DNA from: Zopfochytrium polystomum
Lineage: Eukaryota > Chytridiomycota > Chytridiomycetes > Chytridiales > Chytridiaceae
Assembly: GCA_025765615.1 (NCBI GenBank)
Contig: JAIVFJ010000144.1
Location: 62,001-126,000 of the forward strand
Length of the DNA: 64,000 bases
Reading direction: 5' to 3'
Below the pieces are notes generated by a model. The model was not told where the DNA came from. It worked only from the letters and a program-made list of their open reading frames with translations, and did not search any database. Of this stretch, positions 1 through 64,000 are shown piece by piece. The translations under genes and the position numbers were made by a program. Position 1 is the first letter of the stretch; every line of letters begins with the position of its first letter.

Positions 1-73
1 TCTCTCTCGCTCCCTCTCCCTCTCCGATCGTAATTCACGGTCACTGATATCACAACCTACACCAACTCGCAGG

Positions 74-1098
74 ATGACGACCCCACGCTGTTCGGGAGCG
101 ACTCCCCGACCGAACTGCCGCCAAACCTAACCTTTTTGCGCTACTCCCTCGGCGACCCACTGCCCTGTAAGAGGAAAAAGTTTAAAAACGCGCGGGTGTG
201 TCGGTGTGTGTGTGTGTGTGTGCCTTTTACACTGACACACGAATCATTCCCTGCGCGCCCCAGTCTCAAACAACGCCTTCGACCTCGTCCACGCCCAGTG
301 CACGCTCCTGCGCATTCCCGAAACCGGCTGGAGGACCACGCTCGACGAGATGCGGCGCGTCGGAAAGGTTGGCGGCTACCTCGACGTCGTCGAGCTGTAC
401 CGCTTTTCGCAAAACTCGGGTCCGATCGCTTTCAAGTACGGGAATGAAGGTGAGTTTTTGTGCGGGCGGAGGGCGAAAAAACCTAGGGCGTTCGTTACCT
501 AACTGCGCCCTCCTTGCGGTATTTTTAGCAAAGAGGATGCTTGAAGAAACCGGCGTGAATCCGTATCTGGGTGAGTGGGCGGGGCGAAATTGGAACCGCC
601 CCTCTCTTAGTCACTCTCAGTTTGTTTGTTTTGTTGTTCTAAACTGAAAAAATATCACCGTCCAAAACCCGAAACACCGTGCAGCGTTGAAGCTCGATTC
701 TATCCTCGAAGATCTCGGCACGACCAACGTGCAAGAAGGCGTTACCATTCTTCCGGTGCGATGCAACCTTTTTTTTTATTTCGCTTTCATCCGTGGGAGA
801 GGCTTTGTTGCATTCACATGTCGTAACCCCGCAATTGAATCCAAAAAAAAAAACAAAAAAAAAAAAAAAACCCGACATCCGCTTGTGCGGGTCGACACAG
901 TTGAACTGGAACGGCGTGCTCGGGGCCATGACGTGGACGCTTCAGCAAAAGATGTCCGCGCCCGTGTGGCGGCACCTCGTGACGAGCCAGGTGCTGACGG
1001 CCGAGGAGGCCGACCGGCTGAGCTCGGACATGGGCGAGGAGTACAGGGAGAAACGCTCGTTCTTTGTGGCGTACTATGCGTGCGGGAAGAAAGCTTGA
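74..1098 (+). CDS. SAM-dependent methyltransferase, five exons, 5' end incomplete
   Basis: Exons read as 74-166, 264-449, 529-570, 685-755 and 901-1098, each bounded by GT-AG, with a continuous frame ending at TGA 1096-1098. The joined protein contains LPFSNNAFDLVHAQ, which matches the class I methyltransferase pattern 'LPF-D-S-FDLVHA' (post-motif II / motif IV region). It is followed by a helical stretch and VGKVGGYLDVVELY, equivalent to 'LKPGGWLEIVE' (motif VI region). The SAM-binding glycine motif should lie upstream of the window start, so the N-terminal half is missing. The C-terminal part (RSFFVAYYACGKK) is the usual final beta hairpin. Fungal relatives include LaeA/TAM-type enzymes; the substrate cannot be deduced. 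Introns of 70-150 nt and GC-rich codons mark it as a host nuclear gene. The start of the first listed exon is uncertain because coding sequence may continue to base 1. Confidence 0.8.
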
Positions 1099-1384
1099 GG
1101 GTGCCTTGATTTTGTTTGTTTGCTTGTTTGATTTTTTTTTTAAATCTTTCCTTTCTTTTTCGTTCGGCTCCGTGTACGTCCATTCCTGCGCACTCGAAGG
1201 GTGTTTGTTTTTTTTTTCTTTTCCGCCCACGTTCATATTTCATTAACCCCCGTTTCTCTTTTCTGGTCTTCCTCTTTGTTTGTTTTGTTTTTGGTTTTTT
1301 TACGGCTTCCTCGCCTCCGCTTCCGCTTTTTCCCATTTCTTCTCTCTCTGGCCTTGGTAACCCGGGCCTTCCACTCATATTTCT

Positions 1385-1491
<107 letters not shown>

Positions 1492-1499
1492 ATATTTTG

Positions 1500-2940
1500 T
1501 TTCCCCCTCTTTCCTCTACCAAACCCGCCCCCTCACTCGAATCCTCTTCGTCCCAACCTTTCAACCCAACTTTTTTTTTTGGACTTGCACTTCACCCTTT
1601 TTGGCGGTTTGGCTGAGCGCAAGCGTCCCGTAGCTATAGGTGTGTCTTTTTTTTTTTTTCTCCCCCTCGTTCCTTTTTTTCCCTTACAGCCGTCGACCAA
1701 ACACGAAGAGTTTTTCCTTTATCCTTTGAACCCCAACCGCCAGGCTGAATGACGCTTCCCACGCGATCACCAGGCTGACAAACTGCCCAAACCAAAAAAA
1801 CAAAAAAAAAAAAAAAAAAAAGGTATCCGAGAAAGAGCCAGAAGAAAACCCTTTCTGCAAGCAGATTCGGTCGAAATACGAGCGTTGGAGCGACCCACCG
1901 AGTGTGGTGGGACGACGAGGACGATTGTGATGACGGGTGCGACGACAGTAACGGAGACGGAGGTGGTGGAAGGAGATCGCAACCAAACACAAAATTTTTT
2001 TTCTTCTTTGTTATCGTGCACGGGGGCATGTTCCAACACTCCCCCTTACACACGCACACCCTTTCCTTGACTCGAAACAAATTCCTCCAGAGGTAAGACA
2101 CTGGGGAAGAGTGCTTGAAGCCCCCCCCGCACAGATGGAAAAACCCCAAACCAGCGTGGGGCCGATCTGGGAAAAAACCGTTGCACGGAAAGGAAAGGAA
2201 AGGAAAAAAATATCTGTCGTTGAGCGGTATGCACAATTGGTGTCACAAAGTCCCATTTTCTAAAGGGTTTCACCGGCCCGTACACCCCATCCACCCACCT
2301 CCCAATTGCGCTTGCAGACAGTTGTTCCACCGTCCTTTGTCTTCATTTACAGCAATATCTCTAAAACTGTGGGAGGGGCCTAATTGAGAGGAAGTCCCTT
2401 TTTGTGTTGAAAAAAACAAATTGAATTCAACTTCATTCCCAGTAGTTGGATCCCTCCTGATTCCAACTTGAAATCAAATGGGGGGATTACGTAATTTGTG
2501 TGGTGGAAGAATGGAAAAACTCTTGTTGTGAGCATTTTCTGTCTAACCCCTGTTGAAGGCGGTCTCAGCGCTCTGCGCACGTGTAAGAACCAAAAAAGAG
2601 CCATAGACAGACAGGCAGCAGGACAGGGGACGACGTTTTGCAGCACTTGTTTCCCTGTCTCTTTCCCCATTGGACTGTTTGCATGGAGAGATATGGAAGA
2701 AAGACTGAGAGACAAACAACTGGAGAAGCTGACCTGCAAAATTTTGCAATTCGGTATAACCCTCCACCAGAAGCAGTCTCTTCTGACAAACTCACTCAGA
2801 CTACCTCCAAAAAGAGGCTAGACAGATTGTTCCGTCTTGCCAAGGGTTTCCCGTTCTGCCACAGGGCAGATTGCACAAACCACCCAATTGAATTTGAGTT
2901 GGATCTGACTTGAATTCAATTTGCTTTAAACGCTTTTATA
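1500..2940. other. Intergenic, no gene recognised
   Basis: Contains long T and A homopolymers (around 1570, 1650, 1795-1820) and short acidic or low-complexity reading frames. No coherent protein motif was seen on either strand. Confidence 0.6.
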
Positions 2941-2949
2941 AGGTTTTTA

Positions 2950-3328
2950 TTTGTGGTTTGCTCAATGCCACTGTGTTGTCTGTCACGTGGGTGGTCCTTC
3001 TCCCCAACTTGGAGAGAAACTCTGTTATGAATAATCGATACATAATGATGATACGCACGAAGTAATAGCTGCTAGGCAAGTGTGACTGGCACAGGGTAAA
3101 AACCTCTCCTATATTATCTGCTTGAGCAGAGGAGGAGGAAAACTGTTGACACTGGATTTCCGCTCCACTTCTTACTTGGAGTATTTTCCATCAGCGCAAG
3201 CCAGCACCCAGGTCTGCATTGGCGGTGGCTTGCTCCTAATGGGCATTGTGAGAACAATAACTGACAGTCACAATAGGTTCGGGTCTGTCTTGTGCCTCTT
3301 GCTGCTAACCAGCCAGTTCTGCCTAACA
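2950..3328 (-). mobile_element. LTR of a Copia-type retrotransposon (3' LTR)
   Basis: On the minus strand the sequence begins TGTTAGGCAG at 3328 and runs down to about 2950. A near-identical stretch occurs in the opposite orientation at 12246-12625, and a partial copy at 10105-10250, which defines the repeat. A purine tract (GCAGGGGGG on the minus strand, 3329-3338) sits directly before TGTTAG, as expected for the polypurine tract preceding a 3' LTR. The inner end is estimated from where similarity to the other copies stops. Confidence 0.75.
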
Positions 3329-3574
3329 CCCCCCTGCACAATGGCCATGGGGGTGCAGCACCTGTTATGCAAAGGCTGCGTAATTGTCAGAGGCTTCTAC
3401 GGAAAGGGTGTTCAAAAGGTTGGAGCAGGGTCAGAGGCCAAGTAGTGAGGTCAGTCACTGGTGCTGAGACATCGAGAGTTTGTGGGAATGTCTGCGATCT
3501 GGTCGCTCGTTGGTATGTAGCGCACAGTGATCTCTCCAGTGGCTATGCCTTGTCAGAGGCAAGGAGCACGTGTG

Positions 3575-4864
3575 TCAATGTATTTTTGTGTGAGCATGTG
3601 TGAGAGGGTTGAGCACTAGTGCGATTGCAGATTGATTGTCCTTGAGGATTGGAAGTGGCTGCTGTGCGGGGAGTTGCAACTCTGAGAATACAGGTAGGAG
3701 CCATTGTGCTTCTTGGAAGGCTTCAGAAAGTGAGTAGTATTCTGCTCCTGTGGAGAATAGTGATACACAATGTTGTTTGCGTGAGACCCAAGAGACAGTG
3801 GCACCCATGCCCATGAGGAAAAAGACATATCCAGTGTGCGATGTGCAGTCTCCAGGTTCGCCCCCATAGGATGCATCAGCATATGCAGCTGGTTCAAGGG
3901 TGTTGTTTGTGAAGAGCCATAGCGGCTTGTGGCTTTGCCTGTAGAATAATCCATAGTCCCAGGTGCCTCAGAGGTAACAAAGCAGGTGGCGGAGTGCATT
4001 GTGATGGCACTGGCGTGGCTTCGGTTGGAACTGGGAGAGCACATTTGTTGCAAATGCAATATCTGGTTGGGTTCGTGTTGCGAGGTATTGAATTTTCATG
4101 AGTGTGGATTGATACCAGCTTGAGTTGCTTTCGCTGAGGTCAATTGACGTTTCGTCATGCATAGAGGTGACGGACATTGGAGTTGATGCGATGTCCAGGT
4201 TGTCCCACATTTCTCTTCAGTGAGAATTGTCCTGGTGTATTTGTCTAGACCCATCCGGATGCCTTTGGTGTTGCACTCAAGGTGGATGTGAATCACTTGG
4301 CTGACAATGGTTTCCTCAAGAGACATGCTGCACTCAGTGCGAAAGGCATCCACAATTTTTGCAACAAGAGCTGGGGTGTTGGCCATGACGTTGATGTTGT
4401 CAACAAAAACAAAGATGATGGTCTACTTGAAAGAAGAGGCAGGGTTCAGCAAGATATTGATTGAACCTGAGTTTCTCAACAATGAACTTGCGAAGGGTCA
4501 GGAACCAGTTGTGTCCAGATTGATGAAGTCCATAGAGGCTCTTGAGGAGTTTGCAGTAAAGTTTCTTCCCATCTGGAGTGAATCGCTTGTGGCCTTTTGG
4601 TGAATGCATGTAGATGACATCTTTGAGAAAAGCGTACAGGTAGGCTGTGAAAGCAAGGCTGATTGCAATGAGCAGTCAAATGGCCTGCGTCTGAATGACA
4701 GGAGAAAAGGTGTCTGTGTAGTTGATGCCTTCGTGTTGCGTGTTTTCACATGTGACAAGACAGGCTTTCCATTGCTTCAGCCACCCAAAGGGGTCGAGCT
4801 TGTAGGCATAAACCCATTTGCAGAACAATGCGTGTTCGCCAGGAGGAGAATTTGATCCGAGCAT
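3575..4864 (-). pseudogene. Copia pol remnant: reverse transcriptase and RNase H
   Basis: Read from 4864 downward, successive frames show the Copia order. CKWVYAYKLDPFG and ENTQHEGINYTDTFSPV form the RT N-terminal block. KLYCKLLKSLYGLHQSGHNW is the 'YKLLKSLYGLKQSPRNW' block. YLATRTQPDIAFATNVLSQF is the 'LATRTRPDIAFAV' block. VSWVSRKQHCVSLFSTGAEY and DNQSAIAL are the RNase H core ('SWKSKKQ--VSLSSTEAEY'). Several frameshifts separate them, and the YVDD catalytic block is degraded. Integrase, protease and gag are absent, because the element stops at 4864 where virus-like sequence begins. The 3' LTR lies 250 bases downstream. This is a 5'-truncated, dead element. Confidence 0.9.
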
Positions 4865-4865
4865 T

Positions 4866-5345
4866 GAAACAGAAATAGCAAATAATATAAATTTTTATCA
4901 GAAATTTATGGAGCAAATAAAGAAAAGCAATAAAGTGTTTAGCTGAAACAATGATTGGATCAAAGCATAGTATGGTGATTCGTTATGGAAAGGGAATGGA
5001 GATTATGTGGAGACTATTGAAAAACATGTTTGGAGATTATCAATCGAGAATTGGATATTTGTTCTTTGTGGACAGTGCTGTGATAAAAGAGAGACAAAAA
5101 AAAAAAGCAAGCAATAGGGATTCAATATAGATTTGTATATTTCTTGGTAGCAAATGGAGATACAATTAGATCCGATGGAATGAAGGGATGGTCAGATGAA
5201 GTGTGCAGTACATGTATTTGCAGAACAGAAACCATATTTTGATAAAATTCCACCAAAATATGTTCATACATTTGAAGTAAGTGGAAGTGGAAACGTAGAT
5301 GACAAATTGGTGAAAGCTGTGATGAAAATTCTGTTGAGAGTTTGA
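4866..5345 (+). pseudogene. Diverged copy of the D5-like helicase paralogue at 43.4 kb
   Basis: Base-level similarity to 43383-43872 is obvious throughout: the shared text includes tttagctgaaac, attggatc, aagcatagtat, the ggagattatcaatcg block and the gtacatgtatttgcagaaca block. In the better copy this codes for a helicase-like domain lacking Walker A. Here small insertions, such as an extra A run near 5100, destroy the frame. It starts immediately where the Copia fragment ends, so the retroelement is inserted in, or joined to, virus-derived DNA. Confidence 0.8.
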
Positions 5346-5545
5346 GTGGACTTGTGTGGCGTGGGAGTTCGTATATTTGTATGTCAGGAATGGCTGGTAT
5401 ATAAATCTACGTGTATGGAATGGGCAGGGGGAATATTATGTACAAAAAATGTTCAAAAATCATACATTATGTTTGGAGAGAGAAAGTGGTGCAAAATGTT
5501 CAATAAAGATAAGGGTCAAGTCAAACGACAATATATGATTGATTA

Positions 5546-6432
5546 ACAGATATACGGAAGAAATGAAGAAAAAAAGATGCCTGCCAAAAGAAAATGGAAA
5601 GAGCATCAAATGAACTTGGATCAAAAAAAGTACAATGAAGAAGTTTATGTATATAATGAAAAAGATATGAAAGACAAACGACTAATATTAAAAGCTCACA
5701 TAAAAAATTCAACAAATGCAAAGGAGGTTGTAATGTTGATTATGTAGTATCACGAAATGGTCACAAAAGAGAATGTAATTATTGTCATCCCAGTGAAGCT
5801 CTCGACAATGCTGACTGGACATTGCACTCTTACATTAAAAACAAAACATGTGTAGAACGAGCGTCTCAATACAGAAAATCATGTAATTGAACATGACACT
5901 TGGTTACAATACTCTGTAGGTGGCCTTTATAAAGTTGAACATGATATTGCAACAATTTTTTTGAAATTGAAATATTTAATGAACATTTTGGATATGATGT
6001 TGAGTGTGATTCAAAAACCCTAGCCACTGGAACAATTTCTGAATAAAAAAAATATGTAGTGTTAGTGAATCAATATTTGATACCAACCCAAATCGTTTTG
6101 CTTTCAAGAATGGTGTTTATGATCTTTCCACAGGAGTGTCTCGAATTGGACTTCCTGACAAGTTTATTTTCAGATCAAGTCATCTTAAATATGATCGAGA
6201 TGCTTCAACAGGTTTAACACAAAAAGTATTGAAAGATATTTATGGTAAAAATGTTGATAAAGTCCTCCAATTATGTTCTCGATGTATGAATGGTTTTGCA
6301 AAAGATGACTTAGTTCTTCATGAAGGTACCACTGCTAATGGTACAAGCTTCATCTCTGATAAACTTCTCTCTATTTTCTTCTCTTACGCAACTAGATTCT
6401 TATCTGATGATATCTTTGTAAACAGAATATAA
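5546..6432 (+). pseudogene. Remnant of a D5-type primase-helicase, N-terminal and Walker region
   Basis: The clearest part (6085-6430) reads NRFAFKNGVYDLSTG followed by a beta-rich segment, the diagnostic 'FAFKNGVYDL--G-FR' stretch of D5_N domains. About 60 codons later, EGTTANGTSFISDKLLSIFF aligns with the Walker A region 'G-GSNGKS-L'. The GKS lysine is replaced, so the domain is not an active ATPase as it stands. Upstream (5650-5960) the frame is repeatedly broken, with Cys/His fragments (CNYCHPSEA). No matching segment is seen between 43.9 and 44.7 kb, so this may come from a third primase-helicase or from a part deleted in the other copy. Confidence 0.6.
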
Positions 6433-6437
6433 AAAAA

Positions 6438-6640
6438 TCAAACAGAGTTGAGAAGTTGTGGTAATTGTTGATCAGGATTTTGTTGTTGCTTTTTGCGATA
6501 GTAATAGTGAGAGGACATCTCGCGAATTTTATCGGGACATTTGATGGCATAGAGGAGATGATAGACAGCATTGGGATTTTCAGATTTTAAATGGACGACC
6601 TCTTCATTTAGAGCACAGTTCAAATGGATCTCCGTTTTGT
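6438..6640 (-). pseudogene. Fragment of the small 'YAIK-YYRKKQQQ' family
   Basis: The minus strand encodes NEEVVHLKSENPNAVYHLL, then YAIKCPDKIREMSSHYYYRK, and a Q-rich tail ending QLPQLLNSV. It is nearly the same as the copy at 44703-44945 and resembles 43999-44226 and 51837-52148. The N-terminal part is separated from it by a ~270-base interruption (6620-6890); the flanking halves rejoin in the 44.7-45 kb copy. The function of the family is unknown. Confidence 0.7.
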
Positions 6641-7086
6641 GCTCCATCAAAAAAAATTGATTTTTTGATTTTTGGCCAATCAGAACATTCCCCTTATTTT
6701 TTTTTTTTAGCTCCATTTCTTCCTATGCAGGAAATGGAGCAAGAAAAGGAGCAACGTTGCTCTTTTGTTTCCTCCATCTCCGTTTTTGCCAAAAAAAAAT
6801 TGAAGGGTAGTGGAGGGCTTGAACTATCATTTTTTATTTTTCTTTTTTTTGCAGATGGAGATGGCAATGGAGATCCATTTGAACCGTGCTCTTACAGCAA
6901 GATAAAGTTGTATAAAATCTGTTTTTGATAGTGTTTTTACATGTTCTTTAAGAGGATGTGAGTCCATATTTATTACACTATAGCAAGAAGAAATTCTTCT
7001 AAATAAAAAGGTGTAAAAAAGTGAATTTCTCATCCATAAATAACACGAGAAATAAATATGACATGAAGTAACTTGGATGAAATGAG

Positions 7087-7755
7087 ATGAAAAAGGATGG
7101 ATATATTACAGTACAAACATTTGACGCGAGAATGGAAAAAAGCAAGCAGGAGCAAGACCAGAGAAATGGCAAGATTTGGAACCTTCAACGTACAACAATC
7201 AAACAAATATCTCCGTTTTTGACTGGAAATAAGAGCAAAATAATTGTGGTGGATCTAGACAGAAGAGATGACACTTATAATGCAAAAAAGGGATTTCAGG
7301 AAAACATAGGACCTTTGAATGAAGAAGAAACTCTCATAACTGAAACAGGATCAAAAGGGCATCACATATATTATGAATATGATGAGAGAATAAAAAAACT
7401 GTAAATAACAAAGCGAAGCATATGGACATTTTGACAGATAAACATTGTTGTTATGAAGGGACTGGTTGCAGAAAAATAACGGATAAAGAAATAAGAGGCT
7501 ATCAGATTTAGAAATAGAAAAATTAAATTCTTTACATCCAGATCAGAATCAGAATCAAATCAAAAATCAGTCAGGTTCAGGATCAAGGAAATTAAAAAAG
7601 GGTGAAGCACAAAAAAGTAAACAGAATATTAAATAGACAAGTACTGGAGGAGGAGTGGGACTTAGAAATGGGAGAAAATACTTAATTAACAACAAGAGGA
7701 ATACAATGCATAGAACAACCAGATATTGATCACAGAGAGAAAGGTCAGCTGCGTA
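7087..7755 (+). pseudogene. Archaeo-eukaryotic primase (AEP) domain fragment
   Basis: Diverged copy of 45060-45750. Visible motifs are KIIVVDLDRRDD (the hhhDhD metal-binding motif), TETGSKGHHIYYEY (second motif with the conserved His) and, after a frame break, a DILTDKHCCYEG-like segment. The adenine-rich start (MKKDGYITV) matches EKGWIYYG of the other copy. Similarity ends near 7755, where unrelated, less AT-rich DNA begins; it resumes at about 12638 with the C-terminal part of the same gene. An insertion of about 4.9 kb therefore split this copy. Confidence 0.8.
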
Positions 7756-7759
7756 TTTA

Positions 7760-10104
7760 TCAATGAAAAAATTTTTTTTTCTTTTTTTAATTGTTCCAGT
7801 GCCAGAGGGCCAGGCGGGACGAGAAAGTGCCATCGGCAGTGAACCATAGTTGACTCAGTCACGGTATCACCTCAGCAAACCCACCCCATGAACTTTGGAA
7901 TTACAGGGTCGTCAGGTATCTCCACTGCATATAAAAGATGGTAACAAAGAAGAGGGAATGGGAAGGATTGGTGGTTAGACGTTATCGTGTGAGACTATAC
8001 TCACTCCTTTGGCCCTGGGTCATAGAGTGAGGGAAAGCAAATAATAGGCTAAAACTAACTTTATTGGGCTGTTGTCTAGGGGGTGTTTCAACCCTACTAC
8101 TTGCCTCGTCCACAAAGTATCCCTACTGATCTGTCTAACAGGGGTCTCAAACACAAAGAGTGAACATTCAGAGGGGCAATCCTCTGAGGGATTGGTGCCA
8201 GGGCACTGATTACTCGCGTGGCTGCAGGCGAAACGGAAGGGCACTCCTGAGGGCGCAACACAACCGCAGAATAAAGGGAGAGAAGAGGGAAACAGGGGTT
8301 TTCATCTCAGGAACCTAATCTCAAATACAACAGGAGCGGTTAATAGTGACAGGACAGACAGGGTGCGACCTAGCGCCCCTCGTCGCAGACAGTGCTGCAG
8401 GAGCCCTTGTCGCCAGCAACAAGGGGAAGAGAGAGAAGGGAGTCAACTATGTAGGGGTCAGAAGGTTGCCAGCAGGGAACTCGCACGCGGAAACACCTGC
8501 GATTGTACATCCACCCCACCGGGCTGCATCAGCACGATCACTCAACCAATGGGCTTTATCGCATTACACTCATACTCACACATCTCACTCTCACAGCAGT
8601 AGGCCAGGCAGGCACTCGTAGATCGAACTCTCAGGTATCAGGGGCTGCGCAGAGCACAGCCACCAACACCCTCGCAGGAACGGGAAGGTCAGGGACGACG
8701 ACGCCGTAGTCATCACCACCACCACCATTGTCGCAGCAGGCAAGCGCTGGGGATCCTCACTCCAGCACAGAGCCGGCAGGGCCAGCTGCATTCCCCACCC
8801 ACGGCCCCTTAAGAGGAGGCCCACTAAGGGACCATGTACACACCCAGGTGTGTGCCATCTCTCACTACCCTCACCTTGTGAGCCAGATGGATTTGACGGG
8901 ACTCTGTATTGGTGCCAAAGGACAGAAATCAGATTGAAGAAAAAAAGGAAAAAGAGAAACAGCCCAAAAACAGAGAGAGAAAATTGACAAGTCAACCCCC
9001 TGACTTGGAGCATCCGGGTTAGGTTAGGCTAATACACCACAAATGCTCTAAGTCCCCCAACCCTATGCCTGTATATACAAGTGCCAAAAAAAATAAATTA
9101 GGCAGGCTTGGGTACGGCCTGTCAGGCACCCCATCCCTAGGCAGTTGGGCAGTCTCTGTTAGTCACCAAAAAAGGAAATATGTTGAGAAAACCCTGGCGC
9201 AACAGAAACTGTTACGACAAAAGTAGTAAAAGCAGAGCAAGCCCAATAATAAAGACAGGTTAGCTGCAAACACACTTTGATAACGCCTTGGAAACTAAAG
9301 AACCAGGAGTAATAATAGGGGTCCCCATCCTTGCGGTTTTATGACAGGTACTCTTGTTTTTGCGAATAAAATCCCTAGACTTTATCACTGAGACCTCGCT
9401 GTAGTCTCACAGTCGTTGTAAATGGAAAGGTTGAGGGGCAAAGCTCTTGAAGAGAGAGTTGAAGAGATCAAGAAAGAGTAATAGTCAGGGAGCATGGGGA
9501 AATCAAGTACAAGAGTTGTGATCAGAAGGGCAAGAGCCCAAATGGAAGTTCAAAAGGAAAGGTAAACAAATATGTGTTGTGATAGTGGTCAAAGAAGGCA
9601 AAGCCTGATTCAGAGTTCCCATAAGGGAAGGTTGGAGGAGCATCAAGGGTTACAGTCAGAGGGGCAAAAGCCAGGTAAATGAATGAGTTGCTGTGTGTGA
9701 GGTTTCAAGAGATGGGAAGTGGCAAGTCGAGGGAGTGGTGGCCCCACAGGGGCAAAGTCACCAGGCTATAATAGGTGCAGCAAGCAGTCAATAATCGATG
9801 GGAGGGGCAAATAATTGCGATCTGGTTGGCGCAGTGATGGAGCGTGAGAGGTTGAGAGTAAAGGTTGTGATTGTGATTACAGCACAACAATAATCTGGTT
9901 GCAATGGTGAGGGTGACGATTGCAATTCAGCGTGGCGATTGCAATCTGGCGGCAGCGGCAAGCAGCCTGAAGTGTCAGTTGACTCTGGTTGTGTAGGTGA
10001 GGGTGGTGGTTGGGATGGCGATCTTTTCTTGAGGGTGTCGATTGAGATTAACACGACAATTGCAATCTGGGGGGCAATGATTGTGATCTGGCAGGCACAA
10101 CTAT
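7760..10104. other. Inserted DNA, retroelement-like, no gene recognised
   Basis: This stretch interrupts the viral primase-helicase copy. It is less AT-rich and has a TATA-like tataaaag at about 7929. No protease, integrase or reverse transcriptase motif was found on either strand. Between about 9780 and 10100 it holds an irregular repeat based on GATTGCAATCTGG / GCGATTGCAATC. Proximity of LTR fragments (10105-10250; 12246-12625) suggests it belongs to, or rode with, retrotransposon DNA. Confidence 0.4.
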
Positions 10105-10250
10105 TACAGTGTGCATATCATCATTATGTATTAATTATTCGTAACAGAGTTTTTTTCTCTTCCTCTCCAAGTTGGGGAGAAGAACCACCCACGTGACAGA
10201 CATCTCATCTCCACTTCATTCACTCCTTCCACTCACTCAGTCACAGTTAG
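10105..10250 (+). mobile_element. LTR fragment of the same Copia-type family
   Basis: From TATCATCATTATGTAT through the CCAAGTTGGGGAGAAG core to a pyrimidine-rich CACTCACTCAG end, it matches the second half of the LTRs at 2950-3328 (inverted) and 12246-12625. The first half is missing. Confidence 0.75.
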
Positions 10251-10275
10251 AGGGCAAATCCTAAGAATAACCGCT

Positions 10276-10450
10276 TTGAAAAGCACGACCCTTGCTACCT
10301 CGTCATCGACGACGTCATTGTCTGTTTGAACGAGCTCAAGCTGAAAGAGCCAGAGTATTCTCAACAAATCAAATCAGCCATGTTGGCCGCTGCTCGACAC
10401 CAACACGTAACCTGTGCTCAGTGCCATGAGCAGCTTGACCAGATCCACTA
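10276..10450 (+). pseudogene. Short unrecognised coding fragment with a CxxC pair
   Basis: One frame reads HDPCYLVIDDVIVCLNELKL and later HVTCAQCHEQLDQIH before a stop, with more plausible coding text after it. Base composition is more balanced than in the AT-rich surroundings. I do not recognise it. It may be a captured gene piece within the inserted DNA or a chance frame. Confidence 0.25.
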
Positions 10451-10559
10451 GGTTTTGTATCACGCTCGCTGCAAACCTCAAAAAGCACCTTCCCGACCTA
10501 CTCTGACCTCAAAGCTGCGGATTGAGATCTCAGTGATGTACCAGCCCATCAAGTGTGGA

Positions 10560-11890
10560 AAATGAAACTCCTCCCACATTAATAATATTCCCAGAAATAT
10601 GGCGTTGTATTTCATGGATTCTGAGATTGTCAAGTAGTCCAGCTAGATTGTAAGCAACTTCGATGTTCTTTCCAGTATCCCATTACAAGTACGAGGAAAT
10701 GATTGTATCAATTTGACGAATGATATCCTTGCATTGGTTAAGTCGATCTTGAATAGAGATCAAATGGAGATTGGAGCCTTGCACTGTGATGAACAAGTCT
10801 TTCAGTTTTGCCTAAAAATGTTTCCATTTGCGTTTCTAACCAGTGTTAATTTTGACGGGCTGTCAATTGAATTGGAATCAATATGGAGCAAATTAGAAGT
10901 GATACTTTTCTACACCAAACATTTGTAACAGACATGCCCGTTTCGCCTTTTTTTCTTGAGATGCTTCAGCGTCTTGTTCGTCAGCTGACATGGTGTGTTT
11001 GTTTTCTTCATTCACAGTCCGTTCATTGCTTTTATATACCTGGAGCTAACAAATTTTTCTATTTTTAGCCAATTGGCCCATTCACACTGTTTTTCTATTT
11101 TTAGTGATATTCGAGAAACAGACTTGTCACGTTCATTCTGAAAGGACGCCTTGTCACAGAAATTTTTTGGGTTGAGGAAATGGGAAAGACAAACTCCAAA
11201 CCAACCACAGCCATGACGATGCAAGGCTGAGTGAGATTCACGTTCATTACTGAAACAAAGATTGGTGAAGGCATGAACGCAAGTAGCACAGTTATCCACA
11301 ATGACAGAGAACAATCACCGTTGAAGTTGACATTCTGTTCAAAAAGTTCTTCGATGAAGCGGATTTATTCAGAAGCCAAGATCAACCTCCCACCACCACC
11401 ACCTTCAGTAGTGTACACCACAGTGGCCCAATCCACCAATCAGCCCACATAGCGAATTCTTTCAGCTTCGACCATCATCTGTGATGAAAGAACACTTGTC
11501 ATGCATCGCCGTTCTGAAAGAACGCCTTGTCAAGATCTGTTTGGTTGCATGTATCTGTGATCTGCTCACACATTCTCAAAGTGATCGATACTCCTTTACA
11601 GCAGAATCGGATTGTGGTGGTCAGTTTACTTGGAACAAACTATTATATTTCCTTGATCGTGAACTTTGCCGATCTATTTACCTGTTTCATTATACTGTCA
11701 TTCAATCAAACTATCTTGACATTTCGTCTCAAACGATTGCTTACTTTTGGCCCCAGCTGTAAGATTGAATTTTCAGGACATGAACTATATTAATCATGAT
11801 CTCCAAATAATCTAATCCTATCAACATCAAAATGTTTGTTAGATCAATTTTCGAATCTCTTTATTATCTAAGAATATCAGTCATTTCAGA
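10560..11890. other. AT-rich stretch without a recognised gene; contains TGACAAGG-type repeats
   Basis: Only short frames without family motifs were seen. Around 11110-11160 and 11505-11545 occur the words TTCTGAAAGGACGCCTTGTCA and CTGAAAGAACGCCTTGTCA (first given without its last base: TTCTGAAAGGACGCCTTGTC). They are members of the dispersed family found again near 32.0, 37.0 and 37.9 kb. Confidence 0.45.
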
Positions 11891-11899
11891 ACCACTAAT

Positions 11900-12214
11900 A
11901 TGAAGTCGTTTAGAACGCAGGACATATGGGAGAAATTCTTTGAAAATTCACTTCAGTTTGATTTGTGTGATTTTGAAGTGTTGATAAAGAATATGGGTTA
12001 TCAATGTTCGTTTCGAACACCTATGCATGTCATTAACAATATATTTAGAACTTCCATGCGATTATTGGTAGATGAACATATCATAATAGCTCGTCAAAAT
12101 ATCTTGGATCCATATATATGGAAGAAATTTTTGACAACACTTCTGTGTGATACAATCAAGGATGGTGCAACGGCCAATCTGATTTATATAAGGAGCTACT
12201 TTGACATTGATTAA
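11900..12214 (+). CDS. Hypothetical protein, 104 residues
   Basis: An AT-rich frame starting at an ATG and ending TAA just before the solo LTR. It encodes a mostly helical, soluble-looking protein (IWEKFFENSLQFDLCDFEVL near the start, IWKKFLTTLLCDTIKDG near the end) with no signal peptide. I do not recognise a family. Codon style resembles the viral genes, so it may be a leftover of the same block; a chance frame is also possible. Confidence 0.3.
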   Translation: MKSFRTQDIWEKFFENSLQFDLCDFEVLIKNMGYQCSFRTPMHVINNIFRTSMRLLVDEHIIIARQNILDPYIWKKFLTTLLCDTIKDGATANLIYIRSYFDID

Positions 12215-12245
12215 ACCTATCGCAACGCGTGCCGAAAAAGAGACG

Positions 12246-12625
12246 TGTTAGGCAGAACTGACTGGTTAGCAGCAAGAGGCCCAAGACAGACCCGAACCTA
12301 TTGTGACTGTCAGTGATCATTCTCACGATGCCCATGGGAGAGTGAGCCACTGCCAATGCAGACCTGGGCGCTGTTGACAAATACTCCAAGTATTAAGTGG
12401 AACAGAAACCCAGTGTCAACAGTTTTCCTCCTCCTCTGCTCAAGCAGATAACATAGGAGAGGTTTTTACCCTGTGCTCCTAGCAACTATTACAGCATGCA
12501 TATCATCATTATGTATCAATAATTCATAACAGTTTTTTCCTCTTTTTCTCCAAGTTGGGGAGAAGGACCACCTGCAAACACACATCTCCACCTCATTCAC
12601 TGCTTCCACTCACTCACTCAGAGTA
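12246..12625 (+). mobile_element. Solo LTR, Copia-type family
   Basis: Begins TGTTAGGCAGAACTGACTGG and aligns, in opposite orientation, along the whole LTR at 2950-3328. No internal element sequence adjoins it on the right, where the viral primase-helicase copy resumes about 15 bases later. A solo LTR left by recombination between two LTRs is the simplest reading. Confidence 0.75.
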
Positions 12626-12637
12626 GACTGTTTACAT

Positions 12638-13120
12638 GCGATAATGTACAAGTCCACATTGTTGTACAAAAAATGGGAGGAGCGTGTAGGAAATAAAGCA
12701 TAAGGGATGTGGCACCTTCTTATTTCCTTGAAAAGCAGAAGGAAGTTTGAACAGAAAGAAATCCGTTTTTCAAGTATGTCAAAATAAAATAAAATACACT
12801 ATGTCTATGATGAGAATTCTGTTTTGAGACTGAAAGACAGTCAGTCACATTACGAGAGAGACACCACAAAAAAATCAGATCAAAATTGTAAAGGAAGTAT
12901 ACTGGCACGTGAAAGAAGATATCAGCAATTAAAAATATTAATATGCGAAGATTGCAGGAAGGATCATAAACGAGGATGTTGTGAACAATACAGAAGTAAG
13001 AATTATATGTTAGAAGATGTGATTAAAGGGATAAAAGTTTGTGAAACATTGCTTAATGGTTTTTCTATTTTTTTATTTTTTCTATACACTTTATTTGTGA
13101 CCATGGAGAAAAAAGTTTAA
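12638..13120 (+). pseudogene. C-terminal part of the left AEP-D5 primase-helicase copy
   Basis: Similar base for base to 46814-47275: the acatgcgataatgtac/tccacattgttgtac region, then DSQSHYERDTTKKSDQNCKG, the cysteine cluster ICEDCRKDHKRGCCEQY and VIKGIKVCETLLNG. Indels around 12690-12800 break the upstream frame. Similarity continues into non-coding DNA to about 13400 (compare 47280-47480). This confirms that 6420-7755 plus 12638-13400 is one duplicated locus cut by inserted DNA. Confidence 0.8.
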
Positions 13121-13672
13121 ATGCTGAGATGGAGTTATCAACAACTAATTTTTTCTATATTTTGGCCAAAATTCTCATAAAAATCGAAAAATTAAAAAAA
13201 TTAAAAATAATGAATGTAAAATGGCTAGTAGAAAATATAGAAATATAAAAAAAGGAGAGGATAGCCGTAACATTGGTATTGTTGAATTTTTTATTAAAGA
13301 TTTGAAAAACATTTCCAATGTAGTACGTGAGATAAAATATAAATGTGTGCAAGTATAATTATTGAGAAATCGACAAGACGCTGATATAGGTGTCTGGAAT
13401 GGGCACGAATTGAGAAAAAAAAATGTGAAGCTGTCTTAATTCTTGACAAAAAAAATTAGTGAGTTTTGATAAAAAGGAATTACCAATTTAGTGCTTCTGA
13501 AAGCATGAATATTATTTGTTGTGCATATTTAGGTGCAATGTGCAGCAAAAGGACGAATGTTCTCTCATTGACCAAAGCAATCATTCTTTTTTATTTTCTT
13601 CAAATTCAACAACACTGCCTTTGCAAAAAATACAGAAACACAGAATATCAAAGAGATAGAGCCATTGTTTGA

Positions 13673-16600
13673 TCAATATTGTATGGCAAAAGAAAAGCCT
13701 TCACCCAAAATGAACATATTTTGTCTTGAGAGCAGCTGCCATCCACCACGAAACTCAGGTGGAAGCCAGAAACAGACTTTCGTGACATTGAAGTTGAACC
13801 AAACACCACCACTTATAAGAGATTCAAGAACCCCGTCCCAACTCTGCAGACGCTGTCCTGACAAACCACATACACTAAAATTGTGTGCCAGGCTTGGCCC
13901 TGTGAGTGTGATATCACTTCTTTCCACCGGCAATCCTATCCTAAACTTGACAAATATTCTCTCGTCAATGCTGTCCAGCAAAACAACAGATTGTCCATCG
14001 GCAGTGAATCCAGGGGACTTTGTCAATGAAAAACCTTCCAGCTTATGCAGCTCCTGGCTAGTGGATGCATTCCAAATCCTGACTGTCTCGTCACAACTAT
14101 CAGACACAACAAACTGTCCATCAGGACTGAATGCTGCAGGTGACAAAATCGGTGTCCCTCAGGCTTATGCAGCTCCTGGCCAGTACAAGCATTCCAAATC
14201 CTGACTGTCCTGTCATAACTTCCAGACACAACAAACTGCCCATCAGGACTGAATGCTGCAGAGGTGATATAATGGGTGTGTCCCTCCAGCGTATGCAGCT
14301 CCTGGCTTGTGGAAGCATTCCAAATCCTGACTGTCGTGTCCAAACTTCCAGACACAACAAACTGCCCATCAGGACTGAATTCTGCAGAGGTGACATCTGA
14401 AGAGTGTTCCTCCAGCGTATGCAGCTCCTGGCCAGTGGAAGCATTCCAAACCTTGACTGTCGTGTCCGAACTTGCAGACACAACAAACTGCCCATCAGTA
14501 CTGAATGCTGCAGAGTTTACCCAATCAGAGTGTCCCTCAAAAATATTTAAACAGGAAGGCCAAGATTTTTGTTGCCCCTTTGCAACCTTAGGGCACGAAA
14601 TACTTCAAGGCACATTCTGAACAAATGCTTTAAAAAATTCAGAGTCACTTGGGGAGAAGGGTACAGCTGTGAAGTAAACTTGCAACGCAGATGCCTTGAG
14701 TGGAATGAGAAACTTTTGCACAACCCCTTTCATGTCTTCCATCAGGGTGTGCAGTTGGTGTGTCTTGTCTGGAAGGGGTACGAGACTCTGGAGCATGGTC
14801 ATGGCAGGAATAACTAAATCGAGGGAGTCTAGCAAGCTACAGGCTTCCAAGAAGTGATGTCTGTGTTGCACAAGAAATTTTTGCAATTCAGTCAGCAGAC
14901 TATGTGTCTCCTGAGGATAATTCTTTGGAAAAGACGCGTCGAAGCAGTGTTCCCAGAAGTGCTTCACTGCATATCTAACATGATTCCTTTCTCCACTTTC
15001 TCATCAAAATCAGGAATATCGGAGTGGAAATCTGAGAATGGCAGGGCACATATATTAAATTTCAGATTCTTGTTCAATGCGCTGATGCACAGCCTTGCAA
15101 ATTCAGAGTGGCTACTTTTTGGGTGAATCTGAACAGACAGCTTGCATCTTTCTGGAATTGTCAGGTAGCCCTTGAAAGGTGTGTGGAAAGTCCTGATCTT
15201 CTTGGTAGAACCATCAAGCACGAGGATGGAATCAAGCAAACAGATGCACCTCATCACATTCGCAGGTTTCTCCTTGTCAAGCAGAGAGACAATGGCGTCT
15301 GCAGTCAGAGGTTCATAGGCAAGAACAATGGTGGACAGCACAGAAAGAAGAGTTTCGAAACGGCTGTCTTCGATAGACTGAAGGATACCATTGAATATTC
15401 TGTCGTACATGAAGTCAATGCTTCCATCCATCTTGTCACCGTCGGGAAGGTCTTTAATTTGCTCAGGAGTGATTTCTCCATTCTCTAATTTCCGCAAATA
15501 AGAGCATGCAGTCACAAGCCAGACAAATATTCCAGCAGACTTTGACACCAGAATCTCAGATCCCTCATCAACAACAGATTGGTCAGCATTCAAGGATCTG
15601 AGGAAATTTCTTGTGAACTCAATTTGATCCTGAGTGTTCTCCTCAGCAGATGGCTCAATCTCCTCAAACAGGATCTTCTCAAAGGCTTTCACAATATCTA
15701 CTTCAGGGTGTCCAGTCACCAGCATCTTCACACTATCCGGAAGCAGCCTGTTCAGCTCCTGAAATACTGAAAGAATCTCATTCCTCTTCCCAATAACACT
15801 GCATTGATCAACGGCATCGACAACCAGTACAACCAGTGTATCCAGCTTTCTGGCAGCAACAACCTTCTCCAATGGCTGAACAAGCAAAACTTTCATCATC
15901 TCAAATACAGATTTGGACAGAATATCTGGATTGTCGTGCTTGACTTGAAGCAGGATCTCTCCAAATTGATAACTGGACTTTGCAAGACCAAACACCAAAG
16001 TCAGGACCAGGTTGTGTGCACTGCTGCGACGCTCATCATCATGCTTGCAGAAGAACAGACCACCCAGCATGCCCTGGGCTTGCAACTCCCTGGAGACCAT
16101 GGCAGCCATTACAGACTTGCCAATACCAGCAACACCTTTCAACCAACACAGAAATGAGATAGTGCTGGTACATACTTTACAACATCGCTCTCAGGGTGAG
16201 CCTTTGGCCCATCTAGCGCCAAGTTCATCTTGACAGTTTCAGGGCTCAGTGGGTGTGCATGCGGTACATCAGGAAATTTGGTGTGATCAAAAGTGCTGAA
16301 GTTTTTTACACCAGGAGGGTTCATGACAGGAGAAGCAGGAAGAGTTCCTGAGGAGTTTGAGGAAGTCTCTCCGGCAAGGACCTTGAAAAAAGTGATACAA
16401 TTGTTGGGGTGAACCCCAAGTGAACAAATGTGAGATAGTGCCTTACTTTCCACTTGAACCCCTGAGACAGAAGGCTGGGCAAATCATCATCCACATCGAG
16501 GACCATCTCGTCGCCAGTAGCAGAGTCCACATACACCAAATCAATGGGAAACGCAATCTTCCAATGGGTTGCCACAAGCTGAAGCAGATCATCAAGGCCA

Positions 16601-16680
16601 ATGGTGGCAGGGACAGAAATCTTCCTGTTCTTTCCACCATACTCAAAGATCGCAGTCCATCCAGTTGGTTGGCTAGCCAT
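13673..16680 (-). pseudogene. PB1-NACHT-WD40 STAND protein, broken
   Basis: Read from ATG at 16680. First comes a PB1-like domain (GGKNRKISVPATIGLDDLLQ, then DLVYVDSATGDEMVLDVDDD) ending at a GTAAGG donor at 16446. After a Ser/Pro linker comes a NACHT NTPase (16142-14964): Walker A GVAGIGKSV, sensor-type LVVLVVDAVDQC (Walker B) and VKMLVTGHPE. A helical segment (14967-14605) follows, then WD40 repeats (about 14560-13900) with the FSPDGQFVVSGSDTTVRIWN signature. Frame breaks occur near 16140, where the linker before WLKGVAGIGKS also seems deleted, and near 14966, 14545 and 14150. In fungi such NLR-like proteins act as cytosolic sensors in self/non-self or heterokaryon-incompatibility responses; that role is inference here. 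The lowest-coordinate end (13673-13900) is not WD40-like. Confidence 0.85.
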
Positions 16681-17099
16681 GATTCTCAAACAAAGCTGCT
16701 TGTGAAAGAATCTGCAGTAAAGGAATGAGCATTGGACTTTGGGCCAGAATATGTAAGCAAGAAGGATTGGGGATCGGTGTTTTGGAGAAGATGGTGGATA
16801 GCGAATAGAAGTTTGCCTTTTTGTCACCGAAGTTTAGATGTTGGGAAACTTATTGTGCCTGCCTGATATTGACGACGACGTCGCAACCACCACCACTGCC
16901 GCCTCGAGAGTGCGATTGATGGCCCCTCGGCGTCGCACGGCGCCTACCTTCCTTGTTGGCGAAAGGATTTTGTTACTTTTTTCCCTTTCTTCTTCTTGAG
17001 TGAGAATGGGTGGTTAAATTTCCCTTCTCCCTTTTGCTGTCAACTCCACCGGCCCGTTGAGATTAGCTCTGTACCTGCTTTTGTTCTAGAGTCCTGCAT

Positions 17100-19192
17100 T
17101 CACGTAGGCCCTCTGCGCGTCTCGACACCACCGATTAACTCGAAGAGAGAGGCAAAAGAGAACACCCCTTGCCAGTTATGGGCAATGCCCAAGTCGACTT
17201 CCCGTCCGCTACCCCTCCCCCACTGTAAATTATGGACCGCTTCGTTAAGATGAGCAAGACGGAGTGATTCAGTAGCGTTCCAGCGTGTAGCCGCTGTCCG
17301 TCCACGTAAACTGTGGTAACTGCGCGGCCTGTTGCTTTGTCCCTTGCCGCAACATTGTACTCGTCTGCTGTCATTCCGCCACTGCAACACGTCGATCAAG
17401 CTGTTTTCGATCGCGTGTACCACCGCTGAGGCATCTTACTTTAGTAGTAAACCGCTCGGCTTCCTCCTGTCCATCACGTGGTGCTGCCCGTTTGGGGTTG
17501 CCATGTTTATTGTCGTACTTCAATTCCTGCCCGCTGTCTTTCTTCCACTGCAGAAATTTATTCAGGAACACTCGTCTTACATGAGCTCCAGCCCGCTGTT
17601 CCTCTACCAGTGCAAGTTGTCGGTTCGCTTCACCCTGTGGCTAGCTAGGCTCATCGCGCAGAAGGAAGGGAGCTGGGGGCTGCTGTCCGGGAGCTCGATC
17701 GATTACGCAGAATTCGTCGCTCGGTTGGCATACGATGCGGCAAATCGCTGAAGTGGCCAATGAACGAGAAAAAAAGTCGAGGCTGGTGCGTTTCCGCTAT
17801 CGATGAAGGCGAAGAGGGCTGTAAGAGCCTCGGCCTGAATTCTGTGGGGGTGTCGGAGGGACGCGAGGGTGAGAACGCTGCGTGGCAGCGTATCGCGGTC
17901 AAGATGATGGAAGACGCGTGAGGGGGTCCATTCCGGCGACGGTCGGAAGGTCCACCCAGCAGACTGGGGGACACATCGGCCTCACCAATTTCAAGAAAGC
18001 AGGTTGATAATAAATATGCAGAGCAAATCCACGAGCTATGGAAACAAGGGCCTCGAGCGCAAGGCAACACCTCTTCTCGTTGATCTTTGAACTGATACAT
18101 CAGAGTCTGGCGCCACCTCTTCAATTGCGTCACCACACAAAACAAGCGACAGCAAAATCTGGCGAGGTCGACCGCTCAGGTTTTCCAACCTGCCCACCTT
18201 CGCCCGGCAACGACGGCCTCGACACTTGCGTCGCTTCCTCCTCGACGCTCGAAGGTGCCTCGGCAGTTGAAGGATTGGGCACGCCAGCGGCCGCGGCGGA
18301 ATCGCATGATTCGGCGAACCAACTGTCAATCTTTTCGACGATTGGACCGATGGCTGCTGAGTCGCGGGACGAGCGTGGAGGCAAACCATCGGAGACAGGC
18401 TTGTTTCCCGGCCCCCAGGACTCGACAGTGCGCCAACCATAATCAAGCAAACGAGACGACTTAAGCGCGACATCGATCACAAAAGCCCAATTCGTTCTCT
18501 GCTGAAAACGCTCAACAAAACGCCTCCGTCTGCCTTCGCCGCCGGTCATGTGGTGGGGCTGTCGTGTCGTCCGAGCAAGCTTGATGTACCTCCCGGTACG
18601 CCTCGAGCCTTTTGGAGCGGAGAACGGCCTCGGCCTCGTGGACAAGCTCGCTATCGCGGAGCCAGCTTTATTTCCACCATTGCAGTGCTGCGGTGTAGCC
18701 GTTGCCACTGGCCCCACCGATGGCTCCAGCATCGTATTCCAGCGGATGTTCTTCCACATTGGAGCGCCGCAACCTGACCGTTCCTGCTTGCGAACTCCAA
18801 CGCACGGCTGGAGTGCCTCAGCTCCAGCCTGCTGTCCTTCCACCACTGACGGACATCTACGCAACCATTAGGCTCAGAGCCGCTAAAACTCAGTCCGTGT
18901 TTGTGAGCGGCAGCCCCGAATCCTTCCACCACTGAAGCACGTTGACGTGGCTTGCCTCGCTGGCTCTGTTCATTTCTTTCTCGTGAGTGAGGTCCAGTCC
19001 GCTCTGCCGCCACCAGTTGAGCACGCTGACCTGGCTGTTGACAGTTGCAGTATCAGTTCCCCTATAGGTGTCAAACACGACGGCCCATTGAAGCGCTGCT
19101 ACGTCGCCCTTCTCGCAGGCTTCCCTGAAGAATTCTGTCTTGAACCACGGCGGGAGGGCGCTGAAATTGTGGAGAAAGGGAAGGCGGTCCAT
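17100..19192 (-). pseudogene. Decayed ankyrin-like 'QWWKDSG' repeat protein gene
   Basis: The minus strand starts with MDRLPFLHNFSALPPWFKTE (19192 down) and gives FREACEKGDVAALQW, VLNWWRQSGLDLTHEKEMNR and [12 protein letters not shown]. In shifted frames follow VRQWWKDSRLELRHSSRALE, FASRNGQVAALQ, and farther down VLQWRNDSRR and FLQWKKDSGQELKY. These are ~33-residue ankyrin-type units of the form '[21 protein letters not shown]', which I know as a large lineage-specific family in chytrid genomes. Repeated frameshifts, and a middle part with no visible repeat, indicate a pseudogene or several fused fragments. The role of the family is unknown; ankyrin-like repeats usually bind proteins. Confidence 0.65.
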
Positions 19193-19559
19193 GCTTTTTT
19201 CAATAAATGGTGGTGATCTTCTGGTTAGATGACATGACTGCTACAACAGCAAAAGCTTCGTGATCGAGTAACGCAAGACGGAAGACAAATGGAAGGGACA
19301 GGCGGAAAAAGGAGCGCTTCATCCACGTACTGGCAAAAGATGAGTCTAGGGCCGTATTTGCGCAACTGGACCAGCACATTCGTGGAAGTGTCTCCGCGCC
19401 TGCCGGGTGTCACCAAGCGATGGATCGTGCGAAGGCCCCCGTCGTCGTCGATTGCCAGTTCCTTGTCATGGTGCCTGCTTCACACGAAGTAAATGCACTG
19501 CCGCCAGTCGGATAGTCCGTCGCACGCAGAGTACCTCTGCACTGCAGATAAGCAGCCAG

Positions 19560-19920
19560 CCTCCAAATCGCCACCACTGTCACATTCTAATTTTTTCACA
19601 CGTTGCTGTGAAAAGTCGACTGGCCACCCGTGCCGCTGTTGGAGTCCGCTCTGCAATTGCGTCAAAGGGAATAAAAAAGAGCAAACTGGTTGAAACGCGC
19701 GCTTTACTGATGGCGCATCTCGTAAGGACTTATGCGACGCGGGGACAATTAGCCCTTGAGCACCACCCGGGCGTCGGGATGGCACTGGAGCCTTACCACA
19801 ACTTTCTTTTCCTCCAGCACTGAAGGCTCTTTACCCACTTGTTTCACAGCGAGAGCGACAGGAGTACTGGAGCTCGCAGCCGCTGTCTTTCCACCGTTGC
19901 CCGAGCGTCTCAAGAGGGTG
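19560..19920 (-). pseudogene. Second WWKDSG-repeat fragment
   Basis: Minus-strand pieces read QRWKDSGCELQYS (about 19910-19870), a LQCWRKRKK-like unit (19820-19800) and LQQRHGWPVDFSQQRVKKLE, then CDSGGDLEAG (19660-19560). These are degenerate units of the same family as 17.1-19.2 kb. No complete frame remains. It may be the upstream part of the neighbouring gene or a separate copy. Confidence 0.45.
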
Positions 19921-20927
19921 GCTCAGCCACTTGGAATAGTCCTCCCCGCTCACTGTCCGCACAGCACGAGCCATCACACCCACCCTTCCTGGGGGACTTG
20001 CCCAAAGTGGTCCTGCCCTGCGTGCTCATGTTTGTTTGATCTCGTGACGGCTGCTGCGTATGTCGAACAGTATCCGTTGAGGTTGGAGCAATTGCAAAGC
20101 CTCCCGGAGCTCTTTGACGCAGAGTTGGCAGTACCGAAACCTCTATTCTCCAGCATCAAAGCTATGTTTCAACAGCTGCTCTTTTTGCAAGGGCCCTCTT
20201 GCCATCTCATAATTTCTGAATCAGCTTGCTCAACACCACCCCAAGCGACCATCTGATTGACAGGACACTGTTGCTCTAAATGATGGATGTGGGGTTCTTG
20301 CAATTTGAGTTCCCTTGCAATGCATTGATGAATCATGCATACAACCCGAGCGGCCATAAACTGTTTTCCCCCACATGACGCCATAGAAAAAGCAACCTGA
20401 AACCACGGTCTGAATGAAAGCATGCGTTAACTTAACTCTTCCATAAGTGGGTCATTTACAATGGACATCAGAAAGAGAAAAAGCATTGATCAGTTTTTGG
20501 CGCGATTCAAAGCTGAGGCAGCTGCGTATTTTGAAAATATTTTTCTGCAAACAAAGTTGAGCTTCACGAAGAATTCGCAAAGAAATACTGGTGTATGGCC
20601 GCTGGCGATTCTGCAATGACCAAACAATTTTCCCGCAGTACCGCTCCATTGAAAATGCCCAATGAATCCAAACTGGTCCTGCAGACCGAATGTAATCAGC
20701 GATGTGGACGAAGGAGTAAACACATATCGTGCAAGCCGCAATATTTTCGTGACGCCCTCGCACATAAAGTCTCAAATTGACGAAGTTTGATCATCAGTTG
20801 ATTTCGTTCCACCGCACTGGCTTACCTTTCAAACTCGTTCACCCATCGAGAAGAAGGCTCCTTGATGTCCAACAGGCCACTTGCTGACAACAAATTAGTT
20901 GAGATGGTCAACTTCACGAGGTTTGAA

Positions 20928-20962
20928 CACACCAACCAAATTCAACGAATTTGGTTGGTGTG
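20928..20962. repeat. Short perfect inverted repeat
   Basis: A 15-base arm (CACACCAACCAAATT) is followed by five bases and its exact complement. No gene end is recognised nearby, so its function is open. Confidence 0.8.
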
Positions 20963-21274
20963 CGTGAAGCACAACTGGGGCAACAGAATCCAAAAGCTCC
21001 ACATTTCCGCAGTGATGGAGACCCCTCATCCGCTGTATTTGCGGGCGGAGCTCCAAATTCAGTTGTTATCATGCTGCCGCAGGTTGCTGAATCAGCTCCA
21101 ACTTTCGACAATTTTTCCTTATTGATCTTGTATGGCGACCATCCGCCTTAATCTGCTTATGTGTCCCAGTCGTTATGTTTCAAACACCAGATGCATATGG
21201 TCAAACGGAAAGCTCCATGGACTCGTGCATGCGGTGATGCTGATGCAGTCACCATTTTTGTTTTCATGCATCAG

Positions 21275-21333
21275 TGGTGGACGTGCGCAGGGTGTGGAAC
21301 GGGCTGGTGCGCACCGCGACCGTTGGGTGAGGT
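21275..21333 (+). pseudogene. Exon-like fragment paralogous to the GC-rich gene at 61 kb
   Basis: One frame reads VDVRRVWNGLVRTATVG and ends at a GTGAGG donor, then a GGC-rich run and GAGTTGAGCGAGAGTTGAGC. The complementary strand at 60946-61035 encodes VADVRSATAG with the same donor and the same downstream GC repeat. The two loci are therefore inverted copies of one exon/intron border. Upstream exons are not recognised here. Confidence 0.45.
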
Positions 21334-22248
21334 GGCGGCGGCGGCGGCGCGGCGTGAGTTGAGCGAGAGTTGAGCGAGCGGGTCTCCCGCGCCCGCGCGA
21401 CAGTCGGGCTTTTTGCTTCGCTTGATTTGCTGTTCTTGAGTTTTTTGTGTTCGGCCCTCGTTGTCGCTTCTCGTCGTTGTTTTTTTTTTTTTTTTTTTTT
21501 TTTTTTCCTTCTTGAGAGAGCGGGCGCTTCGGTTTCTAAAAATGGAATTAAATTTACGGGCTTCTATCTCGGTCTGTCTGTCTCTCTCTTCTTCGCATCG
21601 TCACCGTCCAAGGTTGATATCCAAGGTCGACGTCCCAAACCGACCTCCCTTGGCAGACTGTCGACTGCTCGCTCGGTATCGCTGTCCAGCTCGAGCTCCC
21701 CGATCGCTGCTGAATCCGTCTCATGTAGTTTGCATCACCCCCGCCCCTTCCACTCCCACGCCCTCCCACTGTCTCTTGGTTGGTCTCATGGCAACACCTA
21801 ACTGAAACGTATCCGTGGCCGGCTTCCCTCCCACCCTATCCTGTGACGACTGTGGACTCGCTGCCTGGTACCGTATCTTTCGTGATCCACCCAAAGTTGT
21901 GCCCGATCGCTATATTTGTCTCACGTGCTAGCATCTCCTCCTGCCTTCCCCACCTTCGATTCTCGAAACTTCCATCAATTTGCCCGTCGCATCGATTGGC
22001 TCTTACTGCTTCACCGCTGCCGAAACCTGTTTTTTTTTTGTTTGAATTTTGATTGCCGGCCCTCGCCTCTTCGGTCCCCCCATCGACGGACGCACAGTCT
22101 CGCACCCACCAGTCGTCGTCCACTAGTCGAACCTCAAAAAGACACCGTTCTTTTATTTTAAAAAGTGAAAGTAGTGTCCAGCCGCTTCCGTCCCAATCAA
22201 TTGCTTCTGTCCTAACAGTCACTTTCTTGTTTTTTGTTTCTTTTCAGC

Positions 22249-25200
22249 TGTGAAACCACTTGACTCAAGCATGGACAGCGCTGAAGTAAGGCGCACTCTT
22301 CCTCTTGTCGTCTTGATCCATTATCAACCTTTTGCCCACCCCAACCCGCACAAAAAGCGTTCACTCGAAGCATTCATTAAATTTTTTTTTATTTTCTCCT
22401 TTTCAGCTTGCAAATCTCACGATTTCTTCTCGCGATATTGCGCGTGAACCAGCTCTGATTGGTGCTGGCGGTTTTGGCCAAGTGTTCCGAGGCACCTATC
22501 AACGCCACATCCCTGTTGCGATCAAGCAATTCCAAGTAGAGGCGACCGGGATCCATCCTGCGACGCGCAGGGAGTTGCTTGCTGAGGCAAGAATTATCAA
22601 AGAATGTCGCACCAGCGGGGTCTCTTCGCCTTTTATCATTGGTTTCTACGGACTACTAGTTGAAGAGAATGGTGCAAAGTTCTCGTTGGTCATGGAGGTG
22701 AGTTGGCACATAAACAATCACTTACAGGCTTTCTGCTGAATTAACAAGCCCGTACCGTTACCCGTTCTCATCTTTGTTTGCACACAACCCAGCTTGCCTC
22801 TGTTGGCTCCCTCTTTGATTACTATCGCAAGACCGACATCTCATTGGTGCCAGTTGATCATCGCATTTCTCTCCTGCACCAAGTGTCTGTTGGGATGAGT
22901 TTTCTGCACGGATTGGAAATTCTCCACAATGATCTGAAGAGCATGAATGTGCTCTTGACGCAGTCTGGCCCAAACACGCCCTTGGTGGCGAAAATCGCGG
23001 ACTTTGGCTTGAGCAAAATGAAGAATGAGATTCGGTCTCGCACCACTTTGTCTCACGTGGGAGGATCCACATACTGGATGGCCCCAGAGCTCACTGGATT
23101 CAAGAAGAAAGTGAGTTTTCACTCTTGATTAAAGCTCCTGTACTTCCCCACTAATATTGGAATGAATCTCAATCCTCAGATCACGAAAGCAAACGATGTG
23201 TTCTCTTTCGCTGTTCTCCTAACGGAGGTAGTCAGCTGGGTTGGAGTGTATGGTGTTCCCCTCCACGAGATGGACCCATCCCAGTTTCCATTGGCCTCCA
23301 AGGATGACAACTATCGTAGAGAAGCCTTGGCCGATCTGGATGAAAACGTGTTCACTGCCATAAAGCATGGACGCAAAGTTCGAGATCTATTTCAGCAGTG
23401 CTGGCAAGCTGATCCTGCAGCCCGTCCACTCTTTCCGCAGATTGCAAGCACTCTTGAACTGTTGCTGGATGGATTTGATGGTGCCCAAGCCGTTGCTTCA
23501 AGCGTGGCCACACCAGTGTTTCATCCTGTGCCAGCCGCAGCGGCAAATCCCACAATGCCAAAACCTACCAGCGAATCTGCTGCTCAGGGTGAGGGCAGTC
23601 TTGGCTACTATTCTGAGGGCTACATGGCCCAAACGTTGATGCCGAGCTTCGATGATGCCAGAGGATCAGGCCTGGTAAGAAAATATTGACTTGATGTGAC
23701 ACTGGTTCTGTCTTCTGATTGATTCACGCCAATTCGCATCAGGCCCAATCACCCATGACTTCCAACATGGAAAAGTTGTCTTTGCAGGGTCCGCCTCCGC
23801 CGCCTCAGCTTCCGCAAGGGATTTGGCGTCCACCTCCACCGCCTCCACCTCTGCGAGCGACTCGGCGTCTACCTGGCGACAGTGCCCATGAGCCGTCCAA
23901 ACCATCCCCACCGCCCGGACCAGTGGACGAAATCCTCACAGACCTCGCTCTGACTCACCCAGATACTGTCAAGTTTTGGCGGCACTGGGCAGTGGACGCT
24001 GCCACTGGCAAGACGGCCTTCCAGATGCCCTGGTCTGAACTGGTGTTTGCGCTGGAAGCCGCCATTCTGAATGGAGACCCATCCAAGGAAGTGAAGGAAG
24101 ATCTACTGCAGCAAAAATGTGGCAAAGCATTCCAGACTGCCTGTCCTCTGTCTGCCTTTTCTGTGTTTGTGAAGCGTGCTCCTCCTGGAAGCACTGTGGC
24201 TGATGTCTTTGGATTTGCGGTTGGTCCGACCAAGCAGGAACTTCGCAGGATCAAAGAAAAAGGTCAGACTGCCAGTGAGAATGAAGGAGATTTAAGTGAG
24301 GCACATGTATTAACTTTCGAAAAAGAGAAACAAAGCTGTCTAGAGGATAAGGTGAAGCACAGGATTGTTGCAGGAGGCTGGGACCAAGCAAGCTGCACGT
24401 TCAAGGAACTGACGGAGGCTGAAAAAATGCAAATGCACGAGGCTTTGGCGACAAACACAACAGTGCAACATTTGAAAGTTCTTTGTAAGCCAGGCGTGTT
24501 TTTTTCATGTCAGCGTTCCAAATAACCAAATTGCCAGCACGTGAGAAATATTTCCAATGACTCACCTCAAAAAAACGCCTCCTAACTTCACCATTCACAG
24601 CAATGCCAGGTATGAAAACCAAAATACATTTTCCAGCAGATGATGCAAACGCAAACGTTCACTAAATTCTCCACTGGGATGCATGAAAAACAAATACCCC
24701 ACCCCTTCAATCAGCATGTATGTTGACTTTCCAAGTAACTGGGATCTGATCAGTGTTCTCACTTATTCTTGACGCCATTTCTTGATGTCTACTTTATTTT
24801 TACTTCTGCTCCCTCTCTCAAACGGCCTGACTTTGTCGGAACCTCTGAACTGGAACAACCTGAAGGGGGTGAGTGCATCACTTTGTCTTTCCAAAACATG
24901 GTTGATTCTGCAGAAACCCCATTCAAAATTATGGGTTGCATTGGGGGGGTTTTGTGCTTCAGTTGGCTTGCTGACCAATTTCTGACTCATCTTTTTTTCT
25001 TCTCGATGTCTTCTTTTTTTTTCAATTTGTGACCTCTGTGCAACTTTCTCAAATCGCCTGGCTTTGTTGGAACATTGTGAACTGGAACAACCTGCAGCCC
25101 GTGAGTGCATCACTTTGGTTTTCCAAGACATGGTTGATTCTGCAGAAACCCCATTCAAAATTATGGGTTGCATTGGGGGGGTTTTGTGTCAGAGTTGGCT

Positions 25201-27164
25201 TGATCACCAATTTCTTACCCACCTTTTTTTCCTTCTTGATGTCTCCTTATTTTCACTTGTGTTCTCTGTGCAACTCCCTCAAACGGCCTGACTTTGTTCG
25301 AACATTCTGAACTGGAACAACCTGCAGGGGGTGAGTGAATCACTTTGTTTGTCCAAGACATGGTTGATTCTGCAGAAACCCCATTCAAAATTATTGGTTG
25401 CATTGGGGGGGTTTTGTGTCAGAGATGGCTTCCTCAGTTTTCCAAGACATCGTTGATTCTGCAGAATCTCCTTTCAAAATTATGGGTTGCTTTGGAAGGG
25501 TTTTGTGCTTGTGTTCTCTTTCTCACCAATTTCTTACCCATCATTTTTTTTCTTCTTGATGACTTCTCTTTTTTACGACTTGTGTTCTCTGTGGAACTCT
25601 CGCAAACAGCCTGGATTTGTTGGAACATTCTGAACTGGAACAACCTGCAGACAGTGAGTGCGTCACTTTGTTTCTCCAAGACATGGTTGCTTCTGGAGAA
25701 ACCCCATTCAACATTATGGGTTGCATTGCGGGGGTTTTGTGCTTTAGTTGGCTTGCTCACCAATTCTGACTCATCTTTTTTTCTTCTTGATGTTTTCTTT
25801 TCGTTTGCTTGTGTTCTTTGCGCAACTCTCTCAAATGCCCTGGCTTTATCGTAACATTCTGAACTGGAACAACCTGCAGCCTGTGAGTGCATCACTTTGA
25901 TTTTCCAAGTCATGGTTGATTCTGCAGAAACCCCATTCAAAATTATGGGTTGCATTGGCGGGGTTTTGTGCTCGAGTTGGCTTGCTCACCAATTTCTGAC
26001 TCATCCTTTTTTTCTCCTTGATGTCTTCTTTTCTTTTGCTTGTGTCCTCTGCACAACTCTCTTAAACGGCCTGGCTTTGTCGGAAAATTCTGAACTGGAA
26101 CAACATTCAGTCCGTGAGTGCATCACTTTGTTTGTCCAAGACATGATTGATTCTGCAGAAACCCCATTCAAAATTATTGGTTGCATTGGGGGGATTTTGT
26201 GTTTGGGTTGGCTTACTCAACAATTTCTGACCCATCTTTTTTACTTATTTATGTCTTCTTTTTTCCGCCTGCGTTCTCTGTGCAACTTTCCCAAATGGCC
26301 TGGCTTTGTCGAAACATCCTGTACCGGAACAACCTGCAGACTGTGAGTGCATCACTTTGTTTGTCCAAGACATGGTTGATTCTGCAGAAACCCCATGCAA
26401 AATTATGTGTTGCTTTGGGGGGGTTTTGTGCTTGAGTTGGCTTGCTAACCAATTTCTGACTCTATCTTTTTTTCTTCTTGTTGTTTACTTTTCGTTTGCT
26501 TGTGTTCTTTGCGCAACTCTCTCAAATGGCCTGCCTTTATCGGAACATTCTGAACTGGAACAACCCGCAGACTGTGAGTTCATCACTTTGTTTTTCCAAG
26601 ACGTTGTTGATTCTGCAGAAACCCCATTCAAAATTATGGGTTGCATTGGTGGAATTTTGTGCTTGAGTTGGCTTGCTACCAATTTCTGACTCACCTTTTT
26701 TCTTTTGCTTGTGCTCTTTGCGCAACTCTCTCAAATGGCCTGGCTTTGTCGGAACACTCTGTTCTGGAAACACCTGCAGACTGTGAGTGCATCACTTTGT
26801 TTTTCCAGGACATGGTTTATTCAGCAGAAACTCCATTCAAAATTATGGGTTGCATTGAGGGAATTTTGTGTTTGAGTTGGCTCCTCACCAATTTCTGACC
26901 CATTTTTTTACCCTCTTGGTGTCTTCTTTTTTTTCTCTTTTGTTCACTGTGGGACCCTCTCAAATGTACTGACCTGATTGGATCATTTTGAATTGAATCT
27001 GCGTGCAGTTGGTAACAGTTGATTTCCCCCATCCCAAACTCTGCATTATTTTTGGATTGACAATTTGTTTGCAGAAAAGGGCCTTTATGGATCAGAGCAA
27101 AGTGTCAAGACGTTGTTGGCTGCCCTCAAGATGAACTAAATAGTGAAGTCGCTTGACTTGGAAA
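22249..27164 (+). CDS. TKL-like protein kinase with leucine-rich repeats, multi-exon
   Basis: Exons read as 22249-22285 (ATG at 22271), 22407-22697, 22793-23110, 23180-23674 and 23743-24484, plus a late exon at 27075-27164. The kinase domain has the P-loop GAGGFGQVFRGTY, the VAIKQF lysine, a catalytic loop HNDLKSMNVLL (non-RD: N replaces R), DFGLSK, and MAPELTG as the APE motif. The C-lobe ends near RPLFPQIASTLELLLDGFDG. A Pro-rich linker and a helical domain follow. The chain then enters RI-type leucine-rich repeats: EALATNTTVQHLKVL before the big intron and SVKTLLAALKMN in the late exon. That last exon carries an in-frame TAA, and the 2.6-kb intron has no convincing LRR exon, so the 3' end is probably broken. 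An acceptor at 22248 suggests a 5' UTR intron or further upstream exons. Confidence 0.8.
24800..26990. repeat. 230-bp tandem satellite inside the kinase intron
   Basis: Ten copies of the block CAGAAACCCCATTCAAAATT are centred at about 24911, 25143, 25373, 25462, 25694, 25924, 26155, 26384, 26615 and 26824. Spacing is 229-232 bases except one 89-base partial unit and a last unit of 209. Each full unit has a T-rich tract, a GAACTGGAACAACCTGCAG segment, then NNN and GTGAGTG, then the block above. Confidence 0.95.
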
Positions 27165-27551
27165 GTGAGTTTGCTCTGTTCCTTTGTCTTTTTCGTCAGG
27201 ATTTCTCCTTCTAACTATATTGGCCAGACCACCGTACGTGGTGGAAACGGGAATCCTTGAAGAGTGGCTTGCAAGACTGTTCCTTCTTGTCTTCATTGAA
27301 TATTAAAGGTCTTGAAAAATCCTTGCTGTTGGATGTTGTACTTACGCAACATTCTCTTCATTTTAGGGAATGCCTTCACTTCTAAAGAGGATAGGAGTGG
27401 GTTTCCATCACACCTGTCAGTTCTGTTTGAATGAAGAATTGTCATCTGGAAAACAGTTTGCTTCTTGCTTTCCACTTTGTCTTGAGTGACCCTTTTCTGC
27501 TGATTTGAATTCTCCAGAATTGTGCCCACTACAAAAAGGGGAACCTTTCTG

Positions 27552-28024
27552 AAAGCTTAATTTTAATAAGTGTCAAATTTTAGAAATAATGTCCAAAAAA
27601 AGAACAATATATAACCTATAAAGATTTATTTAAATTTGATGTTAGAGTTTTTTATGGATTGTTTCGCGAGAATTTAGAGTATTTTAATCATATTTCTGGT
27701 TATATTTTCTAATTTTTCTAATTATCTGACATTTTTTTAGCTCTAATCCTAGTTTTTGTCTTCTTTTTATAATAATGTGACATAAATATGGTGTATAATT
27801 TGAATAAAAATGTTGTAATATATATTTATTGACTAAAAAGTTTATAACATCAGCAGCAAAGTCTTTTTTTAACATTTCTAACCTAATATATGGTTACATA
27901 TCATTAGACAAAGTGTAATATATATTTGTCGACTAAAATGTATATTACATCGCCACTAAAAATCTATTCTAAATATCATATCCTAATTTGCGTCACATTT
28001 CATAAGCTCTTCACATGAAACATA
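27552..28024 (+). repeat. Left inverted repeat of the 29.6-kb virus-like segment
   Basis: From GAAAGCTTAATTTTAATAAG through AGTGTCAA and a long AT-rich tract to TTCACATGAAACATA, this is the reverse complement, with substitutions and small indels, of 56672-57150. The outer tip also resembles half of the palindrome at 53045-53128 (CACTACAAAA...GGAACCTTTCTGAAAGCTT). Satellite and host gene DNA lie to the left and virus-like DNA to the right. Confidence 0.9.
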
Positions 28025-28029
28025 GCCCC

Positions 28030-28110
28030 TCACAAGAGCCCAGCTGGGAAAGCATGGGGGGTCTGGGTATCTGTCACTCAAGGGCCCAGGGTTCAAGTCA
28101 TGACGCCAGC
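28030..28110 (+). repeat. Possible tRNA-derived (SINE-like) remnant
   Basis: AGCTGGGAAAGC (28042-28053) resembles an A box and GGTTCAAGTC (28090-28099) resembles a B box of RNA polymerase III promoters, about 40 bases apart. A full cloverleaf cannot be folded, so a tRNA-derived SINE head or a decayed tRNA is more likely than a working tRNA. Confidence 0.3.
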
Positions 28111-28287
28111 TGTTGAAGGTAACAAGAAAGAGTATGGTCTTGAATCACAAGAAACGGCGCCCAAAATGAATACACCATCACTATCTCGTCGATTCACAGT
28201 CCCACTGCCCGTCGCATCGTTTCGCATTCCTCTCAACGTGATCCTGGAGACTCGAAAACGTGTCAGCTACCTTTCACGCATCTGTCC

Positions 28288-28728
28288 ATGCCAACTGCTG
28301 CGTCATTATCGCTGGTCCTACTGTTACTATCTCAGATTTTCAACGTATATGATGCGTTGGCTATTTACTGGTCCGCTCTCCTCCCCCTGACGTCTGACAA
28401 AGTAAAAGAACTTTTTGATTACGTAGAATTCCAACGAGAAAGAGAAGACTGCGAAGAATTCATTTACGACAATGACAAAGGAAAGGAAATCAGAAAATGT
28501 GAATCTGACGATGTTGTATTTGTGGATATAATAAAAAGAAAAGATAGAACAATACTTTCACGTAAAATACTAATAAGATATATTGAAGAAGATATAGAAT
28601 TTCAAAGTTACGAAATTGAAGAGTATAAAATAGAAAGTGGTTATAGATACTATTACTGCAGCGAAATTGAAAGAGATATTTTTAATGTGAGATATGGAAC
28701 ACAATACATAGATACACGATGGGATTAA
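28288..28728 (+). CDS. Hypothetical protein with N-terminal membrane segment, 146 residues
   Basis: The frame begins with a hydrophobic stretch (ASLSLVLLLLSQIFNVYDAL) that could be a signal peptide or anchor. A charged, Tyr-rich soluble part follows (DVVFVDIIKRKDRTILSRKI; GYRYYYCSEIERDIFNVRYG) and ends TRWD. Base composition shifts from balanced in the first 100 bases to AT-rich afterwards, so the N-terminus may be a fusion made at the SINE-like boundary. I recognise no family. Confidence 0.45.
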   Translation: MPTAASLSLVLLLLSQIFNVYDALAIYWSALLPLTSDKVKELFDYVEFQREREDCEEFIYDNDKGKEIRKCESDDVVFVDIIKRKDRTILSRKILIRYIEEDIEFQSYEIEEYKIESGYRYYYCSEIERDIFNVRYGTQYIDTRWD

Positions 28729-28764
28729 ACTGTTGATTTAAAGCCAACACAGCTATAAAGAAAA

Positions 28765-29299
28765 ATGAACAATCTGACAGGAACATATATTTCAATGATT
28801 ATAGGATTAATAGGAGGTTTTGCTACGAGTAGATATTTTTTGGAAGAGAAAAAAGAAGTTTTGTCAGAAAGTAAAATAGAACAGTTGGAAAAAGGGAAAA
28901 AAGACCGTTTCAAAGAAGGACTGGAACAAGGACGATTGATGCCTTGCATTAGAGTATTCAGTGCAAACAGGACACGACGAAGTTGCAAGGTTTTTGGAAA
29001 CGATAGCAAAGAATGGTTTTCAGCACGAAGTGGAACATTTTAAAGCAGCACGTTTATTTGTACAACCAGTGTATAGAATGGATTTATCTGGGAAATGTTA
29101 TGTTATAGGGAAATTCTTTGGATGTGCCATAGCAACACCATGTGAAACATACAACAGATTTGATCGTGAAAAGTTGAACGAGATATTTTCAAAAAGACCA
29201 GAGTTCTCTGAACTGCCAGAGTTGCAAGAACAGATAGAAAGACATTTAGATGAGAATCTGAACGCAGAAGTAAGAAAAGTACTAGAAAAACATTCTTAA
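28765..29299 (+). pseudogene. Small membrane-anchored hypothetical gene, frameshifted
   Basis: It starts MNNLTGTYISMIIGLIGGFA, a single transmembrane helix, followed by a charged coiled segment (KIEQLEKGKKDRFKEGLEQG). Around 28935-28960 the frame shifts by one, and coding text continues as TGHDEVARFLETIAKNGFQH and DLSGKCYVIGKFFGCAIATP, ending at 29299. One indel restores a protein of about 175 residues. The layout (short N-terminal helix plus soluble part) recalls the neighbour at 38714, but the sequences are not clearly related. Function unknown. Confidence 0.5.
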
Positions 29300-29369
29300 T
29301 GATGTATCAGAAAGGAGACGATGTTCAATAATAATAGTTTTACGACATTATGTTATTGAAAATGTTAGT

Positions 29370-31896
29370 TTATGAGAAGTACCAGCCACCCAAACAAGTC
29401 CATACTTCTCATACAGCAATTTCAACCTCTTGCCAAAATCAACCCACTCAAACCATGTTGCATCTCTCTCCAAGACTGACTTCCAAATGGAAATAATATC
29501 AGTCGACAGCACACGTCAGAAATCCACACCACTTGATGAAAAGCCAGTTACCGGGGATTCCTCAGATTCCCTCAATTCAAAAAACCTGGAAGCCTCACAG
29601 AAGACTGACTCCACCCATACTTCCTTTAAGCAGCTGGTGACATTGTTTGTAATCACCAGTCCAGAGCAAGGATCCAACATTTGAGCGACATAATCCAGTT
29701 CCAGGGATTGAACGTTCGACATATAGGGAACTATAAAATGTTCCATTGGCTCGAGTAAGCAGAAAGGAGATGTATCAGAGATTGTGTAGTCATTGGAGAT
29801 GCCAAATGGAAACCAATGACTTGTTTGCGAAGCAGGCGGACAGCTTTCATCACTAGAAACCCATTCCAGAGACAAACATTTACCAACGAGGTTTTAAATG
29901 TTTCTCGTTCAAGATCTTCAAGCAGTAAACATTCCATATCTTCAATTGATGCAGATTTTTTGTTGATAAGGATAGCCATCTGTTCAGTAAACACTATGGT
30001 AAATGCCTCCGAGACGTATAACAAATCCACATGAATTCTGTTCCAAAGCACGACCATATCAGACAGAGTTATAAAACTTAGATGTCGAATCACTGTCATT
30101 ACTACACGTTCCATATTTTCGACAAGCTCCGAATCAAAACCCCATTTGTAATCAATGTTTCTGAATAAAAATTGAACCAATGGCTGAACGTGCTCCACAA
30201 ATCCGCGCTGTGCTAGGACGTTTGATAGCACTGGAAAGCAGCTACCATGTAGGTGGCAGTCCACTGAAGTTTCGGGGGAATAATTTGGAAGGAACTTGAG
30301 AATCGCATTTAAAAGCTGAAGAAGCATTCCGTCAGACATTTCTGGTGCCAAGCAAGCAATATCTTCCAACACCTTCCTCTTTGTTTAGTTTTGACAATAC
30401 CATAGGAAAACATTTTTCGATGTGGTGTAAGCGGAGTTCAGACTTATTGTTGCCCAAATTGTAAAGCAGATTCAAATGTTCGAGCTCAATAGCAAGCACA
30501 AATATAGAATGGTAGCGCTGGCCTGACAAATTGCGACAAAGAGCTTTAGCGTTCCGATCAATCTCAAAGGCAATATAATTGAGATGACAATCTTCGCTCC
30601 CACAAATTGGAAGATAATCCAGTGTGGTTGAATAAAGGATGTTGGAATAGCAGCAAATCAGCTCGTCAACATTTGATTCAAATTCTCCACTGTTGGGTCC
30701 AACATAATGGTAACGCAGTTTAGACAGACCAACGTTCAAGGAGTTCAAACAACTACGCATATCGCCAGAGTCTTCAAATGACATTGTCCTCACAATATTG
30801 GCGAGAATACCAATAACTTTTGGTGCTTGTTTGCCAATCACATCTACACAAGCAGTCGTAATAATTTGAGTTGCCTTTCAATGAATGCTTTATAGACGGG
30901 GGCATCAGACTTGTCGATTTCAAGTTCGGAGATTGTTTGTAGCATAGTGTCAAGTGCGAGTCCCATCACCTTGTCTGAATCCAAGAAACGAACAAACCAT
31001 ACAGGCTGTTTACTGCAGTTGTTGGGATCCATTTCTCGAACCACGATTTGTTTCCAAAATGGAATCCAATAAGGACTGGTACAAATAGACCGAAAAACAC
31101 GAGTTCGTTCTGACCATTGTGTCTTGACAGTGAATTCAAGTACGTAAAGGAGATCCCATGCTTGATGGACACTGTCTGCAGAGAGTGCTGGAATAAGTGC
31201 CAAAACAGCTGAAACAAGCAGTTGCAAAAATGGATCAAATTCCAGCTCAGATTCATTTTCGACTATAATTGATATCGTTTTGCTACATTCAACAAGGAAT
31301 TCAAGATGGGTTTGGAAATAGGTTTCCAAGTATTGAAGTGCTTCCATAGCTTGATCGCTGTCAAAGCTGCTGATCAGTAAGTTGATGAGAGGACCGTCAC
31401 CACGATGAACTCTATCAATCATGCCCTTCCAGAATTTCAAACGCATCTCAAATGGCCTCAGCCGAAGGGACTGCCCGACCTCGAAGGAAGAGTTTATAGC
31501 TTGGGCGGAAAGATTGTCCAAATGGCAGGCGGGGGGTTGGACAATGCTATCTACGGGAAATAGCAAGGGAATTGATTGTAAAATCGCATGATCTTCCTCT
31601 GAACCATCGTGATGAAGATCAAAAGCGTAGGATAGATCTATGTAGCTCCGAATAGCGACCAATGTGGAGACGAAGAAAGGGCTATGGAACTTCTTTGGCC
31701 TGCAGTGCTTCGTAACTGACAAGAGCGCAATTCGGAGAATGGGATCAATGAGAAATGGCTTTACAAAACGACGTCCGACGAACGATCGGGCAAGGGAGCA
31801 GCAGCAAGATAGTCGAGTAAGATCCAAGAGGGTCAGCAAGCTGAAGATGGCACAGATCACTTCTTCAGGAAGGCAAAAAAGGAAATGGTGATGCAT
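29370..31896 (-). pseudogene. F-box protein paralogue 1, multiply frameshifted
   Basis: Start chosen at 31896 (MHHHFLFCLPEEVICAIFSL) because the paralogue at 34873 starts at the same place. The F-box reads LPEEVICAIFSLLTLLDLTR followed by LSCCCSLARSFVGRRF. The rest is a long helical, HEAT-like protein of about 850 residues (ALIPALSADSVHQAWDLLYV; LVQFLFRNIDY; AVRLLRKQVIGF). Frames break near 30842, 30350, 29800 and 29516, at positions different from those in paralogue 2. F-box proteins recruit substrates to SCF ubiquitin ligases. The long partner domain is unrecognised. Base composition is intermediate between host and viral genes. Confidence 0.75.
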
Positions 31897-32290
31897 GTTG
31901 TACAGAGATCGCGACTGTCGATCGAACGTCAGATTGTTAAAGATAAGCAAATCAAAAGAACAGATCACACCAAAGAGATGCGTTACTTGGTGAGAACGAC
32001 AACGGGAAGGGCGGCAGTCAAGGGCATGACAAGGCGTTCTTTCAGAACGAGCATGACAAGTCGTGCATCACGTGAAAGGTCTTGGTGAAGGAGGAGAGAA
32101 TAAGAAACAAAATCATATAGTATGTTTCGTGTAGTGAGAGAAATGTAGAACCAGATATTCAATAAAGACGAAAGAAGTAGGTGAGTGAACAAGATGTTCA
32201 ATAAAGGTAACGTCTTACGACATTATGTGATTGTTCGTTGGTGTGTGTTGGGAATGGGCAGGCAATCACTTTTTGACAGCCTGTAAACTT

Positions 32291-34873
32291 TTATTTGAAA
32301 ACAAGTCTGTACTTCTTATACAGCAATTTCACCCTCTCACCAAACGAAACCTGCTCAAACCATGTTTCATCTCTGTCCAAAACTGACTTCCAAATGGAAA
32401 TAATATCAGTCGACAGCACACGTCGAAAGTCAGCACCAGTTGATGAAATGCCTCTCATAGGGGATTCATTGGACGCTCTCAATTCATAAAATCTCCAAGC
32501 CTCACAGAAGACAGCCTCCACCCACACTTCCTTTAAGCAGCTGGCGACAATATGGCTAATCACAAGTCCAGAGCCAGGATCCAACATTTGAGCAACATAG
32601 TCCAGTTCCGGTGATTGAATGTGCGACATATAGGGAAGCTCAGTAGGACGTATAGTGTGACGAGCATGATTGTTCGAGTAAGCGGAAAGGAGATGCATCA
32701 GAGAATGTGTAATCATTGGAGATGCTAAACGGAAACCAACGACTCGTTTGCGAAGCAAGCGGACGGCTTTCATCGCTCGGAATGCACGCCAGAGAGAAAC
32801 TACCTTGAAATAGGATTCAAGTGTCGTGCGACCTCGTTCAAGATCTTCAAGCAGCAAACGTTCCATATCTTCAATTGATGCAGATTTTTCGTTGATAAGA
32901 ATAGCCATCTGTTCAGTGAAAGCTACAGTAAATGCTTCCAAGTATGACGTCCTCTGAAGTCTGTTCCACATCGCAACCATATCGGACAGAGTTATGGAAC
33001 TTAGATATCGCATCACTGACATTAATACATTTTTCACAACCTCCGAACCAAAACTCCAAGTGTAATCAATGTTTCTGAATAAAAATTGCACCAACGGCTG
33101 TATGTGCTCCACAAATCCGCGCTGTGCTAGGATGTTTGACAGTGCTGGAAAGCAGCTATCATGAAGGTCGCTGTCCACAGAATTTTCCACAGAATAATTT
33201 GGAAGGAACTGAAGAATGGCATTTAAAAGCTGAAGAAGCATTCTGTCAGACATTTCCGGGGCCAAGGAAGTAATAAGTTTTCCAACCCCTTTCTCTTTGT
33301 TCAGTTTTGACAATACTATGGGCATGCATTTTCCAATGTGGTGTAGACAGAGTTCAAACTTGTTGTTGGCTAAATTATAAAGCAGATTCAAATGTTCGAG
33401 CTCAATGGCAAGCAGAAACGTAGAATGATAGCACTGCCCTGACAAATTGCGACAAAGAGTTGTAGTGTATCCGATTAATCTCAATGGCGGACTGAATATA
33501 CTTGAGATGACAATCATCGCCTCCACAAATTGGAAGATAGTCGAGTGCGGACGTAAGTGGGGGGTTGGAATAGCAGTCAACCAGCAAGTCAACATTTGAT
33601 TTGAATTCTTCACTGTTGGGTCCAACAAAATGATAAGACAGTTCAGACAGACAAAAGTCCAAGGAACGCAAACAATTCATCATATAGCCAGATACGTCAA
33701 ATGACTTTGTCCTTACAATATCGGCAAGAATAGCAATAACCTTTCGTGCTTCGCCATTCACCTTTCGACAAAGTGGATGCAATAATTTGAGTTGCCTTTC
33801 AATAAATGCTGTATAGGCAGGGAAATCAGACTTGTCGATTTCAAGTTCGGAGATGGTTTGTAGCATAGTGTCAACTGCAAGTCCCATCACCTCGTCTGAA
33901 TCAAATAAACGCCCAAGCCATACTTGTTTACCGCAACTGTTGGGATCCATTTCTCGAACCACAATTTGTTTCCAAAATTGAGTCCAATCAGGACTGGTGC
34001 AAATGGGCCAAAAGACTCCAGTCGGTTCTGACCATCCCGTCTTGACAGTGAATTCAAGAACATAAAGGAGGTCCCATGCTTGACGGACACTGTCTGCAGA
34101 GAGCGCTGGAATAAGTGCCAAAACGGCTGTAACAAGCAGTCGTGGCAATCGCAAAGATGGATCTTCTTCCGATTCCCGCTCAGATTCCGGTTCAGATTCA
34201 TTTTCGACTGCAATTGATATCATTTGCAACATTCAACAAGGGTTCCAAGATGGGTTTCGACATAGGTTTCCAAATATTGAAGCGCTTCCAAAGCTTGATC
34301 GCTTTCAAAACTGCTCGTCAGTAAGGTCATGAGAGCGTCATAGTCACTGTCGTCACCGACACCATGATGAGCTCTGTCAATCAAGCCCTTCCAGAATTCC
34401 AAACGCATATCAAATGGCCTCAGCCGAAGAGACTGCCCGACCTTGACAGAAGAGTTTATGGCTTGGGCTGAAAGATTGTCCAAATGGCAGGCGGGGGATC
34501 GCAGGATGCTATCGATAGGAAATAGAAGGGGAATTGATTGTAAAATTGCATGATCTTCTCCTGTGGCTTCATGATGAAGATCAAAGGCGTAGGACAGATC
34601 TATGTAGCTCCGAACAGCGACCATTGCGGAGAAGAAGAAAGGGCTCCAGCTTTCATAGAATCTGTCCTTTTGCCTTTCCTGAACGCAGTCCTTTGTAGCT
34701 GACTTGAGGGCAATGCGGAGGAGGGGATCGATAAGAAATGGCTTTACAAAACGACGTCCGACGAACGATCGGGCAAGGGAGCAGCAGCAAGATAGTCGAG
34801 TTAGATCCAAGAAGGTCAGCAAGCTGCAGATGGCACAGATCACATCATCAGGAAGGCGGAAAAGGAGATGCAT
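32291..34873 (-). pseudogene. F-box protein paralogue 2, frameshifted
   Basis: ATG at 34873 gives MHLLFRLPDDVICAICSLLT, the F-box, then nearly the same chain as the copy at 29.4-31.9 kb. There are breaks near 34220 (after TLVECCK) and near 33470 (between SAIEINRI and TLCRNLSG), where the continuation overlaps in another frame. The C-terminal 445-codon part is open and ends LLYKKYRLVFK at 32291. It is the better preserved of the pair. An acidic Glu/Ser insert (ENESEPESERESEEDPS) distinguishes it. The pair forms a direct repeat of about 2.6 kb, pointing to recent tandem duplication. Confidence 0.75.
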
Positions 34874-34911
34874 GGTTGACTTGTCAAGAACGACCTTTTC
34901 TTTCCTTTATT

Positions 34912-35342
34912 TCACTTTTTTCCACCCTTCACTCTCCCTGCCACGACTCTGGCCTTGAGCGGTGAATTCGGCCCTTTCTTCGCCACAGTCATTTTCGCTT
35001 GCTTCCTTGGTTTCGTGAGCTCCTTTTTTGTTGTTTTTGAGGATTTTGTTGGTTTCCCGAGTCCCTTTTTCGTTGTAGTCGTTTTTGCTGATTTTGTCCC
35101 TTTTTTCGTCGTTGCAAGCTTGCTCCACTTGTCCTTCCACGACTTAGTAGCATCACCAGCAAGCTCACGGAAGAAATTTGCTTTCTTTGGTTGCTTTTGG
35201 ATCAACATTTTCAGAACTTCGTCTGCATGAGTGGTCAGTTGTGAATGAAGGACGAAGCATATCGACCTTGAAATGCTTTGGTTTCTTTCAAAAGCTTCCC
35301 AGTATCGACATTCTTTCCTGACGAGCTACTTGACTGTGACAT
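34912..35342 (-). CDS. Lysine-rich basic protein, one intron
   Basis: Exon 1 starts at 35342 (MSQSSSSSGKNVDTGKLLKE). A 44-base GT-AG intron (35266-35223) restores the frame into DEVLKMLIQKQPKKANFFRE, LAGDATKSWKDKWSKLATTK and a tail of KKGTKSAK/TKKGLGKPTK-type repeats ending at 34912. The tail resembles the C-terminal tails of histone H1-like or other DNA-binding chromatin proteins; a short amphipathic domain precedes it. A nuclear, nucleic-acid-binding role is inference. The short intron shows the gene was shaped by a spliceosome, unlike its viral neighbours. The intron donor (GTCGAT) is weak, so a frameshift is the alternative. Confidence 0.55.
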
Positions 35343-35639
35343 TGCCCGAAATCCGTGCAACCGTCTTCCTGCTCCTTGTTTACTCAACATTGTCATTGCG
35401 TGTGCCGCATATAATTCATCACTAAGAACAAGCTGGCTCCTATATTAAACAGAGGTTCTTTGCTTGGAGGAAGACTTACTTCCGGAAGTGTCTCCAGTAA
35501 GAATGTGGCAAGTGCATCAGCGTTTGGTGCGGTTTATTATCAAGGAGTAAAGCTTGATTCAAAAGCTTTTGAGAAGAACTGTCACCGGGAAACCGGCTGT
35601 TCAAACGATCAAGCAACAGTTTAAGTGTGGCGTCCCTAG

Positions 35640-36573
35640 TTAAATGAGGAATTCCGGGCTTTCTTTGCGCAAATCGGGAAATTGTGTTTCCACATCCTGT
35701 ATTACTTTCGCAGAGGGCGTCGAGCTCATTCGTTTTGTCCCGCTGTACTTTGGCCCTGTATTCTTTTTTCTTCCGTTCTCTGTCTGCATGAGCCGTTGAT
35801 TCCTGGTACTGAATTTGGATAAGTAAATTTGTGTCAAAAAAAGAAGCAGCAATACCGGTTTATGTTTATCGTCGTCTATTGTCAGCCACGCGTCAATTCT
35901 ATTGTTGGCAGACTCGACTGCCTCTTTAAAGCCGTCCACAATTGATCCTGCGTGTAAAAAGGATAAGCAAAACGAAGAAGGCAATACACAAATACTTTTT
36001 TTAGCCTCTGGAAGACAGCCAACGTTAATGCCTGCAAGGGAACCTTCAAGGATCGGAATCAACCACGTCAAGGCTTTATTGCGCAACTCCTTGCTTTTGT
36101 CTGCGGAGAGCTGCTGACTTATCTTTCAAGTCTGTCTGGAATGTGGTATCTAGAACGAGCCACTCCTTAGCATAGTTGGCATCTGATGAGATCTCCATTG
36201 TGTTTTCGGAATAGCGGTTGATTTCATTCTTAAGATTCTCTAAGCCCAAATTCCTGTTGAATTGTAGTTCCATGCTTTGAACATCAGCCAGGGAGCAGGT
36301 TTCGACGAGAGGAAAGATGAAGTCGTCGACAACTTTGTTGAGCTGCACCAGGTTAACAGAGAGTAAAACAAAACTGAAACAAACCTCAATTGCGTGGTTG
36401 CGATGATTGCCCTTCTCTTTGAGCTTAAATTTCAATTCTTTCCATAGGGGTTCGGTTTCAACGCTATAGAGCACTGTCCACACTGGTGGGCTCGCCACTG
36501 CGTGACGGGCGATCGTGAGGACGACAACAAGGAACAAAAAGATTCGGAGAACAGAGGGGTTTTTGGAGACCAT
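35640..36573 (-). CDS. Secreted hypothetical protein, several short introns, possibly frameshifted
   Basis: ATG at 36573 gives a classic signal peptide (MVSKNPSVLRIFLFLVVVLT, then IARHAVASPP). A 46-base intron (GTTTGT to GTGCAG, about 36386-36341) joins NHAIE to LNKVVDDFIFPLVETCSLAD. Then follow a helical region, SQQLSADKSKELRNKALTWL, and probable further introns at about 35998-35950 and 35860-35815. Near 36117 the frame slips by one base, leaving either a nonfunctional gene or an unseen splice. A TATA box lies upstream. I do not recognise the family; it looks like a host-type secreted helical protein inside the virus-like segment. Confidence 0.5.
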
Positions 36574-36649
36574 ATGGGTTGCGCGGCACGGGGACAGTTT
36601 CAGATAGGAGCGAGAAAGGAGAGACTGGCCGTTGAAAAGGAGGGCGTGG

Positions 36650-36658
36650 GGTATATAT
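36650..36658 (-). promoter_or_regulatory. TATA box of the secreted-protein gene
   Basis: TATATATA in a GC-richer context about 80 bases before the ATG at 36573, in the right orientation. Confidence 0.5.
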
Positions 36659-36989
36659 ATTCGATGCAATAAACGAATATAAAAAAAAGGAAAAGAAATT
36701 ACTCTGCGTGCTCTCTGTTGGAAGGGGAGAGAAATGGTTTTTTTTTTTGCCTCCATTTGCTGTTGAAAGGGGTATGGACAGGCCACAGCAGAGAAGAAAA
36801 TTTGTCTCCATTTGATGAAGCATTTGAAAGGAGAAGGGACAGGGAAAGCTGGTTTGTTTGTTCATTTGAGACAAAAAATCAGCCACAATGGGATCAAAAC
36901 AAACAATCAGACACTGGATCAATCAACACACTTGATTAAACATACCATACCTTTAACGAGACACTCAACCAACCATATAATGAGACACA

Positions 36990-37205
36990 CGCGCAGAGCT
37001 TTGACAAGGCGTCCTTCAGAACGAGTGTGACAAGTTGTTCTTTCTTTCCGAATGTGCGTGACATGTTTCTCGAGCTTTCAGAATGAGCGTGACAAGGCAT
37101 CGACAAGCGGGACAAGTCATTCTTGGTGTGTGACATGTTTCACAAGCATGACAAGGCGTCCTTTCACAACAAGCTTGACAAGTTGTTTGTTCTGAATGCC
37201 AGCTC
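36990..37205. repeat. TGACAAGG-type irregular repeat cluster
   Basis: Repeated words include TGACAAGGCGTCCTTCAGAA, GTGACAAGTTGTTCTTTC, GCGTGACATGTTTC and GAGCGTGACAAGGC. The same family recurs at 37862-38010, about 31.99-32.09 kb and 11.1-11.55 kb. No coding sense. Confidence 0.75.
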
Positions 37206-37209
37206 ATTC

Positions 37210-37860
37210 TATTCCAATTGATTGAACCCTCCCACCACCAAAGTGTACAATGTGAAAGAGATGGAACTTAGGATCAAAAAAGATTGCGAGATGTTGAGAG
37301 GCAATGAAGAAAATGGTAACAGGGGGTTATTGATCTGCTTCAATACGGAGCGTGTTGATGTGTTTGAGGTTTGTGATTATAATACTGGGTTCGAATAATC
37401 GAGAGCGATCGAAAGGAAATGGTCACAGGATCGAGAGAGATTGAGGATTGTGGTTCTGCCCTGGGATTAGGTTGGAATTATCGAGAGATCTAAAGAGCAA
37501 AGAGATGAGGGAGAGGTGATGAAGGAAATCGTCACAGGGATTTGTTTTGGAAAGATTGAAGCGATTCTAGGCGATCGATTGAGAGACCTGCTTAGATGTA
37601 AGAGCAGGTGGGAGAGGGTTTCGTTTGGAAGGAGATCGGGACATTGGTCGCGCAAGCCGTCCTCTGATCCGGTCCGCAACTGCAAGGCCTAGGGCCGCGC
37701 CAGAGGCCCCGCCTGAAGCCCCTCCTCCACCACAAGACATTCGTTAAGTTGCCTAGTCAGCGCCGCCAACAACCAGCGACGGTCGACGCGTCGGTCTACA
37801 AGAACCACAAGGGGGTTGCTCTTCCTTCACTCAATTTTTTCTTTTTTTTTCTTTATTTCG
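37210..37860. other. Stretch without a recognised gene
   Basis: It contains reiterated ATCGAGAGAGATTGAGG-like words (37400-37570) and a GC-rich patch (37680-37800), but no supported protein or RNA gene. Confidence 0.5.
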
Positions 37861-37861
37861 T

Positions 37862-38010
37862 TTGACAAGTCATCCTTTCAGAAATGCGTGACAAGTTGTT
37901 CTTTCTCTGAATGTTTGTGACATGTTTCATGAGCTTGACAAGACATCCTTTGGGAACGAGCAAGACAAGGCAACACGAGCATGACAAGGCTTGACAAGGC
38001 GTAAAACGAG
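37862..38010. repeat. TGACAAGG-type irregular repeat cluster, second block
   Basis: TTGACAAGTCATCCTTTCAG, CGTGACAAGTTGTTCTTTC, TGTGACATGTTTCATGAGC and GACAAGGCAACACGAGCATG are ordered as in the 37.0-kb block. It is followed by AACGAGGTCACTGTGG, a relative of the CACGTGA boxes of the viral cassettes. Confidence 0.7.
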
Positions 38011-38193
38011 GTCACTGTGGTACGTGTCAGGAATGGGTGTGAATAAAAGTTCAAAAAAAAAGCATATAATATGTTGGAAAGGAGGTGGGAAATGTACAAT
38101 GGAAATAAAGATGAAGTCAAAAGAGTGGGCTTGAGTGGCATGGGGGTTGGAAGTATGGGATGGGCGGGTGGAACGGATTTTTGTTGGCGTGTG

Positions 38194-38235
38194 TCGGGAA
38201 TGGGGGCGGGCAGTAAAGATCTTTTTTAAATAAAA
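38194..38235 (+). promoter_or_regulatory. GGGAATGGG-type upstream element (class 2)
   Basis: TCGGGAATGGGGGCGGGCAG, then AGTAAAGATCTT and AAATAAAA. The same order of words precedes the gene at 43010, and the core TCGGGAATGGGCG precedes the gene at 60433. Only a 24-codon frame (ATG at about 38235) follows directly, so its target here may be lost. Confidence 0.5.
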
Positions 38236-38428
38236 TGAAAAGAAAAGAGATCATTTGGACATGTGGAATAGAATCACCACGCGATATAACGCAGCAAAGA
38301 ACATCTTAATGAAAGGAATAATAGAGATGTTCAGGCCGAAAGCTAGCAGTCTTTAGAACTACGACTAATACTCAAAAATGAGCCAGTATTGGTAAGGTGG
38401 TGGAATTGTTGTTAATATTTATGAATTT

Positions 38429-38590
38429 TTATGAATATATAATAGCTTTTCCGTAGTCTGATTCTTTACTTTTGTTAACTTTGTCAGTAGAAAAAGAAAT
38501 CGAACCAGCTGCAATAAGGTCCATCGCACGATTTTTATCATAATATTCTTTGTCCATTTTCGAAAGTCTCATGTGTTTTTCTTCTTCCAT
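38429..38590 (-). pseudogene. Inverted, shortened paralogue of the 38.7-kb membrane protein
   Basis: From MEEEKHMRLSKMDKEYYDKN it continues NRAMDLIAAGSISFSTDKVN and KSKESDYGKAI. This matches RRAMDLIAAGSFTFSRDNAN and KSKES of the gene on the opposite strand at 38714-39256. The C-terminal two thirds are missing. The pair is arranged head to head, so an inverted duplication is likely. Confidence 0.6.
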
Positions 38591-38713
38591 TTTCTTAAGC
38601 CTTATGTGAAAGATGCAAAACTTGTGAGAATGCGCATTTTGTTTTGCTGTTCGAAAAGTCAATTCAATTTTTAATAACGCATACAATCTGCGATAAAAAT
38701 CAATATAAAAAAA

Positions 38714-39256
38714 ATGAAAATTTGTAGCGATACATTTACACAAATGAGCTTCATAAAAAACCCTCACGTCCACGGCGTAATTGCAGGGTCACTAATACTA
38801 GGAATTTTTGGAGCAATAACTGAAATTGTTTCAAACCGAGGAGATGATAGAAGACGAGCGATGGATTTGATAGCAGCTGGATCGTTTACATTTTCGAGAG
38901 ACAATGCTAACAAAAGTAAAGAATCATATCCACACATGAAATACAATGATTGTAGGGATCTTATATTGGAATTTAAAGAAAAACATGGATCAAACAATGG
39001 CGCAGTATTTGCAAAGGAAATGAAAGAAACACCACGATCATCGACGACCAAAGAAATAAATAGCTGCAGAAGTATAATGAAGGACTATTGGAATCTTGTA
39101 AAGGCGAACAAGATGATAGACAAAGACGAATTTCATCCACGATACGAAACTTTCTTAGAAAATGTTCTGCCTATGGAAAAAGCTTTGCACGGAGAAAAAA
39201 GTCCAATTTCGAAAGTGTTTTATTTAAAAGAAGCTGGTTTCTTTGACGAGAAGTAA
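38714..39256 (+). CDS. Hypothetical membrane-anchored protein, 180 residues
   Basis: An intact frame. A second ATG at 38744 (MSFIKNPHVHGVIAGSLILG) is the more natural start because it puts the transmembrane helix (AGSLILGIFGAITEIV) near the N-terminus; the upstream ten residues may be untranslated. The remaining ~140 residues are charged and helical (DCRDLILEFKEKHGSNNGAV; ISKVFYLKEAGFFDEK). It is followed 35 bases later by a 3' hairpin of the viral type, so it belongs to that expression system. One of the few unbroken viral-style frames; family unknown. Confidence 0.65.
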   Translation: MKICSDTFTQMSFIKNPHVHGVIAGSLILGIFGAITEIVSNRGDDRRRAMDLIAAGSFTFSRDNANKSKESYPHMKYNDCRDLILEFKEKHGSNNGAVFAKEMKETPRSSTTKEINSCRSIMKDYWNLVKANKMIDKDEFHPRYETFLENVLPMEKALHGEKSPISKVFYLKEAGFFDEK

Positions 39257-39290
39257 TGAAAAATTGCTAAAAAATAATGGATTGGAAGAG

Positions 39291-39344
39291 AAAGCCCTAT
39301 CGTGAGCATTGCAGCCAGCAGTGTGCATGGTAGGGCTTTTTTTT
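39291..39344 (+). terminator. 3' hairpin, AGCCA loop (copy 1)
   Basis: AAAGCCCTATCGTGAGCATT-GC, loop AGCCA, then GCAGTGTGCATGGTAGGGCT-TT and a T run. The stem pairs along its whole length using several G-U pairs. It follows the gene ending at 39256. Confidence 0.85.
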
Positions 39345-39383
39345 ATGACAGTTATTAGAACGAGGTCACGTGAAGAGAGGAAA

Positions 39384-39422
39384 GTCTTGGCGGGGAAAAA
39401 ATTGAATTTTTATCGGACTTAG
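39384..39422 (+). promoter_or_regulatory. Class 1 promoter cassette
   Basis: TCTTGGCGG, an A run, TTGAATTTTTATCGGACTT; a CACGTGA box lies just upstream at 39368. The start codon is at 39476. Confidence 0.7.
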
Positions 39423-39475
39423 GAGGAGAGCACAGAGACCAGCGAAAGAGAAAAAGAAAGAGAAAAGAGAAAAAG

Positions 39476-40132
39476 ATGAACTGCGAATACATCATTAAGA
39501 AGGGAAAGAACAAGGGAGAAGAATGTGGAAAAAAGGAATGTAAAAAACATGAGAAAAGGGGATGGGGATGTGATGAGATATTGAAGACAGGGAAAAAGGA
39601 AGGGACAGATGTGTGGGAGAAAGGGTAAAGAGAATGGGAAATGTGGGATTCACAAAAAGTGGGGGAATCAGAAAAAGGATAGTGAAAGTGATAGTGAAAG
39701 TGAAAGTGAAACTGAAAGTGAAATTGAAACTGAAAGTGAAATTGAAAGTGAAAGGGGAAGTGGAAGTGAAGTTGATAAAAGGTTCTCGAGTCCAATCGGA
39801 GTATGTAGGAGAGTGGGAAGTCAAAGGAAGTATCGACGAGAAACTGAGATTGGAAAAAGGAAACAGGGATAAAGGTGAAGAGAGGAAAAGTGAAAGTGCC
39901 GAGAGCGGTGACGAGGATGAAGAGGGTGGAAAGGGTGTTGTGTGATTGTGGATGGAGTATGAGTAGGTGGATAGAAATGGGAAAGGGAGAAAAATGGAGG
40001 CTTGTGCAAGAAGAGATGAGGAAAACGGGAGAAAAATGTGAATGGAGATATGGTATTGCGGAAATACGAAGGAGGGTTGAAAGGAGAATGGAAGATAGAT
40101 TGGCGCGAAGTGTAAGGAGAAGAGATTAGATA
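39476..40132 (+). pseudogene. Two-module Cys/Gly/Lys-motif protein with Ser-Glu repeat, frameshifted
   Basis: ATG at 39476 gives CEYIIKKGKNKGEECGKKEC, then CDEILKTGKK. One base is missing near 39600, and the next frame gives KGQMCGRKGKENGKCGIHKK, i.e. two 'C-Y-x3-KGKxKGxxCG' modules. A (SE)n/(TE)n acidic repeat (39680-39770) and SSPIG follow. Another frame then carries YVGEWEVKGSIDEKLRLEKG, the C-terminal domain shared with the genes at 40375 and 59674. The Cys module is, from memory, common in mimivirus-like and other giant-virus genomes; zinc binding is inference. Its paralogue is at 42218-42843. Confidence 0.6.
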
Positions 40133-40178
40133 TGTGGTGAGAATGTGGTGGTGAGAGAAGAGTGAGAAAGGTGTGAAG

Positions 40179-40224
40179 AAAAAGCCCCTTAGCACTGCAG
40201 CTAGCAGTGTTAAGGGCTTTTTTC
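40179..40224 (+). terminator. 3' hairpin, AGCTA loop (copy 2)
   Basis: AAAGCCCCTTAGCACTGC, loop AGCTA, GCAGTGTTAAGGGCTTT and a T run. The stem is almost perfect. Confidence 0.85.
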
Positions 40225-40255
40225 ATGACAGAAAGTGGAACGAAGTCACGTGACT

Positions 40256-40362
40256 TTCTTGGCGGAGGAAAAACTGAATTTTGTGAGGACTTTGTGGAAA
40301 GAGGGCACATGACATAGAGGAAGGTCTTGGCGGAGGAAAAACTGAATTTTGAGAGGACTTTG
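40256..40362 (+). promoter_or_regulatory. Doubled class 1 promoter cassette
   Basis: Two copies of CTTGGCGGAGGAAAAACTGA followed by ATTTT and GAGGACTTTG, at 40257-40295 and 40326-40362. A CACGTGA box is at 40248. The start codon is at 40375. Confidence 0.75.
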
Positions 40363-40374
40363 TAGAGAGCAAAG

Positions 40375-40836
40375 ATGGGTGACTACGAGTTCAAACGAGG
40401 AGCCAAGAAAGGAACGAAGTGTGGAGTGAAGTCGCGTGACGGGAAGGAAAAGTGTAGTAAAGACAGAAAAGAGAAGAAAGGAGGGAAGGGAGAAGAGAAA
40501 GGAATGGTGAAGGTGATGAAGAAAGAGGAGGTGAAAGTGATGAAGTTTCCGATGGAGATAGTGGGGATGATAATGAGATATGTGGGAGAAGTAAAGTGGA
40601 GTATAGAAGAGAAGTTGAAGTGGGAAAGGGAGACAGGAATAAAATTGGAAAGGGGAAGAGTGAAGGTGAAAGAAGAAGTGAAGGAAAGTATAAGGTGGAA
40701 GAGTTGGTCGATGAGGAGAGAAGGGATGGCAGCAATATGGGAAGAAAGGGATGGTAAAGAGATAAATATGACAGTGAGGGGGATGAAGTGTGTGAAACTG
40801 ATAGAAGAGGTAGGAAGGAGATTGAGAGGGTGGTAA
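40375..40836 (+). CDS. Cys-motif / F-box-like small viral protein, 153 residues
   Basis: N-terminal module YEFKRGAKKGTKCGVKSRDG with KCSKDR (the first Cys of the module is Gly here: MGDYE versus MCDYE in paralogues, and the final His is Asp). A lysine-rich linker precedes KFPMEIVGMIMRYVGEVKWS, an F-box-like 'P-EI--I--YV' stretch, and EEKLKWERETGIKLERGRVK. Intact frame, own promoter cassette and 3' hairpin. Paralogues lie at 40974, 57212, 59264 and 59674. Loss of Cys and His suggests that metal binding is impaired in this copy. A link to ubiquitin ligases through the F-box-like part is only a guess. Confidence 0.7.
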   Translation: MGDYEFKRGAKKGTKCGVKSRDGKEKCSKDRKEKKGGKGEEKGMVKVMKKEEVKVMKFPMEIVGMIMRYVGEVKWSIEEKLKWERETGIKLERGRVKVKEEVKESIRWKSWSMRREGMAAIWEERDGKEINMTVRGMKCVKLIEEVGRRLRGW

Positions 40837-40860
40837 GAGCAGAGTGAGAAAGGTGAGAAG

Positions 40861-40903
40861 AAAAGCCCTTAGCGCTGCAGCCAGCAGTGTTAAGGGCTTT
40901 TTT
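40861..40903 (+). terminator. 3' hairpin, AGCCA loop (copy 3)
   Basis: AAAGCCCTTAGCGCTGC, loop AGCCA, GCAGTGTTAAGGGCTTT and a T run, 25 bases after the stop of the gene ending at 40836. Confidence 0.85.
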
Positions 40904-40922
40904 ATGCCACTAAATTGAATTT

Positions 40923-40962
40923 TCTTGGCAGAGAAGAAAATGAATTTTGTGAGGACTTGTGT
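40923..40962 (+). promoter_or_regulatory. Class 1 promoter cassette
   Basis: TCTTGGCAGAGAAGAAAATG followed by AATTTTGTGAGGACTTG, twelve bases before ATG 40974. No CACGTGA box in this copy. Confidence 0.65.
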
Positions 40963-40973
40963 GAGGGCAAAGG

Positions 40974-41330
40974 ATGTGTGACTACGAGTTTAAGAAAGGA
41001 ATACGTAAAGGACAAGTGTGTGGAGTAAAGTCGAGAGATGGGTTGGAAAAGTGTGCGAGACACAGGGAGAAGAAAAAGGAGGGAAAAGAGGAGATGGGAA
41101 AGTTGCCAATGGAGATAAAGATGTTGGTGATGAGTTTCGTGAAGTGGAAAGAAGTGAGAGGAAGTGTTGAAGAGAAACTGAGATTTGAGAAAGAGACAGG
41201 ATTGAGAATGAAGAGAGGAAAGGTGGAGGAGACAGAGAACGTAAAGAGATGTGTGAAGGAGAAAGGAATGGTGTACAGATTGTATAAAGACGATGAAGAA
41301 ACAGTGTTAGAAATATTGGGATGGAATTGA
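40974..41330 (+). CDS. Cys-motif / F-box-like small viral protein, 118 residues
   Basis: Complete consensus module: MCDYEFKKGIRKGQVCGVKS, then RDGLEKCARH, giving C-x(13)-C ... C-x2-H as likely metal ligands. A short Lys linker follows, then KLPMEIKMLVMSFVKWKEVR (F-box-like) and GSVEEKLRFEKETGLRMKRG. It ends ETVLEILGWN. Intact frame with promoter and hairpin. It is the shortest complete representative and useful as the family reference. Confidence 0.75.
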   Translation: MCDYEFKKGIRKGQVCGVKSRDGLEKCARHREKKKEGKEEMGKLPMEIKMLVMSFVKWKEVRGSVEEKLRFEKETGLRMKRGKVEETENVKRCVKEKGMVYRLYKDDEETVLEILGWN

Positions 41331-41342
41331 GAAAAAGAAAGA

Positions 41343-41386
41343 GAAAGCTCTTAGCGCTGCAGCCAGCAGTGTTAGGGGCTTTTTTA
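41343..41386 (+). terminator. 3' hairpin, AGCCA loop (copy 4)
   Basis: AAAGCTCTTAGCGCTGC, loop AGCCA, GCAGTGTTAGGGGCTTT and a T run. GCTC opposite GGGGC keeps pairing by G-U. Confidence 0.8.
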
Positions 41387-41446
41387 ATGACAGTAAGTAG
41401 AACGAGGTCATGTGAAGATATGTGAAGGTCACGTGAAGGTCTTGGC

Positions 41447-41530
41447 GGAAATATGTTGGTGGAAATATGTGAAGGGTTACGTGACAGAGGTCTTGGCGGA
41501 AAAGAAATTGAATTTTGTGCGGATTTTGGT
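41447..41530 (+). promoter_or_regulatory. Doubled class 1 promoter cassette
   Basis: A partial GTCTTGGCGG (41449-41458) and a full TCTTGGCGGAAAAGAAATTG with AATTTTGTGCGGATTTTG (41491-41528). CACGTGA is at 41430. ATG at 41545. Confidence 0.7.
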
Positions 41531-41544
41531 GAAGAGTGCAAAAG

Positions 41545-41989
41545 ATGTGCGACTACAAGTTCAAACGAGGAAAGAAGAAGGGAACCGTGTGTGGAGTGAA
41601 GTCGAGAGATGGAAGAGAAAAACGTGCGAAACACAGAGAGGTGGAGAGAGAAGAATGTTATGTATGTTACGGGACCTTAAAGATGAGAGAGGAGAATGTA
41701 AAGACGCATTGTTGTGGACACAGCGGACACAAAAAGTGTTACAAAGAATGGATGAAACATGGAGAGAGAGGTGGATATTGTGGAAGTGCAGAAGGAAGCA
41801 GATGGAGTAGAAGAAAAAGTGATGTGTGAGTTAGTGGAGCTAGGAGAGAAAGCGAAAAAAATAGCGGGATATGTGGAGTGGAGCTCAAAAAGAATGAACC
41901 CACCGCTAAACAAAGGAGAACTGCAATTAGGAAAAAAGAATTGGGAAAATATTTTAAGAACAGACCATTCAACAAACAAAAAGTGGTAA
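41545..41989 (+). pseudogene. Cys-motif plus RING-like protein, frameshifted
   Basis: N-terminal module CDYKFKRGKKKGTVCGVKSR, then a RING-like region CYVCYGTLKMREENVKTHCC, GHSGHKKCYKEWMKHGERGG and YCG. The spacing C-x2-C ... C-x-H/C-x2-H-x2-C ... C fits a RING-type zinc finger with the last ligand pair damaged. A one-base shift near 41800 links it to a helical C-terminal part ending at 41989 (KIAGYVEWSSKRMN). A RING domain would suggest E3 ubiquitin-ligase activity; with the F-box-like relatives next door this hints at a viral ubiquitin-related set. Inference only. Confidence 0.55.
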
Positions 41990-42033
41990 ATATAATAGAG
42001 AGAGCGATAAATTGAAAGTGCGTTGGTGTGAAA

Positions 42034-42090
42034 AAAAGCCCTATCGTGAGCATTGCAGCCAGCAGTGTCCATGGTAGGGCTTTTTTTTAT
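42034..42090 (+). terminator. 3' hairpin, AGCCA loop (copy 5)
   Basis: AAAGCCCTATCGTGAGCATT-GC, loop AGCCA, GCAGTGTCCATGGTAGGGCT-TT and a T run. Nearly the same as copy 1. Confidence 0.85.
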
Positions 42091-42131
42091 GACAGTGATG
42101 AGAACGAGGTCACGTGACAAAGGCATGGAAA

Positions 42132-42170
42132 TTCTTGGCGGGAAAAAAATTGAATTTTGTGAGGACTTTG
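42132..42170 (+). promoter_or_regulatory. Class 1 promoter cassette
   Basis: TTCTTGGCGGGAAAAAAATT followed by GAATTTTGTGAGGACTTTG. CACGTGA is at 42112. ATG at 42218. Confidence 0.75.
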
Positions 42171-42217
42171 GTGGAGAGCACAGAGAACAGCGGAAGAGAA
42201 AAAGAACGAGAAAAAAG

Positions 42218-42843
42218 ATGAACTGTGAATACATGATTACGAAGGGAAAGAACAAGGGACAAGAATGTTGAAAAAAAACTGTAAAAAACATGAGAAAGGA
42301 TGTGATGAGATATTGAAGACAGGAAAAAGGAAGGGACAGATGTGTGGGAGAAAGGGTAAAGAGAATGGGAAATGTGGGATTCACAAAAAGTGGGGGGTTC
42401 AGAAAAAGTAAAGTGAAATTGAAACTGAAAGTGAAAGTGAAAGTGAAACTGAAAGTGAAAGTGAAATTGGAAGTGAAATTGAAAGAGGTAGGGGAAGTGG
42501 AAGTGAAGTTGATGAAAGGTTCTCGAGTCCAATAGGATGGGTAGATCCGATGAAAGTGCCACTAGGGAAAATAATAAACCATTACCAGACGGTACTTGAT
42601 GATGATGATGACCCAGTGTGGAGATTGATGAAGGGGTTATCAGAGGAAGTATTAAAGAAGAAACTAGGAGATCCGGGAAAGGAGCCACTAGGATCGGAAT
42701 CTGAGACGTATCAAGTGACATATGACAAAAAGATGGGAAAACACAAGTGGGAATACAGAGGAATAAATATATATGAAAATTCAAGGATATATCCAGGAGC
42801 CATGACCAAAGAAGAATACGAGGATAAATGGCGAGGGAAATGA
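42218..42843 (+). pseudogene. Paralogue of the two-module Ser-Glu protein, two nonsense changes
   Basis: CEYMITKGKNKGQEC is followed by an in-frame TGA, then CDEILKTGKRKGQMCGRKGK with KCGIHKKWG. A TAA interrupts just before the acidic (SE/TE)n repeat (42410-42490). After it comes an intact tail: SSPIGWVDPMKVPLGKIINH, DDDDDPVWRLMKGLSEEVLK, YQVTYDKKMGKHKWEYRGIN, ending DKWRGK. The tail differs entirely from that of the 39.5-kb paralogue, so the two share the N-terminal half only. That points to recombination between modules at the Ser-Glu repeat. Confidence 0.6.
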
Positions 42844-42864
42844 GTAAGAAGAGAGAAGGTACGA

Positions 42865-42909
42865 GAAAGCCCATAGCGCTGCAGCCAGCAGTGTTGTGGG
42901 CTTTTTTTT
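42865..42909 (+). terminator. 3' hairpin, AGCCA loop (copy 6)
   Basis: AAAGCCCATAGCGCTGC, loop AGCCA, GCAGTGTTGTGGGCTTT and a T run. CCCATA opposite TGTGGG versus CCCTTA opposite TAAGGG in copy 3 is a compensatory change. Confidence 0.85.
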
Positions 42910-42945
42910 ATGCCAGTTTTTAGGATGAGATCACGTGACTTCGGG

Positions 42946-43000
42946 TGGTATGGGAATGGGCGGGGGAAGAGTAAAGAAGATCTTAAATAAAAAATAAAAG
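42946..43000 (+). promoter_or_regulatory. Class 2 upstream element (GGGAATGGGCG)
   Basis: GGTATGGGAATGGGCGGGGG, AGTAAAGAAGATCTT, AAATAAAA; ATG 43010 follows. Compare 38194-38235 and 60392-60405. Confidence 0.6.
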
Positions 43001-43009
43001 AAGAGAGAA

Positions 43010-43872
43010 ATGATAACAGCCAAAGAAATAAGAGAATTATACGATCCAATCATTTATATAAAAGAATTAGATGAATGGTATATGTACGATAAATATACAG
43101 GAATATACGTAAAACATGAACTGAACTATATAAGAGACTTTCCAGAAATATACAGTGAATATGATGAGAAAACATTTAGAAAAATATTAAGAAACTCTTC
43201 GAAAATAATAGAAGAATTAGCTGAATTATGTAAAGGAAGTGTATATGATCTCGACAAACACAAGCATATTATAGGTTTCAAAAATGGTGCATATGATATT
43301 TCAAAAAAAGAATTCAGAAAAGGAAAAATAGAAGAAAAAGTGTCATTAACGTGTGGTATAGAGTTTGATATCCAAATGTAGAAACAGAAACTGCAAACAA
43401 ATTTTTAGAGCAAACGTATGGAGTAAATAAAGATAAAGCGAAAAAATGTTTAGCTGAAACATTGATTGGATCTAAGCATAGTATAGTGATTCATCATGGT
43501 AATGAAATGAGAATTGAAACTGTATGTGATCTACTAGAAAAAATGTTTGGAGATTATCAATCGCAAATTGGATATTTGTTCTTTGTAGGCAGTGCAGTGA
43601 TTTCAGAAAAACAGAAGCGAGCTCTCGAGAATCAATATAGATTAGTGTATTTCTTTGCAGAAAATGGAGACACAATATTCTCACAAAGAATGAAAGAATG
43701 GTCAGATGTCAAGTGTGCAGTACATGTATTTGCAGAACAGAAACCATTATTTGATACGACCCCACCAGAATATGTTCATACTTTAGAAGTGAATGGGAGA
43801 GGAAGTGGAAACGTAGATGACAAATTAATGAAAGGTTTGATAAACATTCTCATACATGAGGTTTGTAAGTAA
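43010..43872 (+). pseudogene. D5-like helicase paralogue without Walker A, one frameshift
   Basis: The first part (43010-43381) ends with HIIGFKNGAYDISKKEFRKG, the 'FKNGAYDL---FR' signature of D5_N domains. A one-base slip near 43381 leads into TANKFLEQTYGVNKDKAKKC, then LAETLIGSKHSIVIHHGNEM and RIETVCDLLEKMFGDYQSQI. In active SF3 helicases the IHHGNEMRIETV position is occupied by G-x4-GKS/T. Here no Gly-Lys-Ser remains, although the following helix and 'FGDY' are kept. VHVFAEQKPLFDTTP matches the 'ACN-LP' sensor region weakly. Read as a helicase paralogue with a dead ATPase site. A worse copy lies at 4866-5345. Confidence 0.6.
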
Positions 43873-43998
43873 AACAAAATGTTCAATAGATTTCGAGTCA
43901 AACGACAAAATGTGATTGAATATGTTTGTTGAAGTTCTCATGTACATTTATGGTCCGAAATGTGTATGAGAATTTTATAAATATAAGAATGAAAATTG

Positions 43999-44226
43999 TT
44001 AGTCGAGAAGTTGTGAGAGTTGTGGGAGTTGCTGGTCAGACTGCTGTTGTTTTTTGCGATAATAATTTCGTGAAGCTTTTTCACGCATTTTTTCAGGATG
44101 CTTGATAGCGTAAAGAATATTGCTGACATTTTTTGGATTTTCTTTTTTAAGTTTGTCGCTTTTAACGAGGAGATACAGCCATACTAAATCAGTCTTTGAT
44201 AAAGAGTTTACAAATTTTGAATCCAT
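43999..44226 (-). CDS. Small 'YAIK-YYRKKQQQ' protein, 75 residues
   Basis: Intact: MDSKFVNSLSKTDLVWLYLL, then LKKENPKNVSNILYAIKHPE, KMREKASRNYYRKKQQQSDQ and a PQLSQLL tail. Helical and basic at the end, with a Gln-rich tail. It is one of at least five copies (6438, 43999, ~44300, 44703, 51837), three of them in tandem here upstream of, and divergent from, the primase-helicase gene. Unknown family; the basic Tyr/Arg/Lys stretch would suit nucleic-acid binding. Confidence 0.6.
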   Translation of the reverse strand: MDSKFVNSLSKTDLVWLYLLVKSDKLKKENPKNVSNILYAIKHPEKMREKASRNYYRKKQQQSDQQLPQLSQLLD

Positions 44227-44299
44227 TCTTGCAATAAATCGAGAAGAAATTGTTTTAAATTAGCGCGATTCCAATTCAAACGTTTCGTTATGGTCAGAA

Positions 44300-44512
44300 A
44301 CTAGTTGTGGCAACCGTTGATCAAGTTGCTCCTATAATATTTGATAGAATCTTGTCGAGCCTTTTCTGGATGGCGAATGTTATAAAACAAATGTTTACAG
44401 AATTGGGATTATCTGATTTTAGTTTGTTGAACTCATCATTAACAGCAAGATAAAGTCTCTGTTTTTGAGAGATTTTTTACTTGATCTTGTAAAGGAAACT
44501 GTGACATATTAC
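44300..44512 (-). pseudogene. Decayed copy of the small 'YAIK-YYRKK' family
   Basis: Minus-strand pieces such as LYLAVNDEFNKLKSDNP and a degenerate 'IRHPEKARQDSIKYY' block lie between the two better copies. The frame is broken in several places. Confidence 0.45.
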
Positions 44513-44702
44513 TACAATAAAAACAGAAGAATTTGTTTTAAATTAGCGCGTAACAAAATGAGCAATGGATTCCAAGTCAAACGACAAAATGCTATTGATT
44601 ATGTTAGTTGATAATCTCATGTACATTTGTGGTAGGAAAGCACATGAGAATTCTGTTGACAATTGTGACAATATTTGTAAACAGAATATAAAAATATCAA
44701 AC

Positions 44703-44945
44703 ACAGTCGAGAAGTTGTGGTAGTTGTTGGTCAGGATTTTGTTGTTGCTTTTTGCGATTATAATAGCGAGAAGACATCTCCCGAATTTTATCAGGGCGTT
44801 TGATGGCATAGAGAAGATGATGGACAGTATTTGGATTTTCAGATTTTAAATGGGCGAATTCTTCATTAGTAGCAAGATAAAGTCGTATAAAATCTGTTTT
44901 TGAAAGTGTTTTACGTGTTCTTTAAGAGGATATGAGTCCATATTT
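44703..44945 (-). pseudogene. Third tandem copy of the small 'YAIK-YYRKK' family
   Basis: Encodes LKSENPNTVHHLLYAIKRPD, KIREMSSRYYNRKKQQQNPD and a QLPQLLDCV end. Its start (MDSYPLKEHVK) is in a different frame, caused by a base slip near 44910. Best match of the left-hand copy at 6438-6640. Confidence 0.55.
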
Positions 44946-45036
44946 ATTACATTATAGAGAGAAGAAATTGTTTTAAAAAAAAAGCACGTAAGAAAGTGAA
45001 TTTTATTTCTCATCCATAAATAAAACGAGAAATAAG

Positions 45037-47267
45037 TATGACACGAACTAACTTGGATGAAATGAGAGGAAAGGCACATGAAAAAGGATGGATATATTAC
45101 GGTATAAACATTTGGCGCGAGAATGGGGAAAAGAGAACAGGGGCAAGACCAGAGAAATGGCAATATTAAGAATCTTCAACGTTTAACAATCAAACAAATA
45201 TTTCAATTTTGACTGGAAATAAGAGCAAATTAATTGTGGTGGATCTGGATAAAAAAGATGAAGCATACACTGCAAAAAAGTGGTTTGAGGAAAACATTAG
45301 ACCTTTGAATGAAGAAGAAACTCTCATAACTGAAACAGGATCAAAAGGGCATCACATATATTATGAATATGATGAGAGAGTAAAAAATGTAAATAAAAAA
45401 GAGAAGCACATAGACATTTTGACAGATAAACATTGTTGTTATGAAGGGACTGGTTACAAAACAATAACGGACAAACAAATAAGGAGGCTATCAGATTTAG
45501 AAATAGAAAAATTAAGTTCTTTACATACAAATCAAAATCAAATCAAAAATCAGTCAGGTTCAGGATCAAGGAAATTAAAAAAGGGTGAAACAAAAAGTAA
45601 ACAAAATATTAAATAAACACGTACTGGAGGAGGAGTGGGACTTAGAAATGGGAGAAAATACTAAATTAACAACAAGAGGAAGACAATGCATAGTACAACC
45701 AGATATTGATCACGGAAAGATAGGTCACAGCTGCGTATATATCAATGAAAATGGTATTGGTTTTAAGAACTGTTTCAGTCATGGATCTGTCCAAATGAGA
45801 CAGGAAGATACCAGTCAATTAATGGGAGTACTTCAAGTGACATTAAGGAAAGAAGAAGATGATATTTATAACTTACTTGTTGGAAACATTCAAGAATGTG
45901 CCAGAAAGGAAAAGTATAGAAAAATGGAGGGGACAGGTGCTGTGTACAAAAGAAAACGGGCATTTGCTTATGAACTATTCATTGAAAAACCGGAAAAGTT
46001 TCTGAATACAATTTTGAGAGGAAACCCAATGTGGTTGAGCAATGCTTACAACATTCAAAAATTGTCTCTATACATGACCAAATATGACGATCATAACTTC
46101 CCATACTTAGAGACGGACGAAGCTTGGTATGGTTTCAAGAATGGAATATATAATATAGAAACATGTGAATTCGTAGAAATACCTGAAGGTTGTGATGATG
46201 TGGAGGAAGAATACATATGTGAGGAGAAATTAGGAGAAAAAGTTGTAAGGAAATATTTTGACATCAATTTCAGAAAAACTTTGAATACAGAAAATTTCGA
46301 CAAAGTACTTAAATATCAATTCAATGATGAGGTTGTTGAGTTCATTTATGCAATGATTGGAAGAATGTTTGGTATAAGGGACAAGTGGGATGTTATGTTA
46401 TATTTGTTGGGAGAAAGTGGTTGTGGAAAAAGTGTTGTTCTAGATGTTGTAAGAAGCTTTTTTGACAAAGTTGGAAATATAAATGATACATTTGAAGACA
46501 AATTTGGATTGGGGTATATTAAGGACAAAGACATTGTAATTAGTGACGATTAACCCAAGGAAATACATTGATTCTTACCACAACAGACATTTCAGTCTAT
46601 GGTTTCTGGGGGGAGTATGTCTTGTGCAATAAAGAACGGAGATGCAGTGGACTTTGTATGGAAAACACCATTGATGTTTGCAAGTAATTACATGATCAGT
46701 TATACAGATATGGGGCAAATTAGCAGACGTGTGATGGTTGCACAGTTTGAAAACATTGTTAGACAGAAAGACACATCGTTGATTGATAGAATTAGAAAAG
46801 AAGAACTAGATGCAATATTGTACAAGTCCACATTGTTGTACAAAAAATGGGCGGAGCGTGTAGGAAATAAAAGCATATGGGATGTGGCACCTTCTTATTT
46901 CATTGAAAAGCAAGAGGATCTTAGAACAGAAAGAAATCCGTTTTTCAAGTATGTCAAAATACATTATGTCTACGATGAGAATTCTGCATTGAGACTGAAA
47001 GACATTAAGTCACATTATGAGAGGGACACCACAAAAAAATCAGGTCAAAATTGTAAAGGAAGTATCCTGGCATGTGATAGTAGATATCAGCAATTAAAAA
47101 AACTAATATGCAAAGATTGCAGGAAGGATCATAAACGAGGATGTTGTGAACAATACGGGAGTAAGAATTATACGTCGGAAGATGTGATTAAAGGGATAAA
47201 AGTTAGAGAAACATTGCTTAATGGTCTTTCTATATTTTCTATATTTTTCTATAAACTTTATTTGTGA
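45037..47267 (+). pseudogene. AEP primase-D5 helicase fusion (replicative primase-helicase), 3-4 frame breaks
   Basis: ATG at 45037 gives MTRTNLDEMRGKAHEKGWIY and YGINIWRENG. After a break near 45165 comes the AEP core: LIVVDLDKKDEA (metal-binding hDhD), TETGSKGHHIYYEY and HIDILTDKHCCYEGTGY. A second break near 45600 leads to the D5_N part (WYGFKNGIYNIET) and the SF3 helicase: Walker A GESGCGKS at 46410-46433, Walker B-like KDKDIVISDD. A third break at 46551 leads to FVWKTPLMFASN (motif C, N as sensor), ISRRVMVAQFEN (Arg finger) and a Cys/His cluster CKDCRKDHKRGCCEQY. In DNA viruses this enzyme primes and unwinds at the fork. Catalytic residues survive, so the breaks look recent. The left copy is at 6890-7755 plus 12638-13120. 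Confidence 0.85.
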
Positions 47268-47279
47268 CCATGGAGAAAA

Positions 47280-47575
47280 AATAGTTTAAATGTTGTGACA
47301 GGATTATCAACAACAAATTTTTTCTATATTTCTATACAAAAAAAGGGCCAAAAATTCTCATAAAAAAATAAAAATTAAAAAAATTCAAATATTATGAATG
47401 TAAAATGACTTGTAGAAAATATAGAAATATAGAAGAAAAAGGGAGAGGATATTATGGTCGTTGTTATTACCTTTCAATTCATAAATGAGAGTGATGGAGA
47501 GGGGTAAAAATATAGAAAAAAATAATATATGAAAAATATTCAAAAAAATTTCATATAATAAGTTTGCGGAATAAA
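47280..47575. other. AT-rich intergenic stretch
   Basis: No gene. The first 200 bases resemble 13100-13400, extending the duplicated locus beyond the primase-helicase. Confidence 0.5.
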
Positions 47576-47579
47576 TAGA

Positions 47580-47692
47580 ATCTGTTCGACGAGGTTCAAT
47601 ATGTATGAAAATGCTGAGGAATAAAATCGATAAATTTATTAATATGTTGACTTTTTAGTTCCAGACCATTTAATAAATGTTCTCATTATGTT
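47580..47692 (-). pseudogene. Truncated Dam methylase copy (first ~35 codons)
   Basis: From ATG at about 47692: MRTFIKWSG, then INKFIDFIPQHFHTYIEP, with one slip. It corresponds to the N-terminus of the two Dam genes to the right and stops exactly before the catalytic 'FVGSGA' motif. The upstream words (accatttataaataaaaa, complement of a TATA-like promoter) are the same in all three copies. Confidence 0.7.
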
Positions 47693-47725
47693 ACCATTTA
47701 TAAATAAAAAGGCCTCTAAAAAAAG

Positions 47726-48551
47726 CTACAAATAATTCATTATAACCAATTCGTTTTTATATTGTTTCATCATTCTTCTATATACAGGTATCTTCTTTAT
47801 AGTATATTTTTTAAATATTTCTCGGACCTCTTTTGTATCAGCTTGTGTCATCATCCATTTAACTTTTCGTTTATCAAGTTTTATCAATTCTTTATGTAAT
47901 TTTTTAAGAAAATTTATATCCATGTTTTCATTTATATTGTAATTGAATTTATAAGCATGATCTTCTATATATGGTGGATAAAAAAAAACAAAATCACCTT
48001 CTTTGGCCTTTTCTAATATATTTTCATATGACTTATTGTATATTTTTCCTTTACTATTATTTAAATACTTACTACATTTTCTAATATTGTTGTAGTGTGT
48101 TTCTTTTTAAAAACGAATATACACCCATCCTTGTTATATTTAGATCCAGTCGTTCGAATCTAAACTCGTTTCTTATTTCTATATTTCCCATAAACGCACA
48201 ATACTTCATTAACATATACATTGATCCTCTTAAAACATCATATCTCATCTTTGGTATTTTTTCTGTAATTTCTCGGCACAATGCAACTCTATCTTTCGAT
48301 TTCCTAACACTGCCCCCTACGTTTTTAAATAATTCAATAATCTTTTCTGGATTCTCTTTTACTATTTTCCACACATTTATCAAATCCTTATTTATGTCAT
48401 TTATTATCCAGCGTTCAGGTCCCAATCTCAACAACATTGCACCACTTCCAACAAATGGCTCTATATATGTGTTATAATCATCTGGAATATACCTTATAAA
48501 CTTATTAATATGCTTGGTCTTGTTCCCTTGCCACTTTATAAATGTTCTCAT
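47726..48551 (-). pseudogene. Dam-type DNA adenine methylase, copy 2
   Basis: MRTFIKWQGNKTKHINKFIR, YNTYIEPFVGSGAMLLRLGP (SAM motif 'EPF-G-GA') and WIINDINKDLINVWKIVKEN (acidic 'NDIN' motif) are all typical of MT-A70-unrelated, D12-class Dam enzymes. The frame breaks near 48085; beyond it KEGDFVFFYPPYIED holds the catalytic motif as YPPY instead of DPPY, next to a long T run, and the C-terminal KWMMTQADTKEVREIF block ends at 47726. The enzyme class methylates N6 of adenine, usually in GATC. With Asp replaced and the frame shifted this copy is not functional as read. Confidence 0.8.
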
Positions 48552-48608
48552 TCACTGCTTTTTTAACCATTTATAAATAAAAAAGGCCTTTCTGACAACT
48601 TATTTTAA

Positions 48609-49433
48609 CTACAAATAATTCATTATAACCAATTCAGTTCCATAAGAGTAACTACTAATCCTATATACACTAATTTTTTTAATTCTATATTCACCAAATA
48701 GCTTACGAATTTCTTTAGTATCAGCTTGAGTCATCATCCATTTAACATTTCTTTTATCCAATTTTTTTAGTTCTTTATATAAATTTTCTAAGAAATCCTC
48801 ATCTATATTTTCGTCAAAATTGTAACTGAATTCGTAATCTTTTTTTTCTTTATAAGGTGGATCTAAAAAACAAAATCGCCTTCTTTGGCTTTCTGTAGTA
48901 TTTTTTCATATGACGTATTATATATTTTTCCTTTGCTATGATTCATGAATTCACTACATAGTCTTATATTTTGATAATATGAATCTTGTAAACATGGATA
49001 ATAATTATTTTTTAATATGTTAAGATCAAAACCCTTGAATTTTAATTCATTTTTCACAATTAAATTACCCATATATACACAACCTTTCATTAACATAAAC
49101 ATTGAAGCTCTGAATACATCAAATTTCATTTTCGGTATGTTTTCTGTAATGGTTCTACACACTTCTAATTTATTTTTTTCGTTTTTAAAAAGTCGACCAA
49201 CTTCTTTGAATATTTTTATCACCCCCTCAGCATCATTTTTTACACTTCTAAATACATTAATCAAGTCCTTGTTTATATCATTAATAATCCAACGCTCAGT
49301 TTGTAATTTCAATAACATTGCACCACTTCCAACGAATGGCTCAATATATGTATTATAATCGTCTGGTATTTGATCCAAAAATTTATTCAAGTGTTTGCTT
49401 TGTTCCCAGACCATTTAATAAATGTTCTCATTA
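48609..49433 (-). pseudogene. Dam-type DNA adenine methylase, copy 3
   Basis: Start at 49433 (MRTFIKWSGN) with a one-base slip within 15 codons. Then KHLNKFLDQIPDDYNTYIEP, FVGSGAMLLKL and WIINDINKDLINVFRSVKND. A second slip in a T run near 48868 precedes the catalytic LDPPYKEKKDYEF, which retains the DPPY motif. The C-terminal KWMMTQADTKEIRKLF and ELVIMNYL close at 48609. All active-site motifs are present, so only indels separate it from a working enzyme. It forms a tandem array with copies at 47.7 and 47.6 kb. Confidence 0.8.
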
Positions 49434-49451
49434 TTTTACCATTTATAAATA

Positions 49452-49492
49452 AAAAAAGCCCTCAATTTCAGAAATGTAATTGAGGGCTTTCA
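49452..49492 (-). terminator. Hairpin after the SF2 helicase gene
   Basis: AAAGCCCTCAATT, ten-base loop, AATTGAGGGCTTT: a perfect 13-base stem. It shares the AAAGCCC/GGGCTTT base of the other hairpins but lacks the AGCCA loop. Confidence 0.65.
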
Positions 49493-49590
49493 TTTACACC
49501 ACTTACATACATATTTACACATCACTTGCATACATATTTACACATCACTTGCACATTTACACATCACTTACATATTTACACCCCTTACAT
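49493..49590. repeat. Tandem repeat, ~24-base unit
   Basis: Repeats of CATATTTACACATCACTTGC with shorter variants, just beyond the helicase stop. Confidence 0.8.
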
Positions 49591-51728
49591 TCTTTCTCTA
49601 AGAATCATTTTTACATTATCATGCATTTTTACTGTAGTTATACCTTCTTTGATACTATTCCATAATTCTCCATATTGCCCACCTGGGCCGCCATTCTTAA
49701 TATTGTTTAAAAAAGCACTCTTTGTATTCTTGTAATTTATTCCTTGTATCATTTCATCTACTGTTGCTGGTTCATTTCTATCCAACAAGAATGAACACAA
49801 TCTACCATGGATGCCTCTTCTTCGAATAAGAGAAAGATTTCTTTGAATTAGTGCTTCAGTCAAACCCACACTTGAACTTGCCCGTGTGGGGTTGTTGAGA
49901 ACTTGAAGTACCGGTTTGATTTTGATATACACTTGAACTTGCCCCTGCATTGGATCTTGAAGGTGGTTGATAGGTTGGATCCTTGATCTCGTCATCGTCA
50001 ACAGGTATAGCTCGTTCTTTACCCTTGTTGTTGGTGGGGAGTGCCTCTGCAAGAACTTCATCTTCACTTTCATCCTCATATCCACTGTCGAGGTCATCTT
50101 CAATTGGGTGAGGTTCTTGTGCTTCTATAATATACTTTTCAACATTCACTTTGGGTCTGTCTACTTTTCTCTTACTCCATTCAGGGAAGAAATATGTTGC
50201 TTGTTCTAATTTATCATCTGTTACACTGTCTCCCATAATATTCATTGTTGATATAATATTTGCAATGTAGTTCTTGTAACTTTCATATACTTCTGTGTCA
50301 GTATATAATGTTCTTGTATCTCTTGGATTAGCCTTACCAGTCAATCTTCCAATCATTTGACAGAGTCCTACAAGATTTTTAGTTTCACTAGGTCCGTAGA
50401 ACAATGCCACAGCCATGAGAGGGTTCTGTTGTGTCAATGCTACAAAACTAATACCTCTTCCCATCAACTCTATCCCAATCATCAAGCCCCACTTACAATC
50501 TACAAGATCCAACATCTCGTAAAATGTTCCAATTGAAATGTAGTCAATTATAACTTCATATTCATTTGATCACGGTCATTCATTTTTTTTGATTTTTTTT
50601 ATTCCTTTAATCCCATGAAATATTCAAAATCTTGTTTCATATCGATGTCTTTGAAAGTTACACTAACACCATCACCATTGAAAGTGGACACACATTTCAA
50701 TTCACTTGAATACATACCTTGAATGTATTTTAAGTAAGTTTCTTCATGATTTTCACCATCATGTCCTTTTTTTGTTTCTTTTTTGTATTTATCTGTACAC
50801 AATAAGAACATCCCCTTTGCATTTCTCCCTCTTTCTCGGATTTCGTTGTTTAATTGAATCCATAACTTCTTCGTATGTGAATTCACTCATTTCCCTGTGT
50901 TGAATTTGAAGGGGTCCAGAGTAGTCGTCTCTTCTCACATTTATTGTTCAATGATTTCAGGTTTGTGAAGAAATACAACATTATCAGGAGTTGCAGTTAC
51001 AAACACTCTCTTCACATCAATCCCTCTCATTTTCAATCTTTCCAAACCTTGGATCCATTTTGATGACTTTTTGCTTGACCAGTTTTTACTCTTGTAATAT
51101 TTTCATCTCTGGTGACTACATCACCTTCATCATGAACAAATACTATAGTAGTCATTTCTCTTTTGTCCAAAGAACTAAATAATTTTTCGATTTGTTTTTC
51201 ATTGTCCATCATACATATCACTACACTGCTTTTGCTATTTATTTGTTCCTCTGTCAAGTCCACTTCTGTGGTCAACAGAGTAGAGTTCTTCAATCTAAAG
51301 TTCTCTGGTTTGTCCAACCAATTTGAGAATCGAGAGAGTAATTGATCTCGTTGAACTGTTCGGTTATCCGATGAAATGACTAATACGATTCGTTGTTTAA
51401 TACATTTTTCACCCAATGAAATAACTTTGTTAGTTTTTCCCATTTGAGTCATAGCATAGACTAACATTTTGGTTCCATCGTATATCTCAGTTTGTTCGCT
51501 AGTTCTTAACCGTACACGACTACTAGCTAACAATTGATCCAATTTTCTATCGTAAATCAAGTCATTCATATATGTTTCATAATTTCTCATCCATTTCTTT
51601 TCATCAAGAATCCGTAATTTAATCAATCGTTTCAATTCATCGTTTTGTTCATTTCTAAGGTTATTGTCCAACATTCCTAGATATAATTCATGGGTCCTCT
51701 TGTTCTCAATAGTGTACTCAGTGTTCAT
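49585..51728 (-). pseudogene. Viral SF2-type helicase, several frame breaks
   Basis: Start at 51728 (MNTEYTIENKRTHELYLGML). Helicase motifs appear in order: Walker A AMTQMGKTNKVI, RIVLVISSDNRTVQRDQL (motif Ia region), FVHDEGDVV (motif II, DEGD), RVFVTATPDNVVFLHKPEII (motif III TAT), then after breaks MGRGISFVALTQQNPLMAVA and LFYGPSETKNLVGLCQMIGR (motifs V and VI, QMIGR). A disordered Ser/Glu-rich linker and a C-terminal helical part end at 49585. Breaks lie near 51060, 50930, 50560 and 49870. The arrangement is that of virus-encoded DNA/RNA helicases of SF2; the precise role is unknown. Confidence 0.75.
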
Positions 51729-51836
51729 TTTCAAAATTTGTTTCACTTGACTTACAGGTGGTGATCTTCAAAGTCTGCTTGAAATTCAATTTTTTTGGTG
51801 CGAGGGCGTTCTGTTCGACCAGTTCCCCAAGAAACA

Positions 51837-52148
51837 CTACCAGCTGAAAAATGAATAGAATGATAGTGTAAAATAATATATGAAAAGTTTTTTGAAATTT
51901 TTTTGATATATTATATGTGGCGGTTTTAGGAACATTTTAATTGACAATGTGTCTAACAATGTGTGAGAAGGTGTTTCAGATGGTTTCTTTGAAGAGCGAG
52001 GATTACGTGGTATAAATTTCTTTTGAAGATCATTGAGTTTTTCCAAGTTTTTAACAGCATAAATAGTTGAATGGAGTGCACTAGAGTTATTTTTCTTAAG
52101 ATCATTTATTTTAGCTGAGACATGAAGATGGGAGTCGAACGAGGTCAC
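51837..52148 (-). CDS. Member of the small 'YAIK' family, 103 residues
   Basis: DLKKNNSSALHSTIYAVKNL followed by EKLNDLQKKFIPRNPRSSKK aligns with the helical core of the 75-residue protein at 43999. The tail is longer and hydrophobic (FKKLFIYYFTLSFYSFF). It is headed by a CACGT-containing box (GAACGAGGTCACGT at about 52137). Function unknown. Confidence 0.45.
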   Translation of the reverse strand: MTSFDSHLHVSAKINDLKKNNSSALHSTIYAVKNLEKLNDLQKKFIPRNPRSSKKPSETPSHTLLDTLSIKMFLKPPHIIYQKNFKKLFIYYFTLSFYSFFSW

Positions 52149-52279
52149 GTTGAGGACATATTGTCAATGAGTTGAAGAAGTTCATTAGACAACATATTAG
52201 TTCAAAAATGGCAGTGAAATAAGCTTTAAATGTGTAGCGCGTAGGGTTGCCAAAAAAAAAGTGTTAAAATATAATATCA

Positions 52280-52908
52280 ATGGATAATGAAGTTTTAACA
52301 ATGGCGTGTGTGAATTGTGGAAAGATGACAAAGAAAAAGAGAGGGAAATGGGCGGGAGGATGTGTATGGTGTGAAAAAAATGTGCCAAAGCGAGAGTTAA
52401 GAGTAATGAAATTATTAAAAACAGCTGGATATAAATATGTACATGACAAAGTAATAAGATCAGCAGACAAATATGCGTATGATAATGAAGGGAATTTGAC
52501 AGGAATTGTTGAAACAAAGACAATTAGAAAGTACAGACCAGATTTCATAATAAAGGCCAGGTCACATTTGTAATACTTAAGGTAGATGAGAATCAACATA
52601 GAAATTATGGTCACACACAAATATGTGAGATGATAAGAATGAACAATATAATATATGAGCTTGGTAGTCCAACAAGATTTATAAGAAATAATCCAGATGC
52701 AGTAGTGGATGAAAAAGAGAAAGAAGAAGTATTAATGGAATTTATTGAAAAAGCAATGGAAGAAGAAATGCAAAGTGTGATTGAAAGAATATATGTGTTT
52801 TATGGAGATACTTACGAATATAAAAATAGCAAAAAGAGAGAAGAGCAGTGCAAAAAAGTAATAGATGGATATTCATATGAATACGTAGATGGAGAACTAA
52901 AATGTTAA
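52280..52908 (+). pseudogene. Zinc-finger PD-(D/E)XK-like nuclease, one frameshift
   Basis: It begins with a CVNCGKMTKKKRGKWAGGCV / WCEK zinc knuckle (C-x2-C ... C-x2-C), then YRPDFIIKARSH. One base is lost near 52573, and the next frame continues VILKVDENQHRNYGHTQICE, MIRMNNIIYEL and FIRNNPDAVVDEKE. The combination 'RPDF ... VDE-QH ... E--RM ... NPD' is the pattern of a nuclease-like family shared by many large DNA viruses (Vsr/PD-(D/E)XK fold in my reading). The usual Glu before VDE is Lys here. A role in DNA repair or host DNA degradation is inference. Confidence 0.65.
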
Positions 52909-53044
52909 GGGATGAGTGCTTGGCGACATACGATAAATATGAAAGTCCAGAAAGAGAAGATTATAAGTTTACCAGAGTGCATGGGAAATAAAATAAGAAT
53001 TTTTTGAAAAGTTTTTGATATAGATTAATTTTGCGATAAGGATT

Positions 53045-53128
53045 AAAAAAAAGCTTTCAGAAAGGTTCCGGTTTTGTAGTGGAGGTAAAACCGAACACTA
53101 CAAAGCCGCAGAAAGCTTTTTTTAATAA
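53045..53128. repeat. Large imperfect palindrome sharing the inverted-repeat tips
   Basis: The left arm is AAAAAAAGCTTTC...GGTTTTGTAGTG, then a 14-base centre, then the right arm CACTACAAAGCCGCAGAAAG and CTTTTTTT, followed by AATAAGTGTCAAG. The right arm plus AATAAGTGTCAAGAAAAC is repeated inverted at 57119-57172. The left arm resembles the outer tip at 27530-27558. It could act as a 3' hairpin or be a relic of two element ends joined head to head. Confidence 0.75.
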
Positions 53129-53401
53129 GTGTCAAGAAAACACCACATTCAAGAATAAATAATGAGGACCATAAAAATAACATATTAAAAAATTTTGGAA
53201 AAGATTTGATATAATGTATTTTATGAATGCCCGCTAAAATGCGAGAGTATTTTCTACAATAAACATGAGTGTTACTGTGACTATTAGTGTGAGAAGTAGT
53301 GTTCGTATTAGGGTGGCGAATTCTATAGATAAGAGATTTAGTAGAGTCAGGTTGAAAGCATTTTACGTTTATGGAATTCATTATATAGTATTAGTAGAAA
53401 A

Positions 53402-56113
53402 AAATGAACACTAAAGGATTGAACAAGTGTTGAAATACAAAGGTCCTATAATTAATAAAGAAGGAAAGAATATTACAGAACTATACATGAGAACTTGAGA
53501 AATTGCAAAGGGAAAACAAAAGTGAAATATTCATATGGAAAAGAATCAAGTGGAAAAGAATCAAGTGGAAAACATAAAGATTATGGAAGACTTTATGCAG
53601 ATAAAGGCTACCAAAACATGTCAAAAAAGTAAGGAATTATATAATGAATGAAATGTACATAGATATTGATATAAAAAATTGTCAACCAGTACTGTTACAT
53701 CAATTAATGAAGGAACAAATAGAAAAGCAAAGTGAACTCCTAAAGAATTATGTAGAGAATAGAGAAGTAGTCTTGAAAAAGTATGGATTTGATAAACAAG
53801 GGTTTCTGTCCATTATATATGATGAAGAATGTTTCATTGAAAATGAGGACATACAAAAATGCATAGATTAATATATGGAAAAGGAGGATCGGTAAGATCA
53901 ATATTAAGTGATGGTGATGAAAAATATACTAAAATAATGTCAGACGTAAATAAAAATAAAGTAAAAAATAGAAAGGGATCATTTTTAGCAAACGTTTTGC
54001 AAGATATTGAAAATCAAATATTGATGGTAATGTATAAAAAGTTCAAGGAAATGGATCTAGAAATAGGAACATTAATGTTTGACGGGCTGACAATTGAGAA
54101 GAATAGTGCAAGGGATAAAACATGGATGAATTACTCTTGGAAGTAGAGAGAACAGTGAAAAAAGAAACTGGTTATGAAATAAAATTAGTAGAAAAGCCAA
54201 TGGAAGAGAAATGGACTCCAGAAACTGAAACTGAAGATACAGATGAAGTAAATGAGGAAATGAAGACTTATGTAAAAGAGACATTGGGTGACACAATAGA
54301 TGAGATTCAAAAAATTACTAGGGATGATGGTGAAGTTGAATTAAGAGCCAGAATGACAGATTCTTCTTACTTTTATGGATCATTCAAAAAGTGTGAGAAT
54401 GGATGTGAGAGTCATCATGTTATGATGAGCAATGGATATCATGCAGAATGTGTAAAGTGTTGTATGAAGATTCCTGAAAATACATCATTAATAATTCCAG
54501 CAAAGTTCAATATATTGAATCAATACTTTGGGATAAATATGTCTGTGACAATAAACAACTACAATATTGTGGGGTCAGATTCTATAGAAAACGTGGAAAT
54601 TGATGATAATTTTTTTGAAGATAAGAAGATAAGAAAGTATTTAAAAGAAATAATAAAAAGTCAAAAAAAAATCATATATAGCAAGATTATTTCATCATAT
54701 TTATCCAAATATAGTATACAGTGATAAAAAATGGTATGTATGGGAGTCAGAAACCAGAATATGGTGTTTGGATGATGAGGGTATTATATCAAGTTTCAAT
54801 ATTATGAATTTGGAGAAAATATTTGAAAAAGTGATAGATTATTACAAAACCAAAAGAGCTGAAGAAAAGTATGGAAAATTAATATCAAATGTAAATAACA
54901 TTATAAAGAATTTAAATGAGCCAAGTTTGAAACGAGATGTTTTAACTGAAAGTAAATATTTTAAGAAAAATAGGAATTTTGCAAACTTATTAAATAGCAA
55001 TTTACATTATATTCCATTTACAAATGGATTGTATGATTTATCGACTGCAACGTTCAGACAAATACAACCAGAAGACTATATTCAAGATACTACTGGTTAT
55101 GATTTTGTAAATGGGGAGACAGGATTAGAAGCAGAAGTGTGGAATGTGATAAAGCAAATATTACCAAACGAGCGTGTAAGAGACTACATGTTACAGCATA
55201 TGAGTTATGCATTAGATGGAAAGAAACCAAATACAATATTCATGATACTAACGGGGAGTGGTTCAAATGGAAAGAGTATTTTATTAACATTGATGGAGAT
55301 GACAGTAGGAATATTTGCGGATAAAGGTCAAGTTACTCTTATGACTCGAAAGAGAGGAGATCCAAACCAAGCATCTCCTGAGCTAGTAAAATATAGAACT
55401 AAACGATTTGTATTTCTAAGTGAACCAGAAGATGGTGAGAAATTAAACATAGGACTACTGAAGGAATTGACAGGCGGCGAGTCTTTTGTTGGAAGAGAGT
55501 TATATTGTGGGTGTATAACATTTAAATTGTATGCAAAATTTTACTTGGCTTGTAACACCACGCCTCAAATTAAAGGGGAAGATGAAGCGTTATGGAGAAG
55601 AATTAGAGTTGTGAATTTTGAATCAAAATTTGTAGAAAATCCGTCAAATCCAAATGAATATAAAATAAATAAAAACTTGGAAAATGAAATGAAAGAAGAT
55701 CTTAGATGGAGGCAGACATTTATGAATATATTGATAGATTATTATAACAAAGAAGAAATACCTGAACCACCTGAAGTGTTAGGCAGAACTGATGAATATA
55801 GAATTGAGAACAGTATGAAAAAAATTGGATTAAAGAGAATATAAAAGAGTCTGAAACTGATTTTATAGACTCAAAAGAATTATGCGACTGGTACAAATTG
55901 GATAATGACCTTAAGGTATTTGGCAACCAAGATAGAGGAAAATTACGTACTGAAGTTACTAGGGTTATCAACAAAGTGTTCAAAAAAAATATAACATGTA
56001 TTACTAAGAAAATAAATGGAAAAACAAAAAGTGTTTGGGAGGGGTTTAAAATAGATGATGGTGATGGTGGTAATAATGATATTGTCGTGGATGTGGGTAT
56101 TGAGAGGTGTTAG
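53402..56113 (+). pseudogene. Second D5 primase-helicase, several frame breaks
   Basis: The N-terminal primase part is read across breaks: KVKYSYGKESSGKESSGKHK, YGRLYADKGYQNMSKKVRNY and YIDIDIKNCQPVLLHQLMKE (the 'Y-DIDI-N-HPV-L' motif). Zn-like cysteines follow (CENGCESHHV, CVKCCMKIPEN), and then D5_N IPFTNGLYDLSTATFRQ. The SF3 helicase is intact at 54768-55844: Walker A GSGSNGKS (about 55254-55277), RFVFLSEPEDGEKLN (Walker B region), FYLACNTTPQI (motif C) and EALWRRIRVVNFESKFV. A winged C-terminal piece follows to 56113. Breaks lie near 53500, 53870, 54130, 54725 and 55845. It is only distantly related to the primase-helicase at 45.0 kb, so the element had two such enzymes. Confidence 0.85.
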
Positions 56114-56430
56114 AAACGGTTAGAAAAGGGTTAGAACGGCTTTTTTTTGCAAAGTGAAAATATAGTCCATTTTTATATTAAAATTTATAAAAGGTTAGAA
56201 GGTTAGAAGGTTAGAATAATTTGAAGGTTTTTGAACTGAAGAGGGAGATAGAATATTTTTTTTCAGCCAAAAAAAAAAAAATTGCAGGTATTCTCAAGAA
56301 AAAGTGGAAAAACGTTCTAACTCTTCTGTCTTCTAACCTTTTATAAATTTTGATATAAAAATGGTCAAAGAAATGAAAAAAGAAAAAAAGTTATTCTAAC
56401 CTTCATTCTAACCTTCTAACCAACACAATA
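56113..56430. repeat. GGTTAGAA repeat cluster with long palindrome
   Basis: About a dozen GGTTAGAA / TTCTAACC words. CCATTTTTATATTAAAATTT, ATAAAAGGTTAGAAGG (56167-56215) and its near complement at 56314-56364 form an inverted repeat of about 50 bases. The region is non-coding, AT-rich and just inside the right inverted repeat; an origin or regulatory function is conceivable. Confidence 0.7.
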
Positions 56431-56439
56431 GGTTCATAT

Positions 56440-56671
56440 TAGGGGTAGTTTGTTCGACAGGTTCATATTAGAGTTAGCAAAATGTTAGAATCAGTCAGGG
56501 TTAATTTCCAAATAAGGAAATAGTTCGGAACGTCTGTTCGACGGGTTTGATCTGAAACGAGAATACCAAATAAGGAAATATTAGAGAAAAGCTAATGAAA
56601 TTTACCATAAATTAGGAAGAAAATATTGGGAAAAATATATATGAAAATTTTTTAGAAAAAAAAAACAAATA
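56440..56671. other. AT-rich non-coding stretch
   Basis: No gene. Two GTTCGAC-x2-GGTT words (about 56451 and 56533) also occur at 47586 and 51810. Confidence 0.4.
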
Positions 56672-57150
56672 ATATGTTTCATGTAAGAGCTAGTGAAATG
56701 TGACACAAATTAGAATATGATATTGAGATTAGATTTTTAGTGGTGATGTAATATACATTTCAGTTGATAAATATATATTACACATTTTATCAAATGAAAT
56801 GTAACCATAAATTAGGTTAGAAATGTTAAAAAAAGACTTTAGTTGCTGATGTAATATACTTTTCAGTTGACAAATATATATTACAACATTTATTCAAAAT
56901 ATACACCATATTTATGTCACATTATTAGAAAAGAAGACAAAAAATTAGGATTAGGGCTAAAAAAATGTCAAATAATTAGAAAAAATAACCAGAAATATGA
57001 TTAAAATACTCTAAATTCTCGCGAAACAGTCCATAAAAAACTTTAATATCAAATTTTATTTAAAAAATCTTTATATATTATATTTTGTTCTTTTTTTGGA
57101 CATTATTTCTAAAATTTTGTTTTCTTGACACTTAAAAAAAAAAGCTTTCT
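56672..57150 (-). repeat. Right inverted repeat of the 29.6-kb segment
   Basis: Reverse complement of 27552-28024: shared blocks include TTACATCACCACTAAAAATC and the AATTTGTGTCACATTTC region, the ACCATATTTATGTCACATTA region and TTGGACATTATTTCTAAAAT. It ends outward with TTGACACTT, an A run, AGCTTTCTGCGGCTTTGTAG. Confidence 0.9.
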
Positions 57151-57170
57151 GCGGCTTTGTAGTGTTCGGT

Positions 57171-57190
57171 TTTGCAGCGCTATGGGCTTT
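57171..57190 (-). terminator. Broken 3' hairpin (half copy)
   Basis: On the minus strand GAGAAAGCCCATAGCGCTGC is the left arm of the standard hairpin (as at 42865). The loop and right arm are replaced by AAAACCGAACACTACAAAGC, the tip of the inverted repeat. The junction thus cut a pre-existing hairpin. Confidence 0.75.
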
Positions 57191-57211
57191 CTCTTACATT
57201 TTTCTCTTCAC

Positions 57212-57562
57212 TCAAAACCATACTTTTCCTGCCATCACACTTCTCATTCCCACCTCTGTATTCCTAAACTCATACTCTTTGTACAAGATCACTTTATTCT
57301 CTACACACTTTCTCACTCTCACCTTTCCTTCCACCTTTCCTCTTTTCAACTCCATTCCCAGTTGTTTCTCCAAATTTATCACTTTTGCTGCATCATCTCT
57401 CACTTCTACATACTTCATTATTATTCTTACTATCTCCATTGGCATTCTTCCATACACATTCTCTTTCTTGTCTCTGTGTTTTGCACACTTTTTTCCTTCC
57501 CTCGACTTTACTCCACACACTTGTCCTTTACGTGCTCCTTTCTGTATCTCGTAGTCACACAT
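57212..57562 (-). CDS. Cys-motif / F-box-like small viral protein, 116 residues
   Basis: Start at 57562 (MCDYEIQKGARKGQVCGVKS), chosen because the promoter lies directly upstream and paralogues start MCDYE; an upstream ATG four codons earlier also exists. KKCAKH completes the metal-binding pattern. RMPMEIVRIIMKYVEVRDDA is the F-box-like stretch, followed by KVINLEKQLGMELKRGKVEG. Intact frame ending MAGKVWF. It has lost the normal 3' hairpin, since the inverted-repeat junction cuts it. Confidence 0.7.
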   Translation of the reverse strand: MCDYEIQKGARKGQVCGVKSREGKKCAKHRDKKENVYGRMPMEIVRIIMKYVEVRDDAAKVINLEKQLGMELKRGKVEGKVRVRKCVENKVILYKEYEFRNTEVGMRSVMAGKVWF

Positions 57563-57579
57563 CCTTAACTCCACCCACC

Positions 57580-57612
57580 AAGTTCCTCACAAAATTCACT
57601 TTTTTCTCCGCC
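57580..57612 (-). promoter_or_regulatory. Class 1 promoter cassette
   Basis: Minus strand: CTCGGCGGAGAAAAAAGTGA, ATTTTGTGAGGAACTTG, about 20 bases before ATG 57562. Confidence 0.7.
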
Positions 57613-58054
57613 GAGAATTCATTTCTTTTTCAATTCCTTTGTTTTTTCTTTCCACACATATTCTATCTTTTTCTCTAACTTCTTGGATTAATGTTTTATC
57701 AGTTGTCACAACTATGTCATCAACGTAATTTAACGTCACACAATCATCCCAATTATTCCAGTATTTTATCGCCAATTCATGTATCGTTACAGTATCCATT
57801 CTCACTAATATTTCTTCTTCGTGGTCCTTACGCTCCAATATTTCACATTTTTGACCCTTTCTTTTCCCGTTCTTCAGTATGTGTTTGCATTTTTTACTCT
57901 CATATTCTTCAATCCATGATTCATATGCTTCCACCAATTGTGGTACATTCTTCATTTTTCCCTTCACTTTCATTATTTTTTCCATATTTTCTTTGGTGTA
58001 TTCCAATTCAAGTTTCCACTTCCCATTTTCTTTTTTCACTTGGTAAACAAACAT
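57596..58054 (-). CDS. Hypothetical viral protein with one Cys-Lys-Gly module, 152 residues
   Basis: MFVYQVKKENGKWKLELEYT, a charged helical part, then CKHILKNGKRKGQKCEILER, a Cys module of the same type as in the 39.5-kb proteins, in a central position. Then LAIKYWNNWDDCVTLNYVDD and a basic end (MNSRRRKK). Intact frame. The end overlaps the promoter of the next gene on the same strand. Function unknown. Confidence 0.6.
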   Translation of the reverse strand: MFVYQVKKENGKWKLELEYTKENMEKIMKVKGKMKNVPQLVEAYESWIEEYESKKCKHILKNGKRKGQKCEILERKDHEEEILVRMDTVTIHELAIKYWNNWDDCVTLNYVDDIVVTTDKTLIQEVREKDRICVERKNKGIEKEMNSRRRKK

Positions 58055-58077
58055 TCTTCCTTCTGTTCAAGTCTTTC

Positions 58078-58116
58078 AAACTCCTCTCAAAATTCAGTTT
58101 TTTTCCACCCCAAAAC
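58078..58116 (-). promoter_or_regulatory. Class 1 promoter cassette
   Basis: Minus strand: GGGTGGAAAAAAACTGAATT, TTGAGAGGAGTTTG, then ATG 58054. The TTGGCGG word is degenerate here. Confidence 0.6.
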
Positions 58117-58124
58117 CTCTGTCA

Positions 58125-58172
58125 TAAAAAAAAGCCCCTAACACTGCTGGCTACAGTGCTAAGGGCTTTTTC
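58125..58172 (-). terminator. 3' hairpin, AGCCA loop (copy 7)
   Basis: Minus strand: AAAGCCCTTAGCACTGT, loop AGCCA, GCAGTGTTAGGGGCTTT and a T run. It follows the gene ending at 58187. Confidence 0.85.
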
Positions 58173-58186
58173 TCCACAACCTCACT

Positions 58187-58642
58187 TCAATTCACCACTG
58201 TCCTTGGATTCCACTTTCCGTGACACGTTCCCCTTAGTGAATACTCTTTACTGTATCCATTCATCTCCTTATAATCCTTGAAGGACATTGTACCAATTTT
58301 TCTCGACAATTCAAGAACTTTTCTTTCTGAATTTTCTTCAATTTTCCACGTGTTTCTCCTCTTGTTTTTCCCATCTGTTCCTACTATTTCAAATATCTCC
58401 ATTTTATCCTCATTCTGTATCACAAATGCAAAGTAATCCCCCACTTCTGCTCGGTTCCAACGTGTGTCATCCCAACATGCAACCCTTCCTTCTTTTATTT
58501 CTTCCATCTCACGATAATAATCCTCCTTTGCCAGTTTCCCATTTTCTGTTGATGGTTTTCCAGTATTCACCGGTGTTAATATCACCTTTTCCACTCTCTT
58601 GTTCCTTTTTACTTTTATTTCTATTTTCTCCTCTTCTTTCAC
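58187..58642 (-). CDS. Hypothetical viral protein with PUA/EVE-like segment, ~151 residues
   Basis: After a Lys/Glu-rich start comes CWDDTRWNRAEVGDYFAFVI, then KMEIFEIVGTDGKNKRRNTW and RKVLELSRKIGTMSFKDYKE, ending GTCHGKWNPRTVV. The pattern 'GD-FAF----------EIFEI-------R---W-----R-VL-LS' resembles small PUA/ASCH-like domains found in giant viruses, which bind modified nucleotides; this match is tentative. The true start is unclear: an ATG lies upstream at about 58677 but one base out of frame across an A run, so either a GTG-like start or a homopolymer slip is involved. Confidence 0.5.
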   Translation of the reverse strand: MKEEEKIEIKVKRNKRVEKVILTPVNTGKPSTENGKLAKEDYYREMEEIKEGRVACWDDTRWNRAEVGDYFAFVIQNEDKMEIFEIVGTDGKNKRRNTWKIEENSERKVLELSRKIGTMSFKDYKEMNGYSKEYSLRGTCHGKWNPRTVVN

Positions 58643-58689
58643 TTCTTTTTTCCTCTTTTTTTTCTTCCATTTTTGTTATGAATCACCCT

Positions 58690-58772
58690 CTGGGACCTTC
58701 TGGAACCTTCTGGAACATTCTAGAACATTCCTTCATGGAACCTTGTGGAACCTTCTGGAACCTTCTTTAGTA
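58690..58772. repeat. GGAACCTTCT decamer array resembling heat-shock elements
   Basis: CTTCTGGAACCTTCTGGAAC, ATTCTAGAACATTCCTTC, ATGGAACCTTGTGGAACC, TTCTGGAACCTTC. Alternating nGAAn and nTTCn pentamers, the binding pattern of heat-shock factor, continue through most of the array. It sits directly upstream of the minus-strand gene at 58642. Confidence 0.75.
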
Positions 58773-59125
58773 TAGATGAGAAGTTGAAGTGGGAAAGGGA
58801 GACGGGAATAAAACTGGAAAGGGGAAGAGTGGAGGTGAAAGAAGAAGTGAAGGAAAATATAGGGAGCATGAATGGGACGATAAGGGGTGAATTGGGGGCA
58901 GTGCTTCTATGGAAAAAAGAGGGAGGAATAATACTAAGTATGATAGTGAACTGTAATAAACGGATGGATGTGATAAGAATGGAAGGAGAGGAGGAGTATG
59001 AGTGGGAGTTCAAATTGATGGGGTGGTCTATATATGGGATGAGAGAAAGGAGAAGCGATGAAGGAGTGGGAGAAGAGAGTGGAGGAGTGGGAAGAGTGGA
59101 TCAGCGAGTGGCAATAAGAGACAAG
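58772..59125 (+). pseudogene. 5'-truncated copy of the Cys/F-box-like family
   Basis: It opens abruptly after the decamer array with SIDEKLKWERETGIKLERGR and VEVKEEVKENIG, matching residues after the F-box-like part of the 59674 protein. Then come WKKEGGIILSMIVNCN, KRMDVIRMEGEEEYEWEFKL and a diverged end. The N-terminal Cys module is gone. It retains its 3' hairpin. Confidence 0.6.
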
Positions 59126-59133
59126 AAACCAGA

Positions 59134-59184
59134 GAAAGCCCATCAAGGTAGCGCTGCAGCCAGCAGTGTTGTGGGCTTTTTTTA
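59134..59184 (+). terminator. 3' hairpin, AGCCA loop (copy 8)
   Basis: AAAGCCCATCAAGGTAGCGC-TGC, loop AGCCA, GCAGTGTTGTGGGCTTT and a T run. A six-base insertion bulges the left arm. Confidence 0.75.
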
Positions 59185-59195
59185 TGAAGGTAGAA

Positions 59196-59240
59196 GGTCA
59201 CGTGACTTGGAGAAAAAGTGAATTTTGTGAGGACTTTGAG
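59196..59240 (+). promoter_or_regulatory. Class 1 promoter cassette
   Basis: CACGTGACTTGGAGAAAAAG, TGAATTTTGTGAGGACTTTG; the GCGG word is missing. ATG at 59264. Confidence 0.7.
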
Positions 59241-59263
59241 AGGAGAGTGCGAAGGAGCGAAAA

Positions 59264-59554
59264 ATGATACAGAGAACGCCAAATGAAATTGTGGACATGA
59301 TATTTGAGTATATAAAACCAGGAGACATAAAAGGAAGCATTGATGAAATATTAAAATTGGAAAAAGAAATAAACAGATACTTTGGAAGAATGAAAGTAAC
59401 GCTGAGAATAAACATGAAGAAAAGGAAGGGATTGAAGAATATAAAAGTGAATGGAAAGATGCGTAGAATAACATTTACGATAAGGGGGAAAGTATTGTCA
59501 AGGTGGGATGGATCATTGGATCCAAGTTATACAGTAAAGCCAAAATACAATTAA
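59264..59554 (+). CDS. F-box-like small viral protein without Cys module, 96 residues
   Basis: RTPNEIVDMIFEYIKPGDIK followed by GSIDEILKLEKEINRYFGRM corresponds to the second domain of the family. The N-terminal Cys module present in paralogues is absent, so the protein begins almost at the F-box-like stretch. The C-terminal half (KVNGKMRRITFTIRGKVLSR) is beta-rich and ends VKPKYN. Intact, with its own promoter but no recognisable AGCCA hairpin before the next cassette. Confidence 0.65.
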   Translation: MIQRTPNEIVDMIFEYIKPGDIKGSIDEILKLEKEINRYFGRMKVTLRINMKKRKGLKNIKVNGKMRRITFTIRGKVLSRWDGSLDPSYTVKPKYN

Positions 59555-59611
59555 ATATGTTAGCCCGAGTGGCATGAGGTGGAGTAAGAAATGGGAAAAA
59601 AGATGGTGTAG

Positions 59612-59650
59612 GAGGTCATGGCGGAGGAAAACTGAATTTTGTGAGGGCTT
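59612..59650 (+). promoter_or_regulatory. Class 1 promoter cassette
   Basis: GTCATGGCGGAGGAAAACTG, AATTTTGTGAGGGCTTAA; ATG at 59674. Confidence 0.7.
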
Positions 59651-59673
59651 AATCGAAAAGCATCGGATAGGAA

Positions 59674-60279
59674 ATGTGTGACTACGAATGCGTGAAAGGA
59701 GCGAAGAAAGGAACAGTGTGTGGAGTAAAGTCGAGGGATGGAATGGAAAAATGTAGTAAACACAGAAAAGAAGGGAAGGGAGAGGAGAAGAAGGTGAAGG
59801 TGATGAAGGTGATAAAGAAGGAGATGAAAGTAGTGATGAAGTTCCCAATGGAGATAGTGGGGATGATAATGAGATATGTGGGAGAAGTGAAAGGGAGTAT
59901 AGATGAGAAGTTGAAGTGGGAAAGGGAGACGGGAATAAAACTGGAAAGGGGAAGAGTGGAGGTGAATGAAGAAGTGAAGAAAAATATAAGAAATGGTGAA
60001 ACATGGGAAAAAAAGGGGGGAATAATGATAAGTTTGACAGTGAAATGTGAGAAATGTAAGAGAAGTAAGAGATGGATGGTGGAATGTAGAGAGTATAGTA
60101 AACGGATGGATGTGATAAGAATGGAAGGAGAGGAGGAGTATGAGAGGGAGTACAAATTGATGGTGTGGACAGGTTTGGGGTGGGGTCCAAAACGAGAGGA
60201 AGGAGAGGATGAGAAGGAATGGAGGAAGCGAGTGAGAGTGTGGCAAGACTGGTTCAGCGAGACATTTCTTTTTATCTAG
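59674..60279 (+). CDS. Cys-motif / F-box-like viral protein, 201 residues
   Basis: The longest intact member. MCDYECVKGAKKGTVCGVKS, RDGMEKCSKH (complete ligand set), a Lys linker, KFPMEIVGMIMRYVGEVKGS and IDEKLKWERETGIKLERGRV. After EVNEEVKKNIRNGETWEKKG comes a beta-rich tail, LTVKCEKCKRSKRWMVECRE with a C-x2-C pair, then YEREYKLMVWTGLGWG and a basic end, RVWQDWFSETFLFI. Promoter and 3' hairpin are present, so it is the best candidate of the module for an expressed gene. Confidence 0.75.
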   Translation: MCDYECVKGAKKGTVCGVKSRDGMEKCSKHRKEGKGEEKKVKVMKVIKKEMKVVMKFPMEIVGMIMRYVGEVKGSIDEKLKWERETGIKLERGRVEVNEEVKKNIRNGETWEKKGGIMISLTVKCEKCKRSKRWMVECREYSKRMDVIRMEGEEEYEREYKLMVWTGLGWGPKREEGEDEKEWRKRVRVWQDWFSETFLFI

Positions 60280-60311
60280 GAAACGATCGAAATAAGAGAA
60301 AAATGTGAGAT

Positions 60312-60354
60312 AAAGCCCATAGCGCTGCAGCCAGCAGTGTTGTGGGCTTTTTTT
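60312..60354 (+). terminator. 3' hairpin, AGCCA loop (copy 9)
   Basis: AAAGCCCATAGCGCTGC, loop AGCCA, GCAGTGTTGTGGGCTTT and a T run. Same as copy 6. Confidence 0.85.
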
Positions 60355-60389
60355 AATGCCTGTTTTTAGGACAAGGTCATGTGAAAGTA

Positions 60390-60406
60390 TCGGGAATGGG
60401 CGTCCA
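60390..60406 (+). promoter_or_regulatory. Class 2 upstream element
   Basis: TATCGGGAATGGGCGTCC, about 28 bases before ATG 60433; a CATGTGA variant of the E-box is at 60379. Confidence 0.5.
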
Positions 60407-60432
60407 TTTATTTTTCCATATTCTTTTAGAAA

Positions 60433-60944
60433 TGGATACTGAAGAAATCATGCAACGAATTATGCATTTTTGTCTTGAAAATTATGACATTACTACTTTA
60501 TTTATTTTGTCAAAAATATCAAAAAAAGCTTGGAAGATATTAAAAAGAAATAGGAAAAAAATATTAAAGTATATTTTCTCCATATTTGAAATTAATTATA
60601 AAGAGGAAAACAATTTCATTTATGTCTACGATGAACATGAAGATATTGAACAGATCCTGAGAAGGTATTCAAATTGTACATGAAAATATATTATTTGGAC
60701 CAAATTTCTCTTGAACCTTATTTGACGACAGATATATTTGAGTTAGACAGCATTCCTGTTCTTCCAAATGCCAAAGTCTTTCAATGTCGATGCACAACTT
60801 TAAAAAAAATACCAAAACTTCCAAGTGCTAATATAATAACGTGTGAGGATAGTGAGATTGAAGATATTAATCATGCTCATAGTCTTAAAAAATTAAAATG
60901 CAAAAACAATAAAATTAAGGAGCTACCGTGTCTTCCTAAGGTTC
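60433..60944 (+). pseudogene. F-box plus leucine-rich repeat protein, frameshifted and cut at the 3' end
   Basis: MDTEEIMQRIMHFCLENYDI then TTLFILSKISKKAWKI is an F-box-like N-terminus. The frame shifts near 60680 into short LRRs: SIPVLPNAKVFQCRCTTLKK, IPKLPSANIITCEDSEIEDI, SLKKLKCKNNKIKELPCLP. These are 'LP-LP-LK-L-C--N-I' repeats of the type found in giant-virus and bacterial LRR proteins. Coding stops being viral at 60944, where GC-rich host sequence starts in the middle of a repeat, so the gene is severed by the integration or rearrangement junction. Confidence 0.65.
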
Positions 60945-60998
60945 GCTTGCTCAACTCTCGCTCAACTCCCCGCCGCCGCCGCCGCCGCCTCACCCAGC

Positions 60999-62450
60999 GG
61001 TCGCGCTGCGCACGTCCGCCACCGCAACGCGCAGCTCCTCCTCCCACCCCTTGGCCCTGATCCCGCACCTGCCCCCCAGCCCGCCCAGGCCGTTTGCACC
61101 CGACGAAGACGACGACGAAGTTGATGACTGCGACGACAATGCGGCGTCGTAACCATACCAGAACCCGTACCCGTCCGCCGGACCAGCGGCTGCCGCGCTT
61201 GCCGAGGCCGCGGCAGCGGCAATGGCCGCCTGCTCCCTCGCCGCCTTTTGCACCGCCTTGGCGTCCACCTCGCCCAGCTACTGCAAAAACGGACCCGTCC
61301 CCCCCGTGCTGCACCGCCGCACCGGCAGCAGCAGCACCACCACCACTGGAAACAGCGGCAGCCTCAAGCATCCCCACCAGCGTCTCGACACTCGCGTAGA
61401 ACCGCTGCACCTCAGCGTGCTCCGACGACATGAGGTCCGCTCGTCAGCAGCTGCTGCAGGCTGAGCGGGTTGTTGTTGATGTTGCTGGTGTTGCTGCTGT
61501 TGGTGCTGCCGGGCGGCGGCGTAAGATGACGCGGAAGAAAAACCAGTGACCGTCGATGGTTGCTGTTTGGGCGGCGGCGGCGGTGGAGCGAACGACGACG
61601 ACGACAACAACAACCGCGCGGTCTGCACGAGCCCGCCCACCAGCGTCCACGCAAACCCGGCCGCCGCCGACGCCGCAAAGCCCGTCAGCGCCCCAACGAC
61701 GCCTGCTGCCGACGCCGACGATCCATCTTGCCGCCACCGCCGCTCAGTCCTCCGCCTCCACTCTCCCCGATCGCCCCACCGTCTCAGTCGCTGCTCCCGC
61801 CGAATCCCCGCAAACAGCGCGCCACCAAAGATACCCGACGTGCGCTCTGGCGCCTGCCGGTTGCGCCGCACGCTCCGATGCAGACAGCACGAGCTTGAGG
61901 TCCCTGCAGTGGTTCAGAACGTGGCAGCGGAACGCCACGATCCAACGCACCCGTGACCACTGCCGGCCGAAGCCGTCCAAAGAAGTCGTCGTCGCATCAC
62001 TGTTGGGCTCAATCGGGGACGTGAGGAGCCCGCGTTCGATAAACCATTTTGGTTAACGGAGAAAAAAAAACCTACCTCGCAATAAAGTCCAGCACCTGCA
62101 GCTGGCACATCCGCAACACCAGCACCGTCTTGGCGACCGGCCCGAGCATGCTGGGGTCCACAGGCACCCTGGCACCCTCCAGGATCGCCTCGAGCGAGTC
62201 GTGCGCTGCCGTGTCGCGTGTCGCGGTCGCGGTCGAAGTGCTCGTCGTCAATCCACACTCGCCGCCACAGCCGATCCCCACTTCCGACCGCCGCCGCAGC
62301 CACAGCCACGGACGGGTCGTCCATCATGATCGAGTACCGCGACTGCGGCGCCTGTCGCATCCCGCCTCCACCGCCTCCACCGCCTCCGCCTGCTACATTG
62401 GCCGCGAGCCGCGCCCAGCCCCTCGAGGTCTTGTACCAGTTTTACTCAGC
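60999..62450 (-). CDS. GC-rich spliced host gene, unrecognised, membrane segment
   Basis: Visible exons: about 62450-62076 (NWYKTSRGWARLAANVAGGG, RYSIMMDDP, LEAILEGARVPVDPSMLGPV, AKTVLVLRMCQLQVLDFIAR, GTAGGT donor at 62075), then from 62000 (RQWSRVRWIVAFRCHVLNHC, RDLKLVLSASERAA), then a segment with a hydrophobic helix (VVGALTGFAASAAAGFAWTL VGGL), a Gln/Pro-rich region, and FYASVETLVGMLEAA. The last exon has Ala-rich AAIAAAAASASAAA and VADVRSATAG ending at a GTGAGG donor (60999). Frames change within the GC-rich part, so the exon structure is uncertain. I do not recognise it. The next intron runs into the virus-like block at 60944. Confidence 0.4.
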
Positions 62451-62945
62451 TGGAACAGAACGAAATGTGGGGACTCTGTGGGGACGCTGTGGAGAAATAG
62501 ACCATAACAAAACAAAAAAATTGACAAAAAAAATCAATTGTGGTTGTGGGGACCCTGTGGGAACGCTGATGAGAGGGACTCTGTGGGAACGCTGATGAGT
62601 GGGACTCTGTGGGAACGCTGTTGGAGTCATGCTCTGTGGGACGCAGTCTAACCATAATAAAACAAAAAAATTGTAAAAATAAAAAATCAATTGCTTGTGG
62701 GACTCTGTGGGGACGCTGTGGGAGCACTCTCTGTGGGACGCAGTGGGGAAATAGTTTTTTTTTTGCCCCTGTAAAACCATAACAAAATGAAAAAATTGAC
62801 AAAAAAAATCAATTGCCGTAATTGACAGACTCTGTTGGAATGCTTTTGGGGACGCTGTGGGACCCCACCGTCCGTGGGACGCAGTCGGGGACGCTGTGGG
62901 GCGACACCCTCTGTGGGACGCAGTCGGGCTTTGTTAGCACTAATA
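62450..62945. repeat. Minisatellite of GGGACTCTGTGGGAACGCTG-type units
   Basis: Units of about 20-26 bases (GGGACTCTGTGGGAACGCTG plus ATGAGT or variants) are separated by AT-rich spacers of the form CATAACAAAACAAAAAAATT / GACAAAAAAAATCAATTG that recur three times. It replaces the 3' part of the NACHT gene to its right. Confidence 0.85.
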
Positions 62946-64000
62946 GGCTTCGTTTGCACTGATCGCAGGCCGGATGGATATGTCTAGGCCTTCCAGTGGT
63001 GAATATTCTGACAAAGGGAGGCAGTTCCCTTTTGGCTTGGAGGAGGAGATCCAGCACTTTCCACCTCTCCTTGCTGTCAGGAGCGCCACATTCATCCAAC
63101 GCATCAACAATCAGCAGAACATTCTTCATCTTGTCACTGAAATCCAATTGCTTCAATCCTTCAACAACAATCTGCTTGACGGCCATTTCAGGGTTCTTGA
63201 GAACACTGGAGTCTCCATTCTTGGCATCTTCAGCACAAGCAGCATCACAAAACTTCCTGAAGGAAGGAAGCACACTGCAAAGATTCCAGATGGTGGTGGC
63301 AACAACTTGCTGGGGGTTGCTCTTCCTCACATCATCATGTCTGCAGTAGAATATCGACCCTAACACATACTTGGGGGGCAGATGCTGACTGACAAGCCAG
63401 GCAATCACAGACTTTCCAAGGCCAGCGCCCCCGTTCAGCCACAACACATTGCCCACATCAGCAGACTGAAGCCAAGAGTGCACATTATCCAGATAAAACT
63501 TCCTGGTTCCATCGACATAGGCATTCTTGTGACACTCTGCATCAACAGCAATATCTTCAGGCTTGAGCCAAAGCTCTACTAGATCCACAGGTGTCTGAAC
63601 AACAGCTGGCACAGGGACAGGTTTCTGACTCTGACACTGCTTGATGTCTTTCACAAGGATGGCCATCTGATCATCCCATCCAGGGGATTCAGGAACTTTG
63701 CCAGCAAAATCAGCATACAGTCCATTTGGAGTATGAATTGCAAAAACTCACCCTGCAGTGATTGCAAAGACTTCTCCCTGAGCATCCTCTCCCTGCTGCA
63801 ACAGGCGCACTGGGACTTTTGGTTTCTTGAGATCCTTGGCGTATCTTATCTCCACCAGGCAGTTGTCAGATTTCTGGTCCCAGATTGAGTAACAAGAGAA
63901 TTACCAATGCAACAAATTGTGCACCTGGTAGGCGAGAGTGAGCACAGGGACAAACACTTTGCTGGAATGAATCCCTTCAGCCATGACCTGGTTGATGGAC
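62945..64000 (-). pseudogene. TIR-NACHT receptor-like gene, 5' beyond the window, 3' truncated
   Basis: From the window edge: SINQVMAEGIHSSKVFVPVL, TLAYQ, a probable 51-base intron, then KSDNCLVEIRYAKDLKKPKV and PVRLLQQG. This is the second half of a TIR domain ('I--GI--S-VFVP-LT--Y--S-NC--E--YA----KP-VPV'). After a break or short intron at about 63750 the chain continues GLYADFAGKVPESPGWDDQM, a linker (DAECHKNAYVDGTRKFYLDN) and NACHT: Walker A GGAGLGKSVI, YCRHDD, NVLLIVDALDECG (Walker B) and VRIFTTGRP. The frame then runs into the minisatellite, so the arm and any repeat domain are lost. TIR domains in such receptors are often NADases; that activity is inference. Confidence 0.75.

Follow-up and report, generated by a model that had tools for sequence, protein, structure and literature searches.

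Hairpins with a common AGCCA loop and covarying stems occur in many copies in the genome of the chytrid Zopfochytrium polystomum, and each of them probably acts in the 3' UTR as the signal that determines where the transcript of the short viral gene just upstream ends. The position, structure, covariation, strand-specific constraint, apical invariance, U-tract and large number of copies were established by the analysis, and from the whole we infer termination or cleavage as the step concerned, the protein involved and the viral class.

The hairpins of the window and their viral setting

The window (the whole stretch of 64,000 nucleotides that was analysed) is part of a contig in the 80 Mb assembly of Z. 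polystomum, and the hairpin-bearing sequence is endogenous in the fungal genome and not a free giant virus, an identity of the window that was ruled out by the assembly and by host matches. All nine full copies listed in the preliminary description were found, starting 0-6 nt from the positions given there. Its AGC(C/T)A loop is AGCCA in eight of the nine copies and AGCTA at 40181, and the compensating stem pairs that it had quoted, with G-U pairs allowed, are real; the loop of the copy at 58131 is closed by T-G. The insert and the nine hairpins, with E values of the covariance model R1, are as follows.

About 38200 to 60950, no strand: viral insert with lower GC, strong GC skew and viral-type genes (GC profile); borders approximate, without base-level mapping
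39291 to 39339, plus strand: AGCCA hairpin of the long type (AAAGCCCTATCGTGAGC...), 34 nt past the stop of ORF 38714-39256; E 5.4e-7; z -9.3 with flanks
40181 to 40220, plus strand: AGCTA-loop hairpin; E 2.3e-16
40862 to 40900, plus strand: AGCCA hairpin, 25 nt past the stop of ORF 40375-40836; E 1e-20; z -8.7
41344 to 41382, plus strand: AGCCA hairpin, 13 nt past the stop of ORF 40974-41330; E 5e-19
42035 to 42083, plus strand: AGCCA hairpin of the long type; E 6.9e-7; repeat D13, sharing 96% identity with the 39291 copy over 83 nt
42866 to 42904, plus strand: AGCCA hairpin, 22 nt past the stop of ORF 42550-42843; E 2.1e-20; z -7.9
58131 to 58169, minus strand: AGCCA hairpin, 17 nt past ORF 58187-58507 (minus strand); E 5.8e-18; z -7.4
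59135 to 59179, plus strand: AGCCA hairpin, its 5' arm longer by six bases; E 1.5e-12
60312 to 60350, plus strand: AGCCA hairpin, 32 nt past the stop of ORF 59674-60279; E 2.1e-20; z -7.1

R1, which was built from alleles that include some window copies, was run over the whole window with filters off. On the strand of the gene it recovered the nine at E 1e-20 to 6.9e-7, and the score of every one of them was higher there than on the opposite strand. Five copies folded with flanks reached -30 to -37 kcal/mol (z -7.1 to -9.3), and none of 200 shuffles was equally stable. The core TGCAGCCAGCA, with at most one mismatch, occurred 11 times in the window against 0.96 expected, a count reached by 0 of 100 shuffles; two of the 11 matches (9776 and 61879) are not members of the hairpin set. 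A tenth hairpin at 49455-49490 has the AAAGCCCT/AGGGCTTT base in common and a different loop (R1 E 3e-5), and one larger-looped hairpin was seen at 53069. Neither tRNA nor known Rfam families were matched, one of the Rfam scans covering 39000-43000.

Pfam matches in the insert included a D12 methyltransferase and a D5_N domain, and Prim-Pol is also among its viral-type genes; one ORF (L026) that looked Fanzor/TnpB-like by eye had no Pfam match at E 0.01. The D5_N domain was found in 67 places of the genome, of which 41 are spread over 20 of the 23 contigs that carried hairpins in two genome-wide pattern scans. A VLTF3 match at E 3.8e-32 lies on C340, a contig that bears hairpins as well, and Capsid_NCLDV had one match, on contig C206, which is not among the contigs with a listed hairpin. 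The A32 hallmark gene had no match in the genome, and the Capsid_N profile had none either, its control being equally silent. Virus remnants are numerous and scattered through the chytrid genome, and their source would be a Nucleocytoviricota-related virus. According to the available part of PMC10640383, no dsDNA virus infecting fungi was known as of 2023.

Placement at the ends of one class of genes

The hairpins had been described as lying at transcript ends, and the part of this claim that stood is their placement at the 3' ends of genes. Among the 109 hairpins with at least 400 nt of upstream sequence, 67 lay 0-60 nt past the stop of an ORF of at least 80 aa (median 20 nt), as compared to 7.5% of random positions, and the distance was 13-26 nt for 57 of these 67. 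An antisense ORF stop on the other side was found for 19 of the 109, and two were inside a sense ORF. The other 42, with no ORF of at least 80 aa ending 0-60 nt upstream, are either decayed copies or have no link to a gene. A set of 120 sites was assembled with GC-N5-GC and a minimum of 14 pairs out of 17 as criteria; another six GC-N5-GC stems, whose loops are unrelated, were excluded from it. In 116 of the 120 the hairpin is followed by at least six T (mode 8, the stem-closing T being counted). The relaxed motif AAANTGAATTTT was found within 260 nt after 69 of the 120 hairpins versus 17% of random stretches, and AAAATTGA within the same distance after 32 of them versus 8%. The promoter-like repeat and the short genes of the arrays are listed below.

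40257 to 40301, plus strand: repeated promoter-like stretch with AAANTGAATTTT (repeat family D3, eight copies in the insert, from 39385 to 59615)
40375 to 40836, plus strand: member of the short-gene family (ORF, family alignment) with a zinc-binding-like N-terminus and, by eye, an F-box-like 'PMEIV'; no Pfam match at E 0.01
40974 to 41330, plus strand: short-gene family member of 118 aa, 69% identical to a Z. polystomum protein
42550 to 42843, plus strand: short copy of a second short-gene family (ORF, family comparison)
59674 to 60279, plus strand: short-gene family member of 201 aa (ORF, family alignment)

The AGCYA core was absent from the 200 nt past the stop of all 11 helicase-like ORFs, and 54,601 bases chosen outside the arrays contained four hairpins of any loop (stem of at least 12, loop of 3-10), three of them within 150 nt past an ORF stop. 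Since the hairpin is missing from the replication genes, it cannot have been the sole 3'-end signal of the virus. It is probably the signal of one gene class and is not a rule for all genes.

Pairing, conservation and shared history

A genome-wide search with the hairpin pattern gave 109 matches and its reversed control none, and chance origin was excluded by this control together with shuffles. Selection of the 120 sites inflates the percentage paired, and of 123 sites picked by nothing but the apical core, 118 reached the same pairing threshold, the five others being bulged or chimeric copies. The covariation score (40 alleles, 111 copies) was 0.237; shuffles gave 0.154, with 0 of 500 as high as the observed value, and sliding gave no more than 0.091. 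With a tree for which only the 3' flank was used, paired columns changed together on 21 branches, against a null mean of 7.6 and a maximum of 14 in 1000, the Fitch reconstruction on such short flanks being rough. The covariance test that the preliminary description had asked for thus gave a significant result for co-change and covariation score, though two of five measures were unexceptional: pairs with two-sided changes (37 of 500 shuffles) and further pair types (134 of 500). Covariation is carried mainly by three base pairs (columns 6/34, 8/32 and 9/31), and the variation of most other variable pairs is mainly G-U. One-sided transitions from Watson-Crick pairs led to G-U 34 times and to A-C six times (p 8e-6), and the basal pairs of sites picked by the apical core alone held 240 G-U and 20 A-C among 1353 cells. 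Pair-breaking accounted for seven of 30 pair changes among shared variants and 21 of 42 among singletons. Selection on RNA structure, as first proposed, is well supported, with the sense strand as its target, by the covariation, the co-changes and the bias of G-U over A-C.

The fixed pentaloop of the preliminary description proved near-fixed and part of a nearly invariant tip of 14 nt. The unbiased check came from sites picked by the stem base alone, in which the apex was exactly TGCAGCCAGCAGTG in 90 of 96 sense sites; the AGCCA pentaloop appeared in these base-chosen sites and in the folds of the five copies. Only six of 149 changes fell in the 14 apical columns of the 120-site set, a count that is low partly by construction because four apical columns were required by the selection. 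The near-fixed pentaloop and the nearly invariant tip are compatible with a factor that reads the loop.

Gene cassettes that were duplicated recently and underwent gene conversion might account for most of the conservation of such a repeat, leaving a palindrome with no role in RNA, and we regard this as unlikely. The copies do sit in arrays of related short genes, and contigs C75 and C118 have a similar gene order. Conservation also includes the 3' flank (74% and 73% identity in the first two 20-nt steps, falling to 45% by 80-100), so shared history extends past the hairpin. The allele also follows the upstream gene: in a pairwise comparison, used in place of a mutual-information comparison with left and right flanks that was set aside for unequal cluster numbers, the allele was identical in 59% of 230 pairs sharing the left side, 30% of 37 sharing the right and 10% of 5043 sharing neither. 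However, in an ungapped comparison the arms were 88-89% identical across copies and the 5' flank beyond 20 nt only 28-33%, and in 5043 pairs with both flanks matching below 60% identity still averaged 89%. Moreover, copying alone predicts neither compensatory changes nor a bias of G-U over A-C.

It is very unlikely that the hairpin is a DNA element, either a recombination site that closes each cassette and folds when single-stranded, like an integron attC, or a hot spot of palindrome-driven rearrangement. Such an element would suit the arrays of gene plus hairpin, a half hairpin at 57173 whose apex is fused with a different inverted repeat (repeats I4 and I11), three of 123 sites that by eye mix the 5' arm of one type with the 3' arm of another, and the copy at 39291, where a different gene is followed by the long-type hairpin and downstream side found at 42035. 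However, the T tract fits a transcript signal, as does the location in sense orientation past stops; the allele of either arm is tied more closely to the upstream gene than to the downstream side, and array order is largely preserved in the two contigs compared (C75 and C118). An attC site of integrons has core-site boxes and a cognate integrase, and the pairwise flank test did not favour this reading. Least probable is that a poxvirus-like U5NU signal does the work and the stem merely protects the 3' end: TTTTTNT, the poxvirus-type termination signal, lies within 55 nt past the loop in 113 of 120 sites, but any run of at least seven T contains it automatically, and the covariation and fixed apex would be left with no role in termination.

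Known 3'-end hairpins and the proposed mechanism

The histone mRNA 3' stem-loop with its SLBP is conserved in sequence and ends the messages of a single gene class. The chytrid hairpin is likewise a sequence-conserved stem-loop at the 3' end of one class, but it has a longer stem, a pentaloop and a U-tract, and no Rfam family matched. Rnt1p substrates have a four-base AGNN tetraloop, and identity with these was excluded by the five-base AGCCA loop.

The likeness to the mimivirus hairpin rule, also proposed earlier, was borne out in part: the hairpin lies just past the stop of the array genes, but not of all genes, its sequence is conserved and a T tract follows. In the available portion of PMC4402537, the hairpins of Mimivirus and Megavirus are described as not conserved in sequence and defined by shape, and their system uses an RNase III (R343) and a viral poly(A) polymerase. 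In a rule of the mimivirus type most genes of the virus have the hairpin, the RNase III, encoded by the virus like the poly(A) polymerase, is of the tandem kind, and poly(A) is added inside the hairpin. Common to both are the hairpin past the stop, perhaps a AAAATTGA-type promoter motif, and nucleocytovirus-like genes nearby; the chytrid hairpins differ in keeping sequence and loop, in the T tract and in being carried by none of 11 helicase-like ORFs. The yeast cytoplasmic virus-like elements pGKL1/2, as covered by the accessible text of PMC6211774, likewise have a U-tract and a stem loop close to the stop (at a median of 26 nt, as against 20 nt in the chytrid) in a fungal cell, and intrinsic termination was proposed for them. 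Unlike the chytrid hairpins, the 15 pGKL genes have no common motif, and their stems are weaker (median -7.5 kcal/mol, versus -30 to -37 for the five chytrid copies with flanks; PMC6211774). A stable stem followed by a U-tract, the feature of an intrinsic terminator of the bacterial or yeast virus-like element type, which by definition needs no other factor to halt the polymerase, is present here (at least six T in 116 of 120; five folds at these energies). Marseilleviridae (PMC5413956) and Bodo saltans virus (PMC5871332) also have palindromes concentrated past stop codons or ORFs, which in the available parts of these sources belong to many genes of the genome, with no mention of a conserved loop. 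An endogenous giant virus region of Rhizophagus irregularis is a similar case of large DNA virus remnants in a fungus, with a different host and no mention of hairpins in the available part of PMC10640383.

Of the dedicated enzyme that had been suggested, none was identified. The RNase III matches were tandem-domain Dicer-like loci with host-like GC (C1, C30 and C615) and one weaker match at C19, and a viral RNase III was not found in the genome search; the PF19244 profile (poly(A) polymerase) had no match, and its control likewise none. The hairpin was not found outside this genome in the sequence collections searched: 23 IMG/VR loci with a related helicase gave six weak matches (best E 0.68), and two pattern scans of viral_contigs did not find it, a single match there being dropped as chance in a bacterial-looking contig. 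Searches of viral_contigs with the short-gene alignment, VLTF3 and a single helicase sequence found no relative, and the helicase alignment did find relatives.

In the mechanism that we prefer, the RNA would form a stem of at least 17 base pairs with an AGCCA cap, followed by a U-tract about eight residues long. The two together most likely halt a virus-derived RNA polymerase or fix a cleavage site, a termination step that may be likened to that of the yeast cytoplasmic virus-like elements, and the nearly invariant apex (UGC-AGCCA-GCAGUG) probably serves as the recognition site of a protein, which may be a stem-loop binder or an enzyme of the RNase III type. The genes marked in this way would be one class, the arrays of short genes with a AAAATTGA-like promoter, belonging to a Nucleocytoviricota-related virus whose remnants are scattered in the chytrid genome, and selection would have acted mostly before integration. 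More tentatively, the hairpin might act as a two-part code at the 3' ends of one expression class of genes in an undescribed giant virus that infects fungi; in this code the covarying lower stem and U-tract stop transcription and the invariant apex is read by a dedicated virus or host protein; a system like the histone stem-loop would then coordinate the array genes apart from the core genes. The fixed tip and covarying stems in one gene class suggest sequence-specific recognition of a 3' hairpin and enable a search for the reader protein, and the hairpin family is a signature, at the level of RNA, of a lineage of DNA viruses in a chytrid.

Hairpin copies in the window and in the genome

All nine hairpins that the preliminary description had placed at transcript ends (AAAGCCC...GC-AGC(C/T)A-GC...GGGCTTT with a following T run) are present in the window. 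The covariance model R1 of this AGCCA hairpin, constructed from 40 alleles, recovered 9/9 of them (E 1e-20 to 6.9e-7), and in every copy the gene's strand scored higher and the sense strand folded better than the opposite one. Five copies with short flanks folded at -30.4 to -37.3 kcal/mol (z -7.1 to -9.3), and 0/200 shuffles were as stable. A related hairpin without the AGCCA loop lies at 49455-49490.

The genome contained 61 forward and 48 reverse matches to AAAGC-N8..20-GCAGCNAGC-N8..20-GCTTTTT, among which at least two sites (on contigs C309 and C374) were counted twice, and the same pattern read backwards, as a control, had 0 matches; these counts vary with the assembly and with the matches listed. 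A set of 120 places with at least 14/17 pairs around GC-N5-GC, taken from 33 sources (293,063 bases), is biased towards paired copies, and the window copies at 59135 and 58131, two of the nine, are absent from it. Its loops were AGCCA (116), AGCTA (2), ATCCA (1) and AAACA (1); 93 antisense readings and six stems whose loops were unrelated were kept out of it. Choosing by the apical core alone gave 123 sites, 118 of them with at least 14 pairs. When only the stem base was fixed (AAAGC-N29-GCTTTTT, any apex allowed), there were 113 readings, 17 antisense and 96 sense, and the exact apex TGCAGCCAGCAGTG was found in 90 of the 96 sense sites, the other six being 1-3 letters off. The pentaloop, proposed to be fixed, is nearly so even among sites chosen without any constraint on it.

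Several irregular hairpins were also observed. Those of L027 (C147:143845), L062 (C292:35737) and L068 (C421:24603) look chimeric, with a 5' arm of one type, a 3' arm of another and poor pairing without gaps. At 57118-57208 of the window, half an AGCCA hairpin runs from its apex straight into the 53087-53142 repeat in inverted orientation (inverted repeats I4 and I11), as if the hairpin tip had been the site of a break. A long two-part hairpin (base AAAGCTTTC, inner stem GGTTTTGTAGTG) sits at ~53045-53123 downstream of an ORF that, judged by eye, resembles a nuclease; part of it recurs in inverted orientation 4 kb away (57118-57173). A second hairpin type, CTCATGTACATTT...AAATGTGTATGAG, occurs on two contigs (window 43930-43977 and L016:2063-2110), at most 150 nt after an ORF stop.

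Conservation and selection on RNA structure

The arms were 88-89% and the loop 98% identical between pairs of copies. Compared without gaps, the coding side was 28-33% identical beyond 20 nt upstream and 39-57% in the adjoining 20 nt; on the 3' side identity was 74% and 73% in the first two 20-nt steps and 45% by 80-100 nt. The 5043 hairpin pairs with both flanks matching below 60% still had a mean identity of 89%, and the allele was tied more closely to the gene upstream than to the sequence downstream. A run of six or more T followed the loop side in 116/120 copies, with exactly eight T in 76/120. The element has three parts: an apex whose letters are fixed, a lower stem of which the shape is kept, and a U-tract.

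Among 111 regular copies there were 40 alleles, in which 95.6% of the cells were paired. Cells changed on both sides numbered 38 against 9.2 in shuffles, and the covariation score was 0.237 against 0.154, a value reached by 0/500 shuffles and compared with at most 0.091 for slid structures. This result bears out the suggested covariation, although two count measures were not exceptional: five pairs with two-sided change (reached by 37/500 shuffles) and 16 pair types (134/500). The two-sided variation was concentrated in columns 6/34, 8/32 and 9/31. The copies are related; on a parsimony tree built from short 3' flanks only, the two columns of a pair changed together on a branch 21 times, as compared to a mean of 7.6 and a maximum of 14 in 1000 random placements and 2-10 for slid partners. 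One-sided changes from Watson-Crick pairs led to G-U in 34 cases and to A-C in 6 (p 8.4e-6; with duplicates removed, 32 and 5). A strand-neutral DNA palindrome should yield both equally. Covariation, co-changes and G-U bias together lend good support to selection on the structure of the sense-strand RNA. Pair changes in variants seen at least twice ended paired in 23/30 cases and those in singletons in 21/42, a pattern compatible with a relaxation of selection once the elements had integrated, though as a test it is not strong.

Probable remnants of a virus around the hairpins

The assembly has 80.16 Mb in 761 contigs, with the window at C144:62001-126000. GC content falls across the insert, which carries the following viral-type genes:
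~38.2-60.9 kb of the window: D12 methyltransferase, D5_N helicase and Prim-Pol

D5_N was found at 67 places on 38 contigs, and 41 of these places fall on 20 of the 23 contigs with hairpins among the matches listed; so many dispersed helicase copies in a fungal genome suggest a large past invasion. The nucleocytovirus hallmark VLTF3 was found on C340 (E 3.8e-32), where two hairpins lie ~35 kb away and are preceded by higher-GC sequence, and the helicase was 46-49% identical to its best relatives in IMG/VR. Given these findings, the elements most likely represent a Nucleocytoviricota-related virus whose remnants are scattered and decaying. Searches for capsid and packaging genes were negative, uninformative or matched on another contig. 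A short gene of the window had homologues from Zopfochytrium polystomum in the protein database; relatives of the hairpin and short genes elsewhere were not found in that database, viral_contigs or 23 IMG/VR loci, and literature records naming the species, at record level, made no mention of AGCCA hairpins.

Close to the viral stretches, presumed host genes were observed at L018:4851-8297 (WD40 repeats, just beyond the GC rise on C99) and at 14964-16142 of the window, ~22 kb from the insert (NPHP3_N and, weakly, NACHT). A 254-aa ORF at L026:1994-2758 is Fanzor/TnpB-like by eye and had no Pfam match at E 0.01.

Position after genes and comparison with known systems

For 67 of the 109 hairpins with enough upstream sequence, an ORF of 80 aa or more ends 0-60 nt upstream, compared with 7.5% of random positions on the same loci and strands, which upholds the placement at gene 3' ends. 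The gap was 13-26 nt in 57/67 (median 20), and the upstream proteins formed five groups at E 1e-6 (47, 15, 3, 1 and 1 members). Within 260 nt after the hairpin, AAANTGAATTTT was found in 69/120 copies and 17% of random stretches, and AAAATTGA in 32/120 and 8%. This spacing and these downstream motifs indicate a unit composed of putative promoter, short gene and hairpin.

The comparison with the mimivirus rule, in which a hairpin after the stop sets the mRNA 3' end, holds in part. The position would suit a transcript end, but the AGCCA hairpins differ from those described for mimivirus (PMC4402537) by conservation of their letters and by restriction to one gene class: in the loci examined, 0/11 helicase-like ORFs carry one in the 200 nt that follow the stop, and a sample of 54.6 kb from outside the arrays of short genes contained four hairpins (stem at least 12, loop 3-10). 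Yeast virus-like elements resemble them in having stem loops with U-tracts (PMC6211774), and the hairpins that RNase III cleaves in giant viruses (PMC4402537, PMC5871332, PMC5413956) are a looser likeness; an extract of the medusavirus report states that no such hairpins were found (PMC8557863). Judged from sequence, a signal for transcript 3' ends would account most simply for the place, the strand, the structure and the U-tract, and the fixed apex is what a putative loop-reading protein would need.
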